Shown: positions 1 through 64,000 of the stretch, in pieces | How the letters are laid out: every line of letters begins with the position of its first letter | How positions within the stretch are numbered: the stretch's first letter is position 1 | DNA from: Burkholderia metallica | Lineage (GTDB): Bacteria; Pseudomonadota; Gammaproteobacteria; Burkholderiales; Burkholderiaceae | Assembly (NCBI RefSeq): GCF_902832845.1 | Contig: NZ_CADFDB010000015.1 | Location: forward strand, 1 to 64,000 | Reading direction: 5' to 3' | DNA: 64,000 nucleotides | Program-made: the position numbers and the translations under genes | The notes under the pieces: model-generated | Seen by the model: the letters and a program-made list of their open reading frames with translations, nothing else | The model's database searches: none | What the model was told of the DNA's origin: nothing

Positions 1-78
1 TACAATCGACAGCGCATGCACACGTCGATCGGCTACTGCACTCCCGTGGAATACGAAACCCTACGCGCTGCTGCATGA
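1..78 (+). CDS. IS3-family transposase OrfB, C-terminal end (partial)
   Basis: The reading frame open from base 1 encodes YNRQRMHTSIGY followed by TPVEYE and a TGA at 76-78. This is the characteristic C-terminal signature of IS3-family OrfB (DDE integrase-type) transposases, which cut and rejoin IS ends. Only 25 residues lie in the window, so the subgroup cannot be given. The gene points rightward and its terminal repeat follows directly, abutting the truncated imuB. Confidence 0.8.
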   Translation, partial: YNRQRMHTSIGYCTPVEYETLRAAA

Positions 79-109
79 CATGCTGTACGTGAAAACGAGG
101 CAGGGTTAA
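1..109 (+). mobile_element. Right end of an IS3-family insertion sequence inside imuB
   Basis: After the transposase stop there are about 30 bases ending GAAAACGAGGCAGGGTTA, read outward as TAACCCTGCC, which fits an IS3-type terminal repeat. At about 109 the sequence becomes in-frame imuB on the minus strand. The left IS end and the target duplication lie outside the window, so the precise border is uncertain by a few bases. Confidence 0.65.
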
Positions 110-1040
110 GGTGTTCCTCGAAGCGGGTAGGGGCGCCCAATGCGATCTCGATCTCGGTCGGCGCGATCGCGTCCCGCCCGCGCTCGTGCTCGAGCAGCAG
201 CGCGAACGCGGCGACGTCCAACTGCTTCGCGGTCAACCAGCCGGTCAGCTGCAGGATGAGGCGCCGCGCGACGAACAGCAGCGCCTCGGCGTACTCGACG
301 CGATCCGTCAGTTCGACGCGCGTATCGAACGACGGCGGCATTTCGAGCCAGTCGTAGGCGGCCGGCGCGGTGCCGGCGACTTGGTCGAGCCAGTCTAGCA
401 ACTGCGTACCGCAGCGCTTTTTCAGCCCGGCGCGCGGCAAGCGCTGCAGGTCGGCCAGCGTTTCGCAACCCAGCTCGTCGAACCAGGTCGCATACCGGCG
501 TGCCTCGGGCGCCACGGCGAGCGGCACGCGTGAGAGCGCGCGGCGCAGCGATCGTGCGGAAAGCGCGAGCCCGCCGCGCAGGCCGCGGGCGATCATCCAC
601 GCGGCTGGGCCGGTCGACGCGACGGATACCGCTGCCGTGACGCCGAACGACGCGACGACGTCGCGCACGCGCTGGCGCAGCGCACGGATGCCGTGAAAGA
701 GGCGCAGGCTGGCCGTCACGTCGAGCAGCACCACGGCTTCGTCGGCGTCGACGACGCTCGGCGTGAACTGCAGCAGCGAATACGCGACGCCGAGCACGAG
801 CTCGCGTTCGCGCGCGGCGTCGCGCTCGCGGATCTGCGCGTCCGGCGCGAGCGACAGCATGCCACCGCGGCGCATGCCCGCGACAACGCCGAGCGCACGC
901 GCGGCGCGATCGAGCGCCACGACGCGGCCGCCCTCGAGCACGACCAGGCCGCGCGCATCGTCAGACGACGGCGCCGGCGATCGCGGCCGGAACGTTTCGA
1001 GGTTGAGGTGCGGCAGATGCACGCCGATCCACGTGGGCAT
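110..1040 (-). pseudogene. imuB: ImuB, Y-family polymerase-like protein, 3' end removed by an IS
   Basis: ImuB is a catalytically degenerate Y-family polymerase homologue. With ImuA and DnaE2 it forms the SOS mutasome for translesion synthesis. The N-terminal part is intact: it begins MPTWIGVHLPHL, followed by the DinB/UmuC-like core (LLDVTASLRLFHG) and the helix-hairpin region (ELGCETLADLQRLP). About 310 native residues remain, against roughly 480-500 in the family. The frame runs out through the IS terminal repeat and stops near 33, so the C-terminal region that contacts the clamp and partners is lost. The start overlaps the end of imuA by 80 bases, as expected for a coupled pair. Probably non-functional. 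Confidence 0.85.
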
Positions 1041-1677
1041 GGCGGTTCAACAGAATGGGAGACGGAAACAAAGGCACGTAAAGCGGCGTGTCGCGCGCCG
1101 GCCCGCGGCGCTTCACGATCGTGACTTCGACGCCATCGCGCTTCGGGGCCAGCGCGAGCCGCAGCGGCGCCGGCGACGCATCGCGCGCGGCGGCCGCCGG
1201 CCGGAACAGGAAAAAGAGTGCAGATCCGCTCTGCGCGGCCAGATTCAGGCGCCGCAGAGCGTCGGTGCGGACATGCGCCTGCCAGAGCAGCACGGCGGCG
1301 CAGGTGCCGGCGCGCAGCGCTTGCTCGGCCGCCCACAATGCATCGGCCGTACGCGGTGCCGGCAGCGCCACGAATCCGGACGGATCAACGCCCCAATACG
1401 CGAGCGCGAGCGGCTGCAACGCATGCGGCGGCTGGATTAGCACGACCGGCTTGCCCGACCCGCGCGCGAGCACGGGCGCGAGCAGCCGCAGCTCGCCGAT
1501 GCCGGGCTGCTGCGCGAGCAGTTCGACCAGCGCGCCGGCTGGCCAGCCGCCGCCGGGCAGTTCGGCGCTTAACGTCGGATGCCCGGTATCGACGCCGCGT
1601 GTGCCCGAGCGGGGCAGGTGCGACGCCTTCCACAGACTCGGATGAATCGCTTCCGGATGGGCGAGGGCGGGGTGCAT
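961..1677 (-). CDS. imuA: ImuA, SOS mutasome accessory protein
   Basis: ImuA (SulA/RecA-like fold) supports ImuB and DnaE2 in damage-induced mutagenesis. The protein begins MHPALAHPEAIHPSLW and contains LPGGGWPAGALVELLAQ, the typical start of the RecA-like core, with the usual basic C-terminus. A longer frame extends to 1818, but the ATG at 1677 is preferred: it gives the family N-terminus and lies 21 bases from a LexA box, which the longer version would bury in coding sequence. The length of 238 aa is normal. The gene appears intact although both neighbours, imuB and the SRAP gene, are broken. Confidence 0.85.
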   Translation of the reverse strand: MHPALAHPEAIHPSLWKASHLPRSGTRGVDTGHPTLSAELPGGGWPAGALVELLAQQPGIGELRLLAPVLARGSGKPVVLIQPPHALQPLALAYWGVDPSGFVALPAPRTADALWAAEQALRAGTCAAVLLWQAHVRTDALRRLNLAAQSGSALFFLFRPAAAARDASPAPLRLALAPKRDGVEVTIVKRRGPARDTPLYVPLFPSPILLNRHAHVDRRASAAPQPRNVPAAIAGAVV

Positions 1678-1697
1678 GGGGTCGGCTTCAAAAAACA

Positions 1698-1713
1698 CTG
1701 TACGTTTATACAG
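1698..1713. promoter_or_regulatory. LexA box upstream of imuA
   Basis: CTGTACGTTTATACAG is a perfect CTGT-N8-ACAG LexA operator, 20 bases before the imuA ATG. It predicts SOS-inducible transcription of imuA-imuB. Confidence 0.88.
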
Positions 1714-1750
1714 TATGCCACAGCTTTCGGACCCATCAACCCCCGTGCGT

Positions 1751-1879
1751 CTATGCCGCCAGCTGGTGCTCGTAGTATGGCCGTTCGCGATCGGTGAGGA
1801 TCTCGCGCAGCTGAGCACGCCGGGATGGATCCGGCGCTAGCCAGGCGTCGACGTTCGAGGATTTAATTGGCACGATGCA
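1751..1879 (-). pseudogene. SRAP (HMCES/YedK) gene, severed C-terminal fragment
   Basis: The minus strand encodes 42 residues, CIVPIKSSNVDAWLAPD onward to ERPYYEHQLAA and a stop at 1751-1753. This is the C-terminus of SRAP-domain proteins, which crosslink to abasic sites in single-stranded DNA. The missing N-terminal 262 residues lie 15 kb away at 16,897-17,688, ending ...AAGHDRC. Joined at the shared cysteine codon the two parts give a complete protein of normal length. The similarity ends exactly at TGC (1877-1879), where the arsenic element begins. In the ancestral order this gene preceded imuA on the same strand. Confidence 0.85.
1874..1879 (+). other. Left attachment core (GATGCA) of the arsenic element
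   Basis: The six bases GATGCA at the left junction match GACGCA at 16,900-16,905 at five of six positions. Both include the SRAP cysteine codon where homology stops. This is consistent with a short crossover core used by tyrosine recombinases. The core assignment is inferred from the split gene. Confidence 0.6.
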
Positions 1880-1916
1880 CCTGTAGGAATACTTCATTTT
1901 GTTAGTAAGAAATGTG

Positions 1917-1945
1917 TTGACAGACATGGCACTCTGTACTGCTAT
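1917..1945 (+). promoter_or_regulatory. Putative promoter of the recombinase operon
   Basis: TTGACA at 1917-1922, a 17-base spacer and TGCTAT at 1940-1945 form a plausible sigma-70 promoter, 46 bases before the first gene of the operon and just inside the element's left end. Confidence 0.5.
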
Positions 1946-1991
1946 TCAATTTCTTTGAGAAGAGTAGCGGGATGGGGGTCCGGGGGAAGGG

Positions 1992-2291
1992 ATGCGGCCT
2001 GTGGATAACTCGGAACTAGAGCGGCTGCGCGGCCTCGCAGTGCTCGACGTGCTTCATCTGATGGCCGAACACACGAAGCTCGATCGGGACTTCGCTCCTG
2101 TGCGCGCCTTCAACACCCGACGCGTGCACGTGACTGCTGCCGGCGCCGACTGGGAGTTGTTGGTCGACGGCGCTCGCTTCTTCGACACGCGGGAACGCAA
2201 GGGCGGCGGCGGTGCCGTCGACCTCGTGATGCACCTATGGCGCGTGCCATTCAAGCAAGCGGTGAAGATGTTGCGCGAGGCCGGCGCGTGA
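1992..2291 (+). CDS. CHC2/primase-like small protein heading the recombinase operon
   Basis: The 99-aa product resembles the N-terminal segment of DUF3991/TOPRIM and CHC2-type primase proteins: RVHVTAAG, then RKGGGGAVDLVMHLW, then FKQAVKMLRE. The GGGGAxDLxMHL motif is the recognisable part. It has no cysteines, so it cannot form the zinc knuckle of true CHC2 domains. An AG-rich stretch (GGGGGAAGGG) precedes the ATG. Its stop overlaps the GTG of the first recombinase by 4 bases, so it belongs to the same operon. A DNA-binding role in recombination is inference. It could also be a captured primase fragment. Confidence 0.6.
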   Translation: MRPVDNSELERLRGLAVLDVLHLMAEHTKLDRDFAPVRAFNTRRVHVTAAGADWELLVDGARFFDTRERKGGGGAVDLVMHLWRVPFKQAVKMLREAGA

Positions 2292-3466
2292 GGTATGTAC
2301 GTGCCACCGAGGAGTTCGTCTTCGCCGGACGACCGCGGCCGGGATTCCCCTTGATCCTCGACGACTCGATGACGCCCGCGCAGCCGTTCCACGACTACCT
2401 GCTGTACCGGTTGCTCGAGCGTGGCAAGACGCTGGATCCCAAGACTTGGGAGGCGTATGGGCGCCGGCTCTGGGATTTCGCCCGATTTCTGCAGGCGAAC
2501 GATTGGAGCTGGAACGATCCATTCATGTCGGTTGGGCAGAGCGTCGTGCGTGTCTACCGCGACTGGCAGGCTCAAGACCTCAAACTGGACCCGGCAACCG
2601 TCAACGACCGGTTGAGGTTGGTTGCAGCGATGTACCAATGGGCACATGAGCGCGGGCGGATCGACCGCTTGCCCTTCGGCTGTTCCGATATCGCCGTGTA
2701 CGGCATTGAGCATGACCTGGCCCACGTCACTGGCGGTCGCAAGACGTTGAGCCGTCCGGCAGTGCTGCTCAACGAATGGGACAAGGAACCCGCGTTCCTG
2801 ACAGTAGACCAACTGAAGATCGCGCGGCAATCGATACGCTCTGCATCGCAACGGCTGCTGTTCGATCTGATGGCGCGGGTTGGTCTGCGCTCAGTCGAGG
2901 CACGCACCTTCCCTCTGTCGTACGTGTTTGATCCCAGTGCCCAAAAAGCTCTGAAGCCGGGCACCTTTATCGAAGTGCGCCTCGACCCGCGGGACATGGA
3001 GATCAAGTTGAACAAGGCCCGGGTCGTGCACGTGCCATACAGCCTGATGGAGGACATGTACGCATACACGACATACGAGCGCAACGGTCTCGTAGGAGCG
3101 GCGGAGCGTAAGGAACTGGTCCTGACGATCCACGGCCAGCGCTACAGCAAGGAAGCCGCGGTGAAGGTCTGCACGGATCTCAGCAACCGGGTCGGCTTCC
3201 GGGTACGCCCGCTCATGCTGCGTCACAGCTACGCGATTCATACCCTGCTGCTGTTGCGCAGCCGTCCCGAGATCAAGCTCGAGCCGCTCATGTACGTCCG
3301 CGATCGTCTCGGTCACGCGAGTGTCCAAACCACAATGGTGTACCTGCAGCAGATCGAGCGGCTGTTGGGCGCCGAGGCGCTGGCGATGATGGACGAGTTT
3401 GACAGGCTCTACGGGGTGAGCAAAGCCTTGGCCTCGGCGCCGCAGGTATCCACCGTTGATCCTTGA
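2288..3466 (+). CDS. Tyrosine recombinase 1 of the trio (TnpA-like)
   Basis: This 392-aa site-specific recombinase resembles Tn554 TnpA in size and position. Near the C-terminus are VGLRSVEA (arginine of box I), LMLRHSYA (box II), and RLGHASVQTTMVYLQ with the candidate nucleophilic tyrosine. The histidine normally found in the HxxR motif is leucine here. A longer frame begins at 2237 inside the preceding gene. The GTG at 2288 is chosen because it gives the same 4-base start/stop overlap (GTGA) seen at the other junctions of this operon. It probably acts with the next two recombinases on the element ends. Confidence 0.85.
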   Translation: MRYVRATEEFVFAGRPRPGFPLILDDSMTPAQPFHDYLLYRLLERGKTLDPKTWEAYGRRLWDFARFLQANDWSWNDPFMSVGQSVVRVYRDWQAQDLKLDPATVNDRLRLVAAMYQWAHERGRIDRLPFGCSDIAVYGIEHDLAHVTGGRKTLSRPAVLLNEWDKEPAFLTVDQLKIARQSIRSASQRLLFDLMARVGLRSVEARTFPLSYVFDPSAQKALKPGTFIEVRLDPRDMEIKLNKARVVHVPYSLMEDMYAYTTYERNGLVGAAERKELVLTIHGQRYSKEAAVKVCTDLSNRVGFRVRPLMLRHSYAIHTLLLLRSRPEIKLEPLMYVRDRLGHASVQTTMVYLQQIERLLGAEALAMMDEFDRLYGVSKALASAPQVSTVDP

Positions 3467-5382
3467 CACTGAGCCACGCCATGGGCAGAACGAAGAACTA
3501 CAACGTCAGCGAGAATCGCGCCGCGCCGGTCGGCGCCACATCGGCGTCACGCGAATCGCCGAGGGCCAGCGCCGACGACACCTGCATCGACATGGCGACG
3601 CTGTTGGGGCGAGAGGCCCGCTTCCCTCAGAGAATCAAGACGCTCGATCTTCGTGACTGGCTGGGACGTGGCATCGACGACTGGGTGTGCACATCCGGCT
3701 TCTGCCTCAAGGCGATGCTGCTCTCTGGCGCGCGCGCGACAGCCTCCGTCACCACGTACTTCGGGCAATTGCATTACCTGTTCGAGTACCTCACGGGCAG
3801 TTCGCAAACATCTGTGCCCCCGAGGCCGAAGCTCCCGTCGGACCTGTCTCCGCAACATGTCCAGCACTTCATCGGCTGGCTGCAGAAGCGGGCGCAGGCT
3901 GCAGATTGGAGACCGAGTTCGACGCGCAATACCTACCGGGCCGTCAAGACCGTACTCACCGAAATGTTCGTACAGGGCTTCATCGAGGGTGAGCCTTCGC
4001 GCTTTTTCCGGCACAGTGCGTTACCGTGGAGCTGCGAAGACAGTCTGCAAACTAGCCTGAGTGACGCGGAGCAAGAGCGCCTGGCCAAGGCTATCAAGTC
4101 CGATCTCGTTGATGTTCACCACGGCCGTCTGCCGCTGAAGCAAGGTGCCGTGCAGGGTCTCAGGCTATTGCTGGTGGCGCATCGCCAGGGGCTCAACCCG
4201 ACGCCCCTGCTCGAGATGTGCCGTGACGCGTTGGCGCCGGGATTCCTGCCTGGCACGATCCGCATGCGCACTGCCAAGCACCGCAGCAAAAAGGTCCGTT
4301 CCAGTATCGGCCGCGCCGCTCTTGAACGGCAAGCGTCAACGCAACCGAGCGAGCCCCCCGCCGAGCAAGACCTTTGTTTCGACCTCTCTGAAGGCGCTGT
4401 GCTGCAGCAAGCCATCGCGAGCACCCGCGAGCTGGTGTGTGAGGCACCGCCCGCCCTGAAGCAGCGAATCTGGTTGTATCGCGCTGAAGCAAGTGCTGGG
4501 TCGATAAAGAGGGGCAACATCACCTGTCTCGACAGCAGGTCCCTCCGTAGGGCGATCCAAGGCGTCATCCAACGCCACAACCTGCTGGGAGACGACGGCC
4601 TGCCGTTGCGCCTCAATCTTAGTCGCCTGCGCAAAAGCCGCTTTGACCGCGCACTGCGTACCGCCGACGGCGACATCGCGACCACTGCCAACCTGATGGG
4701 TAACACGCCGAGGGTCGCCGGGGCGAACTACCCGTCGATGAACGCGGCGCGCAAGGCCGAAGCGGCGAGCTTCATGAACGGCGACTACACTGCTTTGATG
4801 CGGACCGAAGGTCAGGCGCCGAGGGGGCCCGAGATCCAGCCAGTGCAAGTGCGGCCCTTCAGGCTCGGCAAAGACGGCGCAAGCGCCTTGCCGACTCCGA
4901 CGCCGGTCTCTGCGTGCTCGGATTCGATCAGCGGCGAGCACGCGCCGAATGACGGCCACAGCCACTGCGACCGCTACGTCATGTGCTTGTTCTGCTCGAG
5001 CTTTGCCATCGTCGGCACCGTGGACGAACTCTGGCGCCTGTTCAGCTTCCAGATGTTCGCGCAAGCCGAACTTGACTACCTTGACGAAGCCCTGGGTCCG
5101 GAGCGCACGGCCGACGGCCTGCTCGAGGACCTGCGTGATCGATACCGGGTGGCCATCCCCTATATCGACGATTTCACTCAGCGCCAGTTCGCGCGCAGCG
5201 GGGTCGCGCAGGCTCGTGCCAGGACCGCCTCAGGCCTGCACCCCTACTGGCAGCACCAGATGACCATGAGTAGCCGCGCACGCAGCCGTGTCTTAGCGCC
5301 GGAACCGCACGATGACGCATCGCAGAGCGTCGCTGTCGGACTGCAGGCTCGCAGAACGCGCCGGGCAGGACCCAGGGCATGA
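3463..5382 (+). CDS. Tyrosine recombinase 2 of the trio (TnpB-like)
   Basis: The 639-aa protein corresponds to TnpB of Tn554-type elements in length and position. The catalytic domain lies in the second half: HRQGLNPTPLLEM, then SRLRKSRFDRAL, then LMGNTPRVAGANYPS with the candidate tyrosine. Serine replaces the HxxR histidine and asparagine replaces the GH histidine, so it may be an architectural or half-active partner. A cysteine/histidine-rich tail (HCDRYVMCLFC) follows. The TTG at 3463 overlaps the preceding stop by 4 bases. An in-frame ATG at 3481 is the alternative start. Confidence 0.82.
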   Translation: MTLSHAMGRTKNYNVSENRAAPVGATSASRESPRASADDTCIDMATLLGREARFPQRIKTLDLRDWLGRGIDDWVCTSGFCLKAMLLSGARATASVTTYFGQLHYLFEYLTGSSQTSVPPRPKLPSDLSPQHVQHFIGWLQKRAQAADWRPSSTRNTYRAVKTVLTEMFVQGFIEGEPSRFFRHSALPWSCEDSLQTSLSDAEQERLAKAIKSDLVDVHHGRLPLKQGAVQGLRLLLVAHRQGLNPTPLLEMCRDALAPGFLPGTIRMRTAKHRSKKVRSSIGRAALERQASTQPSEPPAEQDLCFDLSEGAVLQQAIASTRELVCEAPPALKQRIWLYRAEASAGSIKRGNITCLDSRSLRRAIQGVIQRHNLLGDDGLPLRLNLSRLRKSRFDRALRTADGDIATTANLMGNTPRVAGANYPSMNAARKAEAASFMNGDYTALMRTEGQAPRGPEIQPVQVRPFRLGKDGASALPTPTPVSACSDSISGEHAPNDGHSHCDRYVMCLFCSSFAIVGTVDELWRLFSFQMFAQAELDYLDEALGPERTADGLLEDLRDRYRVAIPYIDDFTQRQFARSGVAQARARTASGLHPYWQHQMTMSSRARSRVLAPEPHDDASQSVAVGLQARRTRRAGPRA

Positions 5383-7331
5383 GTCACACCTCTGCCTTGG
5401 TCCTTGGTACGCCCCAAGAACACGCTGAAGACCTTGTCGTGCCGGTCGGCTCTATGCCGGCGCCACGTGCCCTGCGGGCCTTCGAGTTGCTGGCGGCTCA
5501 GCCGATCAGCTTGGTCGGCATCCCGCCGGCTGAGCGTGACGCCATCGTGGTGACCGCCGTGGCTGATGCCGCTGGCCACGAGCACCCAGTGAGCCGCTTC
5601 GGCGACCGCGTCTGGGACCTCGCGTCGGAGGTCGAGGCGAAGAACCGCAAGGGTTCGGCCTCGAAGATCGTCTGGCCGGACGATGTGCCGAACGCGCTGG
5701 TCGACGATGCCAAGGCGGCACTCTACTGCGCCCAGCGACGCGGCCCCCGTGGGCGGCAGTGGTCGGGTAGCTCTATTGCGGAGATTGGCCACAGGGCCGT
5801 CCAGGTGCTGAGGCACCTCGCACAATTGGGGCTGGGCGACTTCAGTCAGGTACGCGCGCTGCACCTGTCTGATCACATTACGGATCTGCGGCGCACGCTC
5901 AAGCCGATGTCCGTGCATAAGCGGCTGCAGATTATCGACCTCGTGTGGTCATTCCACATGGAAGTCCTGCACCCGTTGCCTGAGCACCCGTGGATGGGGC
6001 TTGCCCTCTGGGACGTATGTGGCGGTAACGAGGGCGACCGGGGGCCATCGGGCCGCACCGGCATGACCCCTGTGATTCCGCGCTCGGTGCAGCGCATACT
6101 CTTTGCTCACTGCGAAGCCAGCCTCGCTCAGGCAGAGGACCTGTTCTGGGCTCGAGACGCTGGTGAAGTCGGAGCCCCCAATCGCGCCGCGCTCACCGCG
6201 ATCCGCAATGCGGTCCTGTATCTGCTGCAGATCTCTTCGGGAATGCGAAACTCGGAGAGCACCGGCGTCACCAGCGGGTGTTGGCGTACCGAACAGCGCA
6301 ACGGCGTGACGTATCACTGGGTGCGCACGCGCGAGATCAAGACGACCGGCGGAGCCGAGGTCGACTTCCTGGTGCCCCCGGAGGCCATCAGCGCGCTCGA
6401 GATCCTGCAGCGCTACGCCGAACCGCTGCAGGCTCGGTTGGCCGACGAGGCACGATGGCTCGAAGACGTACTGGCACAGGGCCCCGATCTCACTGGTCAC
6501 CTGAGTAACGGCATGAAGATGGCTGAGGCCGCGCACCGCCTGAACCATGTGCGTGGAATCGGCCGGCATCTGGTTCTGGGCCTGAACGTGAAAGCCTCTG
6601 ACCACTTGGGAACCGGGTCGCGGGTCGAGGTGCTGAGCTCAACTTCCTGCGCCTACCAATTGAAGCAACTGGCTGTGGCTGCCGGGACGGAGTGGGACCT
6701 GGCCAACCATCAGTGCCGTCGCACCTTCGCCTACAACGTCGCAAACTCGCGTCTGGGGCGAATGGGCCTCGTCTTCCTGAAGTGGCAACTCAAACATGCG
6801 TCGATGTCGTGGACGCAGCTTTACGCCGCCAGCCCCTACCAGGATCACGCGCTATATCGTGAGTTCGAGGAGGAGATGTTCGAGGCGCGGCTGGGGCTGC
6901 TGGAAGGTTGGGCACATCCCGATGCACTGCTTAGCGGGGGCGCCGGCAAGAAGATCATGCAGACGCGGGCTCGTGCCGCACGAGACCTCAAGCAGCTCCT
7001 GAGACAAACGGCCGAGTCGGTCGAACTGCGCAGCACCGGACACGCGTGGTGCATCAGTGGCACGCACGGCTGTCACGGCCAAGGGGTGTACGATCCGTCA
7101 ATGTGCGGTGGTTGCTCGCAGGCCATCATCGACCAGGGACAAGCATCTGCGTGGCAAATGATCCACCTGGACAACCTGCGGCTAGCGGCGATCACCGATT
7201 GCGGCCCCGTCGTGGCCGACAAGGCGCGGCGGGCGGTCGAGCGCTCGAAGCAGGTGCTGCACAATCTCGGCTGCGCGCTGCCGACCGATGACCAGGCCCA
7301 GGCGTATACGGCCGCGCGGGAGGGCGCATGA
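5379..7331 (+). CDS. Tyrosine recombinase 3 of the trio
   Basis: The 650-aa recombinase has the most complete catalytic set of the three: SSGMRNSE (arginine), NHQCRRTFAY (HxxR) and LKHASMSWTQLYAA (histidine and tyrosine). The C-terminus has a cysteine/histidine cluster (WCISGTHGCHGQG and CGGC) that could bind zinc, as in TnpB-type partners. Its ATG overlaps the previous stop (ATGA) and its own stop overlaps the next ATG. Tn554 has only two recombinases, so this third large one places the module nearer recombinase-in-trio elements. Exact roles in integration and excision are not known. Confidence 0.85.
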   Translation: MSHTSALVLGTPQEHAEDLVVPVGSMPAPRALRAFELLAAQPISLVGIPPAERDAIVVTAVADAAGHEHPVSRFGDRVWDLASEVEAKNRKGSASKIVWPDDVPNALVDDAKAALYCAQRRGPRGRQWSGSSIAEIGHRAVQVLRHLAQLGLGDFSQVRALHLSDHITDLRRTLKPMSVHKRLQIIDLVWSFHMEVLHPLPEHPWMGLALWDVCGGNEGDRGPSGRTGMTPVIPRSVQRILFAHCEASLAQAEDLFWARDAGEVGAPNRAALTAIRNAVLYLLQISSGMRNSESTGVTSGCWRTEQRNGVTYHWVRTREIKTTGGAEVDFLVPPEAISALEILQRYAEPLQARLADEARWLEDVLAQGPDLTGHLSNGMKMAEAAHRLNHVRGIGRHLVLGLNVKASDHLGTGSRVEVLSSTSCAYQLKQLAVAAGTEWDLANHQCRRTFAYNVANSRLGRMGLVFLKWQLKHASMSWTQLYAASPYQDHALYREFEEEMFEARLGLLEGWAHPDALLSGGAGKKIMQTRARAARDLKQLLRQTAESVELRSTGHAWCISGTHGCHGQGVYDPSMCGGCSQAIIDQGQASAWQMIHLDNLRLAAITDCGPVVADKARRAVERSKQVLHNLGCALPTDDQAQAYTAAREGA

Positions 7332-7765
7332 GCACCCGTGCAGGCACCACGCCCGCCGAGCCCCAGACCGAGTCGGCGCCGCGTCGCCGGAGCAGAGGGA
7401 AGACGCGGGAGGAACTGCAACTGGCGATGCTGCGGGTCAAGAACAAGGGGCTGAAGCTGAGCATCTCCGCAGTTGCCACCGAGGCCGGCGTGAGCGCCGG
7501 CCTCATCCACAACACGTATCCCGACATCGCCGAAGAGATCCGCGCTCAAGTCGGTCGGGGCACTCGGCAGCAGCGCGACGCCAAGGTTGCGGAGGTCAAG
7601 GAAGTAAGAGGGCGGTTGAAGGCCCTGCGCATGGAGCGAGACGCTGCACTGGCCGACGTCGCGAGGCTGGCCTCAATCAATGAAACGCTGCGTCAGGAGG
7701 TCGCAATGTTGCGGGCGGCAGCTTCTGGAAAGATGGTCGTTTTGCCCCCTCAGATGGACGTTTAA
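7328..7765 (+). CDS. TnpC-like small DNA-binding protein
   Basis: The 145-aa product has a basic N-terminus, a TetR-like helix-turn-helix (ISAVATEAGVSAGLIHNTYPDI, about residues 50-70) and a long C-terminal coiled coil (about residues 85-130). This matches TnpC/DUF6262-type proteins that accompany Tn554-family recombinases and influence the efficiency and orientation of transposition. The start overlaps the recombinase 3 stop by 4 bases (ATGA), so it is the last gene of the five-gene operon. It might be annotated as a TetR regulator, but it lacks a ligand domain. Confidence 0.75.
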   Translation: MSTRAGTTPAEPQTESAPRRRSRGKTREELQLAMLRVKNKGLKLSISAVATEAGVSAGLIHNTYPDIAEEIRAQVGRGTRQQRDAKVAEVKEVRGRLKALRMERDAALADVARLASINETLRQEVAMLRAAASGKMVVLPPQMDV

Positions 7766-7904
7766 GCCGTTTGCTTGGATCCCTTTGGTCTCGCCGCATT
7801 TTACCGGTGAAAGTCGGTCTAGCTGAGGCGCAGTCCCGATGAGATGGTTCGGACCAAGGTACGTCGCTCATGTTGCGTCGATCTGTCGGTGTTCCTGTCA
7901 AAGC

Positions 7905-8333
7905 CTACAGAACTCGCAACATCGAAGCGGCCGACCCCGGACATACGCCCTGGAATTGGCTCGACGCCAACACCAAGGGCGGTACGTCGTCGCGCGCAAC
8001 GCGCACGAAGCCCTGACGGGTGAAATAGTTCTCCGCGGTCGTGGTGAGGAGCACTAGCGACCGGACTTGTAGCGAATGACACGCGGCGACTAGCTGCGAC
8101 ACGATACGCTGCCCCACACCAGAACCGCGGGCATGTTCCGCCACCGCAATGGAGCGCAAAAGCGCAGCGTCGCGGTAATGCTCAATGCCGCCGCACCCGC
8201 ACATCGTCGAACCTTCCATTGCGACCACAAAATCCTGCAAATGATCGCTCACACCGACGACAGGCAGACCGCATTGATGCAGCAGGGTTTCAATCGACGC
8301 CAGGTCATCGACAGTGGCGGGACGGATCTCCAT
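7905..8333 (-). CDS. arsN2: GNAT acetyltransferase, ArsN2-like
   Basis: The 142-aa GNAT-fold protein begins MEIRPATVDDLASIETLLHQ and carries the acetyl-CoA pyrophosphate-binding loop in EHARGSGVGQRIV. ArsN-type acetyltransferases occur in ars operons. ArsN1 acetylates the organoarsenical antibiotic arsinothricin, while the substrate of ArsN2 types is not settled. It is the last gene of the ars operon, 22 bases after arsH. The symbol rests on operon context and overall resemblance. Confidence 0.72.
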   Translation of the reverse strand: MEIRPATVDDLASIETLLHQCGLPVVGVSDHLQDFVVAMEGSTMCGCGGIEHYRDAALLRSIAVAEHARGSGVGQRIVSQLVAACHSLQVRSLVLLTTTAENYFTRQGFVRVARDDVPPLVLASSQFQGVCPGSAASMLRVL

Positions 8334-8355
8334 TTGTCACTCCTTGGACGGGGTT

Positions 8356-9078
8356 CTAGATGCTCCGCTGGTTCACGCGCTTCGACAGTTCCTCTGCGCT
8401 TTCCTTTCGCTCGCTGTACCGATCGACCAGATAGGGACCGATGTCCCGGGTCAGCAAAGTGAACTTCACCAACTCTTCCATGACGTCGACAACACGATCG
8501 TAATAGGACGACGGCTTCATTCGGCCTGCTTCGTCGAATTCAGCGAACGCCTTGGCCACCGACGACTGGTTCGGGATGGTCAGCATGCGCATCCAGCGCC
8601 CCAGCACACGCATCTGGTTCACCGCGTTGAACGATTGCGAGCCGCCGCTCACCTGCATCACCGCAAGCGTTTTGCCCTGCGTCGGCCGAACCGCACCGAC
8701 CGACAGCGGAATCCAGTCGATCTGTGACTTCATGATCCCGGTCATCGCGCCGTGTCGTTCCGGCGAGCACCAGACCATCCCTTCCGACCACATTACCAGC
8801 TCGCGCAGTTCGACCACCTTCGGATGACTCTCGGGCGCGTCATCGGGCAGCGGCAGGCCGCTCGGATTGAACACGCGCACCTCGGCGCCCATCGCCGTCA
8901 GCAGGCGCTCGGCTTCCTCGACCAGCAGGCGGCTGAACGAACGCTCACGCAGCGAACCGTAAAGCAGCAGGAGCCGCGGCGGATGAGTGGAAGGCGCCGC
9001 AGGCCGCAGTTCAGCGGCGTCCGGCACGCGAAAATGTGTTGCGTCGAGCTGCGACAGGTCTTTCAGTTGCTCAGACAC
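8356..9078 (-). CDS. arsH: ArsH, NADPH-dependent FMN reductase / organoarsenical oxidase
   Basis: ArsH is a flavodoxin-like NADPH:FMN oxidoreductase that oxidises trivalent methylated and aromatic arsenicals to less toxic pentavalent forms. The family signatures are [15 protein letters not shown] (FMN phosphate loop) and [20 protein letters not shown]. An ATG exists at 9093, but the GTG at 9078 is preferred: GGAGG lies about 7 bases upstream of it and the GTG overlaps the arsC stop by 8 bases. The resulting 240 aa is the usual length. Confidence 0.92.
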
Positions 9079-9493
9079 GCTTGCCCTCCGCATTGATCAC
9101 GACCTCGCCGTCCTCCTTGGTGAACGATCCTTTCTGCGGGTTCGGCAGAATGTCCAGAACAGCTTCCGACGGCCGGCAAAGCTTCGTGCCGATCGGCGTG
9201 ACCACGATGGGCCGGTTCATCAGAATCGGATGCTGCCCGATGAGATCGAGCAACTGCTCATCGGTCCACTTCGGATCATCAAGGCCGAGTTCCGCATAAG
9301 GCGTGCCCTTCTCACGCAGTACCTCGCGTACGGTCAGGCCCGCGTCAGCCAGCAGCTTGACTAGCGTTTCTCGCGACGGCGGCGTCTTGAGGTACTCGAT
9401 AATGATAGGCTCCTCGCCGCTGTTACGGATCAGGGCCAGCGTGTTGCGCGACGTGCCGCAGTTGGGGTTGTGGTAGATGGTGATATCAGTCAT
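9071..9493 (-). CDS. arsC: Arsenate reductase, glutaredoxin-coupled type
   Basis: The 140-aa protein has the ArsC/Spx thioredoxin-fold signature [16 protein letters not shown] with catalytic Cys12, and a PILMNRPIV segment. It reduces arsenate to arsenite using glutathione and glutaredoxin. The arsenite is then exported by Acr3, encoded upstream, or could be re-oxidised by AioBA. It is in an operon with acr3 (22-base gap) and arsH (overlap). Two arsenate reductases of the unrelated phosphatase type lie upstream in the same operon. Confidence 0.93.
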
Positions 9494-9514
9494 GTCGAGA
9501 TTTCTCTGTTCGTA

Positions 9515-10588
9515 TCAAGCGCGGCACTCGTACCAGCCCTTCGACTGGTTCACGATGCGCACCACCAGCAGCATGACCGGCACTTCGATCAGCACGCCGA
9601 CGACAGTGGCCAGCGCCGCACCAGAGTGGAAACCGAACAGACTGATCGCGGCCGCGACGGCCAGTTCGAAGAAGTTCGACGCGCCGATCAGTGCCGACGG
9701 GCACGCGATGTTGTGCTTCTCTCCGACAGCGCGGTTGAGCCAGTAGGCCAGCGCCGAATTGAAGAACACCTGGATTAGGATCGGCACCGCGAGCAGCGCG
9801 ATCACCAGCGGTTGTTTCAGGATCGCTTCGCCTTGGAACGCGAACAGCAGCACGAGCGTCGCGAGCAGCGCGGCGATCGACCACGGGCCGATCTTCGCCA
9901 TTGCAGCATCGAATGCCGCCTGCCCCTTCGCGAGCAGCACCTTGCGCCAGATCTGCGCGAGGATCACCGGGATGACGATGTAGAGCACCACCGACGTGAG
10001 CAGCGTCGCCCACGGCACCGTGATTGCGGACATGCCGAGCAGCAACCCGACCAGCGGTGCGAACGCGATCACCATGATGCTGTCATTCAGCGCGACCTGC
10101 GACAACGTGAACAGCGGATCGCCGCCCGTCAGCCGGCTCCACACGAACACCATCGCCGTGCAAGGCGCAGCGGCCAGCAGGATCAGGCCCGCGATGTAGC
10201 TGTCGAGCTGGTCGGCCGGCAGCATCGGCGCGAACAGATGGCGGATAAACAGCCAGCCGAGAAACGCCATCGAGAACGGCTTGACGAGCCAGTTCACGAT
10301 GAGCGTGACGCCGATGCCTTTGACGTGCTGACGCACTTCATGCAACGCGCCGAAGTCGACCTTGACCAGCATCGGGATGATCATCACCCAGATCAACAAC
10401 CCGACCGGGAGGTTGACCTGCGCGTACTCCATCCGGCCGATTTGCTGGAACAGGCCGGGCAGCACCTGGCCGAGCGCGATGCCGGCGACGATACACAGCG
10501 CAACCCAGACGGTCAGATAGCGTTCGAAGAAATTGATGGCAGGCTTTGCGACGGCCTTGCCCGGTGGGGCGACGTTGGATGTATTCAT
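9515..10588 (-). CDS. acr3: Acr3 arsenite efflux permease
   Basis: This 357-aa inner-membrane protein has about ten hydrophobic segments. It contains the conserved LAAAPCTAMVFVWS segment, whose cysteine is needed for arsenite transport in characterised Acr3 proteins, and CPSALIGASNFFELAVA near the C-terminus. It exports As(III) using the proton-motive force. It lies between phosphatase-type and glutaredoxin-type arsC genes on the same strand. The 357-aa length fits Acr3, not ArsB (about 430 aa). Confidence 0.93.
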   Translation of the reverse strand: MNTSNVAPPGKAVAKPAINFFERYLTVWVALCIVAGIALGQVLPGLFQQIGRMEYAQVNLPVGLLIWVMIIPMLVKVDFGALHEVRQHVKGIGVTLIVNWLVKPFSMAFLGWLFIRHLFAPMLPADQLDSYIAGLILLAAAPCTAMVFVWSRLTGGDPLFTLSQVALNDSIMVIAFAPLVGLLLGMSAITVPWATLLTSVVLYIVIPVILAQIWRKVLLAKGQAAFDAAMAKIGPWSIAALLATLVLLFAFQGEAILKQPLVIALLAVPILIQVFFNSALAYWLNRAVGEKHNIACPSALIGASNFFELAVAAAISLFGFHSGAALATVVGVLIEVPVMLLVVRIVNQSKGWYECRA

Positions 10589-10652
10589 TGGGCGATGTTC
10601 AGTCTTAAGGTCGTTGGCAGTCGCTCGTTTCTGCAGACCGCTATGCGAATGA

Positions 10653-11147
10653 TTAGTTTTGCGAGATCTCGATCAGCGCCGTCTGGAGTCCGGCATTGCT
10701 CATGCGATCGAGCGGCAGCGCGAGCAACTGCAGCATGCGATAGCCGATTGCCTGGCGCGTGAGTTCAAAGGCGAGGCGCTTGCCTTCGTCCCCGCCCGTT
10801 GCGTTCGACGGATCGGCATAGCCCCAGTGCACGTTGACGGGGCTGCCGGGCCAGTACGGGCACGTCTCGGCCGCTGCGCTGTCGCATACCGTGATGACGA
10901 CGCGCATTTCCGGCGCGCCGTCGCCGACGAACTCGTCCCAGCTCTTGCTGCGATATCCGTCGACGTCGACACCGGCGTTCGTCAACGCTTCCAGCGCGAA
11001 CGGATTGAGGCGACCGCTCGGCGCGCTGCCGGCGCTGTACGCGCGCACGTCCTTGCCAAGCTTCGCGGCCCAATGATTCAGCATCCCTTCCGACAGCACG
11101 CTTCGCGCCGAATTGTGGGTGCAGAGAATCAGTACATTCGTGGTCAT
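10653..11147 (-). CDS. arsC: Arsenate reductase, low-molecular-weight phosphatase type (copy 2)
   Basis: The 164-aa protein has a P-loop LILCTHNSARSVLSEG (CX5R, Cys9) and ends its core with CPYWPGSPVNVHWGYADPS, as in phosphatase-derived arsenate reductases. It is paralogous to the next upstream gene, with the same layout of P-loop, GYRSKSWDEF and WPG...HWG, so a tandem duplication or paired acquisition is likely. It sits 64 bases upstream of acr3. Electron donor (thioredoxin or mycothiol type) cannot be told. Confidence 0.88.
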   Translation of the reverse strand: MTTNVLILCTHNSARSVLSEGMLNHWAAKLGKDVRAYSAGSAPSGRLNPFALEALTNAGVDVDGYRSKSWDEFVGDGAPEMRVVITVCDSAAAETCPYWPGSPVNVHWGYADPSNATGGDEGKRLAFELTRQAIGYRMLQLLALPLDRMSNAGLQTALIEISQN

Positions 11148-11163
11148 GTCAGAGCATCCGGAT

Positions 11164-11658
11164 TTACTGTTGGCCGATTTCGCGCACTGACTTCTGCAGC
11201 GCGACGTTGTCGAGTTCGGTGATAGGCAATGACAGCAGCAGGTCGATCCGACGCTTCAACGTCAGCGCGGCGTCGTGCATGGCCTGTTGCTTCTGTTCGT
11301 CAGAGCCCTCGACTTCGGCCGGATCGGGCACGCCCCAATGCGCGATGATCGGTTGACCGGGCCAGATGGGGCAGACTTCGCCAGCGGCCTTGTCGCACAC
11401 GGTGAACACAAAATCGAGCGTTGGCGCGCCAGGTGCGGCGAACTCGTCCCAGTTCTTGCTCCGATACCCGTCGGTTGGCAAATGCCAGCGCGCGAGCTCG
11501 CGCAGTGCGAACGGATTCACCTCGCCTTTCGGATGACTGCCGGCGGAGAAGGCGACGAAGCGCCCATTGCCAAGCTGGTTCATCAGGCCTTCGGACAGGA
11601 TCGATCGGGCGGAATTGCCGGTGCAGATGAACAGCACGTTGTAGGGCTTGTCGCTCAT
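11164..11658 (-). CDS. arsC: Arsenate reductase, low-molecular-weight phosphatase type (copy 1)
   Basis: The 164-aa protein has the P-loop LFICTGNSARSILSEG (Cys11 to Arg) and the shared motifs GYRSKNWDEF and CPIWPGQPIIAHWGVPDP. It is separated by only 16 bases from its paralogue and by 9 bases from arsI, so all are one transcript. Phosphatase-type ArsC reduces arsenate through a cysteine relay. Candidate resolving cysteines lie in VCDKAAGEVCP. With the glutaredoxin type downstream, the operon has three arsenate reductases from two unrelated families. Confidence 0.88.
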   Translation of the reverse strand: MSDKPYNVLFICTGNSARSILSEGLMNQLGNGRFVAFSAGSHPKGEVNPFALRELARWHLPTDGYRSKNWDEFAAPGAPTLDFVFTVCDKAAGEVCPIWPGQPIIAHWGVPDPAEVEGSDEQKQQAMHDAALTLKRRIDLLLSLPITELDNVALQKSVREIGQQ

Positions 11659-11667
11659 GGATGGACC

Positions 11668-12147
11668 TCAGCAGCAGGATGATTTCACCGGCACGCCGAT
11701 CGGCTTGCCGCGTGCAGGGGAACAGCAAGCAGAAGCTTCGGCATTCGATTCAGCCGACTGCGAGTTGCGCGATTCACCGAAGGTCGGAACGTCTCCGAGC
11801 GTCTGATACGTCTCCCAAGCGATGCCTTGCGGGTCGACGGCCCAGTACTTGTCGGAGCGCGCGTAACAGCACGCCGTGCCGATTTGCTCGTCGACGGGCA
11901 CCGCGGCGCCGCTCAGGCGTGCGTGCATTTCGGCAAGCTCGGCCTCGTTCTCGACCTGAACGCCGAGATGATCGAGCCCCGGCGCGGCGCCGCGCTGCGA
12001 GATCGCGAAATTGACGCGTGGATCGTCGAGCATCCACTTGGCGTAATCGACCTTTTCAACGGTGGGCTGGCTCGCGAATAGCGCCGAATAAAACCGGATG
12101 CTGGCCGTCAGATCTTCGACGGAGAGGTGGATGTGCAGACGTTTCAC
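11668..12147 (-). CDS. arsI: ArsI/CadI-type dioxygenase (C-As lyase)
   Basis: The 159-aa vicinal-oxygen-chelate protein has candidate metal ligands in KRLHIHL, GLDHLGV and AWETYQ, and a conserved cysteine pair in GTACCYARSDKYW that binds trivalent arsenic in ArsI. ArsI uses Fe(II) and O2 to split the C-As bond of methylarsenite and related organoarsenicals. The C-terminus adds more thiols (SACCSP and a terminal SSCC). The GTG at 12,147 is chosen because AAAGGAGA precedes it and its GTGA overlaps the arsR stop. The frame continues upstream only as the shadow of arsR. CadI-like metal binding is the alternative reading. Confidence 0.87.
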   Translation of the reverse strand: MKRLHIHLSVEDLTASIRFYSALFASQPTVEKVDYAKWMLDDPRVNFAISQRGAAPGLDHLGVQVENEAELAEMHARLSGAAVPVDEQIGTACCYARSDKYWAVDPQGIAWETYQTLGDVPTFGESRNSQSAESNAEASACCSPARGKPIGVPVKSSCC

Positions 12148-12485
12148 GACGCGTTCTCCTTTGAGGGCTTGCAGCCACCGGCCCCGATGGGTGTGCAGGG
12201 ATTGCCCCCGCAGCAGTTTTCGGTCAGAAAGCCCAGCAGATCGTTCATCGCCGCGTAGTTGGCCGAATAGATCATGAAGCGGCCACGCTGCTCGACCGTG
12301 ACGAGATTCGCGTAGGTGAGCTCTTTCATATGAAAGGACAACGACGAGGGAGCGATGCCCAGCCGTTCGGCAATCTGACCGGCAGGCAGCCCCCCGGGGC
12401 CCGCTTCCACGAGTAGTCGAAAGACGGCCAGCCGGGATTCCTGAGCCAAGGCGCCGAGGGCGCGGACGACAGAGTTCGTTTCCAT
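12144..12485 (-). CDS. arsR: ArsR-family arsenic-responsive repressor
   Basis: The 113-aa winged-helix repressor has its recognition helix around APSSLSFHMKELTYANLV. The arsenite sensor is a C-terminal cysteine cluster: Cys91-Cys92 and Cys97 in ENCCGGNPC, plus Cys105. This is the C-terminal site type, not the CxC in the DNA-binding helix of plasmid R773 ArsR. It is first in the ars operon, overlaps arsI by 4 bases and is followed by all the other ars genes. It probably binds the inverted repeat just upstream of its own start. Confidence 0.93.
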   Translation of the reverse strand: METNSVVRALGALAQESRLAVFRLLVEAGPGGLPAGQIAERLGIAPSSLSFHMKELTYANLVTVEQRGRFMIYSANYAAMNDLLGFLTENCCGGNPCTPIGAGGCKPSKENAS

Positions 12486-12486
12486 G

Positions 12487-12512
12487 TTTCAATCATAGTT
12501 GAAATATTGAAC
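12487..12512. promoter_or_regulatory. Candidate ArsR operator
   Basis: TTTCAAT at 12,487-12,493 and its inverted match ATTGAA at 12,507-12,512, with a further TTGAAA half between them, lie directly before arsR. Alternating TTCAA/TTGAA half-sites are usual for ArsR-type operators. Autoregulation is inferred. Confidence 0.55.
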
Positions 12513-12629
12513 ATTGCACAGCCTCTCCGCGCACCGATCGAACGACGCCGCCATCCGGCAACAAAAAGCGGCGCGACAGCGGTTGAGCCGCCATCGCGCC
12601 GCGTTGCATCCGAAATCAACCAAGTGCAC

Positions 12630-15119
12630 TCAGGTTGCGTCGATACGTCGGCTCTTGAAGCTCACGGTTTCCTTGAAATCCTGAACCGACCCCACCCGGC
12701 GCAGGTTCGCCCACGTGCCCTTGTAGTACGGCACGACGTTCCGGTCCGTCCATGGGGTCGTCACGTTGCCCATGATCCCGTTGAAATGCCCGAACTGCAT
12801 GAACGTCTGGCCATGCTTGATCGCGGGCTCGAGGTAGGCCATCGCGTAGGTCGAACCATAATCGTTATAGACCTCGACGACGTCACCGGACGTGATGCCG
12901 AGCGAACGCGCGTCGTCCGGGTTGAGCTCGAGAAAAGCCATCGGCACGCGTTCGCGCACGAACTCGTTGTACTGGTCGTGATAAAGGGTCTGCCAGACTT
13001 CGTTGACGCGGCCGTTGTTGATCCAGAATTTGTACTTCGCCTTCTGATCCGCCACCGGCTTCGGCAGGCCAGTCCACTTGGCCGGCTTGAATTGCGCTTT
13101 GCCATCGGCCGTGTCGAACTTGCCGTCCATGTAGAGCATTTCGGTTCCGATCAGCTTGCCGCCTTCGAATGACTTGGCGGGCAACTGGACACCGTTGTTG
13201 CCCATCGCGCGAAGCCGCGCGTAGGTCACCAGATTGCCGGTCTTGCCGCCCTGACTGTCGATTGGTCCGACGCCGGCTTGGCCCGCCTGCCGGAAGCCGT
13301 CATTGAATGCGTCTTCTTCGGTTTTCCAGTCGAAGCCGGCAAACCGGGCGGCCATGTCGCTCTTCCCTTCGGCCTCGTACATCCGCTTGAGCGTGTTCGC
13401 GATCGCGGCTGCAATTAGGCAGTCCGGCATCGCGGAGCCGGGCGGGTCCATGAAGCGCTCGGAGAGTCGCATGCGTCGCTCGCCGTTCATTGACGTCAGG
13501 TTCATCTCGCCGGGGTGTGCCGCCGGCAACATCAGATGTGCCGCTTCGGCAAGCTTGGTCGGATAGAGGTTGATGTTCGCGAAGAACAGCCCGCCCTTGT
13601 TCTTCACGGCGTCATAGGCGACGTCGACGAGCTGCGCAGTCGAAGCGCCACGCTCGCGCGACATTGCTTCGCGCACAATGCCGGCACGGTGCAAGATGAC
13701 CGCGCGATGTTCTTCCGCGTTCAATGTCGTCTGGAATGGATTCGCGCCCCAGGCCGTGTACATCATGCCCTTGCCGTGAATGATCTCCTGGTCGACGTAG
13801 ATCTTCATGTTGCCGGGATACGGAGGCCGTGTGTAGCCTTCCTGGTGTCCGCCCATCCGGACGACGCCGGTGCCGCGCCGACCGACGTTGTGCGTCGCGA
13901 GCACGACGTCGACCAACGCAGATTGGATCAGGTAGTTGTCGTTACCCCAGATGATCCCCTTTTCATAGGCGTGCATGGTCCTCGGGCGGTGCCCCGATGC
14001 CTTGGGTTTGTACGCCCATTCGGCCGCCTGCTTCAGACGCTCGACCGGCACACCGGTAATACGACTGGTTTCATCCAGCGACAAGCGGTTCGTCTTCAAG
14101 GCATCGTCAAAGGCGCTGGTGTATTCCGCAACGAAGGCCTTGTCGTGCCATCCCTGATCTACCACGTAGGTCAGCAAGCCGTCGAACAGCGCGATATCCG
14201 TACCGGGCTCAATGTCCAGATGCAAGACGTTCTGTTTGCCGGCGACCTTCTCGGCGATCGCAACCGTGGTGGTGCGTCGCGGGTCGACGAAGATGATCTT
14301 GGCGGCTGCGACACTCTCGCCGGGGAAGCGCTGCTTGCGCTTGTCGATGGTCTGCCCCTGCAGGTTCGGCAGCCAGTGGGCAAGGAAGTAGTTCGTCTGC
14401 GTTTCATATGAGTTGCAGCCGATCGCCATGATGACGTCGGCCAGCTCGGCGTCCTCATAGCTGTTGTTCAACTCGCCGATGCCCATTTCACGTGTGGCAT
14501 GGCACTCCGAGTTGTAGGCCGGCCGGTTGTGGATGCGCACGAGCGGCGTCTTGAGCGCGGTGAACATCAGCTTGCCCGTTCCCCATGTGTTCTCGAAGCC
14601 GCCACCAGCACCACCGTGGTCGAAGCAATCGAAAGCGAGCACCGACGGGCCGTCGCGATCGAGGATCTTCTTGGTCAGGCCGGCATACAGCGCGAGCGCG
14701 TCTTCCCAGCTCGTATCCATCCATTGATCGGACAGATATATGCGAGGGCTGCGCAAGCGCTCTTTGGCGACGCCACCATCGGGGTTGTACATGACCTTCG
14801 CAAGCTGTCCGCCGCGTGTCGACGACAAGCCACGGTTGACGCTGCAGGTCTTGTCCGGCACGACCATGATGTTGTACCGGCGACCGTCCTTGTCGGTGAT
14901 CGTGTTTTGCATCGCCGGCGTCATGACGATCGACAACGGCGGCAACTGGGTGCGGAAATCCAGCCCCAATGCGTTCTGGTTCGGTGCTCGTCCGCCTTCG
15001 ACGTTTTCGGGCCATTTGAACACGTGGTATCCGCATCCGACGATGCAGAAGTGGCAGGTCAGATTCGTGCGCTGGGCCTGAACGGGCGGCAGTGCCACCC
15101 GATCCTTGTTGGTAGCCAT
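12630..15119 (-). CDS. aioA: Arsenite oxidase large molybdopterin subunit
   Basis: AioA oxidises arsenite to arsenate at a molybdenum bis-pyranopterin centre in the periplasm. The 829-aa length matches the family. The 3Fe-4S ligand motif is CHFCIVGC (Cys22, Cys25, Cys29). Other typical segments are [20 protein letters not shown] and [20 protein letters not shown] near the active-site funnel, and [20 protein letters not shown] near the C-terminus. It has no export signal of its own and would be carried by AioB, which has one. The ATG at 15,119 has GAGGGAA upstream and lies 11 bases after aioB. No cytochrome c, AioX/S/R regulator or cofactor gene accompanies it here. Confidence 0.96.
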
Positions 15120-15130
15120 GATCGTTCCCT

Positions 15131-15637
15131 CTACAGCAGGTTGGCTTGGCGGCCGTAAATCAACCCATCCACTGCAATCGCGCGTACCGTGCCATTGCTG
15201 GCGTTGTAGTCGAGCACGATCGAGGGAAGCTTTTCCGTTGCCTGTCCCGAAATCATCTGACCGGCTTTTTCAGCATCGAACTTGCTGAAGTGGCAAGGGC
15301 AATTGAATTCGCGTGTGGTGCCATCGTATGCAACCGGACAGCCCATGTGGGTGCACAACACGCTGAACGCGACGATGTCTTTATCGGGGCCGACGCCACC
15401 GGGGACGGGGGTCCGCATCTTGACTACCGCACATGGCGATGACGCATCCGGAAAGGTAAACGCGAGGGGTACGTTTGGTCGCAATTGCCCGGCGCGTGCG
15501 ATCACTTTCGGGGTATAGGGCAGCGTCGTTCGTCCGGCGTCGACCTGAGCGGCCTGTGCCGATGGAGCCCCAGCCACGGTTACGCCGGCGGCTGCCCCGC
15601 CAGTGAGTTTGAGAAATTGCCTGCGGTTAAGACCCAT
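15131..15637 (-). CDS. aioB: Arsenite oxidase small Rieske subunit
   Basis: This 168-aa Rieske protein has a twin-arginine signal ([11 protein letters not shown]) and hydrophobic region, then the 2Fe-2S motifs CTHMGC (Cys95, His97) and CPCH (Cys113, His116), with Cys100 and Cys115 able to form the bracing disulfide. It takes electrons from AioA and passes them to a periplasmic carrier. The ATG at 15,637 is preferred over the in-frame ATG at 15,649 because GGAGGA lies just upstream of it, inside the longer version. It is the first gene of aioBA. Confidence 0.95.
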
Positions 15638-15995
15638 GGTCTCCTCCATTTCGACATTTGATAGGCGGATTGCTTGATCGCATGTACGAACTGGATTCCA
15701 ATCGAAATGGTGGCGGACGCAACTTCTTGTATGAAGTGCGGCACCCAGATTTTTATATTTCTTGAATTATTGATTCGGGTGTAGAGCAAACCTTTCAGAA
15801 TTTCAAGGTGCACGGGCGAGCAAAAGCCATGCCGCCGGGTTTACGTGGACATCGCACGAGCGGGCGTCTCGGTTTTCTGCACCCCTCATGATCCACGCCG
15901 AACGGTGTCACTGGCTTCGTGCCCCGTCCGCCAGTTGAATTTTTGTTCGTGGATGCAATACTTCAAAGATTCGCCACGAAGCGTCACACTGCACC
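15638..15995. other. Intergenic region upstream of aioBA
   Basis: About 360 bases between aioB and the divergent DUF1488 gene. It must hold the aioBA promoter. A stretch around 15,750-15,775 is locally AT-rich. I see no convincing sigma-54 site of the type described for AioR-controlled aio operons, and no coding region I would support. Confidence 0.5.
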
Positions 15996-16262
15996 ATGCC
16001 TGCCTCGATTACCTGCCTTACACGGCCTCTCGTCTGCGACGATTCAGGCTTGCGCTTTTCTGCATATGGTCATGGCTGGGGATACGTCGCAGTCAGACTT
16101 CCGGCAGCCGTCGTGTGCGACAAGCTCGGCGCCGGCGCAACGACTCCTGACCATTTGCTCGCGACATTCGAACTCCACCAGGAGCAAATCGCACGTGCTA
16201 TCAGTCGACATCAATTGCCGAACTATGGCGAGGCCATTCAACTCGACGCGTCGGACTTCTAG
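15996..16262 (+). CDS. DUF1488-like small protein
   Basis: The 88-aa product has the DUF1488 pattern: DDSGLRFSAYGHG near the start, DHLLATFELHQEQIARAI in the middle and a terminal LDASDF. Function is unknown; these are small soluble proteins common in Burkholderia. The exact start is uncertain: the ATG at 15,996 lacks a clear ribosome-binding site. It lies between aioBA and the right end of the element, pointing away from aioBA. Confidence 0.55.
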   Translation: MPASITCLTRPLVCDDSGLRFSAYGHGWGYVAVRLPAAVVCDKLGAGATTPDHLLATFELHQEQIARAISRHQLPNYGEAIQLDASDF

Positions 16263-16529
16263 GGCGATGTGGCACCAAGGCTTGGTCTGACTGCGGATCA
16301 TTTACGCGGTTGCCCAAAGACTACGTACGACGAATCCCTACGCAGGTGGTCCAGAACGAATAGTCGAGGCGAATTCCTCGGACAGTACGGATATCCTGGA
16401 AACGCGCATGGCAAGAATCTCATCCTTTCCTTGACCCTCCCATGGTTGGAAGGTGAACACTGCAATTAGCGGCATTGGTCCGGTGGCACCGTGCGCAAAC
16501 CAAGCTGCTTTAATGCGGGAGCAACTGCT

Positions 16530-16724
16530 ATGTCGTGTTCGCTGCGGGACGACGTGCTGGCCGTCTTCGCCCGGTCGTGCGAAGAAGGAGAGTTCGAAGT
16601 CGCGGAACATCTGCTTTGCGCAATCGAAGTCATTGCACTGCAGTCACTCGATTTCGAGCAGCTTGATGTCGCATACGCATTTTTGGGACGAAGCCTGACG
16701 AACGGCCAGACAGGAAGTCATTGA
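16530..16724 (+). CDS. Small unknown acidic protein
   Basis: The 64-aa product starts MSCSLRDDVLAVFARSCEEG and continues EFEVAEHLLCAIEVIA. It resembles small Burkholderia proteins of similar start (MSxSLRDxVLAVFxRACEEG) with no assigned function. The longer frame from 16,491 is less natural because the conserved-looking part begins at this ATG. It is the last gene before the right end of the arsenic element. Confidence 0.55.
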   Translation: MSCSLRDDVLAVFARSCEEGEFEVAEHLLCAIEVIALQSLDFEQLDVAYAFLGRSLTNGQTGSH

Positions 16725-16896
16725 ATCAAATCCATATTTTTATAGGGGCAAACCGGAGACCCTTGTCGCGCCTAGGCCAGGCGATGCCGGCAAAGCGCAC
16801 ACAAATCACGGCGACGCCTGCAGCGAGCCGCAAACTGTTCGTTGTGGAGTTGCACACTAAATCAACGACTTACGATGATTTAATAGTTAGTAGTAT

Positions 16897-17688
16897 TCAG
16901 ACGCATCGGTCGTGTCCGGCGGCCGCCACCTCCGGCGGTGGGTCGTCGGTGATCGCCGCGAACGACCATAGGTCGTCGCCTCCCGGGATCTCGGTGCGCG
17001 TCCAGAGGCAGGCGACCTGCATGTGCTGCGGTGGTGTCGGATCGAAGCGCAGCACGACGTTCTGGCCGTCGCGCTTCACGTTTTCGAAAAAAGTGTCGAC
17101 GAGCAAGAGGCCATGCGTGAAGCCGAAAACCTTCCGCCAGGCGGTACTGAGCGAATCGGCCCTGGCGTTATACGAACCGTCCTTGGCACGCTCGTCCGCT
17201 TCGGTCCAGCCAGGTATGCGGCATCGATACCGCATCGGCACGACCATGCGCTTGCCGTCGAGTTCGATCAGCACGGGCGCATACCAACCGGGGAAGATCC
17301 GCGAATCACGCTCCTGCAGGTCCTGCCGGCGAAGGTCGTCGAGCCCGCGCGTTGCCGCATCGATCTTGTTCGTGGCGATCCGGACGTCCTCGCTGGCCTT
17401 CTTCGTGATCTTCACGGCGAGCTTCTTCTCGGCCGCGGCGAGCCGCGTGCGCTGCTCGAACAGATCCGTCTCCAGCTTTCGAGTTCGCTGGCTTCGGTAC
17501 GCGGCGATCGCAACAGTGATTTCTTCGTCGATACCGTCAAACGCGGCGTCGACCGCTTTCGGGATCTTGATGTCGTTCCCAGCCGCGCGCGCGAAGAACA
17601 GGCGGCGGAATGTGTCAATGTCCATGTCGGCGCCGTAGCGGCGGACGTACTCGCGATAGTTCGCCTGGATCTTGGCCGAATAGCACAT
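16897..17688 (-). pseudogene. SRAP (HMCES/YedK) gene, N-terminal part severed by the arsenic element
   Basis: The protein begins MCYSAKI with the SRAP nucleophile Cys2. It has the coiled-coil insert of the long betaproteobacterial type (about residues 75-120), the YNARADSL segment, and ends DDPPPEVAAAGHDRC. One foreign codon and a TGA follow. SRAP proteins form a thiazolidine crosslink with abasic sites in single-stranded DNA and shield them. The last 42 residues lie at 1751-1879. Cys2 and the NAR asparagine survive, but loss of the C-terminus, which contains part of the core fold, makes activity unlikely. Confidence 0.88.
16900..16905 (+). other. Right attachment core (GACGCA) of the arsenic element
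   Basis: GACGCA contains the SRAP cysteine codon (minus strand TGC) and pairs with GATGCA at the left junction. On its left the element sequence begins with AGTATTCA. Confidence 0.6.
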
Positions 17689-17876
17689 CGTCGTCTCCCA
17701 TAAACGTTGCCCTTTCGACAGAGTATCGCGGTCAGGCGCGGGCCGAACAGAATTGCGGGGATCCTCGCTCGGCTGTGAGCGGCCCTGGTTCTTGTAGACA
17801 TCGAGGTGTGGAGTCGCGGGAGGGTAATTTGGGCGGGTGCAACGCGCTTGACCGTTAGTTGCGTATTGAAATTCCC

Positions 17877-17881
17877 CCCTC
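17877..17881 (+). repeat. Left target-site duplication CCCTC of the Tn3-family transposon
   Basis: CCCTC directly precedes the left inverted repeat and is repeated directly after the right inverted repeat at 43,847-43,851. Five bases is the duplication length made by Tn3-family transposases. Confidence 0.85.
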
Positions 17882-17926
17882 GAGGGTCGGCCGGGATTCG
17901 TGAAATTTTCGCCAAAATTACCTTAA
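17882..17926 (+). repeat. Left terminal inverted repeat of the 26-kb transposon
   Basis: It begins GAGGGTCGGCCGGGATTCG and continues through GAAATTTTCGCCAAAAT to CCTTAA. It matches the right end in inverse orientation over 45 bases with two mismatches. The tnpA stop codon (17,923-17,925) lies in it. Confidence 0.92.
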
Positions 17927-20907
17927 GCCGCTGATTCGAAAGAGAAATCAATGCTTGGATCAAGCGGCGGCGCTCGCCGCTGAAGATCCAGCAGATAGGA
18001 CCCGAGGCGGTTGATGTGATCCTTCCGGTACGGTGAGAGCGCCTGCAGTACCTCGGCGTCGACCGGCAGCCCCTTTTCCTGCAGGACTTTGAGTCGCCGC
18101 GACATCCACTGGACGTTGTAGAGAATCACCATATTGGCGACGAGCTGGTTGTATTTGATGACCTTGCGCTGCTCGTGTCGGACGTTCTCGGCGATGACCT
18201 CGCCCCCAAACATCAGCCATTTCGCAAAATCGTTGAACTGCTCGCTCTTGTTCGTCGCCGCGTGAATGGGCTGGCGCATTTCAGGATCGTTGATGTATCG
18301 CAGCAGGAACATCGTGCGGATCACGCGGCCGAGCTCGCGGAACGCGAAATACAGTTTGTTCTTTACGCTCACGGAACCGAGGCGCCGCAGAATCATCGAC
18401 GGCGTCATCCGTCCCGCCTTGATCGAGATCGCCACGCGCAGCATGTCCGGGAAGTGCCGCTCGATCAGGGGCCAGTCGATGCTCGCGCGGAAAAGCGACT
18501 CGATGTTCTTGTAGCGCCGGCGCCGATCGGCCTTGAAGAACGTGAGGTCCTTGATGTCGCGGATGCGCGGCATGAGCTTGATGCCGAGCAGGTGCGCAAG
18601 GGCGAACACCGGCGCGCTCTGCGCGTGCGTGTCGCCGTGTACGGTGTCAGGCTGTACATCGGACGCGTTCTTGATCAGGCCATCGAGGATGTAGACGGCC
18701 TCGTGCACGCCGCACGGGATGAAATGGCTAAACAGCGCGATGTACTTGTCCGACACGTGGTAGTAGCCGATGCCCCCGTAACCGCCGTACCGAATGTGAT
18801 ATTCGGACAGCAGATTCTGCTCGTAGAGATTCCACTTTGTGCCATCGGCCGAGACGCGCTTGCCCGAGCCCCAGAACTTCGGTAGCGCGAACTGGTTGTA
18901 GGCGTTGATGACCTTCACGATCGCCTTGTCGAGGCGCTCCTCGGTCACGTATTTCAAATTCAGCCATGCGACCTGCTTGCGGCTGAGATTCTTGACTGAT
19001 CGCGCCGTCTGAGTTGGCCCGAGATTGCAGCCGTAGCAAAACAGCGTCGTAATGAAGCGCTTGCGCGGCTCGTCGATCTTCGCCTCGAACCCGGAAAGTG
19101 GTCCGAACAGGCGATGCAGGTCGAGCCACTGCTCCGTTTCGGTGAGGATATCCAGGATGCTGACGGGGCGCATCGTCGCCTCCATCGCCTGAACGATCAG
19201 CGACTTGTTCGGTGGATCGGGCTTTTTATCCAAGCGGTGCAGGATGAGGCCGTGTTCCTCGCTAGTTTCGACGTGATCGTTTTCCGGGAAGCCGGCGTCG
19301 ACCTGGTCGGCCAGCGTAACAAGTTCATCCTTCAACTGCCGCACGAACGTGCGGCTGTCGACCGAATAGTCGACGAGTTCGCGGTAGCGCGGCAGTTCAT
19401 CGCGGAATTCATCCCAGGAGACCTGGTGCACACGCGGGTCGTCATACTGGTCGCTGCCCTCTACATAGACGTCCCCCGAATTCAGTTCCCGCATGATCTG
19501 GCTGAACACGCACAGCTCGAAGTACTTGCGGTGCAACAGGCGCGCGGACACACCGTCTGGAAGCACGCACCGTTCCCATTTCTCGGGGATCCAGCCGAGC
19601 GGCAACTGAGCGAGATCGGTATCGCTGAGCAACAGGTACTCACGCCGCGACGAACGGTACATCTTGAGCCAGTCGAGCGCCTTGAGCAGCGCATCGTCCT
19701 GCGAACTCGCTTTCAGTGAGAGACTTTCCACGCACTGAAAAAGAAGTGAGCGTAGATTCCGGTACGGTATGAGCAGGAACGGAAAAATGTGGTTCCCGGC
19801 TTGTTCGATATGCTCGTTGCAGCGGTTCAGCACGGCATCGGGATCGTTGTTCAGTGCCGCACGCATCTGCGCGATGCGCATGGCCGCGGGCGTTTCGTCG
19901 TCCTGGAGCACGTTCAGCACGTCGCGGAACTGACTGACGAGTGACTGCAACTGGTCGGCATGGGCAAGCTGGTACTGCTGAAGTCGCAGCTTGCCGGTGT
20001 TCTCGAGATTGCGCACGGTCTTGATGAAGATCTCCACGACATCGTCGAGTGCCTTTTGTCGCTGCGCGAGAACGAACAGCACGGCAAGCGCATAGCGCTT
20101 TGCCGGCTTCAGCGCTCGTATCTCGTGGACGTCGAGCGCGCGGGCCTCGACGACGAACTGCATTCGCTTCGGCACGGAAAGCATGTCGGGTATGGGCGGC
20201 AGGCCGTTGGCCAACGCGTTCATTGCCTCGATGTGCTCGAGAAAGCTCGCGACCTCGCGCGGACCGGGACGTTTCGGCTCACGTTTAAGTTCGTCCCAGA
20301 ACGTTCGGCCGCCGCGGACCAGAAACAGATCGTCGAGTCGGGCTTTTTGCGCGTCATCGAGCGATTCGACAAAGGCGCGGTAGATTTCTTCGTGTAGCTG
20401 GCTGCGTGCGTGGCCGGCAATCCGGGAGAGTGTCGGGAGCGGAGGCAGCTCGAAACGGCGCCGCACAAGTTCCTCGAGCATCACGTTGATGATGTCCGGC
20501 AACTCTGCTTTGGTCCGAGCCGCATAGGCCGCCACCCGCGCGAGCCAATCATTCGCCGCGCGATCGACGGTCTGAATCCGCACATACTCGCGCAGGATTT
20601 TCTGGTGCCGGGATTTGCTGCCGGAGCGGTCGTAGCGCGCGAGGGTTGTGCGCGCCAGCGGACGGGCACCGAGCGCGGCGCACATGTGGTCGATGATCGC
20701 TGGCGGCACGTCCGAGACCACCGGCATGTACCCGAGCCGCTGCAGCAGCTTCAGTTGCACGAGGATCAGCACACGCGTGGGTGCTTGCCGGAACTGGCCG
20801 AAGACGAATCGGATCTCGGCCGCGCTGGGTGTGTAGACCGTGCGCAATTCCGCCTCTTCCAGTTCAGCCGGAAGGACTGGGTACGCAGTTTCATGAATTT
20901 GGGTCAT
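17923..20907 (-). CDS. tnpA: Tn3-family transposase TnpA
   Basis: The 994-aa protein has the Tn3 N-terminal DNA-binding domain (RYDRSGSKSRHQKILREYV about residues 95-113) and a C-terminal DDE-type catalytic region including DTVHGDTHAQSAPVFALAHLLG and TNKSEQFNDFAKWLMFGGE. It catalyses replicative transposition by acting on the 45-bp repeats. Length is normal and there is no frameshift. The start at 20,907 gives MTQIHETAYPVLPAELEE. A 106-codon frame lies 42 bases upstream. A relic of a related transposase lies at 25,720-25,990. Confidence 0.95.
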   Translation of the reverse strand: MTQIHETAYPVLPAELEEAELRTVYTPSAAEIRFVFGQFRQAPTRVLILVQLKLLQRLGYMPVVSDVPPAIIDHMCAALGARPLARTTLARYDRSGSKSRHQKILREYVRIQTVDRAANDWLARVAAYAARTKAELPDIINVMLEELVRRRFELPPLPTLSRIAGHARSQLHEEIYRAFVESLDDAQKARLDDLFLVRGGRTFWDELKREPKRPGPREVASFLEHIEAMNALANGLPPIPDMLSVPKRMQFVVEARALDVHEIRALKPAKRYALAVLFVLAQRQKALDDVVEIFIKTVRNLENTGKLRLQQYQLAHADQLQSLVSQFRDVLNVLQDDETPAAMRIAQMRAALNNDPDAVLNRCNEHIEQAGNHIFPFLLIPYRNLRSLLFQCVESLSLKASSQDDALLKALDWLKMYRSSRREYLLLSDTDLAQLPLGWIPEKWERCVLPDGVSARLLHRKYFELCVFSQIMRELNSGDVYVEGSDQYDDPRVHQVSWDEFRDELPRYRELVDYSVDSRTFVRQLKDELVTLADQVDAGFPENDHVETSEEHGLILHRLDKKPDPPNKSLIVQAMEATMRPVSILDILTETEQWLDLHRLFGPLSGFEAKIDEPRKRFITTLFCYGCNLGPTQTARSVKNLSRKQVAWLNLKYVTEERLDKAIVKVINAYNQFALPKFWGSGKRVSADGTKWNLYEQNLLSEYHIRYGGYGGIGYYHVSDKYIALFSHFIPCGVHEAVYILDGLIKNASDVQPDTVHGDTHAQSAPVFALAHLLGIKLMPRIRDIKDLTFFKADRRRRYKNIESLFRASIDWPLIERHFPDMLRVAISIKAGRMTPSMILRRLGSVSVKNKLYFAFRELGRVIRTMFLLRYINDPEMRQPIHAATNKSEQFNDFAKWLMFGGEVIAENVRHEQRKVIKYNQLVANMVILYNVQWMSRRLKVLQEKGLPVDAEVLQALSPYRKDHINRLGSYLLDLQRRAPPLDPSIDFSFESAA

Positions 20908-20949
20908 CGATGTGCCCTTGGTCCTGACAATCCCCGCAGTGCTCGCCGA

Positions 20950-21270
20950 TCAGCGTTTCGGCAGATTGAAGCGGCCCGACAACACCGCCGCAGCGAGGTC
21001 GACATCGCTCATGCCCATGATCCGGTCGATGGTGCCTTGAGACAGTTCGTCGACCAGCGCGAGAATCTGATCCTGCAGCGCTGATAGCTGATCGGCACGT
21101 GCAGTTAGATGCGAGAGCATGTCGCGCTGTTCGGGCGTCGAGACCTCGGACTGCCAACGCCTGAACTGTTCGCGCTGAACGGGGAGGAATTCCCGTTGTT
21201 CGCTGTAAATCTGTCGGATTCGTGCGAGCGTTGCGTTATCCGGTACGTGGGGATGTGGGCGGCACGACAC
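20950..21270 (-). CDS. Unknown protein upstream of tnpA, possibly 5'-truncated
   Basis: The 106-aa product contains ARIRQIYSEQREFLPVQREQ and ILALVDELSQGTIDRIMGMS and looks helical. It is on the same strand as tnpA with a 42-base gap. The start is a GTG. The frame stays open and protein-like for another 80 bases upstream (LFGGQLEEAQALHGKL) without a good start, and then meets a stop near 21,355, close to a sequence junction. It may therefore be the end of a longer gene whose 5' part was lost. No family recognised. Confidence 0.5.
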   Translation of the reverse strand: MSCRPHPHVPDNATLARIRQIYSEQREFLPVQREQFRRWQSEVSTPEQRDMLSHLTARADQLSALQDQILALVDELSQGTIDRIMGMSDVDLAAAVLSGRFNLPKR

Positions 21271-21516
21271 CAGCTTGCCGTGAAGCGCCTGGGCCTCTTC
21301 TAACTGTCCGCCAAACAGGTCGAAGACGATAAGCAGGTAACTGACCGGCCGCTAGACCGGCGTTCGCGGTTCGTTCGGGTTCATGGAGCGGACCTCCAGT
21401 CGGAGAATGGATGAGCTCGACAGAAATCGGTATGCGGCAGCGCAACGCCTCGGGGAAGACGATTGTAGCGCGCAGCGGCGGCGGCCTTGTGAAACTCCGC
21501 AATGGCCGACTGCCTC

Positions 21517-21747
21517 GGGCCGATTGCGCATCTCGGCTACTTCCGCGATGAGTTCGTCAATCGACGCCGCTGGCTGAGTGATCGGACCTATGCCGATCTG
21601 GTGGCCCTCTGCCAGTTTTTGCCGGGACCAGCCAGCAGCCAAGTTGGAATGGCATTGGGCCTCTCCCGTCACGGCTACAGCGGTGCGTTCGCGGCATGGG
21701 CGGGATTCACACTGCCCTCGGCTATCGCCTTGATCCTCTTCGCGCTA
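21517..21747 (+). pseudogene. chrA: Chromate transporter ChrA, internal fragment
   Basis: The plus strand encodes GPIAHLGYFRDEFVNRRRW, ALCQFLPGPASSQVGMALGL and WAGFTLPSAIALILFAL. These are the most conserved motifs of the ChrA N-terminal domain (chromate efflux, inner membrane). The family start is absent and similarity ends after LILFAL, so both ends are missing. A padR relic with the nonsense mutation described below follows, as expected for a decayed chr locus. Confidence 0.8.
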
Positions 21748-21873
21748 GACACTATGACTCCCGTGCGGCAAAGGCTGGCCTGCCGTGAGGAATCAGACGC
21801 GGGTTAGCATTGCTGCCAGAGCCGCATGGTGCGGACAGGTCCGCACCCGGCGATTTCCGGCACGGAGGTCAGT

Positions 21874-22400
21874 ATGGAACACGATAGCACTGCGCTGTAC
21901 GTCGGTCTCGATGTACACAAGGAATCGATCACGGTCGCGTATGCGCGCGGTTCGGGTGAAGTCGAGCTGCTGGGCAAGACTGGCACGACGCAGGCGGATG
22001 TCGATCGCCTGTGCAGGCGCCTGCAGTCAAAGGCACGGCACGTCTGCGTTGTCTACGAGGCCGGTCCATGCGGCTACGGGCTTTACCGTCAGCTCGTGCA
22101 GAAGGGATTCGGGTGCATGGTGTGCGCCCCATCGTTGATTCCGAAGAAACCGGGCGAGCGGGTCAAGACCGACCGGCGCGATGCGATCAAGCTGGTGCGA
22201 TCGCTGCGCGCCGGTGACCTCTCATCGGTCTACGTGCCCACTGTGGACGATGAAGCGTTCCGGGATCTGGCACGCACGTGGGTGAGCGCCAAAGACGACC
22301 TGAAGCGTGCCTGGCAACGGGTGAAGGCCTTTCTGCTCTCTCATGGGGTGCGCTATACCGGCCGCGCAGACTGGGGGCCGTCGCATCGGCGCTGGGTGAG
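21874..22400 (+). pseudogene. IS110-family transposase, N-terminal half
   Basis: The protein begins MEHDSTALYVGLDVHKESITV (DEDD-type, first Asp in GLDVHKE), with YEAGPCGYGLYRQL and KTDRRDAIKLVRSL, all typical of the IS110 RuvC-like N-terminal domain. The C-terminal domain with the catalytic serine is missing. After about 175 residues the sequence changes into a padR-like gene in another frame. ATG 21,874 follows GGAGG. Not able to transpose. Confidence 0.85.
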
Positions 22401-22688
22401 TACGGCGGATTGATCCGCCTACACATCCTGCATCACACAGCCGAAGGACCTGTGTTCGGGCTGGGCATCATCGAGGAACTGCGCCACCACGGCTATGAGA
22501 TGAGCGCCGGGACGCTATACCCCATGCTGCACGGGATGGCAAAGAAGGGCTACCTCTCTTCACACCATGAGCGCACGGGCCGCCGTGAACGACGGGTATA
22601 TGAAATAACCGCCCAAGGGCGGTGGGCCTTGGCCGAAGCAACGACTAATGTGTGAGAGCTTTTTGGAGAACTAATCGAGGGCAAATGA
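22396..22688 (+). pseudogene. PadR-family regulator with missing start and a nonsense codon
   Basis: The frame encodes LGEYGGLIRLHILHHTAEG, LGIIEELRHHGYEMSAGTLYP and ERRVYEITAQGRWALAEA, the PadR winged-helix domain. A TGA at 22,653-22,655 interrupts it. Read through, the frame continues ELFGELIEGK and stops at 22,686, the usual PadR C-terminus, so a CGA-to-TGA change is likely. The 5' end is fused to the IS110 relic. PadR genes often sit beside chrA, and a chrA fragment lies just upstream. Confidence 0.78.
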
Positions 22689-22914
22689 CGGCATCACGAT
22701 GTAGTGCAGACGAGTCCTGATATTTTTGTGCATTCGCCTTCTGAAAACGACAATCTCGACCACACAAGATCAACGGTGTGCGGTTCTCTAAAACCTTTCT
22801 CGATATGCTATTCTCGCTTCCACCCATTGGCAACGCGTTTCGAGAATGTCATCGGCCCCGTCCGCGAAGTGCACATCGCGACCTTGACCGCATCTCAACT
22901 GCTGGAGCATCAAC

Positions 22915-23472
22915 ATGCTGGTTGGTTACGCACGAGTCTCAACGCAGGACCAGAACCTCGCCTTGCAGATCACTGCGCTCAAGAAAGCCGGTTGCAAGAA
23001 AATCTACGACGACCAGATCAGCGGATTACGGACCATTCGCCCCGGCCTGCAAACGGCGCTGGAAGTATTGCGTACAGGCGACACACTGGTGGTCTGGAAA
23101 CTTGATCGCCTGGGCCGTAGTATCAAGGGGCTGGTCGATTTGGTGGGGGAGCTGGAAACACGCAAGGTGCATTTCAGGAGCCTGACCGACAGCATCGACA
23201 CCAGCACGCCGGCCGGCAGGTTTTTCTTTCACGTCATGGCCAGTCTCGCGCAGATGGAACGGGAACACGTTGCAGAGCGCACCTGCGCGGGTCTCGCTGC
23301 AGCGAAGGCGATCGGTCGCAGCGGCGGACGCAAACGCAGCATGACCGACAGCAAGATCGCGTCGGCAAGGAAACTGTTGACGAGCGGCATGCCGCCCCGG
23401 GAGGTTGCCAGAAACCTCGGCGTGTCGATCCCGACGCTATATCGCTGGGTTCCCGCGTCCGCGCTGCCCTGA
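22915..23472 (+). CDS. tnpR: Serine recombinase / Tn3-type resolvase
   Basis: The 185-aa protein starts MLVGYARVSTQDQNL with catalytic Ser9, has the DTLVVWKLDRLGRS and MASLAQMEREHVAERT segments of the resolvase fold, and ends with a Hin-type helix-turn-helix (PREVARNLGVSIPTLYRW). It would resolve cointegrates at a res site. The 226 bases upstream (22,689-22,914) hold no gene and are the natural place for res, though I cannot define subsites. It may belong to an older transposon layer and not to the tnpA at 17,923, from which it is separated by relics. Confidence 0.9.
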   Translation: MLVGYARVSTQDQNLALQITALKKAGCKKIYDDQISGLRTIRPGLQTALEVLRTGDTLVVWKLDRLGRSIKGLVDLVGELETRKVHFRSLTDSIDTSTPAGRFFFHVMASLAQMEREHVAERTCAGLAAAKAIGRSGGRKRSMTDSKIASARKLLTSGMPPREVARNLGVSIPTLYRWVPASALP

Positions 23473-23511
23473 TCTCAAAGCCCCAGTTCGCATTTTCCAT
23501 GAGGACCCTTC

Positions 23512-24327
23512 ATGCGCTTTCCACTACGACGCGCTTTCGCTTCTGCTGCTCTGCTTATTGCCACGCAGACCGTCTTTGCGCAAACACCGAAAACCGTATT
23601 CCTCGATGACCTGACCTGGACCGAGCTTCGCGACCAGATTCAGGCCGGCAAGACCACCATCATCATTCCCATCGGGGGAACGGAGCAAAGTGGCCCGGAT
23701 GTCGCGCTTGGCAAGCACAACGCGCGCGTGAAGGTGCTGTCCCAGCGTATTGCGGAAGGACTGGGCAATGCGCTCGTCGCTCCGGTCATAGCCTATGTGC
23801 CGGAGGGAAGCTACGCACCGCCAACCTCCCACATGCGTTTCCCCGGCACCATCACGGTGCCGGATGACGTGTTCGAAAAAACGCTGGAGTCCGCCGCCAA
23901 CAGCTTCAAGGTCCATGGCTTCAGGAACATCGTTTTTCTTGGTGATCACGGCGGTTACCAGAACGACATCAGGCGAGCAGTAGCACAGCTCAACAAGGCG
24001 TGGTCCGGCTCTGCGTCTCGGGCGTTCGTGCCGGCGGAATATTACGGCACCAGCTCGGACGGTTATTCGGAAATCCTGCGTCAGCATGGTTACCGGGATG
24101 ACGAGATTGGCACGCACGCGGGACTCGCGGACACATCATTGATGCTCGCGGTAGGACCGCAGATGGTTCGGCAGGATCGGCTGCGAAGCGGTCCGAAACT
24201 CGGACCGGCAGATGGTGTCTACGGCGGCGACCCGCGTCGCTCGACAGCCGAACTCGGTCAACTGGGCACTGATGCGATTGTGTCACGGACCATCAGTGCC
24301 GTCAGAAAAGAGACGGCGGGACGCTGA
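23512..24327 (+). CDS. Exported creatininase-family protein
   Basis: The 271-aa protein has a signal peptide ending VFAQT, then IIIPIGGTEQSGPDVALGKHN and NIVFLGDHGGYQND. These are the metal-binding motifs (Glu, Asp, His) of the creatinine amidohydrolase fold, here with an expected periplasmic location. Known members open cyclic amides; the substrate here is unknown. GAGGA precedes the ATG. It is 61 bases upstream of a YVTN propeller gene on the same strand, so the two probably form an operon. Confidence 0.75.
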   Translation: MRFPLRRAFASAALLIATQTVFAQTPKTVFLDDLTWTELRDQIQAGKTTIIIPIGGTEQSGPDVALGKHNARVKVLSQRIAEGLGNALVAPVIAYVPEGSYAPPTSHMRFPGTITVPDDVFEKTLESAANSFKVHGFRNIVFLGDHGGYQNDIRRAVAQLNKAWSGSASRAFVPAEYYGTSSDGYSEILRQHGYRDDEIGTHAGLADTSLMLAVGPQMVRQDRLRSGPKLGPADGVYGGDPRRSTAELGQLGTDAIVSRTISAVRKETAGR

Positions 24328-24388
24328 TAAACCCGTCGGGCTCTGACTCTTTCTTCAATTGTTACTCCCCCTGATAACGGAACTCACC

Positions 24389-25561
24389 ATGCATCTGTGT
24401 TCTCGTCGTTTGTCGCTGTTCGTATCGTCTGTCGGCGTCGCCCTGGCTGGTTTAGGTGTCACCTGCATCGCCTCCGCAGCAACGGCTATTGCCACCGTGG
24501 CTGGCATGCCACCCGTGGTGAACGCCAGCAACCTGTATAGCGAAGCGGGCGCCGGCCACCTCAGCGCGGCGGTGGCGGATGCGTTGCCACGGATCTATGT
24601 ACCGAACCTGCGCTCGAACGACGTCTACGTGATTGATCCGGCGACGTTCAAGGTAGTCGAGAGGTTTCACGTCGGCTATAGCCCGCAACACGTCGTCCCG
24701 TCGTGGGACCTGAAGACGCTGTGGGTGGCCAACAACGCCGAAGGCCGACCCGACGGCAGCCTCACGCCCATCGACCCGAAGACGGGCAAACCCGGCAAGG
24801 AACTCATGGTTGATGATCCCTACAACATGTACTTCACGCCGGACGGTACGGAAGCGATCGTGGTCGCGGAAGCGCACGCGCGACTGGATTTTCGCGATCC
24901 GCATACGATGGCGCTGAAGTCGAGCCTGTCCGTACCGGAGTGCAAGGGCATTAACCATGCTGATTTTTCAATTGACGGCAGGTACGCACTTTTCACCTGT
25001 GAGTTCGGCGGGAAGTTGGCGAAGATCGACCTCGTCAACCGCAAGGTCGTCGGCTACCTCGAGCTGGAAAAGAAGGGCATGCCACAGGACATCCGCGTCT
25101 CGCCGGACGGCAAGGTGTTCTATGTCGCCGACATGATGGCCGATGGGGTTTTCGTGGTCGACGGTGACAGCTTCACAAAGACCGGTTTCATCAAGACCGG
25201 CGTCGGCACGCATGGGCTGTACCCGAGCCGTGACGGCACCCGCCTGTACATCGCCAATCGTGGCTCCAATCGCGTGCACGGGCCCCGCCACGGCAAGGGC
25301 AGCGTGTCGGTGCTCGACTTTTCGACGCGCAAGGTTGTCGCAACCTGGCCGATTCCGGGCGGTGGCAGTCCGGACATGGGCAATGTCAGCGCGGATGGCA
25401 AGACGCTGTGGCTATCCGGCCGGTACGACGACGTGGTCTACGCGATCGACACGACGACGGGTGCCATCCGGACGATTCCGGTCGGTATGGAACCGCACGG
25501 GCTCACTGTCTGGCCACAGCCCGGCCGCTATTCGCTGGGTCATACGGGCAATATGCGCTGA
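24389..25561 (+). CDS. Exported YVTN/YncE-like beta-propeller protein
   Basis: The 390-aa protein has a signal peptide (MHLCSRRLSLFVSS to ASAATA), followed by repeated blades such as RIYVPNLRSNDVYVIDPATF, RVSPDGKVFYVADMMADGV and TRLYIANRGSNRVHG. Such periplasmic propellers bind partners or ligands; some are linked to metal or redox proteins. The ATG at 24,389 is chosen over one at 24,359 because it gives a compact signal peptide. No catalytic motif is visible. Confidence 0.8.
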   Translation: MHLCSRRLSLFVSSVGVALAGLGVTCIASAATAIATVAGMPPVVNASNLYSEAGAGHLSAAVADALPRIYVPNLRSNDVYVIDPATFKVVERFHVGYSPQHVVPSWDLKTLWVANNAEGRPDGSLTPIDPKTGKPGKELMVDDPYNMYFTPDGTEAIVVAEAHARLDFRDPHTMALKSSLSVPECKGINHADFSIDGRYALFTCEFGGKLAKIDLVNRKVVGYLELEKKGMPQDIRVSPDGKVFYVADMMADGVFVVDGDSFTKTGFIKTGVGTHGLYPSRDGTRLYIANRGSNRVHGPRHGKGSVSVLDFSTRKVVATWPIPGGGSPDMGNVSADGKTLWLSGRYDDVVYAIDTTTGAIRTIPVGMEPHGLTVWPQPGRYSLGHTGNMR

Positions 25562-25624
25562 CTACAAATAGCATCCATTTGACCTGCGACTTCGTTTAGA
25601 TCCCTGCTCAGAATAAAGTCACGG

Positions 25625-25665
25625 CCTTAGTCGGGCGAAAAAATCCGTTTCTTGAAGGGCACCCC
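25625..25665 (+). repeat. Relic Tn3-type terminal repeat, first copy
   Basis: Read from the outer end, the minus strand is GGGGTGCCCTTCAAGAAACG, then GATTTTTTCGCCCGACTAAGG. It closely resembles the repeat at 40,853-40,891 in the same orientation, and has the GGGG start and TAAGG end of Tn3-family repeats. Confidence 0.65.
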
Positions 25666-25719
25666 GTGAGGCGCTCGTCGCAACGGATTCCAGCCCGTCG
25701 TGGGTTGCAGCATCGGACA

Positions 25720-25990
25720 CCGGATATCCACATATTCGCGCAGCAGCTTCTGGTGACGCGGCTTGCTGCCCGAGCGGTCGTAGCGTTTCAATGCCGTGGC
25801 CGTGAGCGGGCGCACGCCCAGCACATTACGCATGTACCCGATGATTGCACTCGGCACATCGGAAATCACCAGGAAGTAGCCGCGCCGCTGCAGCAGCGCA
25901 GCAGCTTGGTGATCGGCTGAGTCCGAGCTGCCAGGCAGATTTAACGAACTGGATCCGCGCGACGTCGGCCATTGCCCGGATCGCAGGATC
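25720..25990 (-). pseudogene. Relic of a second Tn3-family transposase, N-terminal fragment
   Basis: ISDVPSAIIGYMRNVLGVRPL and KRYDRSGSKPRHQKLLREYV match the N-terminal domain of the intact tnpA (about residues 62-113) at most positions. Upstream, similarity continues in a different frame because of a small repeat expansion. Downstream, the fragment ends at about 25,720, close to the relic terminal repeat. Confidence 0.8.
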
Positions 25991-26048
25991 GCGATAGGAC
26001 TATCTGGGATATCGCTCGCACTGCTGGCATGATCTGGATAGGCTACCG

Positions 26049-27470
26049 TTACCGTGCATGTTGTACAGCACCGTCGCTCGGGAAATAAAGAGTGAAGGTG
26101 GTACGAACGCCATCGCTTACAACATCAACCTTTCCGTGATGCAATTCCATGATCGACTTGACGATGGCTAATCCCAGCCCTGCGTTTTTCGCGGCACCGT
26201 GTCGCGATGCGTCGGCGCGGTAGAAGCGCTCGAAGATTTTGTCGAACTGCTCGACCGGAATGGCAGGCCCTTGGTTTGTTACGCTAACGACGGAGTATTT
26301 CTGAGTCGCCGACACGGCCAGCTCAATGGCCGTGCCTGGTCTTGCATGGTCGAGTGCATTCGATACCAAGTTGCTGACGGCTCGTCTAAACAAGGTTGCA
26401 TCGGCGAGAACGGGGGCGTTCCCTTCCACGTCAATGTGAACGCCGGTGTCTTCAGCAAGACCCTGAAAGTACGACGCCAGCCTGCGCAGTTCGTTACTCG
26501 CGTCCAGCTCGACCGCCTTGAGATGCAGTTGGGCATTGTCCGTTCGTGCGAGGAACAGCATGTTCTCAATCATCCGCTGCAGGCGCTCGCATTCCTCGAT
26601 GTTCGAATCGATGAGTGCCTCATATTCGTCGGCCGTCCTCGCGCGCGACAGCGTGATTTGCGAAGAGCTGATGATGTTCGCCAGCGGCGTGCGCATGTCG
26701 TGTGCGAGATCTGATGAGAATTGCGAAAGGCGCACGAACGCACGCTCGAGACGGTCCAGCATGCGATTGACAGAGACGGCCAGCTCTCGAAGCTCGACCG
26801 GTCCACCACGAATATCGAGGCGCTCGTCCAGACTGTGAGCTTCAATCCTCGATGCCTGGCGGCCGATGCTTTTGACGGGGCGAAGTCCCCGGAGGGCGAC
26901 GGCGTAGCCGAGCGCACTCACCAGGATAGCTCCTACGGCAACGGCTACTAAGATATCGACTCTGTAGCTTTCGCAAAGCGACTGCCGGTCGGTTGCCGTT
27001 CGCACCAGTGACACCTGTACGAGTTCACCGGACCGCAGCTTCTCATCAGCAACGATGCACCGGGAAAGTCCGATACCCTCCGGCGAACAGGCGTACGGCT
27101 TACCGATAGGGTGTGTCTCTGTGACGACACCCTTCAATGTTCTGCCAGGTTTGTCGGTGTGTTCGACCAACGGCTCATTGTGTCCGTCGTAGATGCCGAG
27201 ATACACCCCCGGATGGGACAGCAACACCTCATGAAAGACCGCAGGGTCTGCGCGAACCGCGCTCGTCGAGCCGCTCATGCGAATCAATTGCAGGAACTGG
27301 TTCAGCTTGCCGCTGATTTCGATGTCGTCGCGTCGCTGCAACTCGGCGGACAGCGACCTATATAGATAGGTTCCGGTTAGCGCGAACACCAGCCCGGCAA
27401 CGAGGGCAAACGCGAACGTCAATCGCCTGAGCAGCGAATACGACGCGCGACCGCTGGTCCGGACGGTCAC
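26049..27470 (-). CDS. copS: Copper-responsive sensor histidine kinase (CopS/CusS-like)
   Basis: The 473-aa membrane sensor has two transmembrane segments (about residues 18-38 and 172-192) flanking a periplasmic sensor domain, then HAMP, the phospho-acceptor box [16 protein letters not shown] (His257) and an ATPase domain with LVSNALDHA and [14 protein letters not shown]. It belongs to the heavy-metal sensor kinase group (CusS, CopS, IrlS). The copper assignment rests on the neighbouring genes. Its start overlaps the response regulator stop by 4 bases. Confidence 0.9.
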
Positions 27471-28138
27471 GAGCGGTCCTCAAGCACGTAGCCCATGCCG
27501 CGGATTGTATGGATGAGCTTCTTGTCGAACGAGTTGTCGATTTTTGCCCGCAAGCGCTTGATGGCCGCATCGACCACGTTCGTGTCGCTATCGAAATTCA
27601 TGTCCCAAATCTGGGAGGTGATGAAGGTGCGTGTGAGCACTTCGCCTTCGCGTTCGGCAAGGAGCTGCAACAGCGCGAACTCCTGTGCGGTCAGGTCGAT
27701 TCGGGTGTCGCCACGCCGGACCCGTCGCTTGATGAGGTCGACCTCGAGATCGGCGATCAGCAGCATTTCCCGCGCGTTCCGTGGTGCTCGCCGCAGCAGC
27801 GAGCGGATGCGGGCGAGGAACTCGGCATACGCAAAGGGCTTGGGCAGATAATCGTCGGCACCCAGCTCAAGGCCGGCCACCTTGTCCTCAACTGCCTCTC
27901 TGGCTGTCAACAGGAGCACCGGCGTTTGCTTCTGCTCCCGCAGACGCTTGAGGACCTCGAAACCGTCGAGTTCCGGCAGCATGACGTCAAGAACGACGAG
28001 GTCGAAGTTCTCGTGCAACGCGAGAAACAGGCCGTCCTTTCCGTTTTCGGCGACGTCGACCGTGTAGCTCGCTTCCATTAACCCCTTGCGGAGATAGGAC
28101 GCCATTTTCGGTTCGTCTTCGACTATAAGTATCCGCAT
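27467..28138 (-). CDS. copR: Copper response regulator (CopR/CusR-like)
   Basis: This 223-aa OmpR-type regulator has the receiver domain with Asp51 ([14 protein letters not shown]), the conserved [19 protein letters not shown] segment, and a winged helix ending [19 protein letters not shown] and [14 protein letters not shown]. It is divergent from the copper resistance genes that start at 28,481. A perfect palindrome in the gap between them is a good candidate for its binding site. Confidence 0.92.
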
Positions 28139-28227
28139 GGCTATGTCGTATGAATGTCGGGGGATGCGAGCGGTTAGTTTGATGCGTGGAGCTTACGGTG
28201 GTCCAGATGCGCGAAAAATGACGGCGA

Positions 28228-28245
28228 CATGACAAACTTGTCATG
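28228..28245. promoter_or_regulatory. Palindrome, likely CopR/CusR box
   Basis: CATGACAAACTTGTCATG is a perfect palindrome with a 2-base centre. It contains TGACAA-N2-TTGTCA, the core of the CusR/CopR box. It lies 90 bases upstream of copR and about 235 bases upstream of the divergent gene, so it could serve either direction. Confidence 0.75.
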
Positions 28246-28480
28246 TAACGGCATAAGCGTACCGTATCGGCACCGGTGTCGAAGGCGGTGGGCGCGCTCG
28301 GCCAGCCCCAATCCAGGGCCGCTCATGAAATTTTGGTCATTTTGTGGCCATGCCGTCGTCACCCATTCGACGATAAGCTGAACCCGTATGTCGTAACCGC
28401 GTGGCGAAACAGCCATCGGTTACACCCTGACACGTACTCGAACTTACAGCCTTAATCACCGCGTGCTAGACTCCGCTCCC

Positions 28481-28882
28481 ATGTCGTACTGGCGCAAACT
28501 CTTCATCGTCGTCTTGCTGGCACTGAGCCTTCCGGTTCAGTCGTTCGCGGCTATCTCGATGAAATGTGCTGCCGCGCATGCAGAAGCGGGGGAAGGCGCA
28601 ACCCCGCACGCGGAGCAGGCCACGCCAGCGCACCACCATGAAATGCATGGTGTGGCGCTCGCTGACGACGACCATCCCCCTCATCGCCATGGTAGCGGCC
28701 GCCACGCGCATTCGTGTTCCACTTGCGCGTCTTGTTGCTTTGGTACAGGACTGCCTGCGGTTCCCGCTATTGCCGTATCTACGGACGCTACCCGCGTCGC
28801 CATTCCCCTACCGTCTTCCGCCGGTGTTGTGTCGTTCCTGACCGACGGCATCGAACGACCTCCTCGCTACCTTCTCGTCTAG
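28481..28882 (+). CDS. CopL-like metal-binding envelope protein
   Basis: The 133-aa product begins MSYWRKLFIVVLLAL with a signal peptide, then a His-rich stretch (HHHEMHG and DDDHPPHRHGSGRHAH), a Cys cluster (CSTCASCC) and the C-terminal FLTDGIERPPR seen in CopL/DUF2946-type proteins. It probably binds copper in the periplasm or modulates expression of the cop genes. A GTG at 28,463 in the same frame would add six residues. It is first in the plus-strand copper gene run. Confidence 0.65.
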   Translation: MSYWRKLFIVVLLALSLPVQSFAAISMKCAAAHAEAGEGATPHAEQATPAHHHEMHGVALADDDHPPHRHGSGRHAHSCSTCASCCFGTGLPAVPAIAVSTDATRVAIPLPSSAGVVSFLTDGIERPPRYLLV

Positions 28883-28967
28883 TTCTCCATCGCGGTCAAT
28901 GACCTGCGATGTGTCATCCGTACTGGCGGTCGTGGACCCGCCAGGTGACTCACGACGAGAAAAACCT

Positions 28968-29267
28968 ATGCGATTGATCACTGCAGCGCTGCTGAGCGCG
29001 GCGGCTACCTGGCCGGCGCTCGCGCACGCCACGACAACAATTCCTGACCCGACGGACGCCGCAGCCTCCGTGCCGGCGGTTACCGTCCCATCCGCGTTCG
29101 AGGGATATCGCCCCTATAGCGACGCGGATACCCCGACCTGGCAGCAACTGAATCAGGCCGTCCAGGGCAAACCTGTCATGGGCGGCATGAAGCACGGTGG
29201 CACGCCGACCCAGCCGGCCGGCAACAACCATTCGAACCACTCGATGCACGGGGAACCCGCCAAATGA
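28968..29267 (+). CDS. Small exported protein of the copper operon
   Basis: The 99-aa product has a signal peptide (MRLITAALLSAAATWPALAHA) and a methionine- and histidine-containing tail (GGMKHGG and NHSNHSMHG) that could bind copper. Function unknown. The ATG at 28,968 is chosen over the longer frame from 28,899 because it gives a clean signal peptide. Its stop overlaps the start of the TolC-like gene (ATGA), so the two are coupled. Confidence 0.65.
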   Translation: MRLITAALLSAAATWPALAHATTTIPDPTDAAASVPAVTVPSAFEGYRPYSDADTPTWQQLNQAVQGKPVMGGMKHGGTPTQPAGNNHSNHSMHGEPAK

Positions 29268-30769
29268 TGCGACGATTCGTTTCTACTCGAATGGGGGCAG
29301 TAATCGCCGTCGTCGTGTTTCTCGCCGGGTGCACGACGTTCTCCAGGGACGGCGGGTTCAATACGGTGTCGTCGACTGCCAGGGAGCGGCTTGGCAAGGA
29401 CGCCGTGATCGTCAAGACGGACGCCGACCGCGACGCTACGGCGAAACGAACGCAGGAACTGCTGTCGAAACCGCTCAACATGGACGATGCTGTCCAGGTC
29501 GCGTTGCTGAATAACCGCGGTCTTCAGGCTTCCTATGCTGAACTGGGGCTATCAGAAGCCGACCTCGTACAGGCTGGTCGCCTTCCGAATCCCGGTTTCA
29601 CGTTTAGCCGGACGCGCGCAGGCAACGGCGACCTGAATATCGGCCGCACGTTCTCGGCGAACGTTCTCAGCATCCTGACGTTGCCGTTCGCTGCACATAT
29701 CGAGGGGCGTCGCTTCGAGCAGACGAAGCTCGAGACCGCCGACGCCATGCTCAAGGTGGCGGCCGAGACTCGCCGCGCCTACGTCAACGCGGTGGCTGCC
29801 GAGCAGGCGGCCAGGTACGCGGAGCAGGTGAAAGACTCGGCGGATGCCGGCGCGGAATTGGCTTCGCGCATGCGTCAGGCCGGGAACTTCAGCAAGCTCG
29901 ATTACGCACGCGAGCAGGCTTTCTATGCGGATTCGGTCGCGCAGTCTGCCAAGGCGCGCCAACAAGCGGTGGCTGCACGCGAGAAGCTGACGCGAACCAT
30001 GGGGCTGTGGGGCCTGGGCACTCAGTACACACTGCCGGACCGCTTGCCTGACCTGCCGAAGGAGCGGCCGGACCTCAAGGACGTAGAGAGCTTCGCGATG
30101 CAGAACCGTCTAGACATTCAGGCGGCAAAACTGCAGACACAGGGCGTTGCGTCGTCACTGGGACTCAGCAAGGCCACGCGCTTCATCAATGCCCTCGATG
30201 TCGGTTATCTGAACAACTATGAGACCGACAAGGGGCATGAGCACGGCTACGAAATCAGCGTCGAGATTCCGCTCTTCGATTGGGGTAGTGCCAAGGTTGC
30301 TCGCGCCGAAGCGATCTACATGCAGTCAGCGAACCGGCTCGCCCAGGCGGCAATTGACGCACGTTCCGAGGTCCGCGAATCGTATTCGGCATACGTCACC
30401 AGCTACGACGTCGCGAAGCATTATCGCGATGAAGTCGTGCCGCTTCGCAAGACCATTTCTGACGAGCTGATGCTTCGATACAACGGCATGCTTGCCAGCG
30501 TTTTCGAGCTGCTCGCAGATTCCCGCGATCAGGTAGGGGCAGTCAACGGCTACATCGATGCGTTGAAGGATTACTGGCTGGCGGAAACGGACCTTCAGCA
30601 GGCGGTTGGCGGCCGTCTGCCGCAAGCCGGCGACAGACAGGCGTTGAAAGAACCGTCACAAAAGGGACCGGTTGCGAAAAGCGCCCCAAGCGCAGCGCAG
30701 CCCGTATCACAATCGACGGCAGCTCCCGCGGCGCAACCTGTGCCGGCAATGAATTCGGAAGGTAAATAA
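29264..30769 (+). CDS. TolC/CusC-like outer-membrane efflux lipoprotein
   Basis: This 501-aa protein has a lipobox (FLAGC), an N-terminal region with MDDAVQVALLNNRGLQASYAE, and the duplicated helical architecture of outer-membrane factors (second half ...IPLFDWGSAKVARAEA). The C-terminus is an Ala/Pro/Ser-rich tail. Outer-membrane factors form the exit duct of tripartite pumps. No inner-membrane RND pump or adaptor is encoded nearby, so it must pair with another system or act with the multicopper oxidase next to it. Confidence 0.82.
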   Translation: MMRRFVSTRMGAVIAVVVFLAGCTTFSRDGGFNTVSSTARERLGKDAVIVKTDADRDATAKRTQELLSKPLNMDDAVQVALLNNRGLQASYAELGLSEADLVQAGRLPNPGFTFSRTRAGNGDLNIGRTFSANVLSILTLPFAAHIEGRRFEQTKLETADAMLKVAAETRRAYVNAVAAEQAARYAEQVKDSADAGAELASRMRQAGNFSKLDYAREQAFYADSVAQSAKARQQAVAAREKLTRTMGLWGLGTQYTLPDRLPDLPKERPDLKDVESFAMQNRLDIQAAKLQTQGVASSLGLSKATRFINALDVGYLNNYETDKGHEHGYEISVEIPLFDWGSAKVARAEAIYMQSANRLAQAAIDARSEVRESYSAYVTSYDVAKHYRDEVVPLRKTISDELMLRYNGMLASVFELLADSRDQVGAVNGYIDALKDYWLAETDLQQAVGGRLPQAGDRQALKEPSQKGPVAKSAPSAAQPVSQSTAAPAAQPVPAMNSEGK

Positions 30770-30770
30770 C

Positions 30771-32066
30771 ATGGTGTCCCGTCGAAAATTTCTCAGCGGC
30801 TCGGGGGCAGCGCTCATGGGTGCTGCAATGGTCAGCAAAGCTGGCGCCGCGTCGTTGCCCGAGGCGCCGACCATGGCGACAGCCACCACGCAACCGCCGC
30901 TCGTACCACCGAACGGTCGCCCTTACACACCGGTCACGACGCTGAACGGCTGGACGCTGCCCTGGCGTATGAAGAACGGCTGGAAGGAATTCCATCTGAC
31001 GGCCGAACCCGTCGTGCGCGAGATGGCGCCGGGCATGAAGGCCAATCTCTGGGGCTATAACGGGCAATCGCCCGGCCCGACCATCGAGGCCGTCGAAGGC
31101 GACAAGGTTCGCATCTTCGTCACGAACAAACTGCCGGAGCACACGACGGTCCACTGGCACGGCATGCTGCTGCCGTGTGGCATGGACGGCGTCGGCGGTC
31201 TCACGCAACCGCACATCCCCCCGGGCAAGACCTTCGTCTACGAGTTCCAGCTCGAGAAGCACGGCACGTTCATGTATCACCCGCACGCCGACGAGATGAC
31301 GCAAATGGCAATGGGGATGATGGGCCTATTCATCGTGCATCCGAAGGATCGCAGTGTGATGCCGGTCGATCGGGACTTCGTGTTCCTGCTTGCCGCGTAT
31401 GACATCGATCCGGGCAGCTACACACCGCGCGTCAATGAAATGACGGACTTCAACATGTGGACGTTCAACTCGCGCGTGTTCCCGGGTATCGACTCGATGC
31501 CGGTACGTGCCGGCGACCGCGTGCGTATCCGTTTCGGCAACCTGACGATGACGAATCACCCGATTCACCTGCACGGCTACAGCTTCGAGGTCGCGGGCAC
31601 CGACGGCGGCTGGATTCCGCCGGCGGCGCGCTGGCCAGAAGTGACTGCCGATGTCGCTGTGGGGCAGATGCGTGCCATTGAGTTCACCGCGAACCGGCCC
31701 GGTGACTGGGCATTCCATTGTCACAAGTCGCACCACACGATGAATGCGATGGGGCATCAGGTTCCGAACCTGATCGGTGTGCCGCAGAAGGATCTCGCGA
31801 AGCGCATCAACAAGCTGGTGCCGGATTACATGGCAATGGGCAGTACTGGCGGTGCGATGGGCGAGATGGAGATGCCGTTGCCTGACAACACGCTGCCGAT
31901 GATGACGGGCACCGGGCCGTTCGGGCCGCTGGAAATGGGCGGCATGTTCACGGTCGTGAAGGTGCGTCATGGCCTCGGCCGGAATGATTACCGCGACCCG
32001 GGCTGGTTCAAGCACCCGAAGGGCACCGTGGCCTACGAATACACCGGCGAACTGCCGGATAGCTGA
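30771..32066 (+). CDS. Periplasmic multicopper oxidase
   Basis: The 431-aa protein has a twin-arginine-type start (MVSRRKFLSGSGAA) and the four copper-site motifs in order: TVHWHGML, MYHPHADEM, HPIHLHGYSF and HCHKSHHTMNAM. It oxidises Cu(I) to less toxic Cu(II) in the periplasm. It starts one base after the TolC-like gene's stop. It has a Met-rich C-terminal part (GEMEMPLP, LPMMTG). It is distinct from the multicopper oxidase at 35,174-36,688. Confidence 0.9.
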   Translation: MVSRRKFLSGSGAALMGAAMVSKAGAASLPEAPTMATATTQPPLVPPNGRPYTPVTTLNGWTLPWRMKNGWKEFHLTAEPVVREMAPGMKANLWGYNGQSPGPTIEAVEGDKVRIFVTNKLPEHTTVHWHGMLLPCGMDGVGGLTQPHIPPGKTFVYEFQLEKHGTFMYHPHADEMTQMAMGMMGLFIVHPKDRSVMPVDRDFVFLLAAYDIDPGSYTPRVNEMTDFNMWTFNSRVFPGIDSMPVRAGDRVRIRFGNLTMTNHPIHLHGYSFEVAGTDGGWIPPAARWPEVTADVAVGQMRAIEFTANRPGDWAFHCHKSHHTMNAMGHQVPNLIGVPQKDLAKRINKLVPDYMAMGSTGGAMGEMEMPLPDNTLPMMTGTGPFGPLEMGGMFTVVKVRHGLGRNDYRDPGWFKHPKGTVAYEYTGELPDS

Positions 32067-32129
32067 ATTGCACACGGTCGGGCATGACCCGACCATCAAT
32101 TTCATTACCTCAACCTTGGAGAAAACACG

Positions 32130-32477
32130 ATGAAAAAGGCAATTGTTTCGATTGTGATGGGCTGTGCGCTGATCGTTTCCGCTGGCGCGTACGCCGCAGG
32201 CGACATGAGCAATATGGACATGAGCGGTGGCGCGAAACAAAGCACCGATGCAAAAAACAGCATGTCGCACGGCGAAATCAAGAAGGTCGATACCGCTAAC
32301 GGCAAGCTGACTATCAAGCACGGCCCGCTCGAGAATCTCGGCATGGAAGGCATGACGATGGCCTTCAAGGTCAAGGATCCGGCGATGCTGTCGGAGGTGA
32401 AGGTTGGCGACAAGATTGACTTTGTTGCCGAGGAAGTGAACGGCGCGCTGACCGTGGTGAAACTCCAGAAGCAGTAA
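32130..32477 (+). CDS. CusF-like periplasmic copper-binding protein
   Basis: The 115-aa product has a signal peptide (ending GAYAAG), a Met-rich linker (MSNMDMSGG) and the CusF-type fold with GEIKKVDTANGKLTIKHGP and LGMEGMTMAFKVKD, which contains the methionines and histidine that bind Cu(I) in CusF. It would hand periplasmic copper to an efflux or oxidase partner. GGAG lies upstream of the ATG. Confidence 0.85.
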   Translation: MKKAIVSIVMGCALIVSAGAYAAGDMSNMDMSGGAKQSTDAKNSMSHGEIKKVDTANGKLTIKHGPLENLGMEGMTMAFKVKDPAMLSEVKVGDKIDFVAEEVNGALTVVKLQKQ

Positions 32478-32540
32478 AGGCAACTGGCGAGGCGCGCATC
32501 TTTCGCGTCCTCACCTCGACGACTCGATACGAGCAAGAAC

Positions 32541-32915
32541 ATGATGACTCTCACTCTTAGGAAATTGGCCGGCCTCGCCGCGGCTGGCGCTATCGCACTC
32601 GTGCCTGTCGCGGCATGGGCTCACGGCAAGCTGGAAATGGCCGTCCCGGCATCGGGCGCTACCGTCGACGTGGCGCCGGACGCGCTGCATCTTACGTTCA
32701 ACGAAGACCTGGAAGCGAACTTCAGCACGATCAAGATCGCCGACGCGAGTGGCACTCCGGTCACCAAGGAAAAGGCCAAGGTTGATGCGTCCAATCCGCG
32801 CGTCATGACTCTTGCCGTGCCCAAGCTTGCATCGGGTGCCTACACGGTCCAGTGGGCGGTGATGACCGCCGATGCACACAAGACCAAAGGCACGTACACG
32901 TTCAAGGTGAAGTGA
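32541..32915 (+). CDS. copC: CopC, periplasmic copper-binding protein
   Basis: The 124-aa product has a signal peptide followed by the mature N-terminus HGKLEMAVPASGATV, whose first histidine is the CopC copper ligand, and the cupredoxin-like core ending SGAYTVQWAVMTADAHKTKGT with further ligands (Asp, His). It binds Cu(II) and works with CopD. Its stop overlaps the copD start (TGATG). Confidence 0.92.
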   Translation: MMTLTLRKLAGLAAAGAIALVPVAAWAHGKLEMAVPASGATVDVAPDALHLTFNEDLEANFSTIKIADASGTPVTKEKAKVDASNPRVMTLAVPKLASGAYTVQWAVMTADAHKTKGTYTFKVK

Positions 32916-33856
32916 TGAACGAAGGGTTCCTCGGCATCCTGCGACTGGTATCTGTGGCCATCCAGAACGTCGGTTTTGCCATCGTCGTGGGTGCACTGCT
33001 CAGTAGCCAATGGCTCGCACGCGGTGAGTCGACCTGGCAAGACCGAGTGGGCCGACGGCTCGTCGCGACGCTTCGGGCCGCATCCATCGTCTCGCTGCTG
33101 GCGAGCGCGCTTTCGTTCTGGGCGCATTGCGCGCTGATGAGCGATTCGACCTTGCTGGATGCCGGTCCAGCCGTATGGTCAATGCTTGCAGGAACCGGTT
33201 TTGGGCATGCATGGCTGGTTGGCGCGTTCTTTACGCTCTGTATCGCCGTACTGTCGTTACTGCGGTCGGGAAACGAAACGCGCTTCCCGTTCGTGATGTG
33301 GGTCGCATTGGCAGGCGTAGCGCTTGCGCGCAGTAACGGCGGACATCCAGTGGATACGGGGCTGTTCAGCCTGCCCGTCTGGGTGGACTGGTTGCATCTG
33401 CTCGCCATCAGCGCGTGGGTTGGCCTTGTGCTGGTGACGACTTACGTCGTCATGCCGCGCCTACTTGATGCACCGGGAAGCGAACGGCAGATGAGTGCAT
33501 CTTTCGTGCAATCGCTGTCCGACGCGTCGACCTACGCGCTGGTTGTGCTATTCAGCACTGGCGCCTACAACGGATGGAGAGGCGTCAATGTTCCCGCCAA
33601 TCTGCTGGAGTCGACCTACGGGCAAGTGCTCATGCTCAAGCTTGCGCTCGTACTGGTCGCTGCGGCACTCGGCGGACACAATCGCTTCTTCGAGATGCCG
33701 ACGCTCATGTCGACACTGAAAAATCCGTCGAAGGCCGTGCCGAGCGGGCCGCTTCGCCGATTTGGCATGGTGCTGCATGTGGAATCCCTCGTGCTGCTGA
33801 GCGTGCTGATGGTGGCCGCCGTGCTGGTCTCGAGTCCGCTGCCAGGAACAACGTAA
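32915..33856 (+). CDS. copD: CopD, inner-membrane copper resistance protein
   Basis: The 313-aa protein has about eight hydrophobic segments and the CopD pattern, including WVDWLHLLAISAWVGLVLV and conserved histidines in lipid-facing positions. It is thought to move copper across the inner membrane with CopC. The start at 32,915 overlaps the copC stop by one base. A longer in-frame version from 32,852 would lie inside copC. It is the last gene before a terminator. Confidence 0.9.
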   Translation: MNEGFLGILRLVSVAIQNVGFAIVVGALLSSQWLARGESTWQDRVGRRLVATLRAASIVSLLASALSFWAHCALMSDSTLLDAGPAVWSMLAGTGFGHAWLVGAFFTLCIAVLSLLRSGNETRFPFVMWVALAGVALARSNGGHPVDTGLFSLPVWVDWLHLLAISAWVGLVLVTTYVVMPRLLDAPGSERQMSASFVQSLSDASTYALVVLFSTGAYNGWRGVNVPANLLESTYGQVLMLKLALVLVAAALGGHNRFFEMPTLMSTLKNPSKAVPSGPLRRFGMVLHVESLVLLSVLMVAAVLVSSPLPGTT

Positions 33857-33937
33857 TCGACACACCTTTATCGTCCGTCCACGCAGGTGGTTCGCCCACG
33901 CAGATTTTTTGTTCTCGTGCGGCGACCATCTCTTGCA

Positions 33938-33967
33938 AGCCCGGCTGATTGGCCGGGCTCTTTTTTT
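33938..33967 (+). terminator. Rho-independent terminator after copD
   Basis: AGCCCGGC, a 6-base loop and GCCGGGCT form an 8-bp stem followed by C and seven T residues. It ends the plus-strand copper operon. Confidence 0.88.
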
Positions 33968-34017
33968 GCACGCGCATTTCGCGCCTTCGGGCGGGGCATT
34001 TGATGATGACCGCGACG

Positions 34018-34031
34018 TGACCAAACGGTCA
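34018..34031. promoter_or_regulatory. Inverted repeat TGACC-N4-GGTCA before the DUF4148 gene
   Basis: TGACCAAACGGTCA resembles a variant of the TGACAA-N2-TTGTCA box at 28,228. It lies 94 bases upstream of the gene at 34,126. A second CopR-controlled promoter is possible. Confidence 0.4.
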
Positions 34032-34125
34032 TTGTCATGTCACGGCTCAATCAGGGCCACCTCTCCAGAATGTGTCTCATCGGAGTCGCACATGGCGGCT
34101 CCACGTTTCGCAACGGAGAGAAAAC

Positions 34126-34458
34126 ATGAATATTCGAATGGTCGCTGCCATTGTTGTCGCCGCATCTGCTGCCACGTCGGCTTTTGCCGATGCCGGCCAC
34201 AGCTATCCCAACGTTGCTCAAAACAGCAATCCCGTGTCGAACACTGCCGCTGTGCCGCCGGCTTCGGCGGTGAGCCAATCCGGGAACCCGACTTCGCAGG
34301 GCAAGACCCGAGAGCAGGTCCGGCAAGAACTGATTCAGGCCTGGCACGACGGGCTGTTGCCGACGAGCAGGCACGACTACCCGCCGAGCCCGGCAACCAT
34401 AGCCCGCAACAAGGAACTGCATCACCGCTTCGAAGCGAAATGGGCGGCCCAGCATTGA
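34126..34458 (+). CDS. DUF4148 exported small protein
   Basis: The 110-aa product has a signal peptide (to AFADAGHSY) and the DUF4148 segment KTREQVRQELIQAWHDGLLP followed by HDYPPSPATIARNKELHHRF. DUF4148 proteins are frequent in Burkholderia; function unknown. GGAGAG lies just upstream of the ATG at 34,126. The upstream dyad and location in the copper island suggest metal-linked expression. Confidence 0.82.
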   Translation: MNIRMVAAIVVAASAATSAFADAGHSYPNVAQNSNPVSNTAAVPPASAVSQSGNPTSQGKTREQVRQELIQAWHDGLLPTSRHDYPPSPATIARNKELHHRFEAKWAAQH

Positions 34459-34574
34459 CGAATTCCGCGCTCATGTCGAGGTGGTAGCGCGGAGCCTGCT
34501 CTCGTCCGCCGCCTCCTATTCATCGGCGTGCCTGACACGGACACGTTGCGAGAACCCACCTTCCGGAGCCCAAC

Positions 34575-34775
34575 ATGAAACCATTCGGCCAGGTTGCAGA
34601 TTACTCTGCAGTGACACTTGCTACCTTGCTTGTCCTTGGTGGCTGTACACATCTGGCGGCCCGGACTGCAGAGGCGCCTGGAGACCCATCGAAGACACAG
34701 AGTGCCATCAGGCTGCCGAAGTCTTATCCCTGCCAAAACCTTCACGTCAAACCACCGAACTGTCCTCTGCGCTGA
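34575..34775 (+). CDS. Small unknown lipoprotein
   Basis: The 66-aa product has a hydrophobic segment and lipobox (LATLLVLGGC), then a short tail with SYPCQNLHVKPPNCPLR. Function unknown. GGAGCCC precedes the ATG by about 8 bases. It is the last plus-strand gene in the copper region. Confidence 0.55.
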   Translation: MKPFGQVADYSAVTLATLLVLGGCTHLAARTAEAPGDPSKTQSAIRLPKSYPCQNLHVKPPNCPLR

Positions 34776-35173
34776 GGTCTCCATTAAGACGGCATCCAGA
34801 AAGCCTGCGGGATCGGGCGTGACGGCAAACGGAACTGGCCGCGCTGCGCGCCTGGTACGCGAGTTGCGCGGCGCGGGAGCCCGTCGTCCGCGACACGCAG
34901 CGACTTGCATTTGACAACGGCCGTACTTGCATTGAGCGACCTGTGCTTGCGCGAGCGTGACGTGCTCACATTATCTGCAACTGACGCAGATCGTGTCGGA
35001 AACCAGTGTCGGAAACCAGGAACGCTAACCCGGTTCGGCATGAAAACACGGGAACACCTGTTGCTGGTTCGGTCAGCCTGGTGACGGATTGGAAGGGAAA
35101 GGAATTCCGCTTCCGTTCAGCGGTCCGGCTGTTCCAAAAACTACGAGGCAAGCCCGTGTAGCCCGACCGACTG
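34776..35173. other. Gene-poor spacer with an integrase-like relic
   Basis: No gene is supported. At about 34,832-34,860 the plus strand encodes ELAALRAWYA, identical to residues near the N-terminus of the integrase at 41,035, and then diverges, so a small fragment of a related integrase may be present. The rest contains stop codons in all frames except short stretches such as TDWKGKEFRFRSAVRLFQK just before 35,160. Confidence 0.45.
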
Positions 35174-36688
35174 TCAAACGTAAGCCACTTCGGTGATCAT
35201 GCCGGACTCCATGTGATAGAGATTGTGACAATGCATCAGCCATCGGCCGGCATTGTTGGCATCGAACGCCAGGGTGACCTTTGCCATCGGCGGGACATGC
35301 ACCGTGTCACGCAGCGCCCCCGAGAACGCCTTGCCATTGAGCGCGACGATCTGAAAGTGGTGACCGTGCAGGTGCATGGGATGGGCCATCATCGTGGTGT
35401 TCTGGAACGTGATGGCTACCCGCTGCCCGCTGCTTATTTTCACCGTGTCGCGATTGTCCCAGCCCTTATGGTTGATTCCCCACGTGTAAGGCTGCATCGA
35501 ACCGGTCAGCATCAGCACGGAATGCGAATCGACGGGACGGTCCGCCAACGGCCTGAGTGCAGACAATCGCAATTCCTGATCGAAGCTCACTGGTCCAGCG
35601 GAGGCTGTCGCCATACCGGCGATCTTGCCGACATTGACGCCGTTGGAGGCGAGAATAATGCCCGTCTGTTGTCGGGCTCCTTCCCGTACTGCCAGAATCG
35701 GCCAGGCTCCGGTCCCGTTGGGCAGGTCAACGAGAATATCAATCCGCTGGGCCATCGCCAAACCAAAGCGGCTGCCTGTCAGCGGCTGCACGGCGTTGCC
35801 ATCGACCGCCGCGACCGTACCTTGCAACGAGCCGAGGTCAATGTGGAAATTCGTGGACGAAGCGCCGTTGATGATACGCAAGCGAACTCTTCCGCTTTGC
35901 TCGACCCGGATGATTTCCGGGTCGTCGAGCGTGCGGCCGTTGGCGAGATAGGCATCGAAGTCGACATCGTTAAGATCCATTTTCATGCCTGGCATGTGAC
36001 CTGGCATGTGACCCGGCATGCTGCTGCCGGCCATACCCCCCATGCCGGGCATACGCGCCATGCTGCGGGGCGTTTCGCCCGACTTCTGACCCGTCATGGC
36101 CCCCATCGAGTCGGCCTTGCCCTTTTGCAGGTCTGCGAATACTTCGGCGGGATCGCGGAACAGGAAATCCTCCAGGAAGATCGTCACCTCCTGGCGGTCG
36201 GCCCGGACCTCATCGGCCGTGCGCACGATCAAAGGGGCAGCCAGCAGTTTCTGATGCTGGAACCCGTGATGGGAATGCATCCAGTAGGTGCCGGGGCGCG
36301 CGGCAAAATCATATGCTCGTCGCTCGCCTGGCTGAAGCGCCGGCACGCCGAACTGGCTTACGCCGTCCTGATCAGACGGAGGGGTCTGCCCGTGCCAGTG
36401 GACAATGGTAGGTTCGTGCAGGCGGTTGTCCAGCTCCACGGCAAAGCGTTCGCCCGGGTTGAGGAACAGGCCGCGCGTGCCGTCCGGCTGATGCAGCCCA
36501 TACACCGTCGCGGCACGGCCGTTGACCTCAATCGAACGGGTGTCGACAACAAGACGACGCGACGTACGGCTCACATTTCCGTTCGCGACTTCTTTTGAAC
36601 CGCTGGAGGGCCATTCTGCGCATCCGGTTAGCACGGCCGTGGCGGCGGCAGCGGAGGTCAGCAGGAATTTGCGGCGAGATAGCGACAT
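35174..36688 (-). CDS. Multicopper oxidase, CopA type
   Basis: The 504-aa protein has a twin-arginine start (MSLSRRKFLLTSAAAA) with a following cysteine (LTGC) that may lipidate it. The copper motifs are IVHWHGQTPP, MHSHHGFQ, HPMHLHGHHF and MHCHNLYHMESGM. A Met/Gly/His-rich insert (about residues 208-235, with repeated MPGHMPG) is typical of copper-oxidising members. It is the last gene of the cueR-copZ-ATPase series on the minus strand, 72 bases after the ATPase. Confidence 0.9.
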   Translation of the reverse strand: MSLSRRKFLLTSAAAATAVLTGCAEWPSSGSKEVANGNVSRTSRRLVVDTRSIEVNGRAATVYGLHQPDGTRGLFLNPGERFAVELDNRLHEPTIVHWHGQTPPSDQDGVSQFGVPALQPGERRAYDFAARPGTYWMHSHHGFQHQKLLAAPLIVRTADEVRADRQEVTIFLEDFLFRDPAEVFADLQKGKADSMGAMTGQKSGETPRSMARMPGMGGMAGSSMPGHMPGHMPGMKMDLNDVDFDAYLANGRTLDDPEIIRVEQSGRVRLRIINGASSTNFHIDLGSLQGTVAAVDGNAVQPLTGSRFGLAMAQRIDILVDLPNGTGAWPILAVREGARQQTGIILASNGVNVGKIAGMATASAGPVSFDQELRLSALRPLADRPVDSHSVLMLTGSMQPYTWGINHKGWDNRDTVKISSGQRVAITFQNTTMMAHPMHLHGHHFQIVALNGKAFSGALRDTVHVPPMAKVTLAFDANNAGRWLMHCHNLYHMESGMITEVAYV

Positions 36689-36760
36689 GGGGTGCCCCTG
36701 GTTTCATGGGTTACGTTCATGACCGCAGCGGTCAATACCGCCGGTTTCATCTGCGAAAAG

Positions 36761-39217
36761 TCAAATTTTCACGTTCCGCAGCCGTAGCGCGTTGGTGATA
36801 ACCGATGCCGAACTCAGGCTCATGGCGAGCGCGGCAATCATGGGTGATAGCAATAAGCCCGTGAACGGATAGAGCACCCCTGCCGCCAGTGGCACACCCA
36901 GCGCGTTGTACACAAATGCGAAGCTGAGGTTCTGCTTCATGTTCCCGATGGTCGCTTCGGACAGGTCCCGAGCTCGCGCGATGCCGCGCAGGTCCCCCTT
37001 GACGAGGGTCACCTGTGCACTGCTCATCGCCACATCGGTGCCGGTTCCCATCGCGACGCCCACATCCGCCTTGGCAAGCGCAGGCGCATCGTTGATACCG
37101 TCACCGGCCATGGCGACGACCTTGCCTTCTTGCTGGAATTTCGTCACCAACGCCAGCTTGTCGGCAGGTTTGACCTCGCCATGGAACTCCCCGATGCCGA
37201 GCTTCGTCGCGACGGCCCTAGCCGTCACGACACCGTCGCCCGTCGCCATTACCACGCGGATGCCGTCTTCCTTGAGCCGGGCCAGTGCCTCGGATGTCGT
37301 ACCCTTTATTGGGTCCGAAACCGCGAGCAATCCAGCCAGTTGCCCATCGGCGGCGAGATACATAACGCTCGCCCCTTGTGTTCGCAGTGCATCGGCTTTG
37401 CTGGTCAGTGCTTCGATGTCGATACCCTCGGCCTGCATCAGGGCCGTGTTGCCAAGTGCAAGCTTTCGTTCGCCAACGGTTCCACGCACGCCAATCCCGG
37501 TACTCGACTCGAAGTTTTCCGCCTTCGCGAATGGAAGTTGTCGCTGACGGGCTGCATCTACAATGGTCGCGGCGAGCGGGTGTTCACTGCCCTGGTCAAG
37601 GCTGGCCGCGAGCCGGAGCACCTCGTCTTCCGAATATCCGTTCACGCCGATTGAGCGTTCGAAGGCAGGACGACCTTCGGTCAGGGTGCCTGTCTTGTCG
37701 ACGATCAGCGTGTTGACCTTCCGGAAGTTCTCGATTGCAGCCGCATCCCGAAAAAGCACCCCGTTTGATGCGCCTTTACCGCTCGCGACCATGATGGACA
37801 TGGGGGTGGCCAGTCCAAGCGCGCAGGGACACGCGATGATGAGCACCGCCACGGCATTGATCAGCCCGTAGACCCAGCTTGGCTCGGGTCCGAAAAATCC
37901 CCAGGCGAAGAACGTCAGGATGGCGACGCTGACCACCGCGACGACAAAGACTTCTGCGACCTTGTCAGCCATGCGCTGCATGGGCGCCCTGGAACGCTGC
38001 GCCTGCGCGACCATCTGGACGATTTGTGCCAGCACGGTCTGGGAGCCGACCTTCTCCGATTTAATGATGAGGCTTCCGGAGGCATTCATGGTCGCACCGA
38101 TGACATGGTCACCCACTCGCTTGCTGACGGGAATAGCTTCGCCCGTAATCATGGACTCGTCGAGGGAGCTGGAACCATCCGTCACAACGCCGTCGACCGG
38201 AACCTTCTCGCCGGGCCGCACGCGAAGCAGGTCGCCGACGTGTACGTGAATCAGTGGAACGTCCTCTTCTGTGCCATCGGCGTTGATACGCCGCGCGGTC
38301 TTCGGGGCCAGTCCCAGCAATGCCTTGATCGCAGCGGACGTCTGTGACCGTGCCTTCAGTTCGAGCAGTTGCCCGACTAGCGTCAACGAAATAATGACGG
38401 CCGCAGCCTCAAAATACACGCCCACTCGACCATGTGCGGCAAAGGCCTCCGGGAAGACGCCCGGAACAACGGTCGCGATGACGCTATAAACGTAGGCTGC
38501 TCCCGTACCAAGTCCGATGAGCGTCCACATGTTCGGGCTTCGATTGATGAACGACCGGATGCAACGTTGGAAGAACGGCAAGCCCGCCCACGCGACAACC
38601 GGAGTCGAGAGAACCAGTTCGACCCAGCTTTGTGTGGACGCTTCCATCCAGCCCAGCCGATGGCCGAACATGGCCAGCACGAACACCACGGCCGTCAGCG
38701 GCAGTGTCCACCAGAACCTGCGGCGAAAATCCGTCAGTTCGGGACTCTCTTCATCCTCGAGACTGGGCAACAGGGGCTCCAGGGCCATGCCGCACTTCGG
38801 GCAGTTGCCAGGATGGTCCTGGCGAATTTCCGGATGCATCGGGCAGGTGTATATCGAGCCCGCCGGCGCGGCCTCAACCGGCGTGCTGGTCGTCGGTTTG
38901 ACATATCTCAACGGGTCCGCCCGAAACTTCTTCTGACATGACTCACTGCAGAAGAAGTACGGGCGTCCGTCAAGCTCGCTGCGGAATGGCGAATCCGCAT
39001 TGACAGACATGCCGCACACCGGGTCCCTGAGCGCGGCGTTCGTACCTTCGGACATCTCACCGTGACCATGTCCGTGGTGAGCCGCATGATTGCCATCAGC
39101 ATCCCCGTTGGCCTGACCTTGCGCGGCTCGCGCAGCATGGTCATGGTGGCCGCCCACGCCGTGGCTCGCGTTCAGATGGTCGTGAGAAGTTTCGCCGTGG
39201 TTACGCTGTTCGCTCAT
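36761..39217 (-). CDS. copA: Copper-exporting P1B-type ATPase
   Basis: This 818-aa protein has a His-rich N-terminus (residues 1-55), a YHS-type domain (DPVCGM, residues 65-70), a heavy-metal-binding segment (CPMHPEI...CPKCGM, about 125-145), the transport motif IACPCALG (Cys463, Cys465), the phosphorylation site DKTGT (Asp507), and [13 protein letters not shown]. It pumps Cu(I) or Ag(I) from the cytosol. The N-terminal arrangement, with no classical HMA domain, is of the SilP/CopF type. It follows copZ on the same strand. Confidence 0.93.
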
Positions 39218-39453
39218 TTTCCGTGCTCCGTGTTGCCTTTCACATCGTGCACAAATTGCGTCGCCGGTCGTGCCGTCCGTTGGTCACGTTGGCCGGTACG
39301 GTCTGCTGCGGCGACGCCGACCGACCAGCGTACTCGTTCCACATGTGCGCGGGAACGCGCGGCCGTCGGTGTGATTATCCACCACTGAGCCCGGCGGATC
39401 TCGAGAAACCATTGAGTCAGAAATTTCGTAGCCCGACCGTCAGATGTGCGAGC

Positions 39454-39651
39454 TCATGCGAGCACGGAGGGGCTATATCCGGCCTCCTGTATCGCCGAAA
39501 GAAATTCGTCCGCCTCGCGTGACGACTCGATGTGCACGAACCGCGTTTCAAGGTCGACGGTCACCTGTGCAGCCGTATCGACTTCCTTGATCGCCTTCGT
39601 TACAACACCCGCGCAGTGCCCGCAGGTCATATCCTTGATTGCCAGTTCCAT
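39454..39651 (-). CDS. copZ: CopZ-like copper chaperone
   Basis: The 65-aa HMA domain has the metal site MTCGHCAGVV and the expected beta-alpha-beta pattern ending EAGYSPSVLA. It carries Cu(I) in the cytosol to the ATPase or regulator. It sits between cueR (31-base gap) and the ATPase. The 236 bases between copZ and the ATPase have no supported gene. Confidence 0.9.
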   Translation of the reverse strand: MELAIKDMTCGHCAGVVTKAIKEVDTAAQVTVDLETRFVHIESSREADEFLSAIQEAGYSPSVLA

Positions 39652-39682
39652 TTTCCATCTCCGCTTCGTTGAATCTTTTCAG

Positions 39683-40114
39683 TTACGATCTTCCGATGCA
39701 GGTCAGCTCAACGGGTCGCCAATGCGCCTCGCCAGCCAGTTTCTCCAGAATCGGACAGTCAGGGCGTGAGTCCCCTTTGCAGTGGGCTGCCAGATGCTTG
39801 AGCGTATCCCGCATTTCCTCCAGTTCCTGAAGGCGTAGATTCAGGTTGGCAATATGCTCATTCGCGAGCCGTTTGACCTCGCTGCTGGACCGGCTGCGGT
39901 CCTCCCAAAGGGCGAGCAGCACCACAATCTGCTTCGTGGAAAAACCAAGATGCCGGGCTTGCCAGACGAAGCGCAGCACCTGGACATCCCTCGCCGTATA
40001 CGCCCGATAGTTCGCTCCTGTCCGGGTGGCAGCCCGAATCAGGCCTGTTTCCTCATCATGACGAATCATCTTGGCCGAAATGCCCGACGACTTCGCAACC
40101 TCGCCGATATTCAT
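39683..40114 (-). CDS. cueR: CueR-type MerR-family copper regulator
   Basis: The 143-aa protein has the MerR helix-turn-helix (MNIGEVAKSSGISAKMIR), a dimerisation coiled coil, and the metal loop CKGDSRPDCPIL with two cysteines eight apart, as in CueR. The normally conserved YYE after MIR is HDE here. The ATG at 40,114 is chosen; the longer frame to 40,234 overlaps the operator-promoter. It is first in the cueR-copZ-copA-oxidase series and is preceded by a MerR-type promoter. Confidence 0.9.
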   Translation of the reverse strand: MNIGEVAKSSGISAKMIRHDEETGLIRAATRTGANYRAYTARDVQVLRFVWQARHLGFSTKQIVVLLALWEDRSRSSSEVKRLANEHIANLNLRLQELEEMRDTLKHLAAHCKGDSRPDCPILEKLAGEAHWRPVELTCIGRS

Positions 40115-40158
40115 CGTTTTCCCCTCTCGAAACGGCCATTCAAACGGCAGCAGTGACC

Positions 40159-40189
40159 ATTTTTGACCTTCACACATTGGGAAGGTCAA
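40159..40189 (-). promoter_or_regulatory. CueR-type promoter/operator before cueR
   Basis: On the minus strand, TTGACC (40,184-40,189) is followed by a 19-base spacer and AAAAAT (40,159-40,164). The spacer holds the dyad ACCTTC...GAAGGT. The over-long 19-base spacer and this dyad are hallmarks of promoters that MerR/CueR activates by DNA distortion. Confidence 0.8.
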
Positions 40190-40199
40190 GGAATTTCGA

Positions 40200-40790
40200 T
40201 TCAAGGGGTAATCGTTCGGTTCGTGGTGCGACACGATGTCGCCGGACGCTGGTGGCCGCGATCACCTTGTGGAACACCGTATATTTCGAACGGGCGGTCG
40301 CTGCCATGCGACAACAGCAGTGCGTCGAGGGCAACCTGCTAACGCATCTGTTCTTTTGCCGCCTGGGCGAGATCCGGGATCGCTCGTATGAGAGCCAGAA
40401 CACAACACGTGCGAGCGAGTTGCGGGCGGCGGATACACGCCGACGCAACATCGGGTCCTGGAGCCACTTGAGCGTGGGCAGCGTGCGCTCGATGCGCCCC
40501 AGTTCGCGCAGGCCCGCATCAAGGCCGTTCTGCCGTGGATAACCCACTTCGGTGATCAGGGTCCAATCTAGTAAGCGGTGGCCGGCGTCCATCAACTCCA
40601 CAAACCACATCAAACCATCGTTTACCTGGATCCCGGGAGCTGGTCTCATTTCCAGGCGCTGGGCGGCACCATGTCGCTGGCCGAAAACTACGTGCTACGC
40701 AACGCCAGCGCTATCGCGCCAGCGACCTCAACCCTGGGCCAGTCGGGTCGAACCACATCAACCTGACCGGTGATTATGTCTGGCACGCCA
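40200..40790. pseudogene. Scrambled relic of a Tn3-family transposase
   Basis: Pieces of one transposase occur out of order and on both strands. The plus strand has [33 protein letters not shown] and, near the end, HINLTGDYVWHANKR with KGRFRPLRAAKSP, the C-terminus. The minus strand (about 40,410-40,550) has [20 protein letters not shown] and [17 protein letters not shown]. In intact transposases these appear as one colinear block. It is followed by a terminal repeat at 40,853. Confidence 0.8.
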
Positions 40791-40852
40791 ACAAACGCGG
40801 CGCGAAAGGGCGCTTCAGGCCGTTGCGGGCGGCCAAATCGCCAGTGCCTTGG

Positions 40853-40891
40853 CCTTGGCGTACGAAAAAGTCCGTTTCTTGACGGTACCCC
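40853..40891 (+). repeat. Relic Tn3-type terminal repeat, second copy
   Basis: Read from its outer end (minus strand) it is GGGGTACCGTCAAGAAACG, then GACTTTTTCGTACGCCAAGG. It follows the C-terminal end of the transposase relic exactly as a Tn3-type right end should. A related copy in the same orientation lies at 25,625-25,665. Confidence 0.7.
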
Positions 40892-41034
40892 AGTGGCCGG
40901 CAAGCGCTCGCCGATTGCGGCGGCTGCAGGTACCTGACGGCGATGATTGAAAGTAAATTGTCAGCGTAATAACAGGAATGAGGAGATAAGGGATATTATC
41001 TGCCCATACTTGAAAAATATCTAAACTGGTGATC

Positions 41035-42726
41035 ATGAAAACGCGTGAGACCCTTCCCGTCGACGACACCGGCTCCGACTTCCCGAACGAAGCGGAGCTC
41101 GCCGCACTGCGAGCCTGGTACGCCGGCGTGGACGCGCGGACCGCCGTTGCACGCTATCTCGGTGATCGCCGGGACGCAGGAGACTCATCGCGCGGAATCC
41201 TCGGCCGCATCCGCCGGCGACTCGTCACGTTTGCGCGAGCTCGTCATCGCGAAGACTTGGCTGCCGCGTTTGTCGACCGTCCTTCGAAAGCGGTGGCGGA
41301 CGTCGTTGCCCGGGCCATCGACACTCTGCGGTACCTTCCTGTGCCCGAGCCGCACATATCTGACGAGATTGGCACATGGTTACCGCCACGCATCGTGGCA
41401 GCCCTGCAGGCCCACGGCATCCGAACGCTCGCGGATTTGACCGTGCGGATTCCTCGACGCCGCCGCTGGTGGTCGGCGATCGACGGTCTCGGCGTCGCTG
41501 GCGCGCGACAGGTCGAATCGTTCTTCGCCGCACACCCGGCCCTGACCGAACGCGCGCGCGCTTTGATCGTCACGGTATCGGCCAGCACCATCGTGCCGTG
41601 GGAGCAGATTTGTGTGCCGCACGAGGTCGATGGCTCGCGCGGACTGTTCCGGGCCCCGCAGGCGGCTTGCCTGCTGAGCGCGTCGAACGACTATGAAGCC
41701 ATTCAGTCCTGGCTGTACCTGCACGAGTCGCCGGCGACCCAGCGCGCCTATCGAAAAGAGGCCGAGCGGCTGATTCTGTGGGCCATTGTCGAACGCGGCC
41801 GGGCGTTGTCGTCACTGACGACCGACGATGCGATCGCGTACCGCGGATTCTTGCGACGGCCGACACCGCGCGAACGTTGGGTGGGACCGTCGCGGCCGCG
41901 ACAGAGCATCGAATGGCGGCCGTTCAGCGGCCCGCTGTCAGCACGGTCGGCGGCGTACGCACTCACGGTCCTGTCGGCGATGTTCCGCTGGCTGATCGAG
42001 CAACGCTACGTGCTGGCGAATCCCTTTGCGGGCGTCAAGGTGCGCGGTGCCGCCGCGCGCACGGGGCTGGACGTTGCCCGTGGCTTCACCGAAGGCGAGT
42101 GGCTGTTGATCCGCGCGCTGGCTGACGGGCTCGAATGGTCGTATGGCTGGAGCACACCGGCCGCCCAACGCCTGCGCTTCCTGCTCGACTTCGGTTACGC
42201 GACCGGCCTGCGTGCCAGCGAGTTCGTCGACGCCACGCTCGGCGACATCCGGCGCGACGAACAGGGCGATCACTGGCTGCACGTGGTCGGCAAGGGCGGC
42301 AAACCCGGCAAGGTGGCGTTGCCGGCGCTGGCACGAACCGCGCTGGATCAGTTTCTGGTACAGCGCAGACTGCCGGTCACGCCGACACGCTGGGACCCGG
42401 CCACACCGCTGGTCGCGAACCTCGAGGAGGACGGCACGGGCATCGAGAGCACACGGCTCTGGCGCGTGCTGCGACGATTCTTTCGGCTGGCGGCCGACGT
42501 GATCCAGGACGAACGGCCGGCGACGGCCGAGAAACTGCGCCTCGCGAGCCCGCACTGGATGCGCCACACGCATGCCACGCACGCGCTGGCCCGGGGCGCC
42601 GAACTGATCATGGTGCGCGACAACCTCCGTCATGCGTCGATTTCGACGACGTCGACCTACTTGCACAGCGACGAGGTCCGGCGTGCCCAGCAGTTCGATC
42701 AAGCGTTCGGTGCGCGAAAAGCCTGA
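41035..42726 (+). CDS. Tyrosine site-specific integrase at the right end of the transposon
   Basis: The 563-aa protein has a long N-terminal region (GIRTLADLTVRIPRRRRWW, integrase-associated domain), a core-binding SAM-like domain (about residues 225-330) and a catalytic domain with all key residues: GLRASEF (Arg), HWMRHTHATH (HxxR) and NLRHASISTTSTYLHSD (His and Tyr). It may act on the transposon or on cassettes within it. The ATG at 41,035 is preferred over a GTG two codons earlier. Two unknown genes follow on the same strand before the right inverted repeat. Confidence 0.88.
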   Translation: MKTRETLPVDDTGSDFPNEAELAALRAWYAGVDARTAVARYLGDRRDAGDSSRGILGRIRRRLVTFARARHREDLAAAFVDRPSKAVADVVARAIDTLRYLPVPEPHISDEIGTWLPPRIVAALQAHGIRTLADLTVRIPRRRRWWSAIDGLGVAGARQVESFFAAHPALTERARALIVTVSASTIVPWEQICVPHEVDGSRGLFRAPQAACLLSASNDYEAIQSWLYLHESPATQRAYRKEAERLILWAIVERGRALSSLTTDDAIAYRGFLRRPTPRERWVGPSRPRQSIEWRPFSGPLSARSAAYALTVLSAMFRWLIEQRYVLANPFAGVKVRGAAARTGLDVARGFTEGEWLLIRALADGLEWSYGWSTPAAQRLRFLLDFGYATGLRASEFVDATLGDIRRDEQGDHWLHVVGKGGKPGKVALPALARTALDQFLVQRRLPVTPTRWDPATPLVANLEEDGTGIESTRLWRVLRRFFRLAADVIQDERPATAEKLRLASPHWMRHTHATHALARGAELIMVRDNLRHASISTTSTYLHSDEVRRAQQFDQAFGARKA

Positions 42727-42849
42727 CGTCGAGGCCGAACACGCTTATGCTAAATCGGCACAGATAGACGCCATTTTAATAACCATGGCGATTATGATAG
42801 AAAATTACACGTACCTTGTTCGCGAGTTGCACGACCCGTCGAGGCCACA

Positions 42850-43245
42850 ATGAAGTCCATCACACGTGAGCAAATCGTCGTGGCGAAGCGTGTCGCCATG
42901 GAAATGTACTTCTGGACCGCGTGCGCCCTCGATGACGATAACGGCTTCGATCGGTTGATGAGGATGTCTCACATCGACGAGCTCGACAACAATCAATGGG
43001 GCGGCGTATATCTTTGCGAGCACATCGCCGCCTTGGGTTTCGGGCTCGATAAAATCAAGAGCATGGTTTTCCGGGATGCGGCCCGCCTGCTGTGCAACCT
43101 GTGCGGAGCCACCCTGGATATTGCGACGACGCTGCTCGTACGAACGCCATCAACCGACGTGCCGAACGGCATTTATACTGCTGAGCAGTATCATGGTGTG
43201 CATTTTACTTTCGACGTCCTCGAGCCTCCCGCAGCTTCGGACTAA
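42850..43245 (+). CDS. Unknown protein 1 at the transposon right end
   Basis: The 131-aa soluble protein starts MKSITREQIVVAKRVAMEMYF and ends FDVLEPPAASD. It has several cysteines (CEH, CNLCG). No family recognised. It lies 123 bases after the integrase and 68 bases before a second unknown gene, on the same strand. Confidence 0.6.
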   Translation: MKSITREQIVVAKRVAMEMYFWTACALDDDNGFDRLMRMSHIDELDNNQWGGVYLCEHIAALGFGLDKIKSMVFRDAARLLCNLCGATLDIATTLLVRTPSTDVPNGIYTAEQYHGVHFTFDVLEPPAASD

Positions 43246-43313
43246 CCACGTCCGGAAACGACGGCATTAAGGAACGCGTCGCGCCTTCACTCAACTGATC
43301 CGATTGGCTCACG

Positions 43314-43742
43314 ATGGGATACTCACCCCGGACGTTTCTGATCGCTGCGGATGACTCGATCTGCCGGCTTAGCAAGCGTTACTGGGAGATGCTCGGGCAA
43401 CCGGACAACCACCGTCTGCTGACCTTTGCCGAGCAGCGGGTGCGTATCGCAAACTTGCTCGTCCAGTTGGTGAACCGTGTCCCGACGCGGGTCGTGTATC
43501 GTGACTTCATGATCGTCACCTTTGATGCCGACGGCGCGCTCGACGTTGGCCAGATCATGGAACGCATGGCCGCGTACGGCGATGTCATTTTGTCCGGCGG
43601 CAGCCGGAACGGCCGCGACGTGAAGATCGTCGATGCGACGGCGCGCTTCAAAGTACAGGGCGGTCAATGGACACCGTCACCGGTGCTGGCAACGGCTCTC
43701 GAAGAGGCGGCACTCGGGCTGCGACCGTGCCCTCGGATCTGA
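43314..43742 (+). CDS. Unknown protein 2 at the transposon right end
   Basis: The 142-aa protein starts MGYSPRTFLIAADDSICRLSK and contains RVVYRDFMIVTFDADGALDVG. It looks globular and complete. No family recognised. It is the last gene before the right inverted repeat (60 bases away), a position where accessory transposition or integrase-associated genes could be carried. Confidence 0.6.
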   Translation: MGYSPRTFLIAADDSICRLSKRYWEMLGQPDNHRLLTFAEQRVRIANLLVQLVNRVPTRVVYRDFMIVTFDADGALDVGQIMERMAAYGDVILSGGSRNGRDVKIVDATARFKVQGGQWTPSPVLATALEEAALGLRPCPRI

Positions 43743-43801
43743 AGGGTCGCGTGGCCCAGCCACCCGGCGAAATGTTGAAATTTCCCTTTTAAATCATACA
43801 A

Positions 43802-43846
43802 TTAAGGTGATTTTGGCGAAAATTTCGCGAATCCCGGCCGACCCTC
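43802..43846 (-). repeat. Right terminal inverted repeat of the 26-kb transposon
   Basis: On the minus strand it reads GAGGGTCGGCCGGGATTCG, then C, GAAATTTTCGCCAAAAT and CACCTTAA. It differs from the left repeat at two positions. Confidence 0.92.
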
Positions 43847-43851
43847 CCCTC
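43847..43851 (+). repeat. Right target-site duplication CCCTC
   Basis: Identical to the five bases before the left inverted repeat (17,877-17,881). Confidence 0.85.
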
Positions 43852-44333
43852 GCTGCTAGCTATGCGGCCGACGTTCGTCGATGTTGCTGGCAGGCAGATT
43901 GGCGCGCACCCGCGCGCGCTGATTTCGGGGTGCGGCTTTGACGCGCCCCGAAATCTTTTGTCGCGCCGTTAGCGGTGCGGCGGCCGTCGGCCGCCGTAGC
44001 GCTTACGGCCTGCCGGAGGGCAGCGTGTGTGGTTCGGTGGGGTTAGCCAGGCAAGCGGGCAAGGCCCGCGTGAAGCCGCGGCTTGCCGCGGGTCGATATG
44101 GGGTATAGGTAGAGATAGGTTCTGACTAAGCCCCGACACTTAACGGCGAGCCGTCCCGACAGATAAATGCACTTATTCACTGCTGTAGGTGGTAGCACAG
44201 CGCCGCGTCGCCAGAATCAGTGCCGCAAGCCCGCCCATCCGCTACAAAACACCAGCGACAAACGCCATTGCCCACGATTTGCACGAGCGCGGGCCTCGCG
44301 GTAGCGATGGAGAGAGAGGGAACCGCCTAGGTG
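43852..44333. other. Gene-free region downstream of repA, candidate replication origin
   Basis: About 480 bases with no coding region lie immediately 3' of repA, where IncFII-type replicons have their origin. There are GC-rich dyads (such as GGCGGCCGTCGGCCGCC near 43,980) and a near-consensus DnaA box TTATTCACT at about 44,173-44,181 in a locally less GC-rich stretch. No iterons are obvious. The origin function is inferred from position. Confidence 0.5.
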
Positions 44334-45227
44334 CTAGGCGGGTGGAGTGAGCTGGTTACGCGCGACCCGGAAACATCGGTCGCGATCCCAGTCGGGATAG
44401 GTAGCTTTGAGTTCGCCGGCGCGGATCATGACCGCGCGCTCGAGCTCGGCGCGACGATCACTCTCGGAGAGCGTGCCTCGGGCGGCAGCCTTAGCCTGAG
44501 CGGCCGCAAGCTTGTCGGTGAGCTGCGCGAGCAGTTGGCCCCCACCGGCGCCTACCTTCCGCTCCCGCTTGCGCGCGGCGTCCCGCCGGCGCTGCATGCG
44601 CAGGTGAGCACGTGTGCGCTCGTGCCGCAACCACTTGCCCAGGCCGAATTGTTCGAATAACGCGGGCGTGACGTATCGAATCGCCGCCAACCCGCGATAG
44701 CGCGGCCCTTCGTCGCTGACCTCAACCTCGCATTGTGGCCGGCTCTTCACCAGCCGTGCGGTGACCAGGTCGCGCAGCGCGCGCTCGGCACGGCGTACCG
44801 AGAGACCCGCCTGCTCGGCCAGGTAGGGCAGGGTGAAATCCACCCAACCGCTCTGCGCCGGCACTGCGATACGCAACGTCGAGACGTCACAAAATTTGAC
44901 GAGCGCTCGCACCAGTTGCACGCACGCGATGCGGCGCTCGCTGCGCTGCTGGCGGCGGCTTCCATTGGCCGCATTCAGGGCCGGCAACCAGGCCTGCGGC
45001 GTTTCGAGATATCGGCCGAGGCGCAACTTCAACTCGCGCAGCAGCCGAGGGCTGTTCGCCGGCGCCGGACACGGAATATCCGTCGGCCAAACGCGCGCAG
45101 GCAGCGCCATGCGTCGACTGCGGGCGTGCGTAGGCACAGCCATCCAGTCGTCGCTGGCGGCCGGACAGGTCGGATTCATCGGAGCGTGCGCCAGAATCGG
45201 CGACGTACCGGGAATCAGCCGAGTCAT
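44334..45227 (-). CDS. repA: Plasmid replication initiator RepA
   Basis: The 297-aa protein resembles IncF-type RepA initiators: a winged-helix-like segment VDFTLPYLAEQAGLSVRRAERALRDL (about residues 125-150) that includes a helix-turn-helix, followed by PALFEQFGLGKWLRHERTRA and a basic tail. It binds the origin and starts replication. The start lies 9 bases after the stop of a 45-aa leader ORF, and an antisense RNA overlaps the leader mRNA further upstream. Exact incompatibility group is not assignable from sequence reading. Confidence 0.8.
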   Translation of the reverse strand: MTRLIPGTSPILAHAPMNPTCPAASDDWMAVPTHARSRRMALPARVWPTDIPCPAPANSPRLLRELKLRLGRYLETPQAWLPALNAANGSRRQQRSERRIACVQLVRALVKFCDVSTLRIAVPAQSGWVDFTLPYLAEQAGLSVRRAERALRDLVTARLVKSRPQCEVEVSDEGPRYRGLAAIRYVTPALFEQFGLGKWLRHERTRAHLRMQRRRDAARKRERKVGAGGGQLLAQLTDKLAAAQAKAAARGTLSESDRRAELERAVMIRAGELKATYPDWDRDRCFRVARNQLTPPA

Positions 45228-45235
45228 GAGCTGGT

Positions 45236-45373
45236 TCAGTCCGTGCCCGATACCCTCGAATTCTGGTTATCCGGGTCGACGCCGGCCGCTACCACGTAGC
45301 GGAGCGGCAGCGCCGTTGCATCTGTTTTCAATGCCTCACCGGCAATACGGCCAATGTTGTTCTGGATCATCAT
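45236..45373 (-). CDS. 45-aa leader peptide coupled to repA
   Basis: An ATG at 45,371-45,373 opens a frame MMIQNNIGRIAGEALKTDAT that continues to SGTD and stops at 45,236, just 8 bases before the repA ATG. Leader peptides in this position (Tap/RepB) allow RepA translation by coupling in IncFII and IncL/M replicons. The sequence itself is not recognised; the call rests on position and spacing. Confidence 0.6.
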   Translation of the reverse strand: MMIQNNIGRIAGEALKTDATALPLRYVVAAGVDPDNQNSRVSGTD

Positions 45374-45415
45374 CTGATGTGCTGATTCGTTAAGTTGCTG
45401 TCACATAGATGACGC

Positions 45416-45443
45416 TTGACAGGGCACGCTTCTGTTCTAGAAT
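45416..45443 (+). promoter_or_regulatory. Strong promoter of the antisense RNA
   Basis: TTGACA (45,416-45,421), a 16-base spacer and TAGAAT (45,438-45,443) point rightward, opposite to repA, and are followed by a short transcript region with a terminator. Confidence 0.75.
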
Positions 45444-45449
45444 CCGAAA

Positions 45450-45534
45450 CTTCTCGTGTGACGCCTGCGACGCTGAAGGTCCCTGTCGTACGTCGTCTTA
45501 TTCGCGCCCCGATTGCACTCGGGGCGTTTTTTTT
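45450..45534 (+). ncRNA. Counter-transcribed RNA (RNAI/CopA-like) controlling repA
   Basis: A promoter at 45,416-45,443 drives a predicted transcript of about 85 bases ending in the terminator at 45,505-45,534. It contains no sensible ORF and is complementary to the repA leader mRNA, starting about 75 bases upstream of the leader peptide. This is the arrangement of plasmid copy-number antisense RNAs, which block leader translation. The terminator stem may be the target-recognition loop. Confidence 0.72.
45505..45534 (+). terminator. Terminator of the antisense RNA
   Basis: CGCCCCG, an 8-base loop and CGGGGCG form a perfect 7-bp stem followed by eight T residues. Confidence 0.88.
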
Positions 45535-45635
45535 GGCTTGTCTACCCACTCCTCCGTATTCGTTAGCGATACACAACATTCCAAAAGAATCGCTTTCAGT
45601 CCAGCGGAACTGAGCGACTCCATAACCAGTTGCAC

Positions 45636-47078
45636 TCACAACCAGTTCGCCGGACGATCCTCATCGGTATAGGGCGGATCTTCATCAAACATCGGGAGCG
45701 GTTCATCGACGACCGGAGGCTCGGCGAACAACCGAGCCGGATCCAGCTCCGTTTCGGGCGCCTTAACCGCCGCGGGCGTTCTGTTTTCGGGCTCGCGCGC
45801 AGTCGCGGGCCTCGGTGCCGCTACGGCATTGGTGGCCGGTGCCGATGCGAGCGGCCGCGGTTGCCGTTGGGCCTTGCGTGCCGCGTCGAAGGCGGTCAGG
45901 GGAAGCGGGGGCATCACTTCGGTCCCCGGCCGCCAGATCCATGAATCCAGCTCCGACTCCGCGATAAGCGCGTCGAGCTCGGACTGGTAGGCGGACGACA
46001 CGTCGGCAGGCACAACGTAGAGCGCCGTACCGCGCTCGGCGTCGGTCAACAACGCCGTGGCGATTGGATGCTTCGCGGTCTGGTTGTACCGCAGGCACTT
46101 CTGGTACCGACGGGTGGCCAAGGCCTTCAGCAGCGCGATATCGGCGAGCGATTCGAACGGGATCCACGATTCGTTGGTCAGCATCATCGACACTTCCTGG
46201 ACGGTGGCGATACCGGCCGCTGACAGGCTCGCGGTGGCGATGACCATGAGGTGGGTGCCTTCCGTGGCCGACCAGATCTCGAGCTCCGACGCGAAGACTT
46301 TCTCGATCCGCTTCTTGGTCTTCTCGTCGACCATCAGGCCATAGTCGGGTAGATGCTTGATGACCAGCTTGAAGCCAAAGCGAGCGGTCGCGATTTCCTT
46401 GAGCTCACCGATCACCAGCACGAAGTGCGGCTTCCCGGACTCGGAAACAGAAATCCGGGCGAGATGCTCCGTGCGTCGCTGGGCGATGCGGTCCTTCTGG
46501 TCGCCGACGAACATCTCGGGGACGTACAGCATGTCCTCGAGGCTCATCTTCTTCGCATTCTTGCCCGCAGCGGCCAACAGCAGATACTTGCGGACCACCG
46601 ACCAGTTGCGCTTGCCGGCCATGGCCGGCGACCAGCGATTGAGGCCGGCCTGTTCCCAGAGGTAGTGCAGCAAGCCCCGCAAGGTCAACTTCTTGCCATC
46701 CGTCTTGATGCTGTCAGGCTCGTCGCCAGAGGGCTCCGGCATCTCCCGCGCCGCGCCTTTCGCCAAAGCGAAACCGAACTTGAGGGTGACCTCCCCGGAG
46801 TCCGGATCCTCGACGATGGCCGCCCCCTCTACATCGCCATAACCGCTCAGGCCGGGCGGGGTTTCGTACGAGTCGCAGCCGAGCTTGTGCTTCGCGCCGG
46901 TACCGGGCATACGCTTGACCTGATAGCGCCCCTCGAAACGTGCGATGTACATCGGAATCGGCGGAGTCGAGCACAGGCAGAGCGGACGTGTCTTCGCCTC
47001 GTGCGCAGCTGGCAGTTTCGCAAGGAAACTATTGCTTCCCGCCTCATATTCCAACCCGTCCAATTCAAAGTTCTGCAT
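45636..47078 (-). CDS. DUF1173 family plasmid protein
   Basis: The 480-aa protein begins MQNFELDGLEYEAGSNSFLAKL and contains CLCSTPPIPMYIARFEGRYQVKRMPGTG with a following CDSYE, a cysteine arrangement typical of DUF1173. These proteins occur on conjugative plasmids and integrative elements and have no known function. The C-terminal 80 residues are Pro/Ala/Glu-rich and likely disordered. It ends the long minus-strand gene series upstream of the replication region. Confidence 0.82.
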   Translation of the reverse strand: MQNFELDGLEYEAGSNSFLAKLPAAHEAKTRPLCLCSTPPIPMYIARFEGRYQVKRMPGTGAKHKLGCDSYETPPGLSGYGDVEGAAIVEDPDSGEVTLKFGFALAKGAAREMPEPSGDEPDSIKTDGKKLTLRGLLHYLWEQAGLNRWSPAMAGKRNWSVVRKYLLLAAAGKNAKKMSLEDMLYVPEMFVGDQKDRIAQRRTEHLARISVSESGKPHFVLVIGELKEIATARFGFKLVIKHLPDYGLMVDEKTKKRIEKVFASELEIWSATEGTHLMVIATASLSAAGIATVQEVSMMLTNESWIPFESLADIALLKALATRRYQKCLRYNQTAKHPIATALLTDAERGTALYVVPADVSSAYQSELDALIAESELDSWIWRPGTEVMPPLPLTAFDAARKAQRQPRPLASAPATNAVAAPRPATAREPENRTPAAVKAPETELDPARLFAEPPVVDEPLPMFDEDPPYTDEDRPANWL

Positions 47079-47093
47079 GCCAGATCTCCTGGT

Positions 47094-47306
47094 TTAAACG
47101 GCGGCTGAGCGCTTCGCCAAGCCCCTCGAGGGCGCTTTGGCAGAGCGGGGCTCCGCCTCTCGGACATCCAGGCCGCGCGCGCGGGCCTCGATCAGCAACT
47201 GGACGAGTTCCACGGCCTCGTCGGCCGTCATGTCGCCGGCGATCGCCGCCGACACGATGCTGTGTGCGGTCACGGGTTTGCCACTTCGAAACACCTGATC
47301 GGTCAT
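47094..47306 (-). CDS. Small unknown plasmid protein
   Basis: The 70-aa product starts MTDQVFRSGKPVTAHSIVSAA and contains MTADEAVELVQLLIEARARG. The ATG at 47,306 follows GGAG and is preferred over a TTG in the same frame at 47,339. It lies 15 bases before DUF1173 on the same strand. Function unknown. Confidence 0.6.
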   Translation of the reverse strand: MTDQVFRSGKPVTAHSIVSAAIAGDMTADEAVELVQLLIEARARGLDVREAEPRSAKAPSRGLAKRSAAV

Positions 47307-47335
47307 GGGTAGCTCCGGTATGGGGATGGGCTGGC

Positions 47336-48004
47336 TCAATCGCTGTCGGGCGGGACGTCGCCGAATACGGTGCCGAGCGCGATCGCACCGAGCAGTTCAC
47401 GGGCGTAGGTAACCGACGGTATGGCGTCTCCGAAATAGGCATCGACGCCATACGGATTCGTACACCACAGACCTTCGCCGCTGACGAAGTCGAACGAGTG
47501 GCCGTCGACGTCCACCGATTTGCCCGCGGTCAGCGCGTCCACGAACGCTTCGGGCGTTGGAAGATCCAGCGCCGGCCAATCGCCGGCTTCGATTGCCGCC
47601 TTTGTTTTGGCACGTCGCTCGTCGGCCGCTTTTTCTCGCGCCAGCTCGCTCTCCGCTTCAGCCAACGCCTCCGCCAGTTCAGCCTCGGCGTTGGCCTGAT
47701 CGACCTGCGCCCAGTTGACGGCGCTTTCGAACGCAGCTCGCAACACGGGCACGTCGGCGAGCAACGGCGAGCAACCGAGATCGTCGGCCCCGACCAAGAC
47801 AAGATCTCGGCCGAGATCGCTCGCCCCATAGCGTGCCCGTTTCAGGAGTGCGGCCCGCGCTTCGGATCCTTCATCGGTGGTGCAGATCGCCATCGCGTAG
47901 TCGACGCGAGCCTGCAGCGCGCGCTCGAAAGCGATCGGCACGTCGGGATTGCGCAGACCGATGCTCGTTGCCTGGTCCGGTCCAGCAGGAAGCTTCGAAT
48001 TCAT
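47336..48004 (-). CDS. Unknown coiled-coil protein, paralogue of the gene upstream of the autotransporter
   Basis: The 222-aa protein has an N-terminal part (FERALQARVDYAMAICTTDEG ... PLLADVPVLRAAFESAVNW) that aligns with the 132-aa protein at 52,836-53,234. It then has an Ala/Glu-rich coiled coil (about residues 105-140) and a C-terminal domain with VDVDGHSFDFVSGEGLWCTNP. No signal peptide, so probably cytosolic. It starts 14 bases after the autotransporter stop, so it is probably co-transcribed. Function unknown. Confidence 0.6.
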   Translation of the reverse strand: MNSKLPAGPDQATSIGLRNPDVPIAFERALQARVDYAMAICTTDEGSEARAALLKRARYGASDLGRDLVLVGADDLGCSPLLADVPVLRAAFESAVNWAQVDQANAEAELAEALAEAESELAREKAADERRAKTKAAIEAGDWPALDLPTPEAFVDALTAGKSVDVDGHSFDFVSGEGLWCTNPYGVDAYFGDAIPSVTYARELLGAIALGTVFGDVPPDSD

Positions 48005-48018
48005 GGTGGTCTCCTTGG

Positions 48019-51000
48019 TTACCAGACGAATCCCGCGCCTACGCCGGCGGCCACGGTGCCGCGCGTATCGGTCGAGCCGTTCGCCTTCAGAATCCAGTGG
48101 CCGGCATACGTTGAAAAGCCGAGCGCCATGGCGGACTGCCCGCCGTACGTCCCGCCCCCGATGGCCACCATGCTCTTTCCGGGCGCCGGCGCCTGGGGCA
48201 GACTGGCGATCGCGACAGCCGCGGCGATACCACCGTTGGCGTCCCGCCGGTCATGTTCGATGCGGTTGCTCAGGTTCGTCGCCGAGTCGTTCAGCTGCTG
48301 GACGTTGACGGCATCGGTCGGAGCCGTTCCGGCCGAGACGTTGGTGAGTGTTCGCGTCATACCAGTGGCCGCGTTTCCGATCGACACCGAATCGTTGCGG
48401 TCAGCCACTGAGCCAGCCCCGAGCGCAACGGCATTGGCGCCGGTCGCGTCAGCACCGCTGCCGACCGCGATCGAGCCGCTGCCTTGGGCAATGGCACCCA
48501 CACCGAGTGCAGCACTGCGATCGCCGATGGCCACCGCATTGCTGCCGATAGCCGTCGCGTCCGCGCCGGTTGCCACTGAACCGCCACCGGTGCTGTTAAA
48601 CGCGGCATATTTGAGGCTGCCCTGACCGGGCTCAGGAAGGCTCTGACTGAACCTCGACGGGAGGATCGCGCCAAGCCGGGAAGAAAGTGCGTCGATCGCG
48701 CTGGTATTGGCGGCGACGTTCGCATTCGTCGCAAAGAGCTGAGCCCCGTTGACCGCATCTGCGCTGGTCGCTGATAGCGAGCCAGGCGCCAGGTTATGAA
48801 TGGTGACGGCCGCCCCGGCTCCCAGCCCTCCAAGCGTCACGCTAAGTTTTGCGGGATCGTCGTAAGACAGGGCGTTGCCGGCGATCGTATTGACCGTACC
48901 GATAACCTGATTCAACTGGCCGACATTGACCGCGTCGGTGACGTTCACACCCGCTGCCACGCCGGAGACGCGGCGCGCACCAGCCAAGCCGCTGACGTCG
49001 ATGTTGGCGCCGCCGGTTCCGGCACCGATCGTAATCGCGCCGGCGCTCGAGCCGCCGCGTTGTTGCACGATCCCGACGGTACCCGTTGCGAGCTGGCCGG
49101 CCAGGGCGGAGACGCTCTGGTTCGTCGCGTACAGTTGCCGTCCCGAGACCGCGTCAGTGCTGTTCGCCGTCAAGGCCGCATCAGCAACGTTGGTCAAGGT
49201 GACAGGCGCACCCGCCGCACCGAAGGTGACGCGCGTATGCGAGGGATCGTCGTAGACGACCGCGCTCGCGCCGAGCGCCCCAGCCTGAGAGGCCACGCCC
49301 TGCAGCTGCTGGAGGTTGACCGCATCGGTAGCGTCAGTCCCGGCGGCCACGCCTTTGACCTGGCGTGCGCCGGCGGTGCCGGCGATGTCAAGCGCCGTAC
49401 CCCCGGTGCTTGCGCCGATCGCGATCGTGCCGGCGCCGGAACCGCCGGCTTGCTGCACCAGCCCAATCGTGCCGGCCGCTAGCCCCGACTGCAGCGCGGC
49501 GAGCGTCGCCCCGCCGTTGGCGACGCTGGTGGACAACGAGGACACGGCGAAGCCCGTCGAGGTCGACAGCGTTGCGATCGAGATCGCGTTGGTGCTGATC
49601 GCCTGGTTGGCGGCGTAGAGCTGCCGACCAGACACGGCGTCCGTGCTGGTGGCCGTCAGTGCCGCGTCTGCGACGTTGGTGAGCAGGACGGGCGATCCGG
49701 TGCCGGGGGCGCCGAGCGTGACGCGCGAATGCGTCGGGTCATCATAGGAGACTGCGCCGGCACCGACGGCACCCACAGCGACCGATACGCTCTGCAACTG
49801 CTGCAGATTGACCGCGTCGGTGCCGGCAGTGCCGGCGGCCACACCCTTGACCTGGCGAGCGCCAGCGGTACCGGTGACGTCAACGGCAGCCCCTGCCGTG
49901 CTGGCGCCGATCGTAATCGTGCCGGTGCCGGCACCGCCGGACTGCTGAACCAGCCCGACTGTCCCGACCGCAAGACTGGACGCGAGGGCTGATACGCCGG
50001 CGTTGGCCGAGGACAAGCCGGTCGACAGCGATGCCAGGCCATGGGAGACGCCGGTCGAGAGGGAAGAAAGCGCCGTGGTCGTGCTGGTCGACAGGCTCGC
50101 GATCGAGACGACGTTGCTGGCGATGCCCGTGGAAAGCGAGGACGCTGCCGCCAGCGTTGACGTGGACAGGGCAGCGATCGCACCGACGTTTGCGTTCGTC
50201 GCCTGCTGGGCAGCATAGAGCTGCCGCCCCGTCACAGCGTCGCTGCTGCTCGCGCTCAACGAGGCGTCCGCGAGGTTGCTCAGGGTCACGGGCAAACCTG
50301 ATGCACCGAGCGTGACGCGGGTATGCGACGCGTCGTCATAGCTAACTGCGCTCGCGCCGATCGCGCCCGTCTGGCCCGCCACGCTCTGCAGCTGCTGCAG
50401 GTTGACCGCATCGGTGCCGTCGGTGCCCGCGGCAACGCCCTTGACCTGACGCGGGCCGGATGTGCCGGCCACGTCGAGGGCCGTACCGCCGGTGTTGGCC
50501 CCGACCGTGATCGGGCCACTGCCGGTCCCGCCGGTCTGCTGGACCAACCCGACGGTTCCTGCCGCCAGACTCGACGAGAGAGACGACACGCTGACGTTGG
50601 TCGAGGACAAGCCAGTCGACAGGAGCGAGAAAGTGGCAGCCGTGCTGGTTGAAAAGCTTCCGAACAAGGCCGCACTATTAACCGCGCCCGTCGAAAGCGA
50701 CGATGTGACCGCCTGCGTTGAAGTGGACAGTGCGGCGATCGAACCGCTGTTGGCATTCGTCGCCTGCTGCACGGCATAGAGTTGCCGGCCGGTGACCGCG
50801 TCCGTGCTGCCGGCGTCCACGGAGCCGTCAGCGAGGTTGGTCAAAGTGACTGGCACACCCGCCGCATCAAAGGTGATGCGCGTGTGGGACACATCGTCGT
50901 AGACGACCGCACTCGAGCCGATTGCGCCTGTCTGAGCCGCCACGCTCTGCAGCTGCTGCAGGTTGACCGCGTCGGTAGCGTCTGTGCCTGCAGCCACACC

Positions 51001-52836
51001 CTTGACCTGCCGCGCGCCCGCGTTGCCGGCGACGTTGAGCACCGTACCTCCGGTACTGGCGCCGATCGTGATCGCGCCCGTGCCGGCACCGCCTGCTTGC
51101 TGAACCAGACCAACGGTCCCTGCAGCCAGACCGGACTGCATTGCCGAGAGTATCGCGCCATCGCCAGCCAGACCAGTCGAAAGAGACGAGATCGATCGGC
51201 TTGTCGTTATCGACAGCGACGCGATCGCGCTCGACGTTCCCGTGGAAAGACTTCCGATCGTTTGGGCCGTCGACGTCGACAGCGATGCGAACCCGGCTGC
51301 GGTGTTCGTGGACAGGCTCGTGGCCGTCGTGCCGATATCGGACAGACCAGTTGAGAGCGAACCAAAGCCCGATGCCGTGCTACTCGACAGGCTCGTGATG
51401 CTGGCCGTGTTGCTGGCGAGGCCCGTCGCCAGCGATGTGACAGACTGCGCGGTCCCGGTCGACAACGAACCTAACGCGCTGGCCATGCCAGTCGACAGGC
51501 TGCTGATATTTTGAGCGGTCGACGTCGACAACGACACGAACCCTGCAGCGGCGTTCGTCGACAAGCTCGCAACCGTCGCGCCGATGTCGGACAGCCCGGT
51601 CGAGAGCGATCCAAAGCCTGACGCCGCGCTGCTCGACAAACTGGTGACGCTGGCCGTGTTGCTGGCGAGGCCCGTTGACAGCGACGTGACAGACTGCGCG
51701 GTTCCGGTCGACAACGACCCAATCGCGCCGGCCGTCCCGGTGGACAGGCTGCTGACCGTTTGAGCGGTCGATGTCGACAGCGAAGAGAACCCAGCAGCTG
51801 TGCTCGTCGACAAGCTCGCGACCGTCGCGCCGACGTCGGACAGCCCAGTTGAGAGCGAACCAAAGCCTGATGCCGTGCTGCTCGACAGGCTCGTGATGCC
51901 AGCCGTGTTGCTTGCCAGGCCGGTTGACAGCGACGCGCCCGACTGCACAATACCGGTCGATAAGCTGGCCACCGCCGTACCAGAGCTGGCCACGCTGGTT
52001 GAGAGCGAGCCTACTCGTGAGGCTACGCTGCTCGACAGGCTCGTGACGTTGGCCGTATTGCTCGCAAGCCCTGTCGATAGCGACGCTAAAGATTGTGAGG
52101 CGGTCGTGGACAGCGCGGCGAGCCCGGAAGATACGCCGGCAACTCCCGTGGCATTGTTCGCGGTCGCAGTCGACAGCGACGTCACGGACTGACTCGTCGA
52201 AGTCGAGAGACTGCCAACTGCCTGTCCCATTTGATAGAGCTCGGATCCGTTAATGGCGTCAAGGCTTGTTGCACTAACGGTGCCGGCGGCAACATTAGTC
52301 AGTTGCCTCGGATTTTGCGGAGCGCCGAAACTCACCACCCCGTTGGACGTTGATCCCGCCACCGAGTAGCTCTGACCAGCAATACCGAAGCTACTAAGCG
52401 GGTGCGCGGCGCCCGTGGTGGATCCTGAGCCGATTGCGACATCTTGCGAATTGTTGGCGACGGCGCCGTTTCCGATCGCGACGGAACCATTACCCGCAGC
52501 TGTAGCGGCGGACCCCATTGCCGTTGCATTCGTACTGGCCACCGTCGTATTACCGATCGCAACCGCATTGGTCTGCGCCGTGCTCGAAGTACCGAGTACG
52601 ATCGAATCGGCTCCGGCCGCCGTGGACGCGTAACCAAAGCTCAACGATCGAGGACCGGCAGAGGTAACCGCCGTGCCGATCGCAACGGAGTAATCGCCAG
52701 AGGCGACGGCACCATTCCCGTTTGCAATCGCGCCGTCTCCGGACGTCTGAGCATGCGCAGGACCAGCCATCGATGCGAGCGCCGCAGCGATCGCGATCGA
52801 TAAACCACTTGGTGTAGGGCTTTTCGAAAATTTCAT
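48019..52836 (-). CDS. Trimeric autotransporter adhesin (YadA/Hep_Hag type)
   Basis: The 1605-aa protein has a signal peptide (to GPAHAQTS), a YadA-like head (about residues 30-165, repeats of xxSVAIGxxAxA), a long stalk of SLST repeats (about residues 195-560) and five modules with QVKGVAAGTDATDAVNLQQL and YDDxSHTRVTxGAxG motifs. A second short head and the C-terminal YadA anchor (SMVAIGGGTYGGQSAMALGF to GAGFVW) follow. Three copies form one outer-membrane barrel and display a fibre for surface or cell attachment. The ATG overlaps the stop of the upstream gene (TAATG), so it is translationally coupled. Encoding on a transfer-proficient plasmid suggests a link to biofilm or mating contact (inference). 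Confidence 0.95.
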   Translation of the reverse strand: MKFSKSPTPSGLSIAIAAALASMAGPAHAQTSGDGAIANGNGAVASGDYSVAIGTAVTSAGPRSLSFGYASTAAGADSIVLGTSSTAQTNAVAIGNTTVASTNATAMGSAATAAGNGSVAIGNGAVANNSQDVAIGSGSTTGAAHPLSSFGIAGQSYSVAGSTSNGVVSFGAPQNPRQLTNVAAGTVSATSLDAINGSELYQMGQAVGSLSTSTSQSVTSLSTATANNATGVAGVSSGLAALSTTASQSLASLSTGLASNTANVTSLSSSVASRVGSLSTSVASSGTAVASLSTGIVQSGASLSTGLASNTAGITSLSSSTASGFGSLSTGLSDVGATVASLSTSTAAGFSSLSTSTAQTVSSLSTGTAGAIGSLSTGTAQSVTSLSTGLASNTASVTSLSSSAASGFGSLSTGLSDIGATVASLSTNAAAGFVSLSTSTAQNISSLSTGMASALGSLSTGTAQSVTSLATGLASNTASITSLSSSTASGFGSLSTGLSDIGTTATSLSTNTAAGFASLSTSTAQTIGSLSTGTSSAIASLSITTSRSISSLSTGLAGDGAILSAMQSGLAAGTVGLVQQAGGAGTGAITIGASTGGTVLNVAGNAGARQVKGVAAGTDATDAVNLQQLQSVAAQTGAIGSSAVVYDDVSHTRITFDAAGVPVTLTNLADGSVDAGSTDAVTGRQLYAVQQATNANSGSIAALSTSTQAVTSSLSTGAVNSAALFGSFSTSTAATFSLLSTGLSSTNVSVSSLSSSLAAGTVGLVQQTGGTGSGPITVGANTGGTALDVAGTSGPRQVKGVAAGTDGTDAVNLQQLQSVAGQTGAIGASAVSYDDASHTRVTLGASGLPVTLSNLADASLSASSSDAVTGRQLYAAQQATNANVGAIAALSTSTLAAASSLSTGIASNVVSIASLSTSTTTALSSLSTGVSHGLASLSTGLSSANAGVSALASSLAVGTVGLVQQSGGAGTGTITIGASTAGAAVDVTGTAGARQVKGVAAGTAGTDAVNLQQLQSVSVAVGAVGAGAVSYDDPTHSRVTLGAPGTGSPVLLTNVADAALTATSTDAVSGRQLYAANQAISTNAISIATLSTSTGFAVSSLSTSVANGGATLAALQSGLAAGTIGLVQQAGGSGAGTIAIGASTGGTALDIAGTAGARQVKGVAAGTDATDAVNLQQLQGVASQAGALGASAVVYDDPSHTRVTFGAAGAPVTLTNVADAALTANSTDAVSGRQLYATNQSVSALAGQLATGTVGIVQQRGGSSAGAITIGAGTGGANIDVSGLAGARRVSGVAAGVNVTDAVNVGQLNQVIGTVNTIAGNALSYDDPAKLSVTLGGLGAGAAVTIHNLAPGSLSATSADAVNGAQLFATNANVAANTSAIDALSSRLGAILPSRFSQSLPEPGQGSLKYAAFNSTGGGSVATGADATAIGSNAVAIGDRSAALGVGAIAQGSGSIAVGSGADATGANAVALGAGSVADRNDSVSIGNAATGMTRTLTNVSAGTAPTDAVNVQQLNDSATNLSNRIEHDRRDANGGIAAAVAIASLPQAPAPGKSMVAIGGGTYGGQSAMALGFSTYAGHWILKANGSTDTRGTVAAGVGAGFVW
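48700..51120 (-). repeat. Five approximately 400-600-bp module repeats inside the adhesin gene
   Basis: Five protein modules start GLVQQxGG or GIVQQRGG, continue through GARQVKGVAAGT and end TDAVxGRQLYA. On DNA they start near 51,110, 50,545, 49,945, 49,465 and 49,060 and run leftward. The first four are most similar; the fifth is more diverged. Confidence 0.8.
51180..52250 (-). repeat. SLST stalk repeat array inside the adhesin gene
   Basis: A dense array encoding SLSTGLASNTAxxTSLSSS and ATVASLSTxxAAGFxSLST units. Three long blocks of about 260-300 bases are near-identical, which favours slippage or recombination. Confidence 0.75.
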
Positions 52837-53234
52837 TACAATCCCCGCTTAACAACGAGTGCCCGGTCTACGGGACGTTTACGCCTGCGCTCGCGCAGGA
52901 CCTGGAGCCCTCTGTTCCTGTCCTCCGCCAAGATTCCGGGAACAGAGGGGTTTGTTTCGGCAACATCGCCGGCGATCCGACGGTGCTGCCTTTGGTGAAT
53001 CTCGAGCACGGCACCCTCGAAGGCGTCTCGCAGCATCGGGATATCGGCAGTCAGGGGAGGGAATTCCCCGTCGTGGACGCCAACGCACGCTCGAGTGGGT
53101 GCTATCGCGTCGTGCTGAGCCGCACGGTGGTGGCTGAACCACTCTGGCGAACCGGGGTCTGTCGTACAGACCGCATAGGCGTACGGGACACGCACCTTGA
53201 GTGCCCGCGCGAAGGGAGAAAGGGCGACCGTCAT
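52836..53234 (-). CDS. Unknown protein coupled to the adhesin gene
   Basis: The 132-aa protein shows ARALKVRVPYAYAVCTTDPGS and PPLTADIPMLRDAFEGAVLE, which align with the N-terminal part of the 222-aa protein encoded downstream of the adhesin. Its start overlaps the DsbD-alpha-like gene (ATGA) and its stop overlaps the adhesin start (TAATG). No signal peptide. The two paralogues bracket the adhesin gene, suggesting a shared cytosolic role. Function unknown. Confidence 0.62.
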   Translation of the reverse strand: MTVALSPFARALKVRVPYAYAVCTTDPGSPEWFSHHRAAQHDAIAPTRACVGVHDGEFPPLTADIPMLRDAFEGAVLEIHQRQHRRIAGDVAETNPSVPGILAEDRNRGLQVLRERRRKRPVDRALVVKRGL

Positions 53235-53716
53235 CGCGACGCCTCCGACTGCGACAGCAGTGCAGCAGCAATCACCGGAAAAGTGCGCTGCATCGGCGGA
53301 TAGCAGATCTGGTTGATTGCGCAGCCTTGATAAGTCACCGTGAGACCGAACATCTCGCGAGCATTGACCGGCACACGCAACGTCACTTCGCGCTCGAACA
53401 CCTCCACCGGATGTCCTGCGCTCGGATCAGCGACGACCTTGCCAGTACCGTGCTGAATTGCACCGAGGTGCGCCCGACCGTCATCACTCGCGACCCGGAA
53501 GCGATCGCCGTAAAGTCGATAGCCGTCGGCGATCGCAAAATGGAGGACAACCGCGCCAGGTTCTTCGGTCATGCGAACTCGGAAAGCTTGCTCCGGCGAG
53601 AGAAACTGCTCGGCGTATGCGGGGCAAGCGAGGACACCGTTCAGGATCCATGCAAGCAATGCCAACGACACGGCCACGACGAAACGGCGTAGAACTCGGG
53701 TTCGAGCAGTCATCAT
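53231..53716 (-). CDS. DsbD N-terminal-domain-like periplasmic thiol protein
   Basis: The 161-aa protein has a signal peptide (VVAVSLALLAWILNGVLA) and then resembles the DsbD alpha domain: FLSPEQAFRVRMTEEPG, DGYRLYGDRFRVA and the redox pair in VTYQGCAINQICYPPMQRTF. DsbD alpha passes electrons to DsbC-type substrates. Here it stands alone, without the transmembrane and gamma domains. The ATG at 53,716 overlaps the stop of the preceding membrane-protein gene. It may assist folding of envelope or transfer proteins encoded nearby (inference). Confidence 0.78.
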   Translation of the reverse strand: MMTARTRVLRRFVVAVSLALLAWILNGVLACPAYAEQFLSPEQAFRVRMTEEPGAVVLHFAIADGYRLYGDRFRVASDDGRAHLGAIQHGTGKVVADPSAGHPVEVFEREVTLRVPVNAREMFGLTVTYQGCAINQICYPPMQRTFPVIAAALLSQSEASR

Positions 53717-54186
53717 GCGCCTCGCTGCTTCCACGCCAATTCGGCACGAGCGAGCCCATGCAAGACGGGCAGCGCCAGTAAGCTCCAGAAGTACAGCGTC
53801 GCGCCCGCGACCATCCCGTCGAAACACAAGTCGAAAGCCGATTCGACCAATCCGGCCGCCGGCGAGTCGAAGTTCCAGACGATCATGATCATCAACAGCA
53901 TGCAAATCAGATAGACAAACATGCCGAAACTGCGCAAACCGCGTTGCGCACGACGGAGTGCGCTCCATGTGCCCGGTCGCGTGCGCGTCGAGCGTAAAGC
54001 CGGCAAGAACATTGACGTCGTAACAAACGCCGCGATGAACAAGGGTTCCGTGCTATTCCAGAATCCGAGCGCATCAACGTAAGCAATGGGCGCAATCAAC
54101 AGCCAGGTAACGAGCGCCAACACCGTTAGCATGATTCCCACATGTCGACGATGAACGGGAGGGTGAGGGAGGGGACGCGAATGCAT
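53713..54186 (-). CDS. Small integral membrane protein
   Basis: The 157-aa protein has four predicted membrane segments (LTVLALVTWLLIAPIAYV, FIAAFVTTSMFLPAL, MFVYLICMLLMIMIVW and YFWSLLALPVLHGLA). The ATG at 54,186 follows GGAGAAAG; an in-frame ATG at 54,228 is the alternative. It overlaps the DsbD-alpha-like gene by 4 bases, so the two may form a minimal redox pair, although no conserved cysteines are in the membrane segments. No family recognised. Confidence 0.6.
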   Translation of the reverse strand: MHSRPLPHPPVHRRHVGIMLTVLALVTWLLIAPIAYVDALGFWNSTEPLFIAAFVTTSMFLPALRSTRTRPGTWSALRRAQRGLRSFGMFVYLICMLLMIMIVWNFDSPAAGLVESAFDLCFDGMVAGATLYFWSLLALPVLHGLARAELAWKQRGA

Positions 54187-54236
54187 ACAGCTTTCTCCAT
54201 TACATGCCGCGTATTTGTCGGATTCCATCGTGGCGT

Positions 54237-54746
54237 TCAGTTCGTCGACACGCTGATCAAATAACGCAGAGCGTCCTGACTGCCGGCCGCAGCGGCTTGA
54301 CGCATGAGTCGCATACCGATCTCCCGATCCGCATCGGCCACTGCCATCGGACCGCCTAAATCCGCGTGCTTTTGTAGGCGCGTACGAGCAACGAGGTACA
54401 TCGCTGTCGGCTCGCCGGCGTCCGACTCCGCCTGAAGCAAACTCGGATAGTCCCGATTGAAATGAACGGCAAGCCACGTACCGGCAGAACGATTCCCGCC
54501 TTTAAACGCGGACTCCATCGCAGGTCGCATGTCGAGGTAGTCGCGCGAGCGAGCCCAAGACTGCAAGGGCCCGTTCGTGCCGGTGACGGAGAACAGGCAA
54601 GCCGCCGTCGCCATCGCGACCACCACGCCTTTCAGCTTGCGTTGAGCAGCGGGATCAGGATTGGTCAGGATCAGCGTGCCGTCAGGCCATGTGATCGAGG
54701 CGGCGGCTCGCCGGCGCTCGGCGAAAGATGCGCGATATCGATTCAT
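54237..54746 (-). CDS. Unknown single-pass protein with Sel1-like C-terminus
   Basis: The 169-aa product starts MNRYRASFAERRRAAASITW, has one hydrophobic segment (VVVAMATAACLFSV) and a helical tail with AGEPTAMYLVARTRLQ and GMRLMRQAAAAGSQDALRYL, which resembles Sel1/TPR repeats. It would present the helical part outside the inner membrane. The start at 54,746 is preferred over 54,851 because AGAAGAGA lies upstream and the extra residues look non-coding. Confidence 0.55.
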   Translation of the reverse strand: MNRYRASFAERRRAAASITWPDGTLILTNPDPAAQRKLKGVVVAMATAACLFSVTGTNGPLQSWARSRDYLDMRPAMESAFKGGNRSAGTWLAVHFNRDYPSLLQAESDAGEPTAMYLVARTRLQKHADLGGPMAVADADREIGMRLMRQAAAAGSQDALRYLISVSTN

Positions 54747-54872
54747 TACTGGTGTCTCTTCTGAAACGCGAGATCGGGGAAAAAGACCAGCCGGCGAGCC
54801 GGCTGGCGTCAAAGGGAAGGCGCAAGGTAAGGAATGGCACCTTCCCGCCACTAAATTGCGGTCGGGTAAGCG

Positions 54873-55271
54873 CTACTGGCCGATGCCTCCCTTGGCCACG
54901 TCGGTGGTCTCGGCAAACGTGTATTTCTTGACGACGCCGCTGTCATCGAACAGCACGGTCAACGTCTTCTTCCGCACGTCAGCGCCATGTGCAAACGCAC
55001 CGACGATCGGCACGAAGTTGATAGCGTGCGGCGTGGCGTGAGCCAGCTCGTATGTCCAGATCTCGAGACCCGAATCGGTGAACGTCGTCTTGTTCGGTGA
55101 ACCGAAAGCATCCTGAACATCCTGCTTCGTGCTCTTGCCCTGCTGGATTTGGGCCTGAACGCTTGATTGCGTTGCGGATTCGAGGTGCTCGTTGCCAGTG
55201 GTCGCGCAACCGACAAGTAACGCAGTGCCCGACAAGGCGACGATCAGGAGCGTGTTCTTCGTGAATTTCAT
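54873..55271 (-). CDS. BamE/OmlA-like lipoprotein
   Basis: The 132-aa product has a lipoprotein signal (TALLVGC), then IQQGKSTKQDVQDAFGSPNKTTF and a C-terminal LTVLFDDSGVVKKYTF. This is the SmpA/OmlA (BamE) two-strand pattern. Outer-membrane assembly or inhibitor-binding roles are known for the family. The ATG at 55,271 has AGAGGA upstream. A plasmid copy next to an autotransporter and envelope genes suggests an envelope role. Confidence 0.75.
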   Translation of the reverse strand: MKFTKNTLLIVALSGTALLVGCATTGNEHLESATQSSVQAQIQQGKSTKQDVQDAFGSPNKTTFTDSGLEIWTYELAHATPHAINFVPIVGAFAHGADVRKKTLTVLFDDSGVVKKYTFAETTDVAKGGIGQ

Positions 55272-55325
55272 GGTCATCCTCTTGGTGTGATCAACAGTCA
55301 AAAATGGCGGTGATTCGTTGCTGGG

Positions 55326-55742
55326 CTAATACAGGCGGCCGGATCGCTCTGCTTCACATACAGCGCGGTACCAGTCGTCCATGTGGCGCCTGACCTGCAA
55401 CTCGACGTAGCTGATGTACGGTCGCCACCACGCGTAGAACAGCGAAGCGACGAGGCCGGCGAACGCGTACATCGGCAGCGACGCGCGCGGCTCGACGACG
55501 ATCGGGTAGTCCAGGTGGAACCCGTTGGAGATCAGTCGCCCCCAGAGCAACAACGCCGGAGCCCATGCCAACCAGCACAGCGCGAGCCACTGCACGACGT
55601 AACGTGTCGCCCAATCGGCTTCGGTACGCAGCAGTCTCGGACTGGTCCACAGCCGACGGCGAATGTGTCGACGTTCGGCCAGATAGAGCCGCGTAAAATG
55701 TGGAACGGGACGCGCACGGCGGGGGCGATTGAAAATAGACAT
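55326..55742 (-). CDS. Small membrane protein of unknown function
   Basis: The 138-aa protein has a basic N-terminus and two membrane segments (VVQWLALCWLAWAPALLLWG and MYAFAGLVASLFYAWW), then a tail YVELQVRRHMDDWYRAVCEA. It starts 8 bases after the zeta-fusion gene stop on the same strand. No family recognised. Confidence 0.55.
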   Translation of the reverse strand: MSIFNRPRRARPVPHFTRLYLAERRHIRRRLWTSPRLLRTEADWATRYVVQWLALCWLAWAPALLLWGRLISNGFHLDYPIVVEPRASLPMYAFAGLVASLFYAWWRPYISYVELQVRRHMDDWYRAVCEAERSGRLY

Positions 55743-55750
55743 GGCGGCCC

Positions 55751-57730
55751 CTATCGCTCGATAGAAAGCTGGTGGTCGTGTGATCGGTCTGCGCGTTCTG
55801 CTTCGCGATCGCGCTCCTTGACCTGGTGCAGCGCGCTATCTGGCGAATACTGAATCGCGACCTGCTCGCCGACCTCCACGTCGCGGGACAATCGATCGCG
55901 CGGATAGACGATGCCGACGGTCTGACCGATCTTGACCAGCGAGTGGTGCGTCGAGTTGGCGAGCACCTCGCCGCGGTAGTGGCGCTCCAGCTGCTGCGCA
56001 TCGCGCAAAATCAGGTTGTGGTGATCGCCCGCAAGGCCGATCGCCCGGCGCGAAACATCGTCCGGCACGTCACCCTCGGGTAGCTGGCCGCGATGGATCT
56101 GCTCGGACAGGTTGGCGCGTTCGAGTTCGCTGTGGGGAACCGTGCTGATCGAGGTCCGCGTTTCGAGGTGGTGGTAGGCCGCGTCGAGCTCGGGGAAGAG
56201 GGCGAGCGCCTGGTCACGGCCCAGCGTGTCGAACGCACGGCCGCGCTCCGCGTCGCGTGCGTGGTCAACGGTACGCCGGCGCGGCGCGCGCGCCGTATCG
56301 ACTTCGACCTCCGTCTTTGCCTGATCCGGTTGGTGTGCAGGCGGCAGAATGGCCCGTTCGCGTACCGGCTCTATGCCATCCGGATCGACGACTACCACAC
56401 GACCGTCCACGATGCCCAGATTGTCGACGCCCTGATCGCCCCAGTGGTAACCGCGCTGACGAAGCGCATCGGCGGTGCGCGCGACGTCGGCCGATGTCAC
56501 GCCTCGCATTTCGGCGCGGGGCATGATTTCGTATCGCAGATTGCCTTCGGTGCCGCTCGCCACCGGCTGCAAGACCTCGGGAATTTTTGGCCGAACGGCA
56601 AGATCGCCGGTACCGAGCCGCACCACATGCTTGTCGTCGGCCGCCAGCACGACCGACGACGCGCCGGCGTCCAGCGGTGTCAGGTAAGTCATCCCGTGCG
56701 AGCGAAGCCTGGCCTCGAGCGCGGGCAGATGACGCGACGCGGCGATTTCCTCGGCGACCGGATCGGGGAAGCGGCCACCGAGGTTCGGCACGTCACGGGT
56801 CATTGACCGGAGGACGTCGCGCAAGCCACGCTCCGGCGCCGGCCGCGCATCCGCAGACGCCCCGTTGGCCAGTGCTTGCGCATCCCTCTCCCGGACGCGT
56901 AGCGCCTGTTCACGACGCAGCGAGATGTCGGCAATCTCCGGTGCCGGCGCACCTCGCCCTGTACGAGCGTCACGAATGTCATCGAGCATTTGAACGTGAT
57001 GGGCAATCTCGTCGCGGGTCATCGGACGCTCGCGCTCATGCACGATCGACGCGGCGGCCACTTGCGGCTCCCGCCATTCACCCTGATGCAGTTCGTTGCG
57101 GTAGACCTCGCGGTGATGCCGATCGAGGATCAAGATTCGATCCACTGCCTTCTCTCGCTCGAGCAACGCGACCGTCTCGACCATGCCGACATACGCCTGG
57201 TCGTGCTGCTCGGGATTGACAACCCGCCCCGCGCCCGTCGTCGCGATTTCTCGCTCGGTACGCATCTGCGCACGTGTGAGCGACACCTCGGCGGGCATAG
57301 CGACGCCCCGAACCTCCAGCGTGTAGCCGCGCTCCTTGAGCCGCCGTGTCAGATTGCGCAGGCTATCGGGGTTGCGCATCGTCCCGTCGACCACAAGATC
57401 ACGCCGCGCGTCGGATGCGGCCGTGGTTAGCCGGCCAGCCCATCGACCGGCGTCGGCATGCGTCAAGTCAGCCGCGTGTCGCGGATCTTCGCGAAGAAGC
57501 CGGCTGTACTGCGGCAAGTTCTCCCTCATGCGATCCGCGTCGATCAAAACGGCACCACCGCGTTCGTTGAGTTCCCCCATCGCCTGACGCGCGAGGGCTG
57601 TCTTGCCGGCACCGGGCTGGCCGCCGATGAGGATCGCCTTCGGTTCAGCCTGCTCGCGACTGCCGTCAATCGCCTCGCGCTCCACGCGCGCATACGCGCG
57701 CTGCATCACGACATCCGGAAAATTGTCCAT
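55751..57730 (-). CDS. Zeta-toxin / kinase-like / KfrB multidomain protein
   Basis: The 659-aa protein has three parts. Residues about 1-240 form a zeta-toxin kinase: Walker A GGQPGAGKT, LIDADRMRENLPQYSRL and a DGTMRNPDS segment. Residues about 340-460 look like a protein-kinase or phosphotransferase fold: SSVVLAADDKHVVRL, then HWGDQGVDNLGIV and VVVVDPDGI, matching HxD(x4)N and a DxD metal motif. Residues about 590-640 match a KfrB domain (SLVKIGQTVGIVYPRDRL, VGEQVAIQY). Zeta toxins phosphorylate UDP-amino sugars. Such mosaics occur among polyvalent proteins of conjugative elements that may enter the recipient with the DNA. The kinase-like call is inference. Confidence 0.78.
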   Translation of the reverse strand: MDNFPDVVMQRAYARVEREAIDGSREQAEPKAILIGGQPGAGKTALARQAMGELNERGGAVLIDADRMRENLPQYSRLLREDPRHAADLTHADAGRWAGRLTTAASDARRDLVVDGTMRNPDSLRNLTRRLKERGYTLEVRGVAMPAEVSLTRAQMRTEREIATTGAGRVVNPEQHDQAYVGMVETVALLEREKAVDRILILDRHHREVYRNELHQGEWREPQVAAASIVHERERPMTRDEIAHHVQMLDDIRDARTGRGAPAPEIADISLRREQALRVRERDAQALANGASADARPAPERGLRDVLRSMTRDVPNLGGRFPDPVAEEIAASRHLPALEARLRSHGMTYLTPLDAGASSVVLAADDKHVVRLGTGDLAVRPKIPEVLQPVASGTEGNLRYEIMPRAEMRGVTSADVARTADALRQRGYHWGDQGVDNLGIVDGRVVVVDPDGIEPVRERAILPPAHQPDQAKTEVEVDTARAPRRRTVDHARDAERGRAFDTLGRDQALALFPELDAAYHHLETRTSISTVPHSELERANLSEQIHRGQLPEGDVPDDVSRRAIGLAGDHHNLILRDAQQLERHYRGEVLANSTHHSLVKIGQTVGIVYPRDRLSRDVEVGEQVAIQYSPDSALHQVKERDREAERADRSHDHQLSIER

Positions 57731-57744
57731 GATGGGCTCCGGAG

Positions 57745-57993
57745 TCAGGCGTGACCGAGGTTCAATCGACGAACACGCAGGCCGTAGACGTCCAGTGCAC
57801 GAGCGATCGCGACCGCATCATCCGGATGCAGCGCATCGCGAGCGGCAACCAGAGTCTTGCGTTCTGCGTCCGCTATCGCGACGCACTCCGCATCCGGCTC
57901 CGACCGCGACTCCTCTTCAGCGATGACGGCGACATAGTGGGCGATCAGTTGCCCGATCGTTTGGCAGGCGACTTCGTAATCGACATGAGGCAT
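57745..57993 (-). CDS. Small acidic protein before the zeta fusion, possible antitoxin
   Basis: The 82-aa helical protein starts MPHVDYEVACQTIGQLIAHYV and contains ECVAIADAERKTLVAARDAL. It lies 14 bases upstream of the zeta-fusion gene on the same strand, the usual position of an epsilon-type antitoxin. No clear similarity to epsilon is visible, so the antitoxin role is only suggested by position. Confidence 0.5.
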   Translation of the reverse strand: MPHVDYEVACQTIGQLIAHYVAVIAEEESRSEPDAECVAIADAERKTLVAARDALHPDDAVAIARALDVYGLRVRRLNLGHA

Positions 57994-58037
57994 CGTGTTC
58001 TCCTGAAAAAATTAAGCTTGCGCGCGTGCTTCCTGGG

Positions 58038-58664
58038 TCAAACCCCTGGGTAAGGCTTCGATTCATTCCATAGCCGCGTCCACGCGCTGCGCACGGCTGC
58101 GGCGACCGTGGCGTGATGCCAGATGACGAGGACGTTTTCTGCGTTGTGGTTGGCGCCGGCCTGCGTGTAGTTCATCGAGCCTGTCTGGGTCGTATCGCTA
58201 TCAGCGACGATGAACTTGTCGTGCATGAGCGGTACGGCCATGTCGATACGAACCGGTATTCCGGCCGCGACGAGATCCGCGAGCTTCGAGCCGCGGCCGT
58301 CAAGCTGCGAGCGGTCGAGGACAACACGAACCTGCACACCAGCGTGGGCGCGCTCGATCAGGTGGGTAACGATGCGACGATTGGTGAGCTCGTAAGCGGC
58401 GACGTCGAGCTCCGACTGCGCGGTATCGATCACGCTCAGCACGAGGGCCTCGGCCTGGCCGTCTGGCGAAGTGGCGAATTGCACGGAGGCGCGATCGCCA
58501 GAGCCGGTGCTTTCCGAATGTGAGGCGTTTTCGGCCGGGTGTTTCAGAGCGCTCGCATAATGCCCAACGGACGACGACAAATTGCCGAAATCCGGCGTTG
58601 GGCCGTCATGCAGCACGTAGTAGCCGACACCGGCCGCGAGCGCGAGGAAGAGGAGAAACTTCAT
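58038..58664 (-). CDS. Phospholipase D-family nuclease (Nuc-like)
   Basis: The 208-aa protein has an N-terminal hydrophobic signal/anchor and one HKD motif (MHDKFIVADSDTTQTGSMNYT), as in the plasmid pKM101 endonuclease Nuc, which dimerises to build one active site. Also typical is DVAAYELTNRRIVTHLIER. It probably cuts DNA non-specifically in the periplasm. Nuc homologues are common in conjugative transfer regions. Its start overlaps the lipoprotein gene's stop (ATGA). Confidence 0.88.
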   Translation of the reverse strand: MKFLLFLALAAGVGYYVLHDGPTPDFGNLSSSVGHYASALKHPAENASHSESTGSGDRASVQFATSPDGQAEALVLSVIDTAQSELDVAAYELTNRRIVTHLIERAHAGVQVRVVLDRSQLDGRGSKLADLVAAGIPVRIDMAVPLMHDKFIVADSDTTQTGSMNYTQAGANHNAENVLVIWHHATVAAAVRSAWTRLWNESKPYPGV

Positions 58665-58798
58665 GCCGACCTCCCGACGTGGGAGGTGTGTCCGCTCGCG
58701 GAATAGGAGCGGGCGCAGGCATCGTCACCGTGCGGCGAGGCACAAGCGGCAAGAATCAGGGCAGGAAACGTGAGCGCGGTCAGACGCACTCGACTCAC
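58661..58798 (-). CDS. Very small lipoprotein before the nuclease gene
   Basis: A GTG at 58,798 opens 45 codons: VSRVRLTALTFPALILAAC and a polar tail ending HVGRSA. The ILAAC lipobox predicts a lipidated peptide of about 27 residues. Short lipoproteins in this position on other plasmids act in entry exclusion, but no similarity is visible. The stop overlaps the nuclease start, supporting translation. The start codon is uncertain. Confidence 0.5.
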   Translation of the reverse strand: MSRVRLTALTFPALILAACASPHGDDACARSYSASGHTSHVGRSA

Positions 58799-58927
58799 CG
58801 TCGAGATCGCGCTAATTAAAGACGTAAATGAATTGACACCACGACGAATTACGTCATCAAGGATTAACTTGCCAGTACGCCAAATCAGGCGTAACGTCAA
58901 TACTAATTGCGTACGGGGACGCTTATC

Positions 58928-59320
58928 ATGGATTACGTACTTGCGAATTTCATGGCGGTAATGGCGGCAGTGATTTTCTCGGTTTTCACGTCGTTTATCG
59001 CTTCGCGAAGCGGCCGAATCATTTACAGGAAGATCATGTGGGGCTATCTGGCCACGCTGCTGATTTCGGCCGTCGTGGTTACAGTCATGCAGCTGCCCTT
59101 CGCCATTTTGGCTTTTGGTGCGCTCTTTTCCTGCATCGTCGGCGTGCTCGCTCAATTGGGAGCTGCAGTCAAGTTTGGCCATCTCATCATGACCGGTACG
59201 CACTTTGATGACGGCTGGAACACGGCTCGCTCGAGCAACAATGCAAGCAGCGACCTCTCTAACGATTGGTTCTGGAGAGACCAAAGAAATCAGATGAGTC
59301 ATAGCGATTGGCGTCATTGA
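58928..59320 (+). CDS. Small multi-pass membrane protein next to traG
   Basis: The 130-aa protein has three or four membrane segments (FMAVMAAVIFSVFTSFIA, YLATLLISAVVVTVMQL, FAILAFGALFSCIVGVLAQL) and a hydrophilic tail. It is convergent with traG and divergent from the lipoprotein/nuclease genes. In F plasmids a hydrophobic exclusion protein (TraS) follows traG; this gene is in a similar place but on the opposite strand, so the analogy is weak. Function unknown. Confidence 0.6.
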   Translation: MDYVLANFMAVMAAVIFSVFTSFIASRSGRIIYRKIMWGYLATLLISAVVVTVMQLPFAILAFGALFSCIVGVLAQLGAAVKFGHLIMTGTHFDDGWNTARSSNNASSDLSNDWFWRDQRNQMSHSDWRH

Positions 59321-59337
59321 TTGATGTACTACCGTCA

Positions 59338-59358
59338 GGGGCCGCGAGGCCCCTTTTT
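59338..59358. terminator. Bidirectional terminator between traG and the membrane-protein gene
   Basis: GGGGCC, loop GCGA and GGCCCC, followed by five T residues on the plus strand, lies between the convergent stops at 59,320 and 59,358. It can end the plus-strand gene; the minus strand lacks a clean T-run. Confidence 0.75.
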
Positions 59359-62300
59359 CATTGGTTCTTGGGATCGTCGTTTGCAACGTCCGCGCGTGGG
59401 ATCGACTTGACTCCCCGTTCGTCATCGGCTGAACCGCGCCCTAGTCGAGTCGGCGAGACCAGAGCGCTCGGGGAAGTGGCGGCGCCGCTGGTCGCCGACT
59501 CGTCGCTCGGAACCAGTGCGTCGCTTCCGGCGATTGCGGGATCGGGGTACGGCGAAGGTGTCGTAGGCGAGACAGCCCCAGCAGCAGATGGCCCGGCCGG
59601 CGCACGATCGATCTCGATCTTTCTTTCAACACCGCCGACTTGTGACCCGACGGTTGGGAGGCCGACGCCACCAGACGTCAAACTGCTCCGGGCAGCTGTT
59701 CCAGGTGCAGTAGGCGCCGGCGTAGTCCCCACTGGACCAGCATTAGCAGGCGTGACGTTGTCGACTCGCGAGCCGGAGTTAACGGCCGTCGTTCGCGGAG
59801 CCACGACGGAGACCCCGCCGCTGCGCTTCATTGAAGCGGTCGGCACGCCACGTCCCTGACTTCCATCGTCGACCATTCGGTGATCCCGCATCGGTTCGAC
59901 GGATCGCGCTACAGCTTCTTGATCAGGGCTGGATAGCTCTGGAGACGGTCGGCTGTATGTCCCGTCAAGAGCATCGGGCGCTCGACGATCGCTCTGCCGA
60001 TATGACATGTGGTCATTGCCGGCCGGCAGAGTCACGATCCTGAAGTCAGATTCGGACAGGCGCGGTTGATTGGCGGGCGAATCCGTGCCTGTTCCCGCCG
60101 CTCGAGCGGCTTCAAGAGTCGGGCCATTTCCCGTCGTTCGCGGATGCAGAAAGTTTTCAATAGGTGCCGAGGTGGACGTTGTTTCAACCGGCCCGGTCGG
60201 CTGAATCGAGGTCACCCATGCCGAAAGGGGCCCCTTGCTATCGGAAGCTGGGGTCGCCGCCGGCGGAGAGGAAAGCGAGCGGCCCGGCGCCCGCTCGGGC
60301 GTCATGAGCGGCTTGTTGTCAGCCGACGGATCGATGTGGTCATGCACCTGCTTGATCGGCGCGGCGGACTCGCTTGCCACCCGTTGCTGCATAACCTCCA
60401 CACGCTGCTGGGCGTCGGTCACGATTTGGGGCATCGGCGTCGCAACATCCAGGGGTTTCGTATCCACTGGTCCAACCGCTCCTGCAAATCGCTGGAACGA
60501 CGCGGGCGCACTTCCACCAACACCAGACTGGTTGCGTTGGTCCTGGCGAACGACGTCGATCCCGCTCGCAGGGAGAGCGGACCCATCACGAGCCGTGGTC
60601 GGCAACGTCGAGTTGCGCGAAACGATGTCGCGCATCGCTGCATCTTGGGCGACCAACTGAGCGATCTGCGGAGAGGGCAGCGTCATCAGCTGGCTGTATC
60701 GCATACCGTTGCGCGCAGCGACGGCCTGCAGGTTCTCAGGCGTCATCAGGTTGGTCGAGGTATCTACGCGCGAAACAACTTGCGTCGATCCGCGCTGGCG
60801 CACGTCTGCGCTGCGAGTGAGATCCGCTGCAACACGAGAGCCAGATGAAACCTGGTCCGTCAGAGAGGCGGAACGGTCGCTGCGAACGTGCTGCCCGGAC
60901 TCCATTCCGGTGGAGTCATTGTGCATTTGCGAGCCTTCGTGAGAGACCAGATCGCTCTCGGTGTAGGCAGCCAAACTACTGTTTTGATCAACGAATCTTT
61001 GTGCGTCTGAATTCCGCCAAGACTTCGTATATCCACCTTCACCCGAGACATCGAGACCGAACTTCAGACTCGACTGCCCTTTCCCCGTGCCACCGCCATT
61101 TGCATAGTCCGCAGCTCGCACCTTCGATCGATACGCATCCCGAATCGCTTGGACTTCATTCGGCGATTTGCCAAGTGACTCGGCTTTGCGAGCGAGTTTG
61201 TCTTCTTCTGCTTGGTTGAAAAGAGGCGAGTTCGAGATTGGATTGCTACTTCCTTGCCGACCATTGCCGGAAGGTCCACGCCTGCTACCACCGGCTGAGC
61301 CGCCGCCTCCACTGCCAGCGTTGCCGGCCGGCGCACCATCATCGCCAAACGATTTGGCAAAGCCGCCACCAAGCATGATCGAGCCTTTGGCGCCTGCAGA
61401 AGTTGTGCCGTCGACGGAGTGCGACTGATCTATCGCATATTGCTGATCATGTGCGGTTCGCCGCTCACCTGTTTGGCTAGACGAGGCCCGCGTACCTGAG
61501 CTGGAATCGTCGGACAGGCGCTGCGTGCTTCCACGCTCCTGGCTGCTCGAGACGCTATTCGTGCTGGACGCAAGCTGCTCCCGCCCAGCGAACGTGGAAT
61601 TTGTTCGGTTTGCCGCGACACCCGTCGAGGTGTCGGTGCCGAGCGACCGCTCGAATGCGTCCTGGGAAGTTGCTGAAACGCCGAGGCTGTTTTGAAACTC
61701 GGTGCGAGCGATTAGGCCATTGGCGAAATTCGTAAAGGCCGAGCCGGTCCCGGTATCGACGTTCATCGACCCGGTGCGCGATTGCACGGTGTTGTCGTAC
61801 TTGTTCGCTGAGGTCACGTTGCGCGACGCGTTATCGATCGACGACGAATCCATGTGCACGTTGCCGATGTTTTCGTCGCCCTGCGCCTGCTGGCCACCGA
61901 TCTGCTGAGCAGACCCGGTCAACGCGCCACTCAGTTGAGAGAATGCACCTACAACGCCGGCCGACGCGAAGTTCAGCAACATCCAGGCAAGGGGCGGCGT
62001 AATAATCACCATGTATCCAAGCAGCGCCTGCTCGTCGAGCAACGTCTGGCCGAACTTCGCCGCCATCCCGAACGGGACGCCGGCCTGCAACGACATCGAG
62101 CGCATCTCATGGCTGAGGTGAATCAGGGACAGCCCGTTGATTACCGCGAAGAGCACCGGCCAGATAGATACCCACGCCACCGTCTTCGCGTACATCGCAA
62201 GGATTCGCTTGGCGCCGTCAGCGCCGCTGATCAGGCAGAGCACCAGAATGAGCGGGAAAACCGCATAGACGATCGCTTCGGCATAGTTGCGAACAGTCGG

Positions 62301-63299
62301 CAGCGTGTTCTTCGCCAGAATCGCCATGGAGGCAAGCGAACCGTTCGTCGCCACTGCAGCCTGAGCCGAGCTCATCAACGCATTGACCTCGGCGACGCGC
62401 GCCGGATCGCTCAGCATCGCGGGAAGCTCGGCGCCCGCCTGACGCCACACGTTGTTGAACATTGCCTGTCGCAGCGCCGATGACGCGTTCTGCGACGATT
62501 GGAGGATGAAGCCGTACGAATCGCCGATCGCGTTGACAAATTCCGCCTTCGCCATGGACGGATCGGCGATCTCCGGATACATCTCGCTGCCATACATTTG
62601 CTCGGCTGCTTGCTCCGCATCCTGTACGCGCAGCAGCAGCAAGGTTCCGGTCGCTGAGCAGGTGTCCGTCGTAGGATTCGCGGTGAGGGTGTTGGTTGTC
62701 ACGTACCGTGCCGGGCTGGTCGACGTGAACACCGTATTGAACGGGTCCGTGCCGTTCATAATCGTCCGCGGATCAATCGCGCCGTCCTGGATGTCGTAGA
62801 CCGTGCACTCCTTGAAGAACTGGATAAGGTCGGCGTGCAGCCCCGGATCGGTGATTTCAGCCTTGTTCACCTTCTGAAGCACTGAGATTCCGAAACCCAC
62901 ATCGCCCTTTTTCAGGGTGAGCGTATCCGGCACCGAAAAAATCGTTTCGTACGACTGTGTCAGCACTCGAGAGATAAGCGTGAAGCTCTGGGCAACCGCG
63001 GCGAGATACACCGGGACGTGGTCCACCTCGCGAGTAGGCTGCACGTTGTTGACGTCGGTGATGAACACGTTTTCAACCGGCAGCAACAGCAGCTGCGTCA
63101 TCAGCATTGCGGCGGCGAACCAGCGGAAGATCTCATAGCCTTTCCGACCGAGCGCGACAATCGTCCAGATCACCACCCCGCACAACAGCGTGTAACGGAT
63201 GAGACCTGTCCAGGTGCCGCTGCCCATGAAAGACGCAATACCCTGCATGACGTAGTACAAGGTATCGACGTTTCCATAGGTGTCGATTTCCATGTTCAT
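59358..63299 (-). CDS. traG: TraG, F-type conjugation mating-pair formation/stabilisation protein
   Basis: The 1313-aa protein starts MNMEIDTYGNVDTLYYVMQGIA, with membrane segments in the first 90 residues and again at about 345-460 (YAVFPLILVLCLISGADGAKR; WVSIWPVLFAVINGLSLI). This is the TraG N-terminal architecture shared with VirB6-type channels. A very long Ser/Thr/Gln-rich, low-complexity C-terminal region follows (about residues 480-1313), which in F TraG reaches the periplasm or recipient and takes part in mating-pair stabilisation and entry exclusion. F TraG is 938 aa, so this tail is longer. The start overlaps the traH stop (ATGA). Confidence 0.9.
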   Translation of the reverse strand: MNMEIDTYGNVDTLYYVMQGIASFMGSGTWTGLIRYTLLCGVVIWTIVALGRKGYEIFRWFAAAMLMTQLLLLPVENVFITDVNNVQPTREVDHVPVYLAAVAQSFTLISRVLTQSYETIFSVPDTLTLKKGDVGFGISVLQKVNKAEITDPGLHADLIQFFKECTVYDIQDGAIDPRTIMNGTDPFNTVFTSTSPARYVTTNTLTANPTTDTCSATGTLLLLRVQDAEQAAEQMYGSEMYPEIADPSMAKAEFVNAIGDSYGFILQSSQNASSALRQAMFNNVWRQAGAELPAMLSDPARVAEVNALMSSAQAAVATNGSLASMAILAKNTLPTVRNYAEAIVYAVFPLILVLCLISGADGAKRILAMYAKTVAWVSIWPVLFAVINGLSLIHLSHEMRSMSLQAGVPFGMAAKFGQTLLDEQALLGYMVIITPPLAWMLLNFASAGVVGAFSQLSGALTGSAQQIGGQQAQGDENIGNVHMDSSSIDNASRNVTSANKYDNTVQSRTGSMNVDTGTGSAFTNFANGLIARTEFQNSLGVSATSQDAFERSLGTDTSTGVAANRTNSTFAGREQLASSTNSVSSSQERGSTQRLSDDSSSGTRASSSQTGERRTAHDQQYAIDQSHSVDGTTSAGAKGSIMLGGGFAKSFGDDGAPAGNAGSGGGGSAGGSRRGPSGNGRQGSSNPISNSPLFNQAEEDKLARKAESLGKSPNEVQAIRDAYRSKVRAADYANGGGTGKGQSSLKFGLDVSGEGGYTKSWRNSDAQRFVDQNSSLAAYTESDLVSHEGSQMHNDSTGMESGQHVRSDRSASLTDQVSSGSRVAADLTRSADVRQRGSTQVVSRVDTSTNLMTPENLQAVAARNGMRYSQLMTLPSPQIAQLVAQDAAMRDIVSRNSTLPTTARDGSALPASGIDVVRQDQRNQSGVGGSAPASFQRFAGAVGPVDTKPLDVATPMPQIVTDAQQRVEVMQQRVASESAAPIKQVHDHIDPSADNKPLMTPERAPGRSLSSPPAATPASDSKGPLSAWVTSIQPTGPVETTSTSAPIENFLHPRTTGNGPTLEAARAAGTGTDSPANQPRLSESDFRIVTLPAGNDHMSYRQSDRRAPDALDGTYSRPSPELSSPDQEAVARSVEPMRDHRMVDDGSQGRGVPTASMKRSGGVSVVAPRTTAVNSGSRVDNVTPANAGPVGTTPAPTAPGTAARSSLTSGGVGLPTVGSQVGGVERKIEIDRAPAGPSAAGAVSPTTPSPYPDPAIAGSDALVPSDESATSGAATSPSALVSPTRLGRGSADDERGVKSIPRADVANDDPKNQ

Positions 63300-64000
63300 T
63301 GAGTGCTCCCGCCGTTCAACGTCTGGCCAAACGCCAACGAGTTTCGAAGCGACGACGACACATTCGCGTGTACCGCACGCTCGATCGATTGGAGCTGCTC
63401 AACCAGCTGCCACGCGTTCGACGTCTGGCTGAAGGCTTGCATGACGACACTGCGTGCTTCCGATTCGACCGTGTCGATGTTGGTGTTGAGCTTTGTGGCC
63501 TCGTCGAGCAGCGACGTGCTGGATTTCACCGTCCCGTATCGCGCGATTGCTCGTCGAAGATCTTCAGCGGATCCATGGATGTAGGCTTCGGCATACTTGG
63601 CTGCGATCAGCGACTGGTAGGTACTCAACAGTTGGTCGGCCAGAGACGAATTGTTCAGGCGCGTGCCGACCGCGATCATTTTGTAGACCGGCAGGTCGGT
63701 CATGCTCAAAAACCGAAACGTGTCCGCCGGATTCGGGATCGCGGAGCGCGAGGCGATCGCGTCCGTAATCACCTGCAGCTTCTGCTGTACGAGCGTACGG
63801 AAGGGGGTGTAGCCAATTTCCTGCACTGACGGATTCAAGCACTTCGTCGTTTCGTCGCACACGTACACTTGGATCGTGGTGCCGGAGTTCGCGGCAGGAT
63901 CGTTACCGACCAATTCCTGCACCGTGAGGCTGCCGATTCGCGGCAGGAAGACAGGATTCACCTCCGTGCCGCCCGAATCCGACGGGTCGGGAAAAATGAC
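63296..64000 (-). CDS. traH: TraH, F-type conjugation protein (5' part outside the window)
   Basis: The frame is open to base 64,000 and encodes the C-terminal 234 residues of TraH. Characteristic parts are the cysteine pair in VYVCDETTKCLNPSV and FRFLSMTDLPVYKMIAVGT. TraH is a periplasmic/outer-membrane-associated component required for F pilus assembly. The traH-traG order and overlap are those of the F transfer operon. A GTG at 63,961 could be mistaken for a start, but coding sequence continues upstream (VIFPDPSDSGGTE). Confidence 0.88.
   Translation of the reverse strand, partial: VIFPDPSDSGGTEVNPVFLPRIGSLTVQELVGNDPAANSGTTIQVYVCDETTKCLNPSVQEIGYTPFRTLVQQKLQVITDAIASRSAIPNPADTFRFLSMTDLPVYKMIAVGTRLNNSSLADQLLSTYQSLIAAKYAEAYIHGSAEDLRRAIARYGTVKSSTSLLDEATKLNTNIDTVESEARSVVMQAFSQTSNAWQLVEQLQSIERAVHANVSSSLRNSLAFGQTLNGGSTQ

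Follow-up and report, generated by a model that had tools for sequence, protein, structure and literature searches.

In the window, by which we mean the whole 64,000-nucleotide stretch of Burkholderia metallica DNA analysed here, two parts of an SRAP gene flank an element that carries recombinase genes and arsenic genes (Table 1). An imperfect direct repeat (10 nt, 3 mismatches) at the Arg-Cys codons of GHDRC borders the element, and the TGA stop following SRAP codon 263 comes from the element end. The C-terminal SRAP part adjoins ginA also in relatives (loci L003, L004, L006, L007 and L049). The sequence CTGTACGTTTATACAG at 1698..1713 is presumably a LexA box; the LexA-like pattern has 2 matches in the window against 0.42 expected, and at least 2 were obtained in 8 of 100 shuffles.

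Table 1. Genes and other features at the interrupted SRAP locus (positions in the window)
Feature	Position	Strand	Remarks
imuB, truncated	33..1040	-	beside IS3 end
imuA, intact	961..1677	-	
LexA-like box CTGTACGTTTATACAG	1698..1713	+	before imuA
C-terminal SRAP part	1751..1879	-	...RCIVPIK... (Cys-Ile-Val-Pro...) to stop at 1751; same strand as N-terminal part
attL GATGCACCTG	1874..1883	.	identical to pBCEN1232 empty site
Integrated element	1884..16899	.	between repeats; 15,026 bp counted repeat to repeat
Left end	1884..1991	.	GAATAC and TTGTTAGTAA motifs; first 100 nt 42% GC
Small gene before ginA	1992..2291	+	99 aa; predicted fold resembles DnaG zinc-binding domain
ginA/intA, tyrosine recombinase	2288..3466	+	start by homology; mechanical ORF begins 2237
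ginB/tfp-like, tyrosine-recombinase fold	3463..5382	+	first Arg and both His of catalytic set replaced; Tyr kept
ginC/intB-like large tyrosine recombinase	5379..7331	+	R-HxxR-H-Y; His/Cys-rich C-terminus
ginD/srap-like small accessory gene	7328..7765	+	
GNAT acetyltransferase	7905..8333	-	like-placed gene in relatives annotated arsN2
arsH-like FMN reductase	8356..9093	-	
arsC, glutaredoxin type	9071..9493	-	
acr3/arsB arsenite efflux	9515..10588	-	
Two arsC arsenate reductase genes	10653-11147, 11164-11658	-	
arsI/cadI-like gene	11668..12147	-	placed by comparison with relatives
arsR	12144..12485	-	
aioA-like molybdopterin subunit	12630..15119	-	
aioB-like Rieske subunit	15131..15649	-	
Right end	16263..16899	.	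53% GC vs 62% in element; ends GTTAGTAGTATTCA
attR GACGCATCGG	16900..16909	.	read as donor-type footprint
N-terminal SRAP part	16900..17688	-	open frame 16897-17688; 263 aa; Pfam SRAP E=4.7e-11

A natural empty site is present in plasmid pBCEN1232 (NZ_CP011920.1), where both flanks of the window stand side by side in one intact 303-aa SRAP, meeting at 4878/4884 of the plasmid locus (L002). The left flank differs from the plasmid by 1 mismatch in 1,878 nt (99.95%), the right flank by 1 in 5,091 nt (99.98%), and positions 22001-46000 of the window (24 kb) are 100% identical to pBCEN1232. The two pieces were each compared separately with natural intact relatives; given the empty site and the identity of the flanks, the split SRAP is not a chance observation. 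The preliminary description, which proposed one SRAP gene split by a ~15-kb arsenic element, is thus confirmed. It placed the split at a single cysteine codon; the cysteine is indeed included, but the repeat spans Arg-Cys-Ile/Val codons rather than one codon. Likewise, a shared border sequence exists, but the suggested GAYGCA core is not invariant, GATACA and GAAACA being found in relatives.

We interpret the locus as a site-specific integrative element of the SE/GInt superfamily, with arsenic-resistance and arsenite-oxidase cargo, inserted in the SRAP gene of a pBCEN1232-like plasmid; we put the probability of this reading at about 0.9. The observations include the exact borders and the empty site, reuse of the target by other elements, the gene order, the profile matches of GinA-C and the attL/attR pattern. 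The locus and its empty counterpart form a clean, natural comparison of the states before and after insertion, in a class of mobile elements that is poorly understood.

Among the gin proteins, the second (GinB) lacks the first Arg and the first His of the catalytic set in 15 of 15 aligned sequences and keeps the second His in 8 of the 15, whereas the third (GinC) has R-HxxR-H-Y in all 13 aligned. The catalytic status of GinA comes from an integrase-family match, not from a residue-by-residue comparison; GinA and GinC are likely to be the catalytic recombinases. Profile comparison with SE-type proteins paired GinA with IntA (99.4%), GinB with Tfp (98.6%) and GinC with IntB (100%), the references being two plasmid quartets judged SE by gene order (one Tfp, two IntB), none of them a published SE. 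The cross-pairs scored 0.7% (GinB-IntB) and 0.4% (GinC-Tfp), and the control GinD-IntA 0.3%. The GinD-Srap match is weak (58.7%; reference, a Vibrio casei plasmid quartet judged SE by gene order), and GinB also matches GinC (95.6%); it is therefore the contrast between the scores that carries the family pairing. In NCBIfam, the gin proteins gave generic recombinase or regulator matches only.

The small gene before ginA, which has no conserved zinc-ligand cysteines, matched no family in Pfam or NCBIfam and gave one weak match of unknown function in PHROGs (E 0.018). Of the 105 loci that have over 250 nt of upstream sequence, 59 contain a related ORF; none was found in the Pseudomonas relatives. 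At the opposite end, GTTAGTAGTATTCA is related to the right ends of umuC-targeting elements. The last 150 nt have 52% GC against 62% for the element, which is lower but not AT-rich, a short AT-rich 3' end being a GInt trait.

The att sites carry a pattern of their own. In B. vietnamiensis and B. aenigmatica, attL is GATACACCTG, and attR, GATGCATCGG, equals the empty allele of B. multivorans and B. pseudomultivorans; this match to the empty allele of another species may be read as a donor footprint. The arrangement reported for SEs, in which attL keeps the target and attR carries the donor footprint, is accordingly seen in the attL of the window, equal to the empty site, and in the attR of these two species. 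The exact attR of the window was absent from the 9 intact alleles read, the nearest differing by one base, and the attL/attR differences span positions 3-9 (7 nt). Were the donor-footprint rule to hold, the direction of transfer could be read from the sequence.

As to the family, we give slightly less than an even chance to the element being a canonical GInt that uses a new target, GInts being ginABCD genomic islands. The four-gene order with the module at one end, the ~10-nt (10-11-nt) imperfect repeats, the variable cargo and the poorly conserved 3' end fit the GInt description in PMC5385486, as does in part the lower-GC right end, and the divergence between the lineages of the element lies within the published range. 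As in GInts, an operon for three integrase-type proteins and one small protein stands at one end, between imperfect direct repeats. However, the same text assigns the missing first Arg to GinC; in the present alignments it is gene 2 that lacks this residue, and gene 3 has the full catalytic set, which is the SE pattern. The targets named there include an ABC-transporter gene, ssb and a ribonucleotide-reductase gene, in contrast to SRAP in the window, and Pfam scans of the upstream pieces yielded no SSB family. The comparison with GInts was made by published description. A DUF4350 gene, searched for in one Pseudomonas genome to identify canonical GInts, was not found.

A divergent betaproteobacterial SE has, in our estimate, nearly even odds. 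The order intA-tfp-intB-srap, with the catalytic set only in the first (by family match) and the large third protein, a non-catalytic second and a small fourth, is that of SEs, as are the site specificity and the combination of a fingerprint in attL with a footprint in attR, and the profile matches of GinA-C point the same way. On the other hand, the SE paper found no Tfp or Srap homologs in Betaproteobacteria, the att differences cover 7 nt rather than 6 bp, and the primase-zinc-domain-like gene and the SRAP target set the element apart. Moreover, the SE-type GinC relatives of Vibrio and Citrobacter lie behind a very long tree branch; GinC is 22.8-29.9% identical to four Vibrio sequences shown, not all of them confirmed as SEs.

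Two other types share fewer traits. ILEs (integron-like elements, in rulB of pWW0; PMC4542609) resemble the element in having a homologous module, insertion in a plasmid SOS gene and variable cargo, but their target is umuC/rulB, not SRAP. In that paper, pGRT1 from P. putida DOT-T1E is given as nearest to the ILE. We take H50, a 133-kb plasmid from the same strain, to be pGRT1; it matches GinB of the window at 32%. Tn554 likewise has two tyrosine recombinases, further encodes TnpC and leaves a 6-bp footprint (PMC10214605). Unlike the window, where GinB is a further recombinase-fold protein, Tn554 has only TnpA, TnpB and TnpC, with no GinB counterpart. Its hosts are Staphylococcus and Enterococcus, and it inserts in radC at a GATGTA core.

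A one-off ancestral insertion that spread by recombination of its flanks might formally still apply to individual pairs of loci. Over ~5.7 kb, four species share the gin module at 100% identity while their left host flanks are 84-96% identical, and islands with identical gin modules occupy diverged SRAP alleles: the N-terminal parts are 82% identical between B. multivorans and B. vietnamiensis and 97% between B. vietnamiensis and B. aenigmatica. The island measures 49,353 bp in both of the latter.

It is very improbable that the arsenic block arrived by an ars transposon or by homologous exchange with the gin genes as bystanders. In B. ubonensis pRF23 a related ars/aio block (89.8% over 6.9 kb) does occur, and the annotation of the 40 kb shown lists no gin genes; this is a weak form of what the preliminary description had said would count against it, the same ars content within other borders. 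However, gin elements with different cargo have exactly the borders seen in the window: of the 50 plasmid records with this SRAP gene among the 60 listed of 86, 11 stop at exactly nt 789 of the SRAP gene, the breakpoint of the window, and their cargo is a metal island or CBASS genes. Since these borders are shared by gin modules with different cargo, we read the arsenic genes as cargo that does not define the element. The element illustrates how cargo for metal resistance and phage defence can spread from one Burkholderia plasmid to another.

That the SRAP pieces are separate native genes, as their annotation as separate CDS in inserted plasmids might suggest, is practically untenable given the exact empty site and the uninterrupted gene (at least 911 of 912 nt) in at least 39 plasmid records among the 60 listed of 86; 10 of the listed rows (H151-H160) are weak or partial matches. 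None of the listed records showed the two fragments as separate genes in an intact relative, which the preliminary description would have taken as contrary evidence.

If the element is mobile, as these comparisons suggest, GinB and GinD would serve as non-catalytic partners of the two recombinases and the small primase-zinc-domain-like protein as an extra factor. A circular form, its joint holding ~10 nt from the last site, would recombine with the HDRC codons of the target, so that attL would keep the recipient's sequence and attR would take the donor's. The interrupted gene would yield a 263-aa protein that lacks 40 residues and is probably inactive. This protein would keep the equivalents of Cys2, Asn174, Glu202 and His259; these residue numbers come from aligning the long SRAP with two short ones, a comparison that did not align the His motif well. 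A PDB sequence search with the intact SRAP returned no match. The imuA gene would retain its own LexA-box promoter.

Element type, donor footprint and a wider habit of landing in SOS genes go beyond the preliminary description. In a distant lineage, the break in this SRAP gene falls at the codon of the catalytic Asn (Asn174), and in sister lineages it is umuC that is split. A universal GATG core (GATGCA, GATGATC) was considered and rejected because the Asn174 insertion shares ACAACG instead. The location is umuC or SRAP in 35 of 63 genome-collection loci, 6 of 22 Pseudomonas loci and 6 of 24 same-family loci, in sets that overlap, contain near-copies and omit loci with no detected ginA or less than 450 nt upstream (16/79, 4/26 and 4/28). 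At the residue-14 site, UmuC is matched weakly (E 0.008-0.04), and the assignment relies on reading the DNA itself. In the three sets, 23/63, 11/22 and 13/24 loci, respectively, lie outside both SOS genes and recognised shared targets, which counts against a general preference for SOS genes. Pfam scans of upstream fragments from loci with no umuC or SRAP match, limited to the longest stop-to-stop pieces (62, 81, 52 and 71), revealed no single alternative target; the matches comprised AAA_22 (5 members), DUF4350 (5), ChlI (2), AMP-binding (2) and many singletons. Because nearness to ginA does not prove a target, such loci stay 'other' unless a shared border is seen, as do 62 of 112 rows in the tree, which is of a quick kind with several long branches.

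Tentatively, and at somewhat worse than even odds, we propose that SE, GInt and ILE form one superfamily whose lineages repeatedly and independently settled on DNA for catalytic motifs of plasmid SOS proteins. With the same reserve, these motifs would be SRAP His259 (the clade of the window), Asn174 (a distant clade), a short SRAP, and SNND and NNFYVSC of umuC. Gene order, borders and frequent use of SOS genes link the three separately described types. If the proposal is correct, SOS genes would offer a common, conserved place to land, and elements that themselves lack transfer genes could in this way be carried by conjugative plasmids. That ILEs insert in rulB (umuC) was already known (PMC4542609), whereas a literature search found no report of such insertion in SRAP.

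In a class-wide sample, 2 of 369 genomes match at the strict limit, one being the window's own, compared with 25 of 249 in the genus of a Pseudomonas genome. Some members carry an intact umuC behind ginD, and such members may therefore replace the gene they break.

The split of the SRAP gene by the 15,026-bp arsenic island, proposed in the preliminary description, proved to be real and well read. Both flanks of the window meet inside the single intact SRAP gene of the Burkholderia cenocepacia plasmid pBCEN1232, matching it over 1,878 nt and 5,091 nt with a single mismatch each. Because, in addition, window positions 22001-46000 and pBCEN1232 show 100% identity, the window is, in the stretches compared, nearly the same as pBCEN1232 plus a 15,026-bp insertion. 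The 10-nt site is identical in pBCEN1232 and the J2315 plasmid and differs in B. pyrrocinia in its last base alone, suggesting that the empty SRAP site is probably the ancestral state. In the J2315 plasmid, a group II intron reverse-transcriptase gene (L155, 2382-3914) lies between SRAP and imuA.

Both repeats span the codons 3' of Gly258-His-Asp, in the GHDRC motif of SRAP. The element end contributes a TGA immediately after the core; SRAP therefore stops after 263 residues, and 40 C-terminal residues are lost through the insertion. In an alignment of the long SRAP with two short ones, Cys2, the YNAR Asn (174) and Glu202 fell on conserved positions; the GHDRC motif aligned poorly in this comparison, and His259 was placed by motif. 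For YedK, the roles of Cys2, Glu105, His160 and residue 75 are described in PMC9436759. A second SRAP match is present in the host genome, on a different contig. Given that imuA is complete in the window and retains its LexA-like box, SOS control of this gene may survive the insertion. In the window, the imuB gene is truncated, and pBCEN1232 has an IS3 gene at the corresponding place, with no imuB annotated.

Coordinates of the SRAP parts, element borders and element-borne umuC genes
Feature	Record	Coordinates	Strand	Sequence or remark
attL	window	1874-1883		GATGCACCTG; identical to empty site
attR	window	16900-16909		GACGCATCGG
SRAP N-part	window	16897-17688	(-)	
SRAP C-part	window	end at 1751	(-)	
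LexA-like box	window	1698-1713		in front of imuA
Element-borne umuC	L085	6819-8114		
Element-borne umuC	L087	12295-13590		
Element-borne umuC	L088	6255-7550		
Element-borne umuC, further loci	L045, L046, L089, L090, L091, L098, L099, L118, L121			

Among the best 60 of 86 records matched by the intact SRAP as query, 39 showed it at full length and in 11 the match stopped exactly at nt 789. Eight of these 11 are from B. multivorans, two of them from one strain; B. ambifaria pBMC401 carries an 11.2-kb element with CBASS genes, and B. vietnamiensis and B. aenigmatica each carry 49,353 bp with copper, arsenic and other metal genes. In the B. ambifaria record L003, the cargo at the same SRAP site (7982-11130) consists of genes including a CBASS cyclase.

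The gin module shows 100% identity over about 5.7 kb among B. multivorans, B. vietnamiensis, B. aenigmatica and B. pseudomultivorans, compared to 84-96% in the left host flanks of these islands; in the parts of the islands compared, the final 999 nt are likewise identical between B. multivorans and B. vietnamiensis. In both B. vietnamiensis and B. aenigmatica, attL is GATACACCTG and attR is GATGCATCGG. B. multivorans and B. pseudomultivorans have this attR sequence as their empty SRAP-site allele, which points to a multivorans-type donor. This is the same fingerprint-and-footprint pattern that has been described for SEs. The attR of the window is one base off this empty allele, and its exact sequence was not found among 9 intact SRAP alleles. 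Our literature search, in a collection with few subscription papers, yielded no report of SRAP as an insertion site among the papers listed, PMC5537653 and PMC11064530 included; within that literature, the repeated targeting of SRAP and a donor footprint that can be read from sequence both appear to be new.

The element is a member of the SE/GInt/ILE group. A 99-aa ORF is followed by GinA, GinB, GinC and GinD in overlapping frames. All 15 aligned GinB sequences have other residues in place of the first catalytic Arg and the first catalytic His but keep the Tyr; 7 of them, the window's included, have lost the second His as well. GinC has the complete R-HxxR-H-Y in 13 aligned sequences and an invariant HxWC...C...CxxC stretch in a 16-sequence alignment. 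According to the SE paper, blast detected no similarity between the genes of SEs and those of GInts. In profile comparisons with SE-type quartets, for which a Vibrio casei plasmid supplied Tfp and IntB and a Citrobacter plasmid supplied a further IntB, GinB matched Tfp (98.6%, E 1.2e-15), GinC matched IntB (100%, E 2.6e-41) and the cross-pairs scored 0.7% and 0.4%, with GinB against GinC at 95.6%. GinA matched IntA at 99.4%; GinD matched Srap weakly (58.7%, against 0.3% for the GinD-IntA control).

The conserved 99-aa ORF (1992-2291) yielded a confident structure model (pLDDT 92.9), with the DnaG primase zinc-binding domain 1d0q as top PDB match (probability 1.00, TM 0.56, E 4.3e-3); no PDB match reached E 0.001, and the ORF has no conserved zinc-ligand cysteines. 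A related ORF occurs in 59 of the 105 loci with >250 nt before ginA; the umuC loci of Pseudomonas yielded none.

Other gin lineages occupy further targets. From 79 genome-collection loci, 70 had a detectable ginA, 63 of these with at least 450 nt upstream. Of the 63, 29 lie after UmuC residues 1-34 and another 3 are in umuC close to residue 14; SRAP accounts for 3, an AAA_22 gene for 5, and the other 23 have different locations. In a distant lineage, the long SRAP is split at the YNAR Asn; in one such record (L068), TYN stands at the border of the N-part, and the C-part across the element starts with NNAR. In a quick GinC tree of 112 sequences, starred branches part this clade from that of the window; the window clade falls in one starred set together with both umuC clades (umuC-34 and umuC-14) and with rows whose site is a different one or unknown. 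Across the 12 rows of SRAP and umuC elements whose right ends were read, the terminus is related and mostly ends ATTCA. ILE insertion into the umuC homolog rulB has been published, with integration shown experimentally (PMC4542609). Six loci (L055-L058, L060, L141) form a gin clade starting within an AAA_22-type gene at a common CCGATGATCAGG. In five Pseudomonas gin elements (L212, L214, L216, L218, L222), the start coincides with the end of a DUF4350-type gene and with similar ATG-ATC-like sequences; these elements are possibly canonical GInts.

In 12 loci of umuC-targeting elements, a full-length umuC match lies close behind ginD, with an open frame in 11; the match in L046 contains stops. 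By record title, most of these loci are betaproteobacterial; L098 is listed as a Planctomycetota MAG. In L085, L087 and L088, parts of the split host umuC flank the element on both sides; the element-borne umuC is a possible replacement gene. On Vibrio casei plasmid 1 (L167, NZ_AP018682.1), an SE-type quartet, separated from umuD by its cargo, adjoins UmuC residues 7-432 on the opposite strand and is probably an SE inserted in umuC; in a Pseudomonas record (L223), a gin module of a different clade adjoins UmuC residues 7-103, also on the opposite strand.
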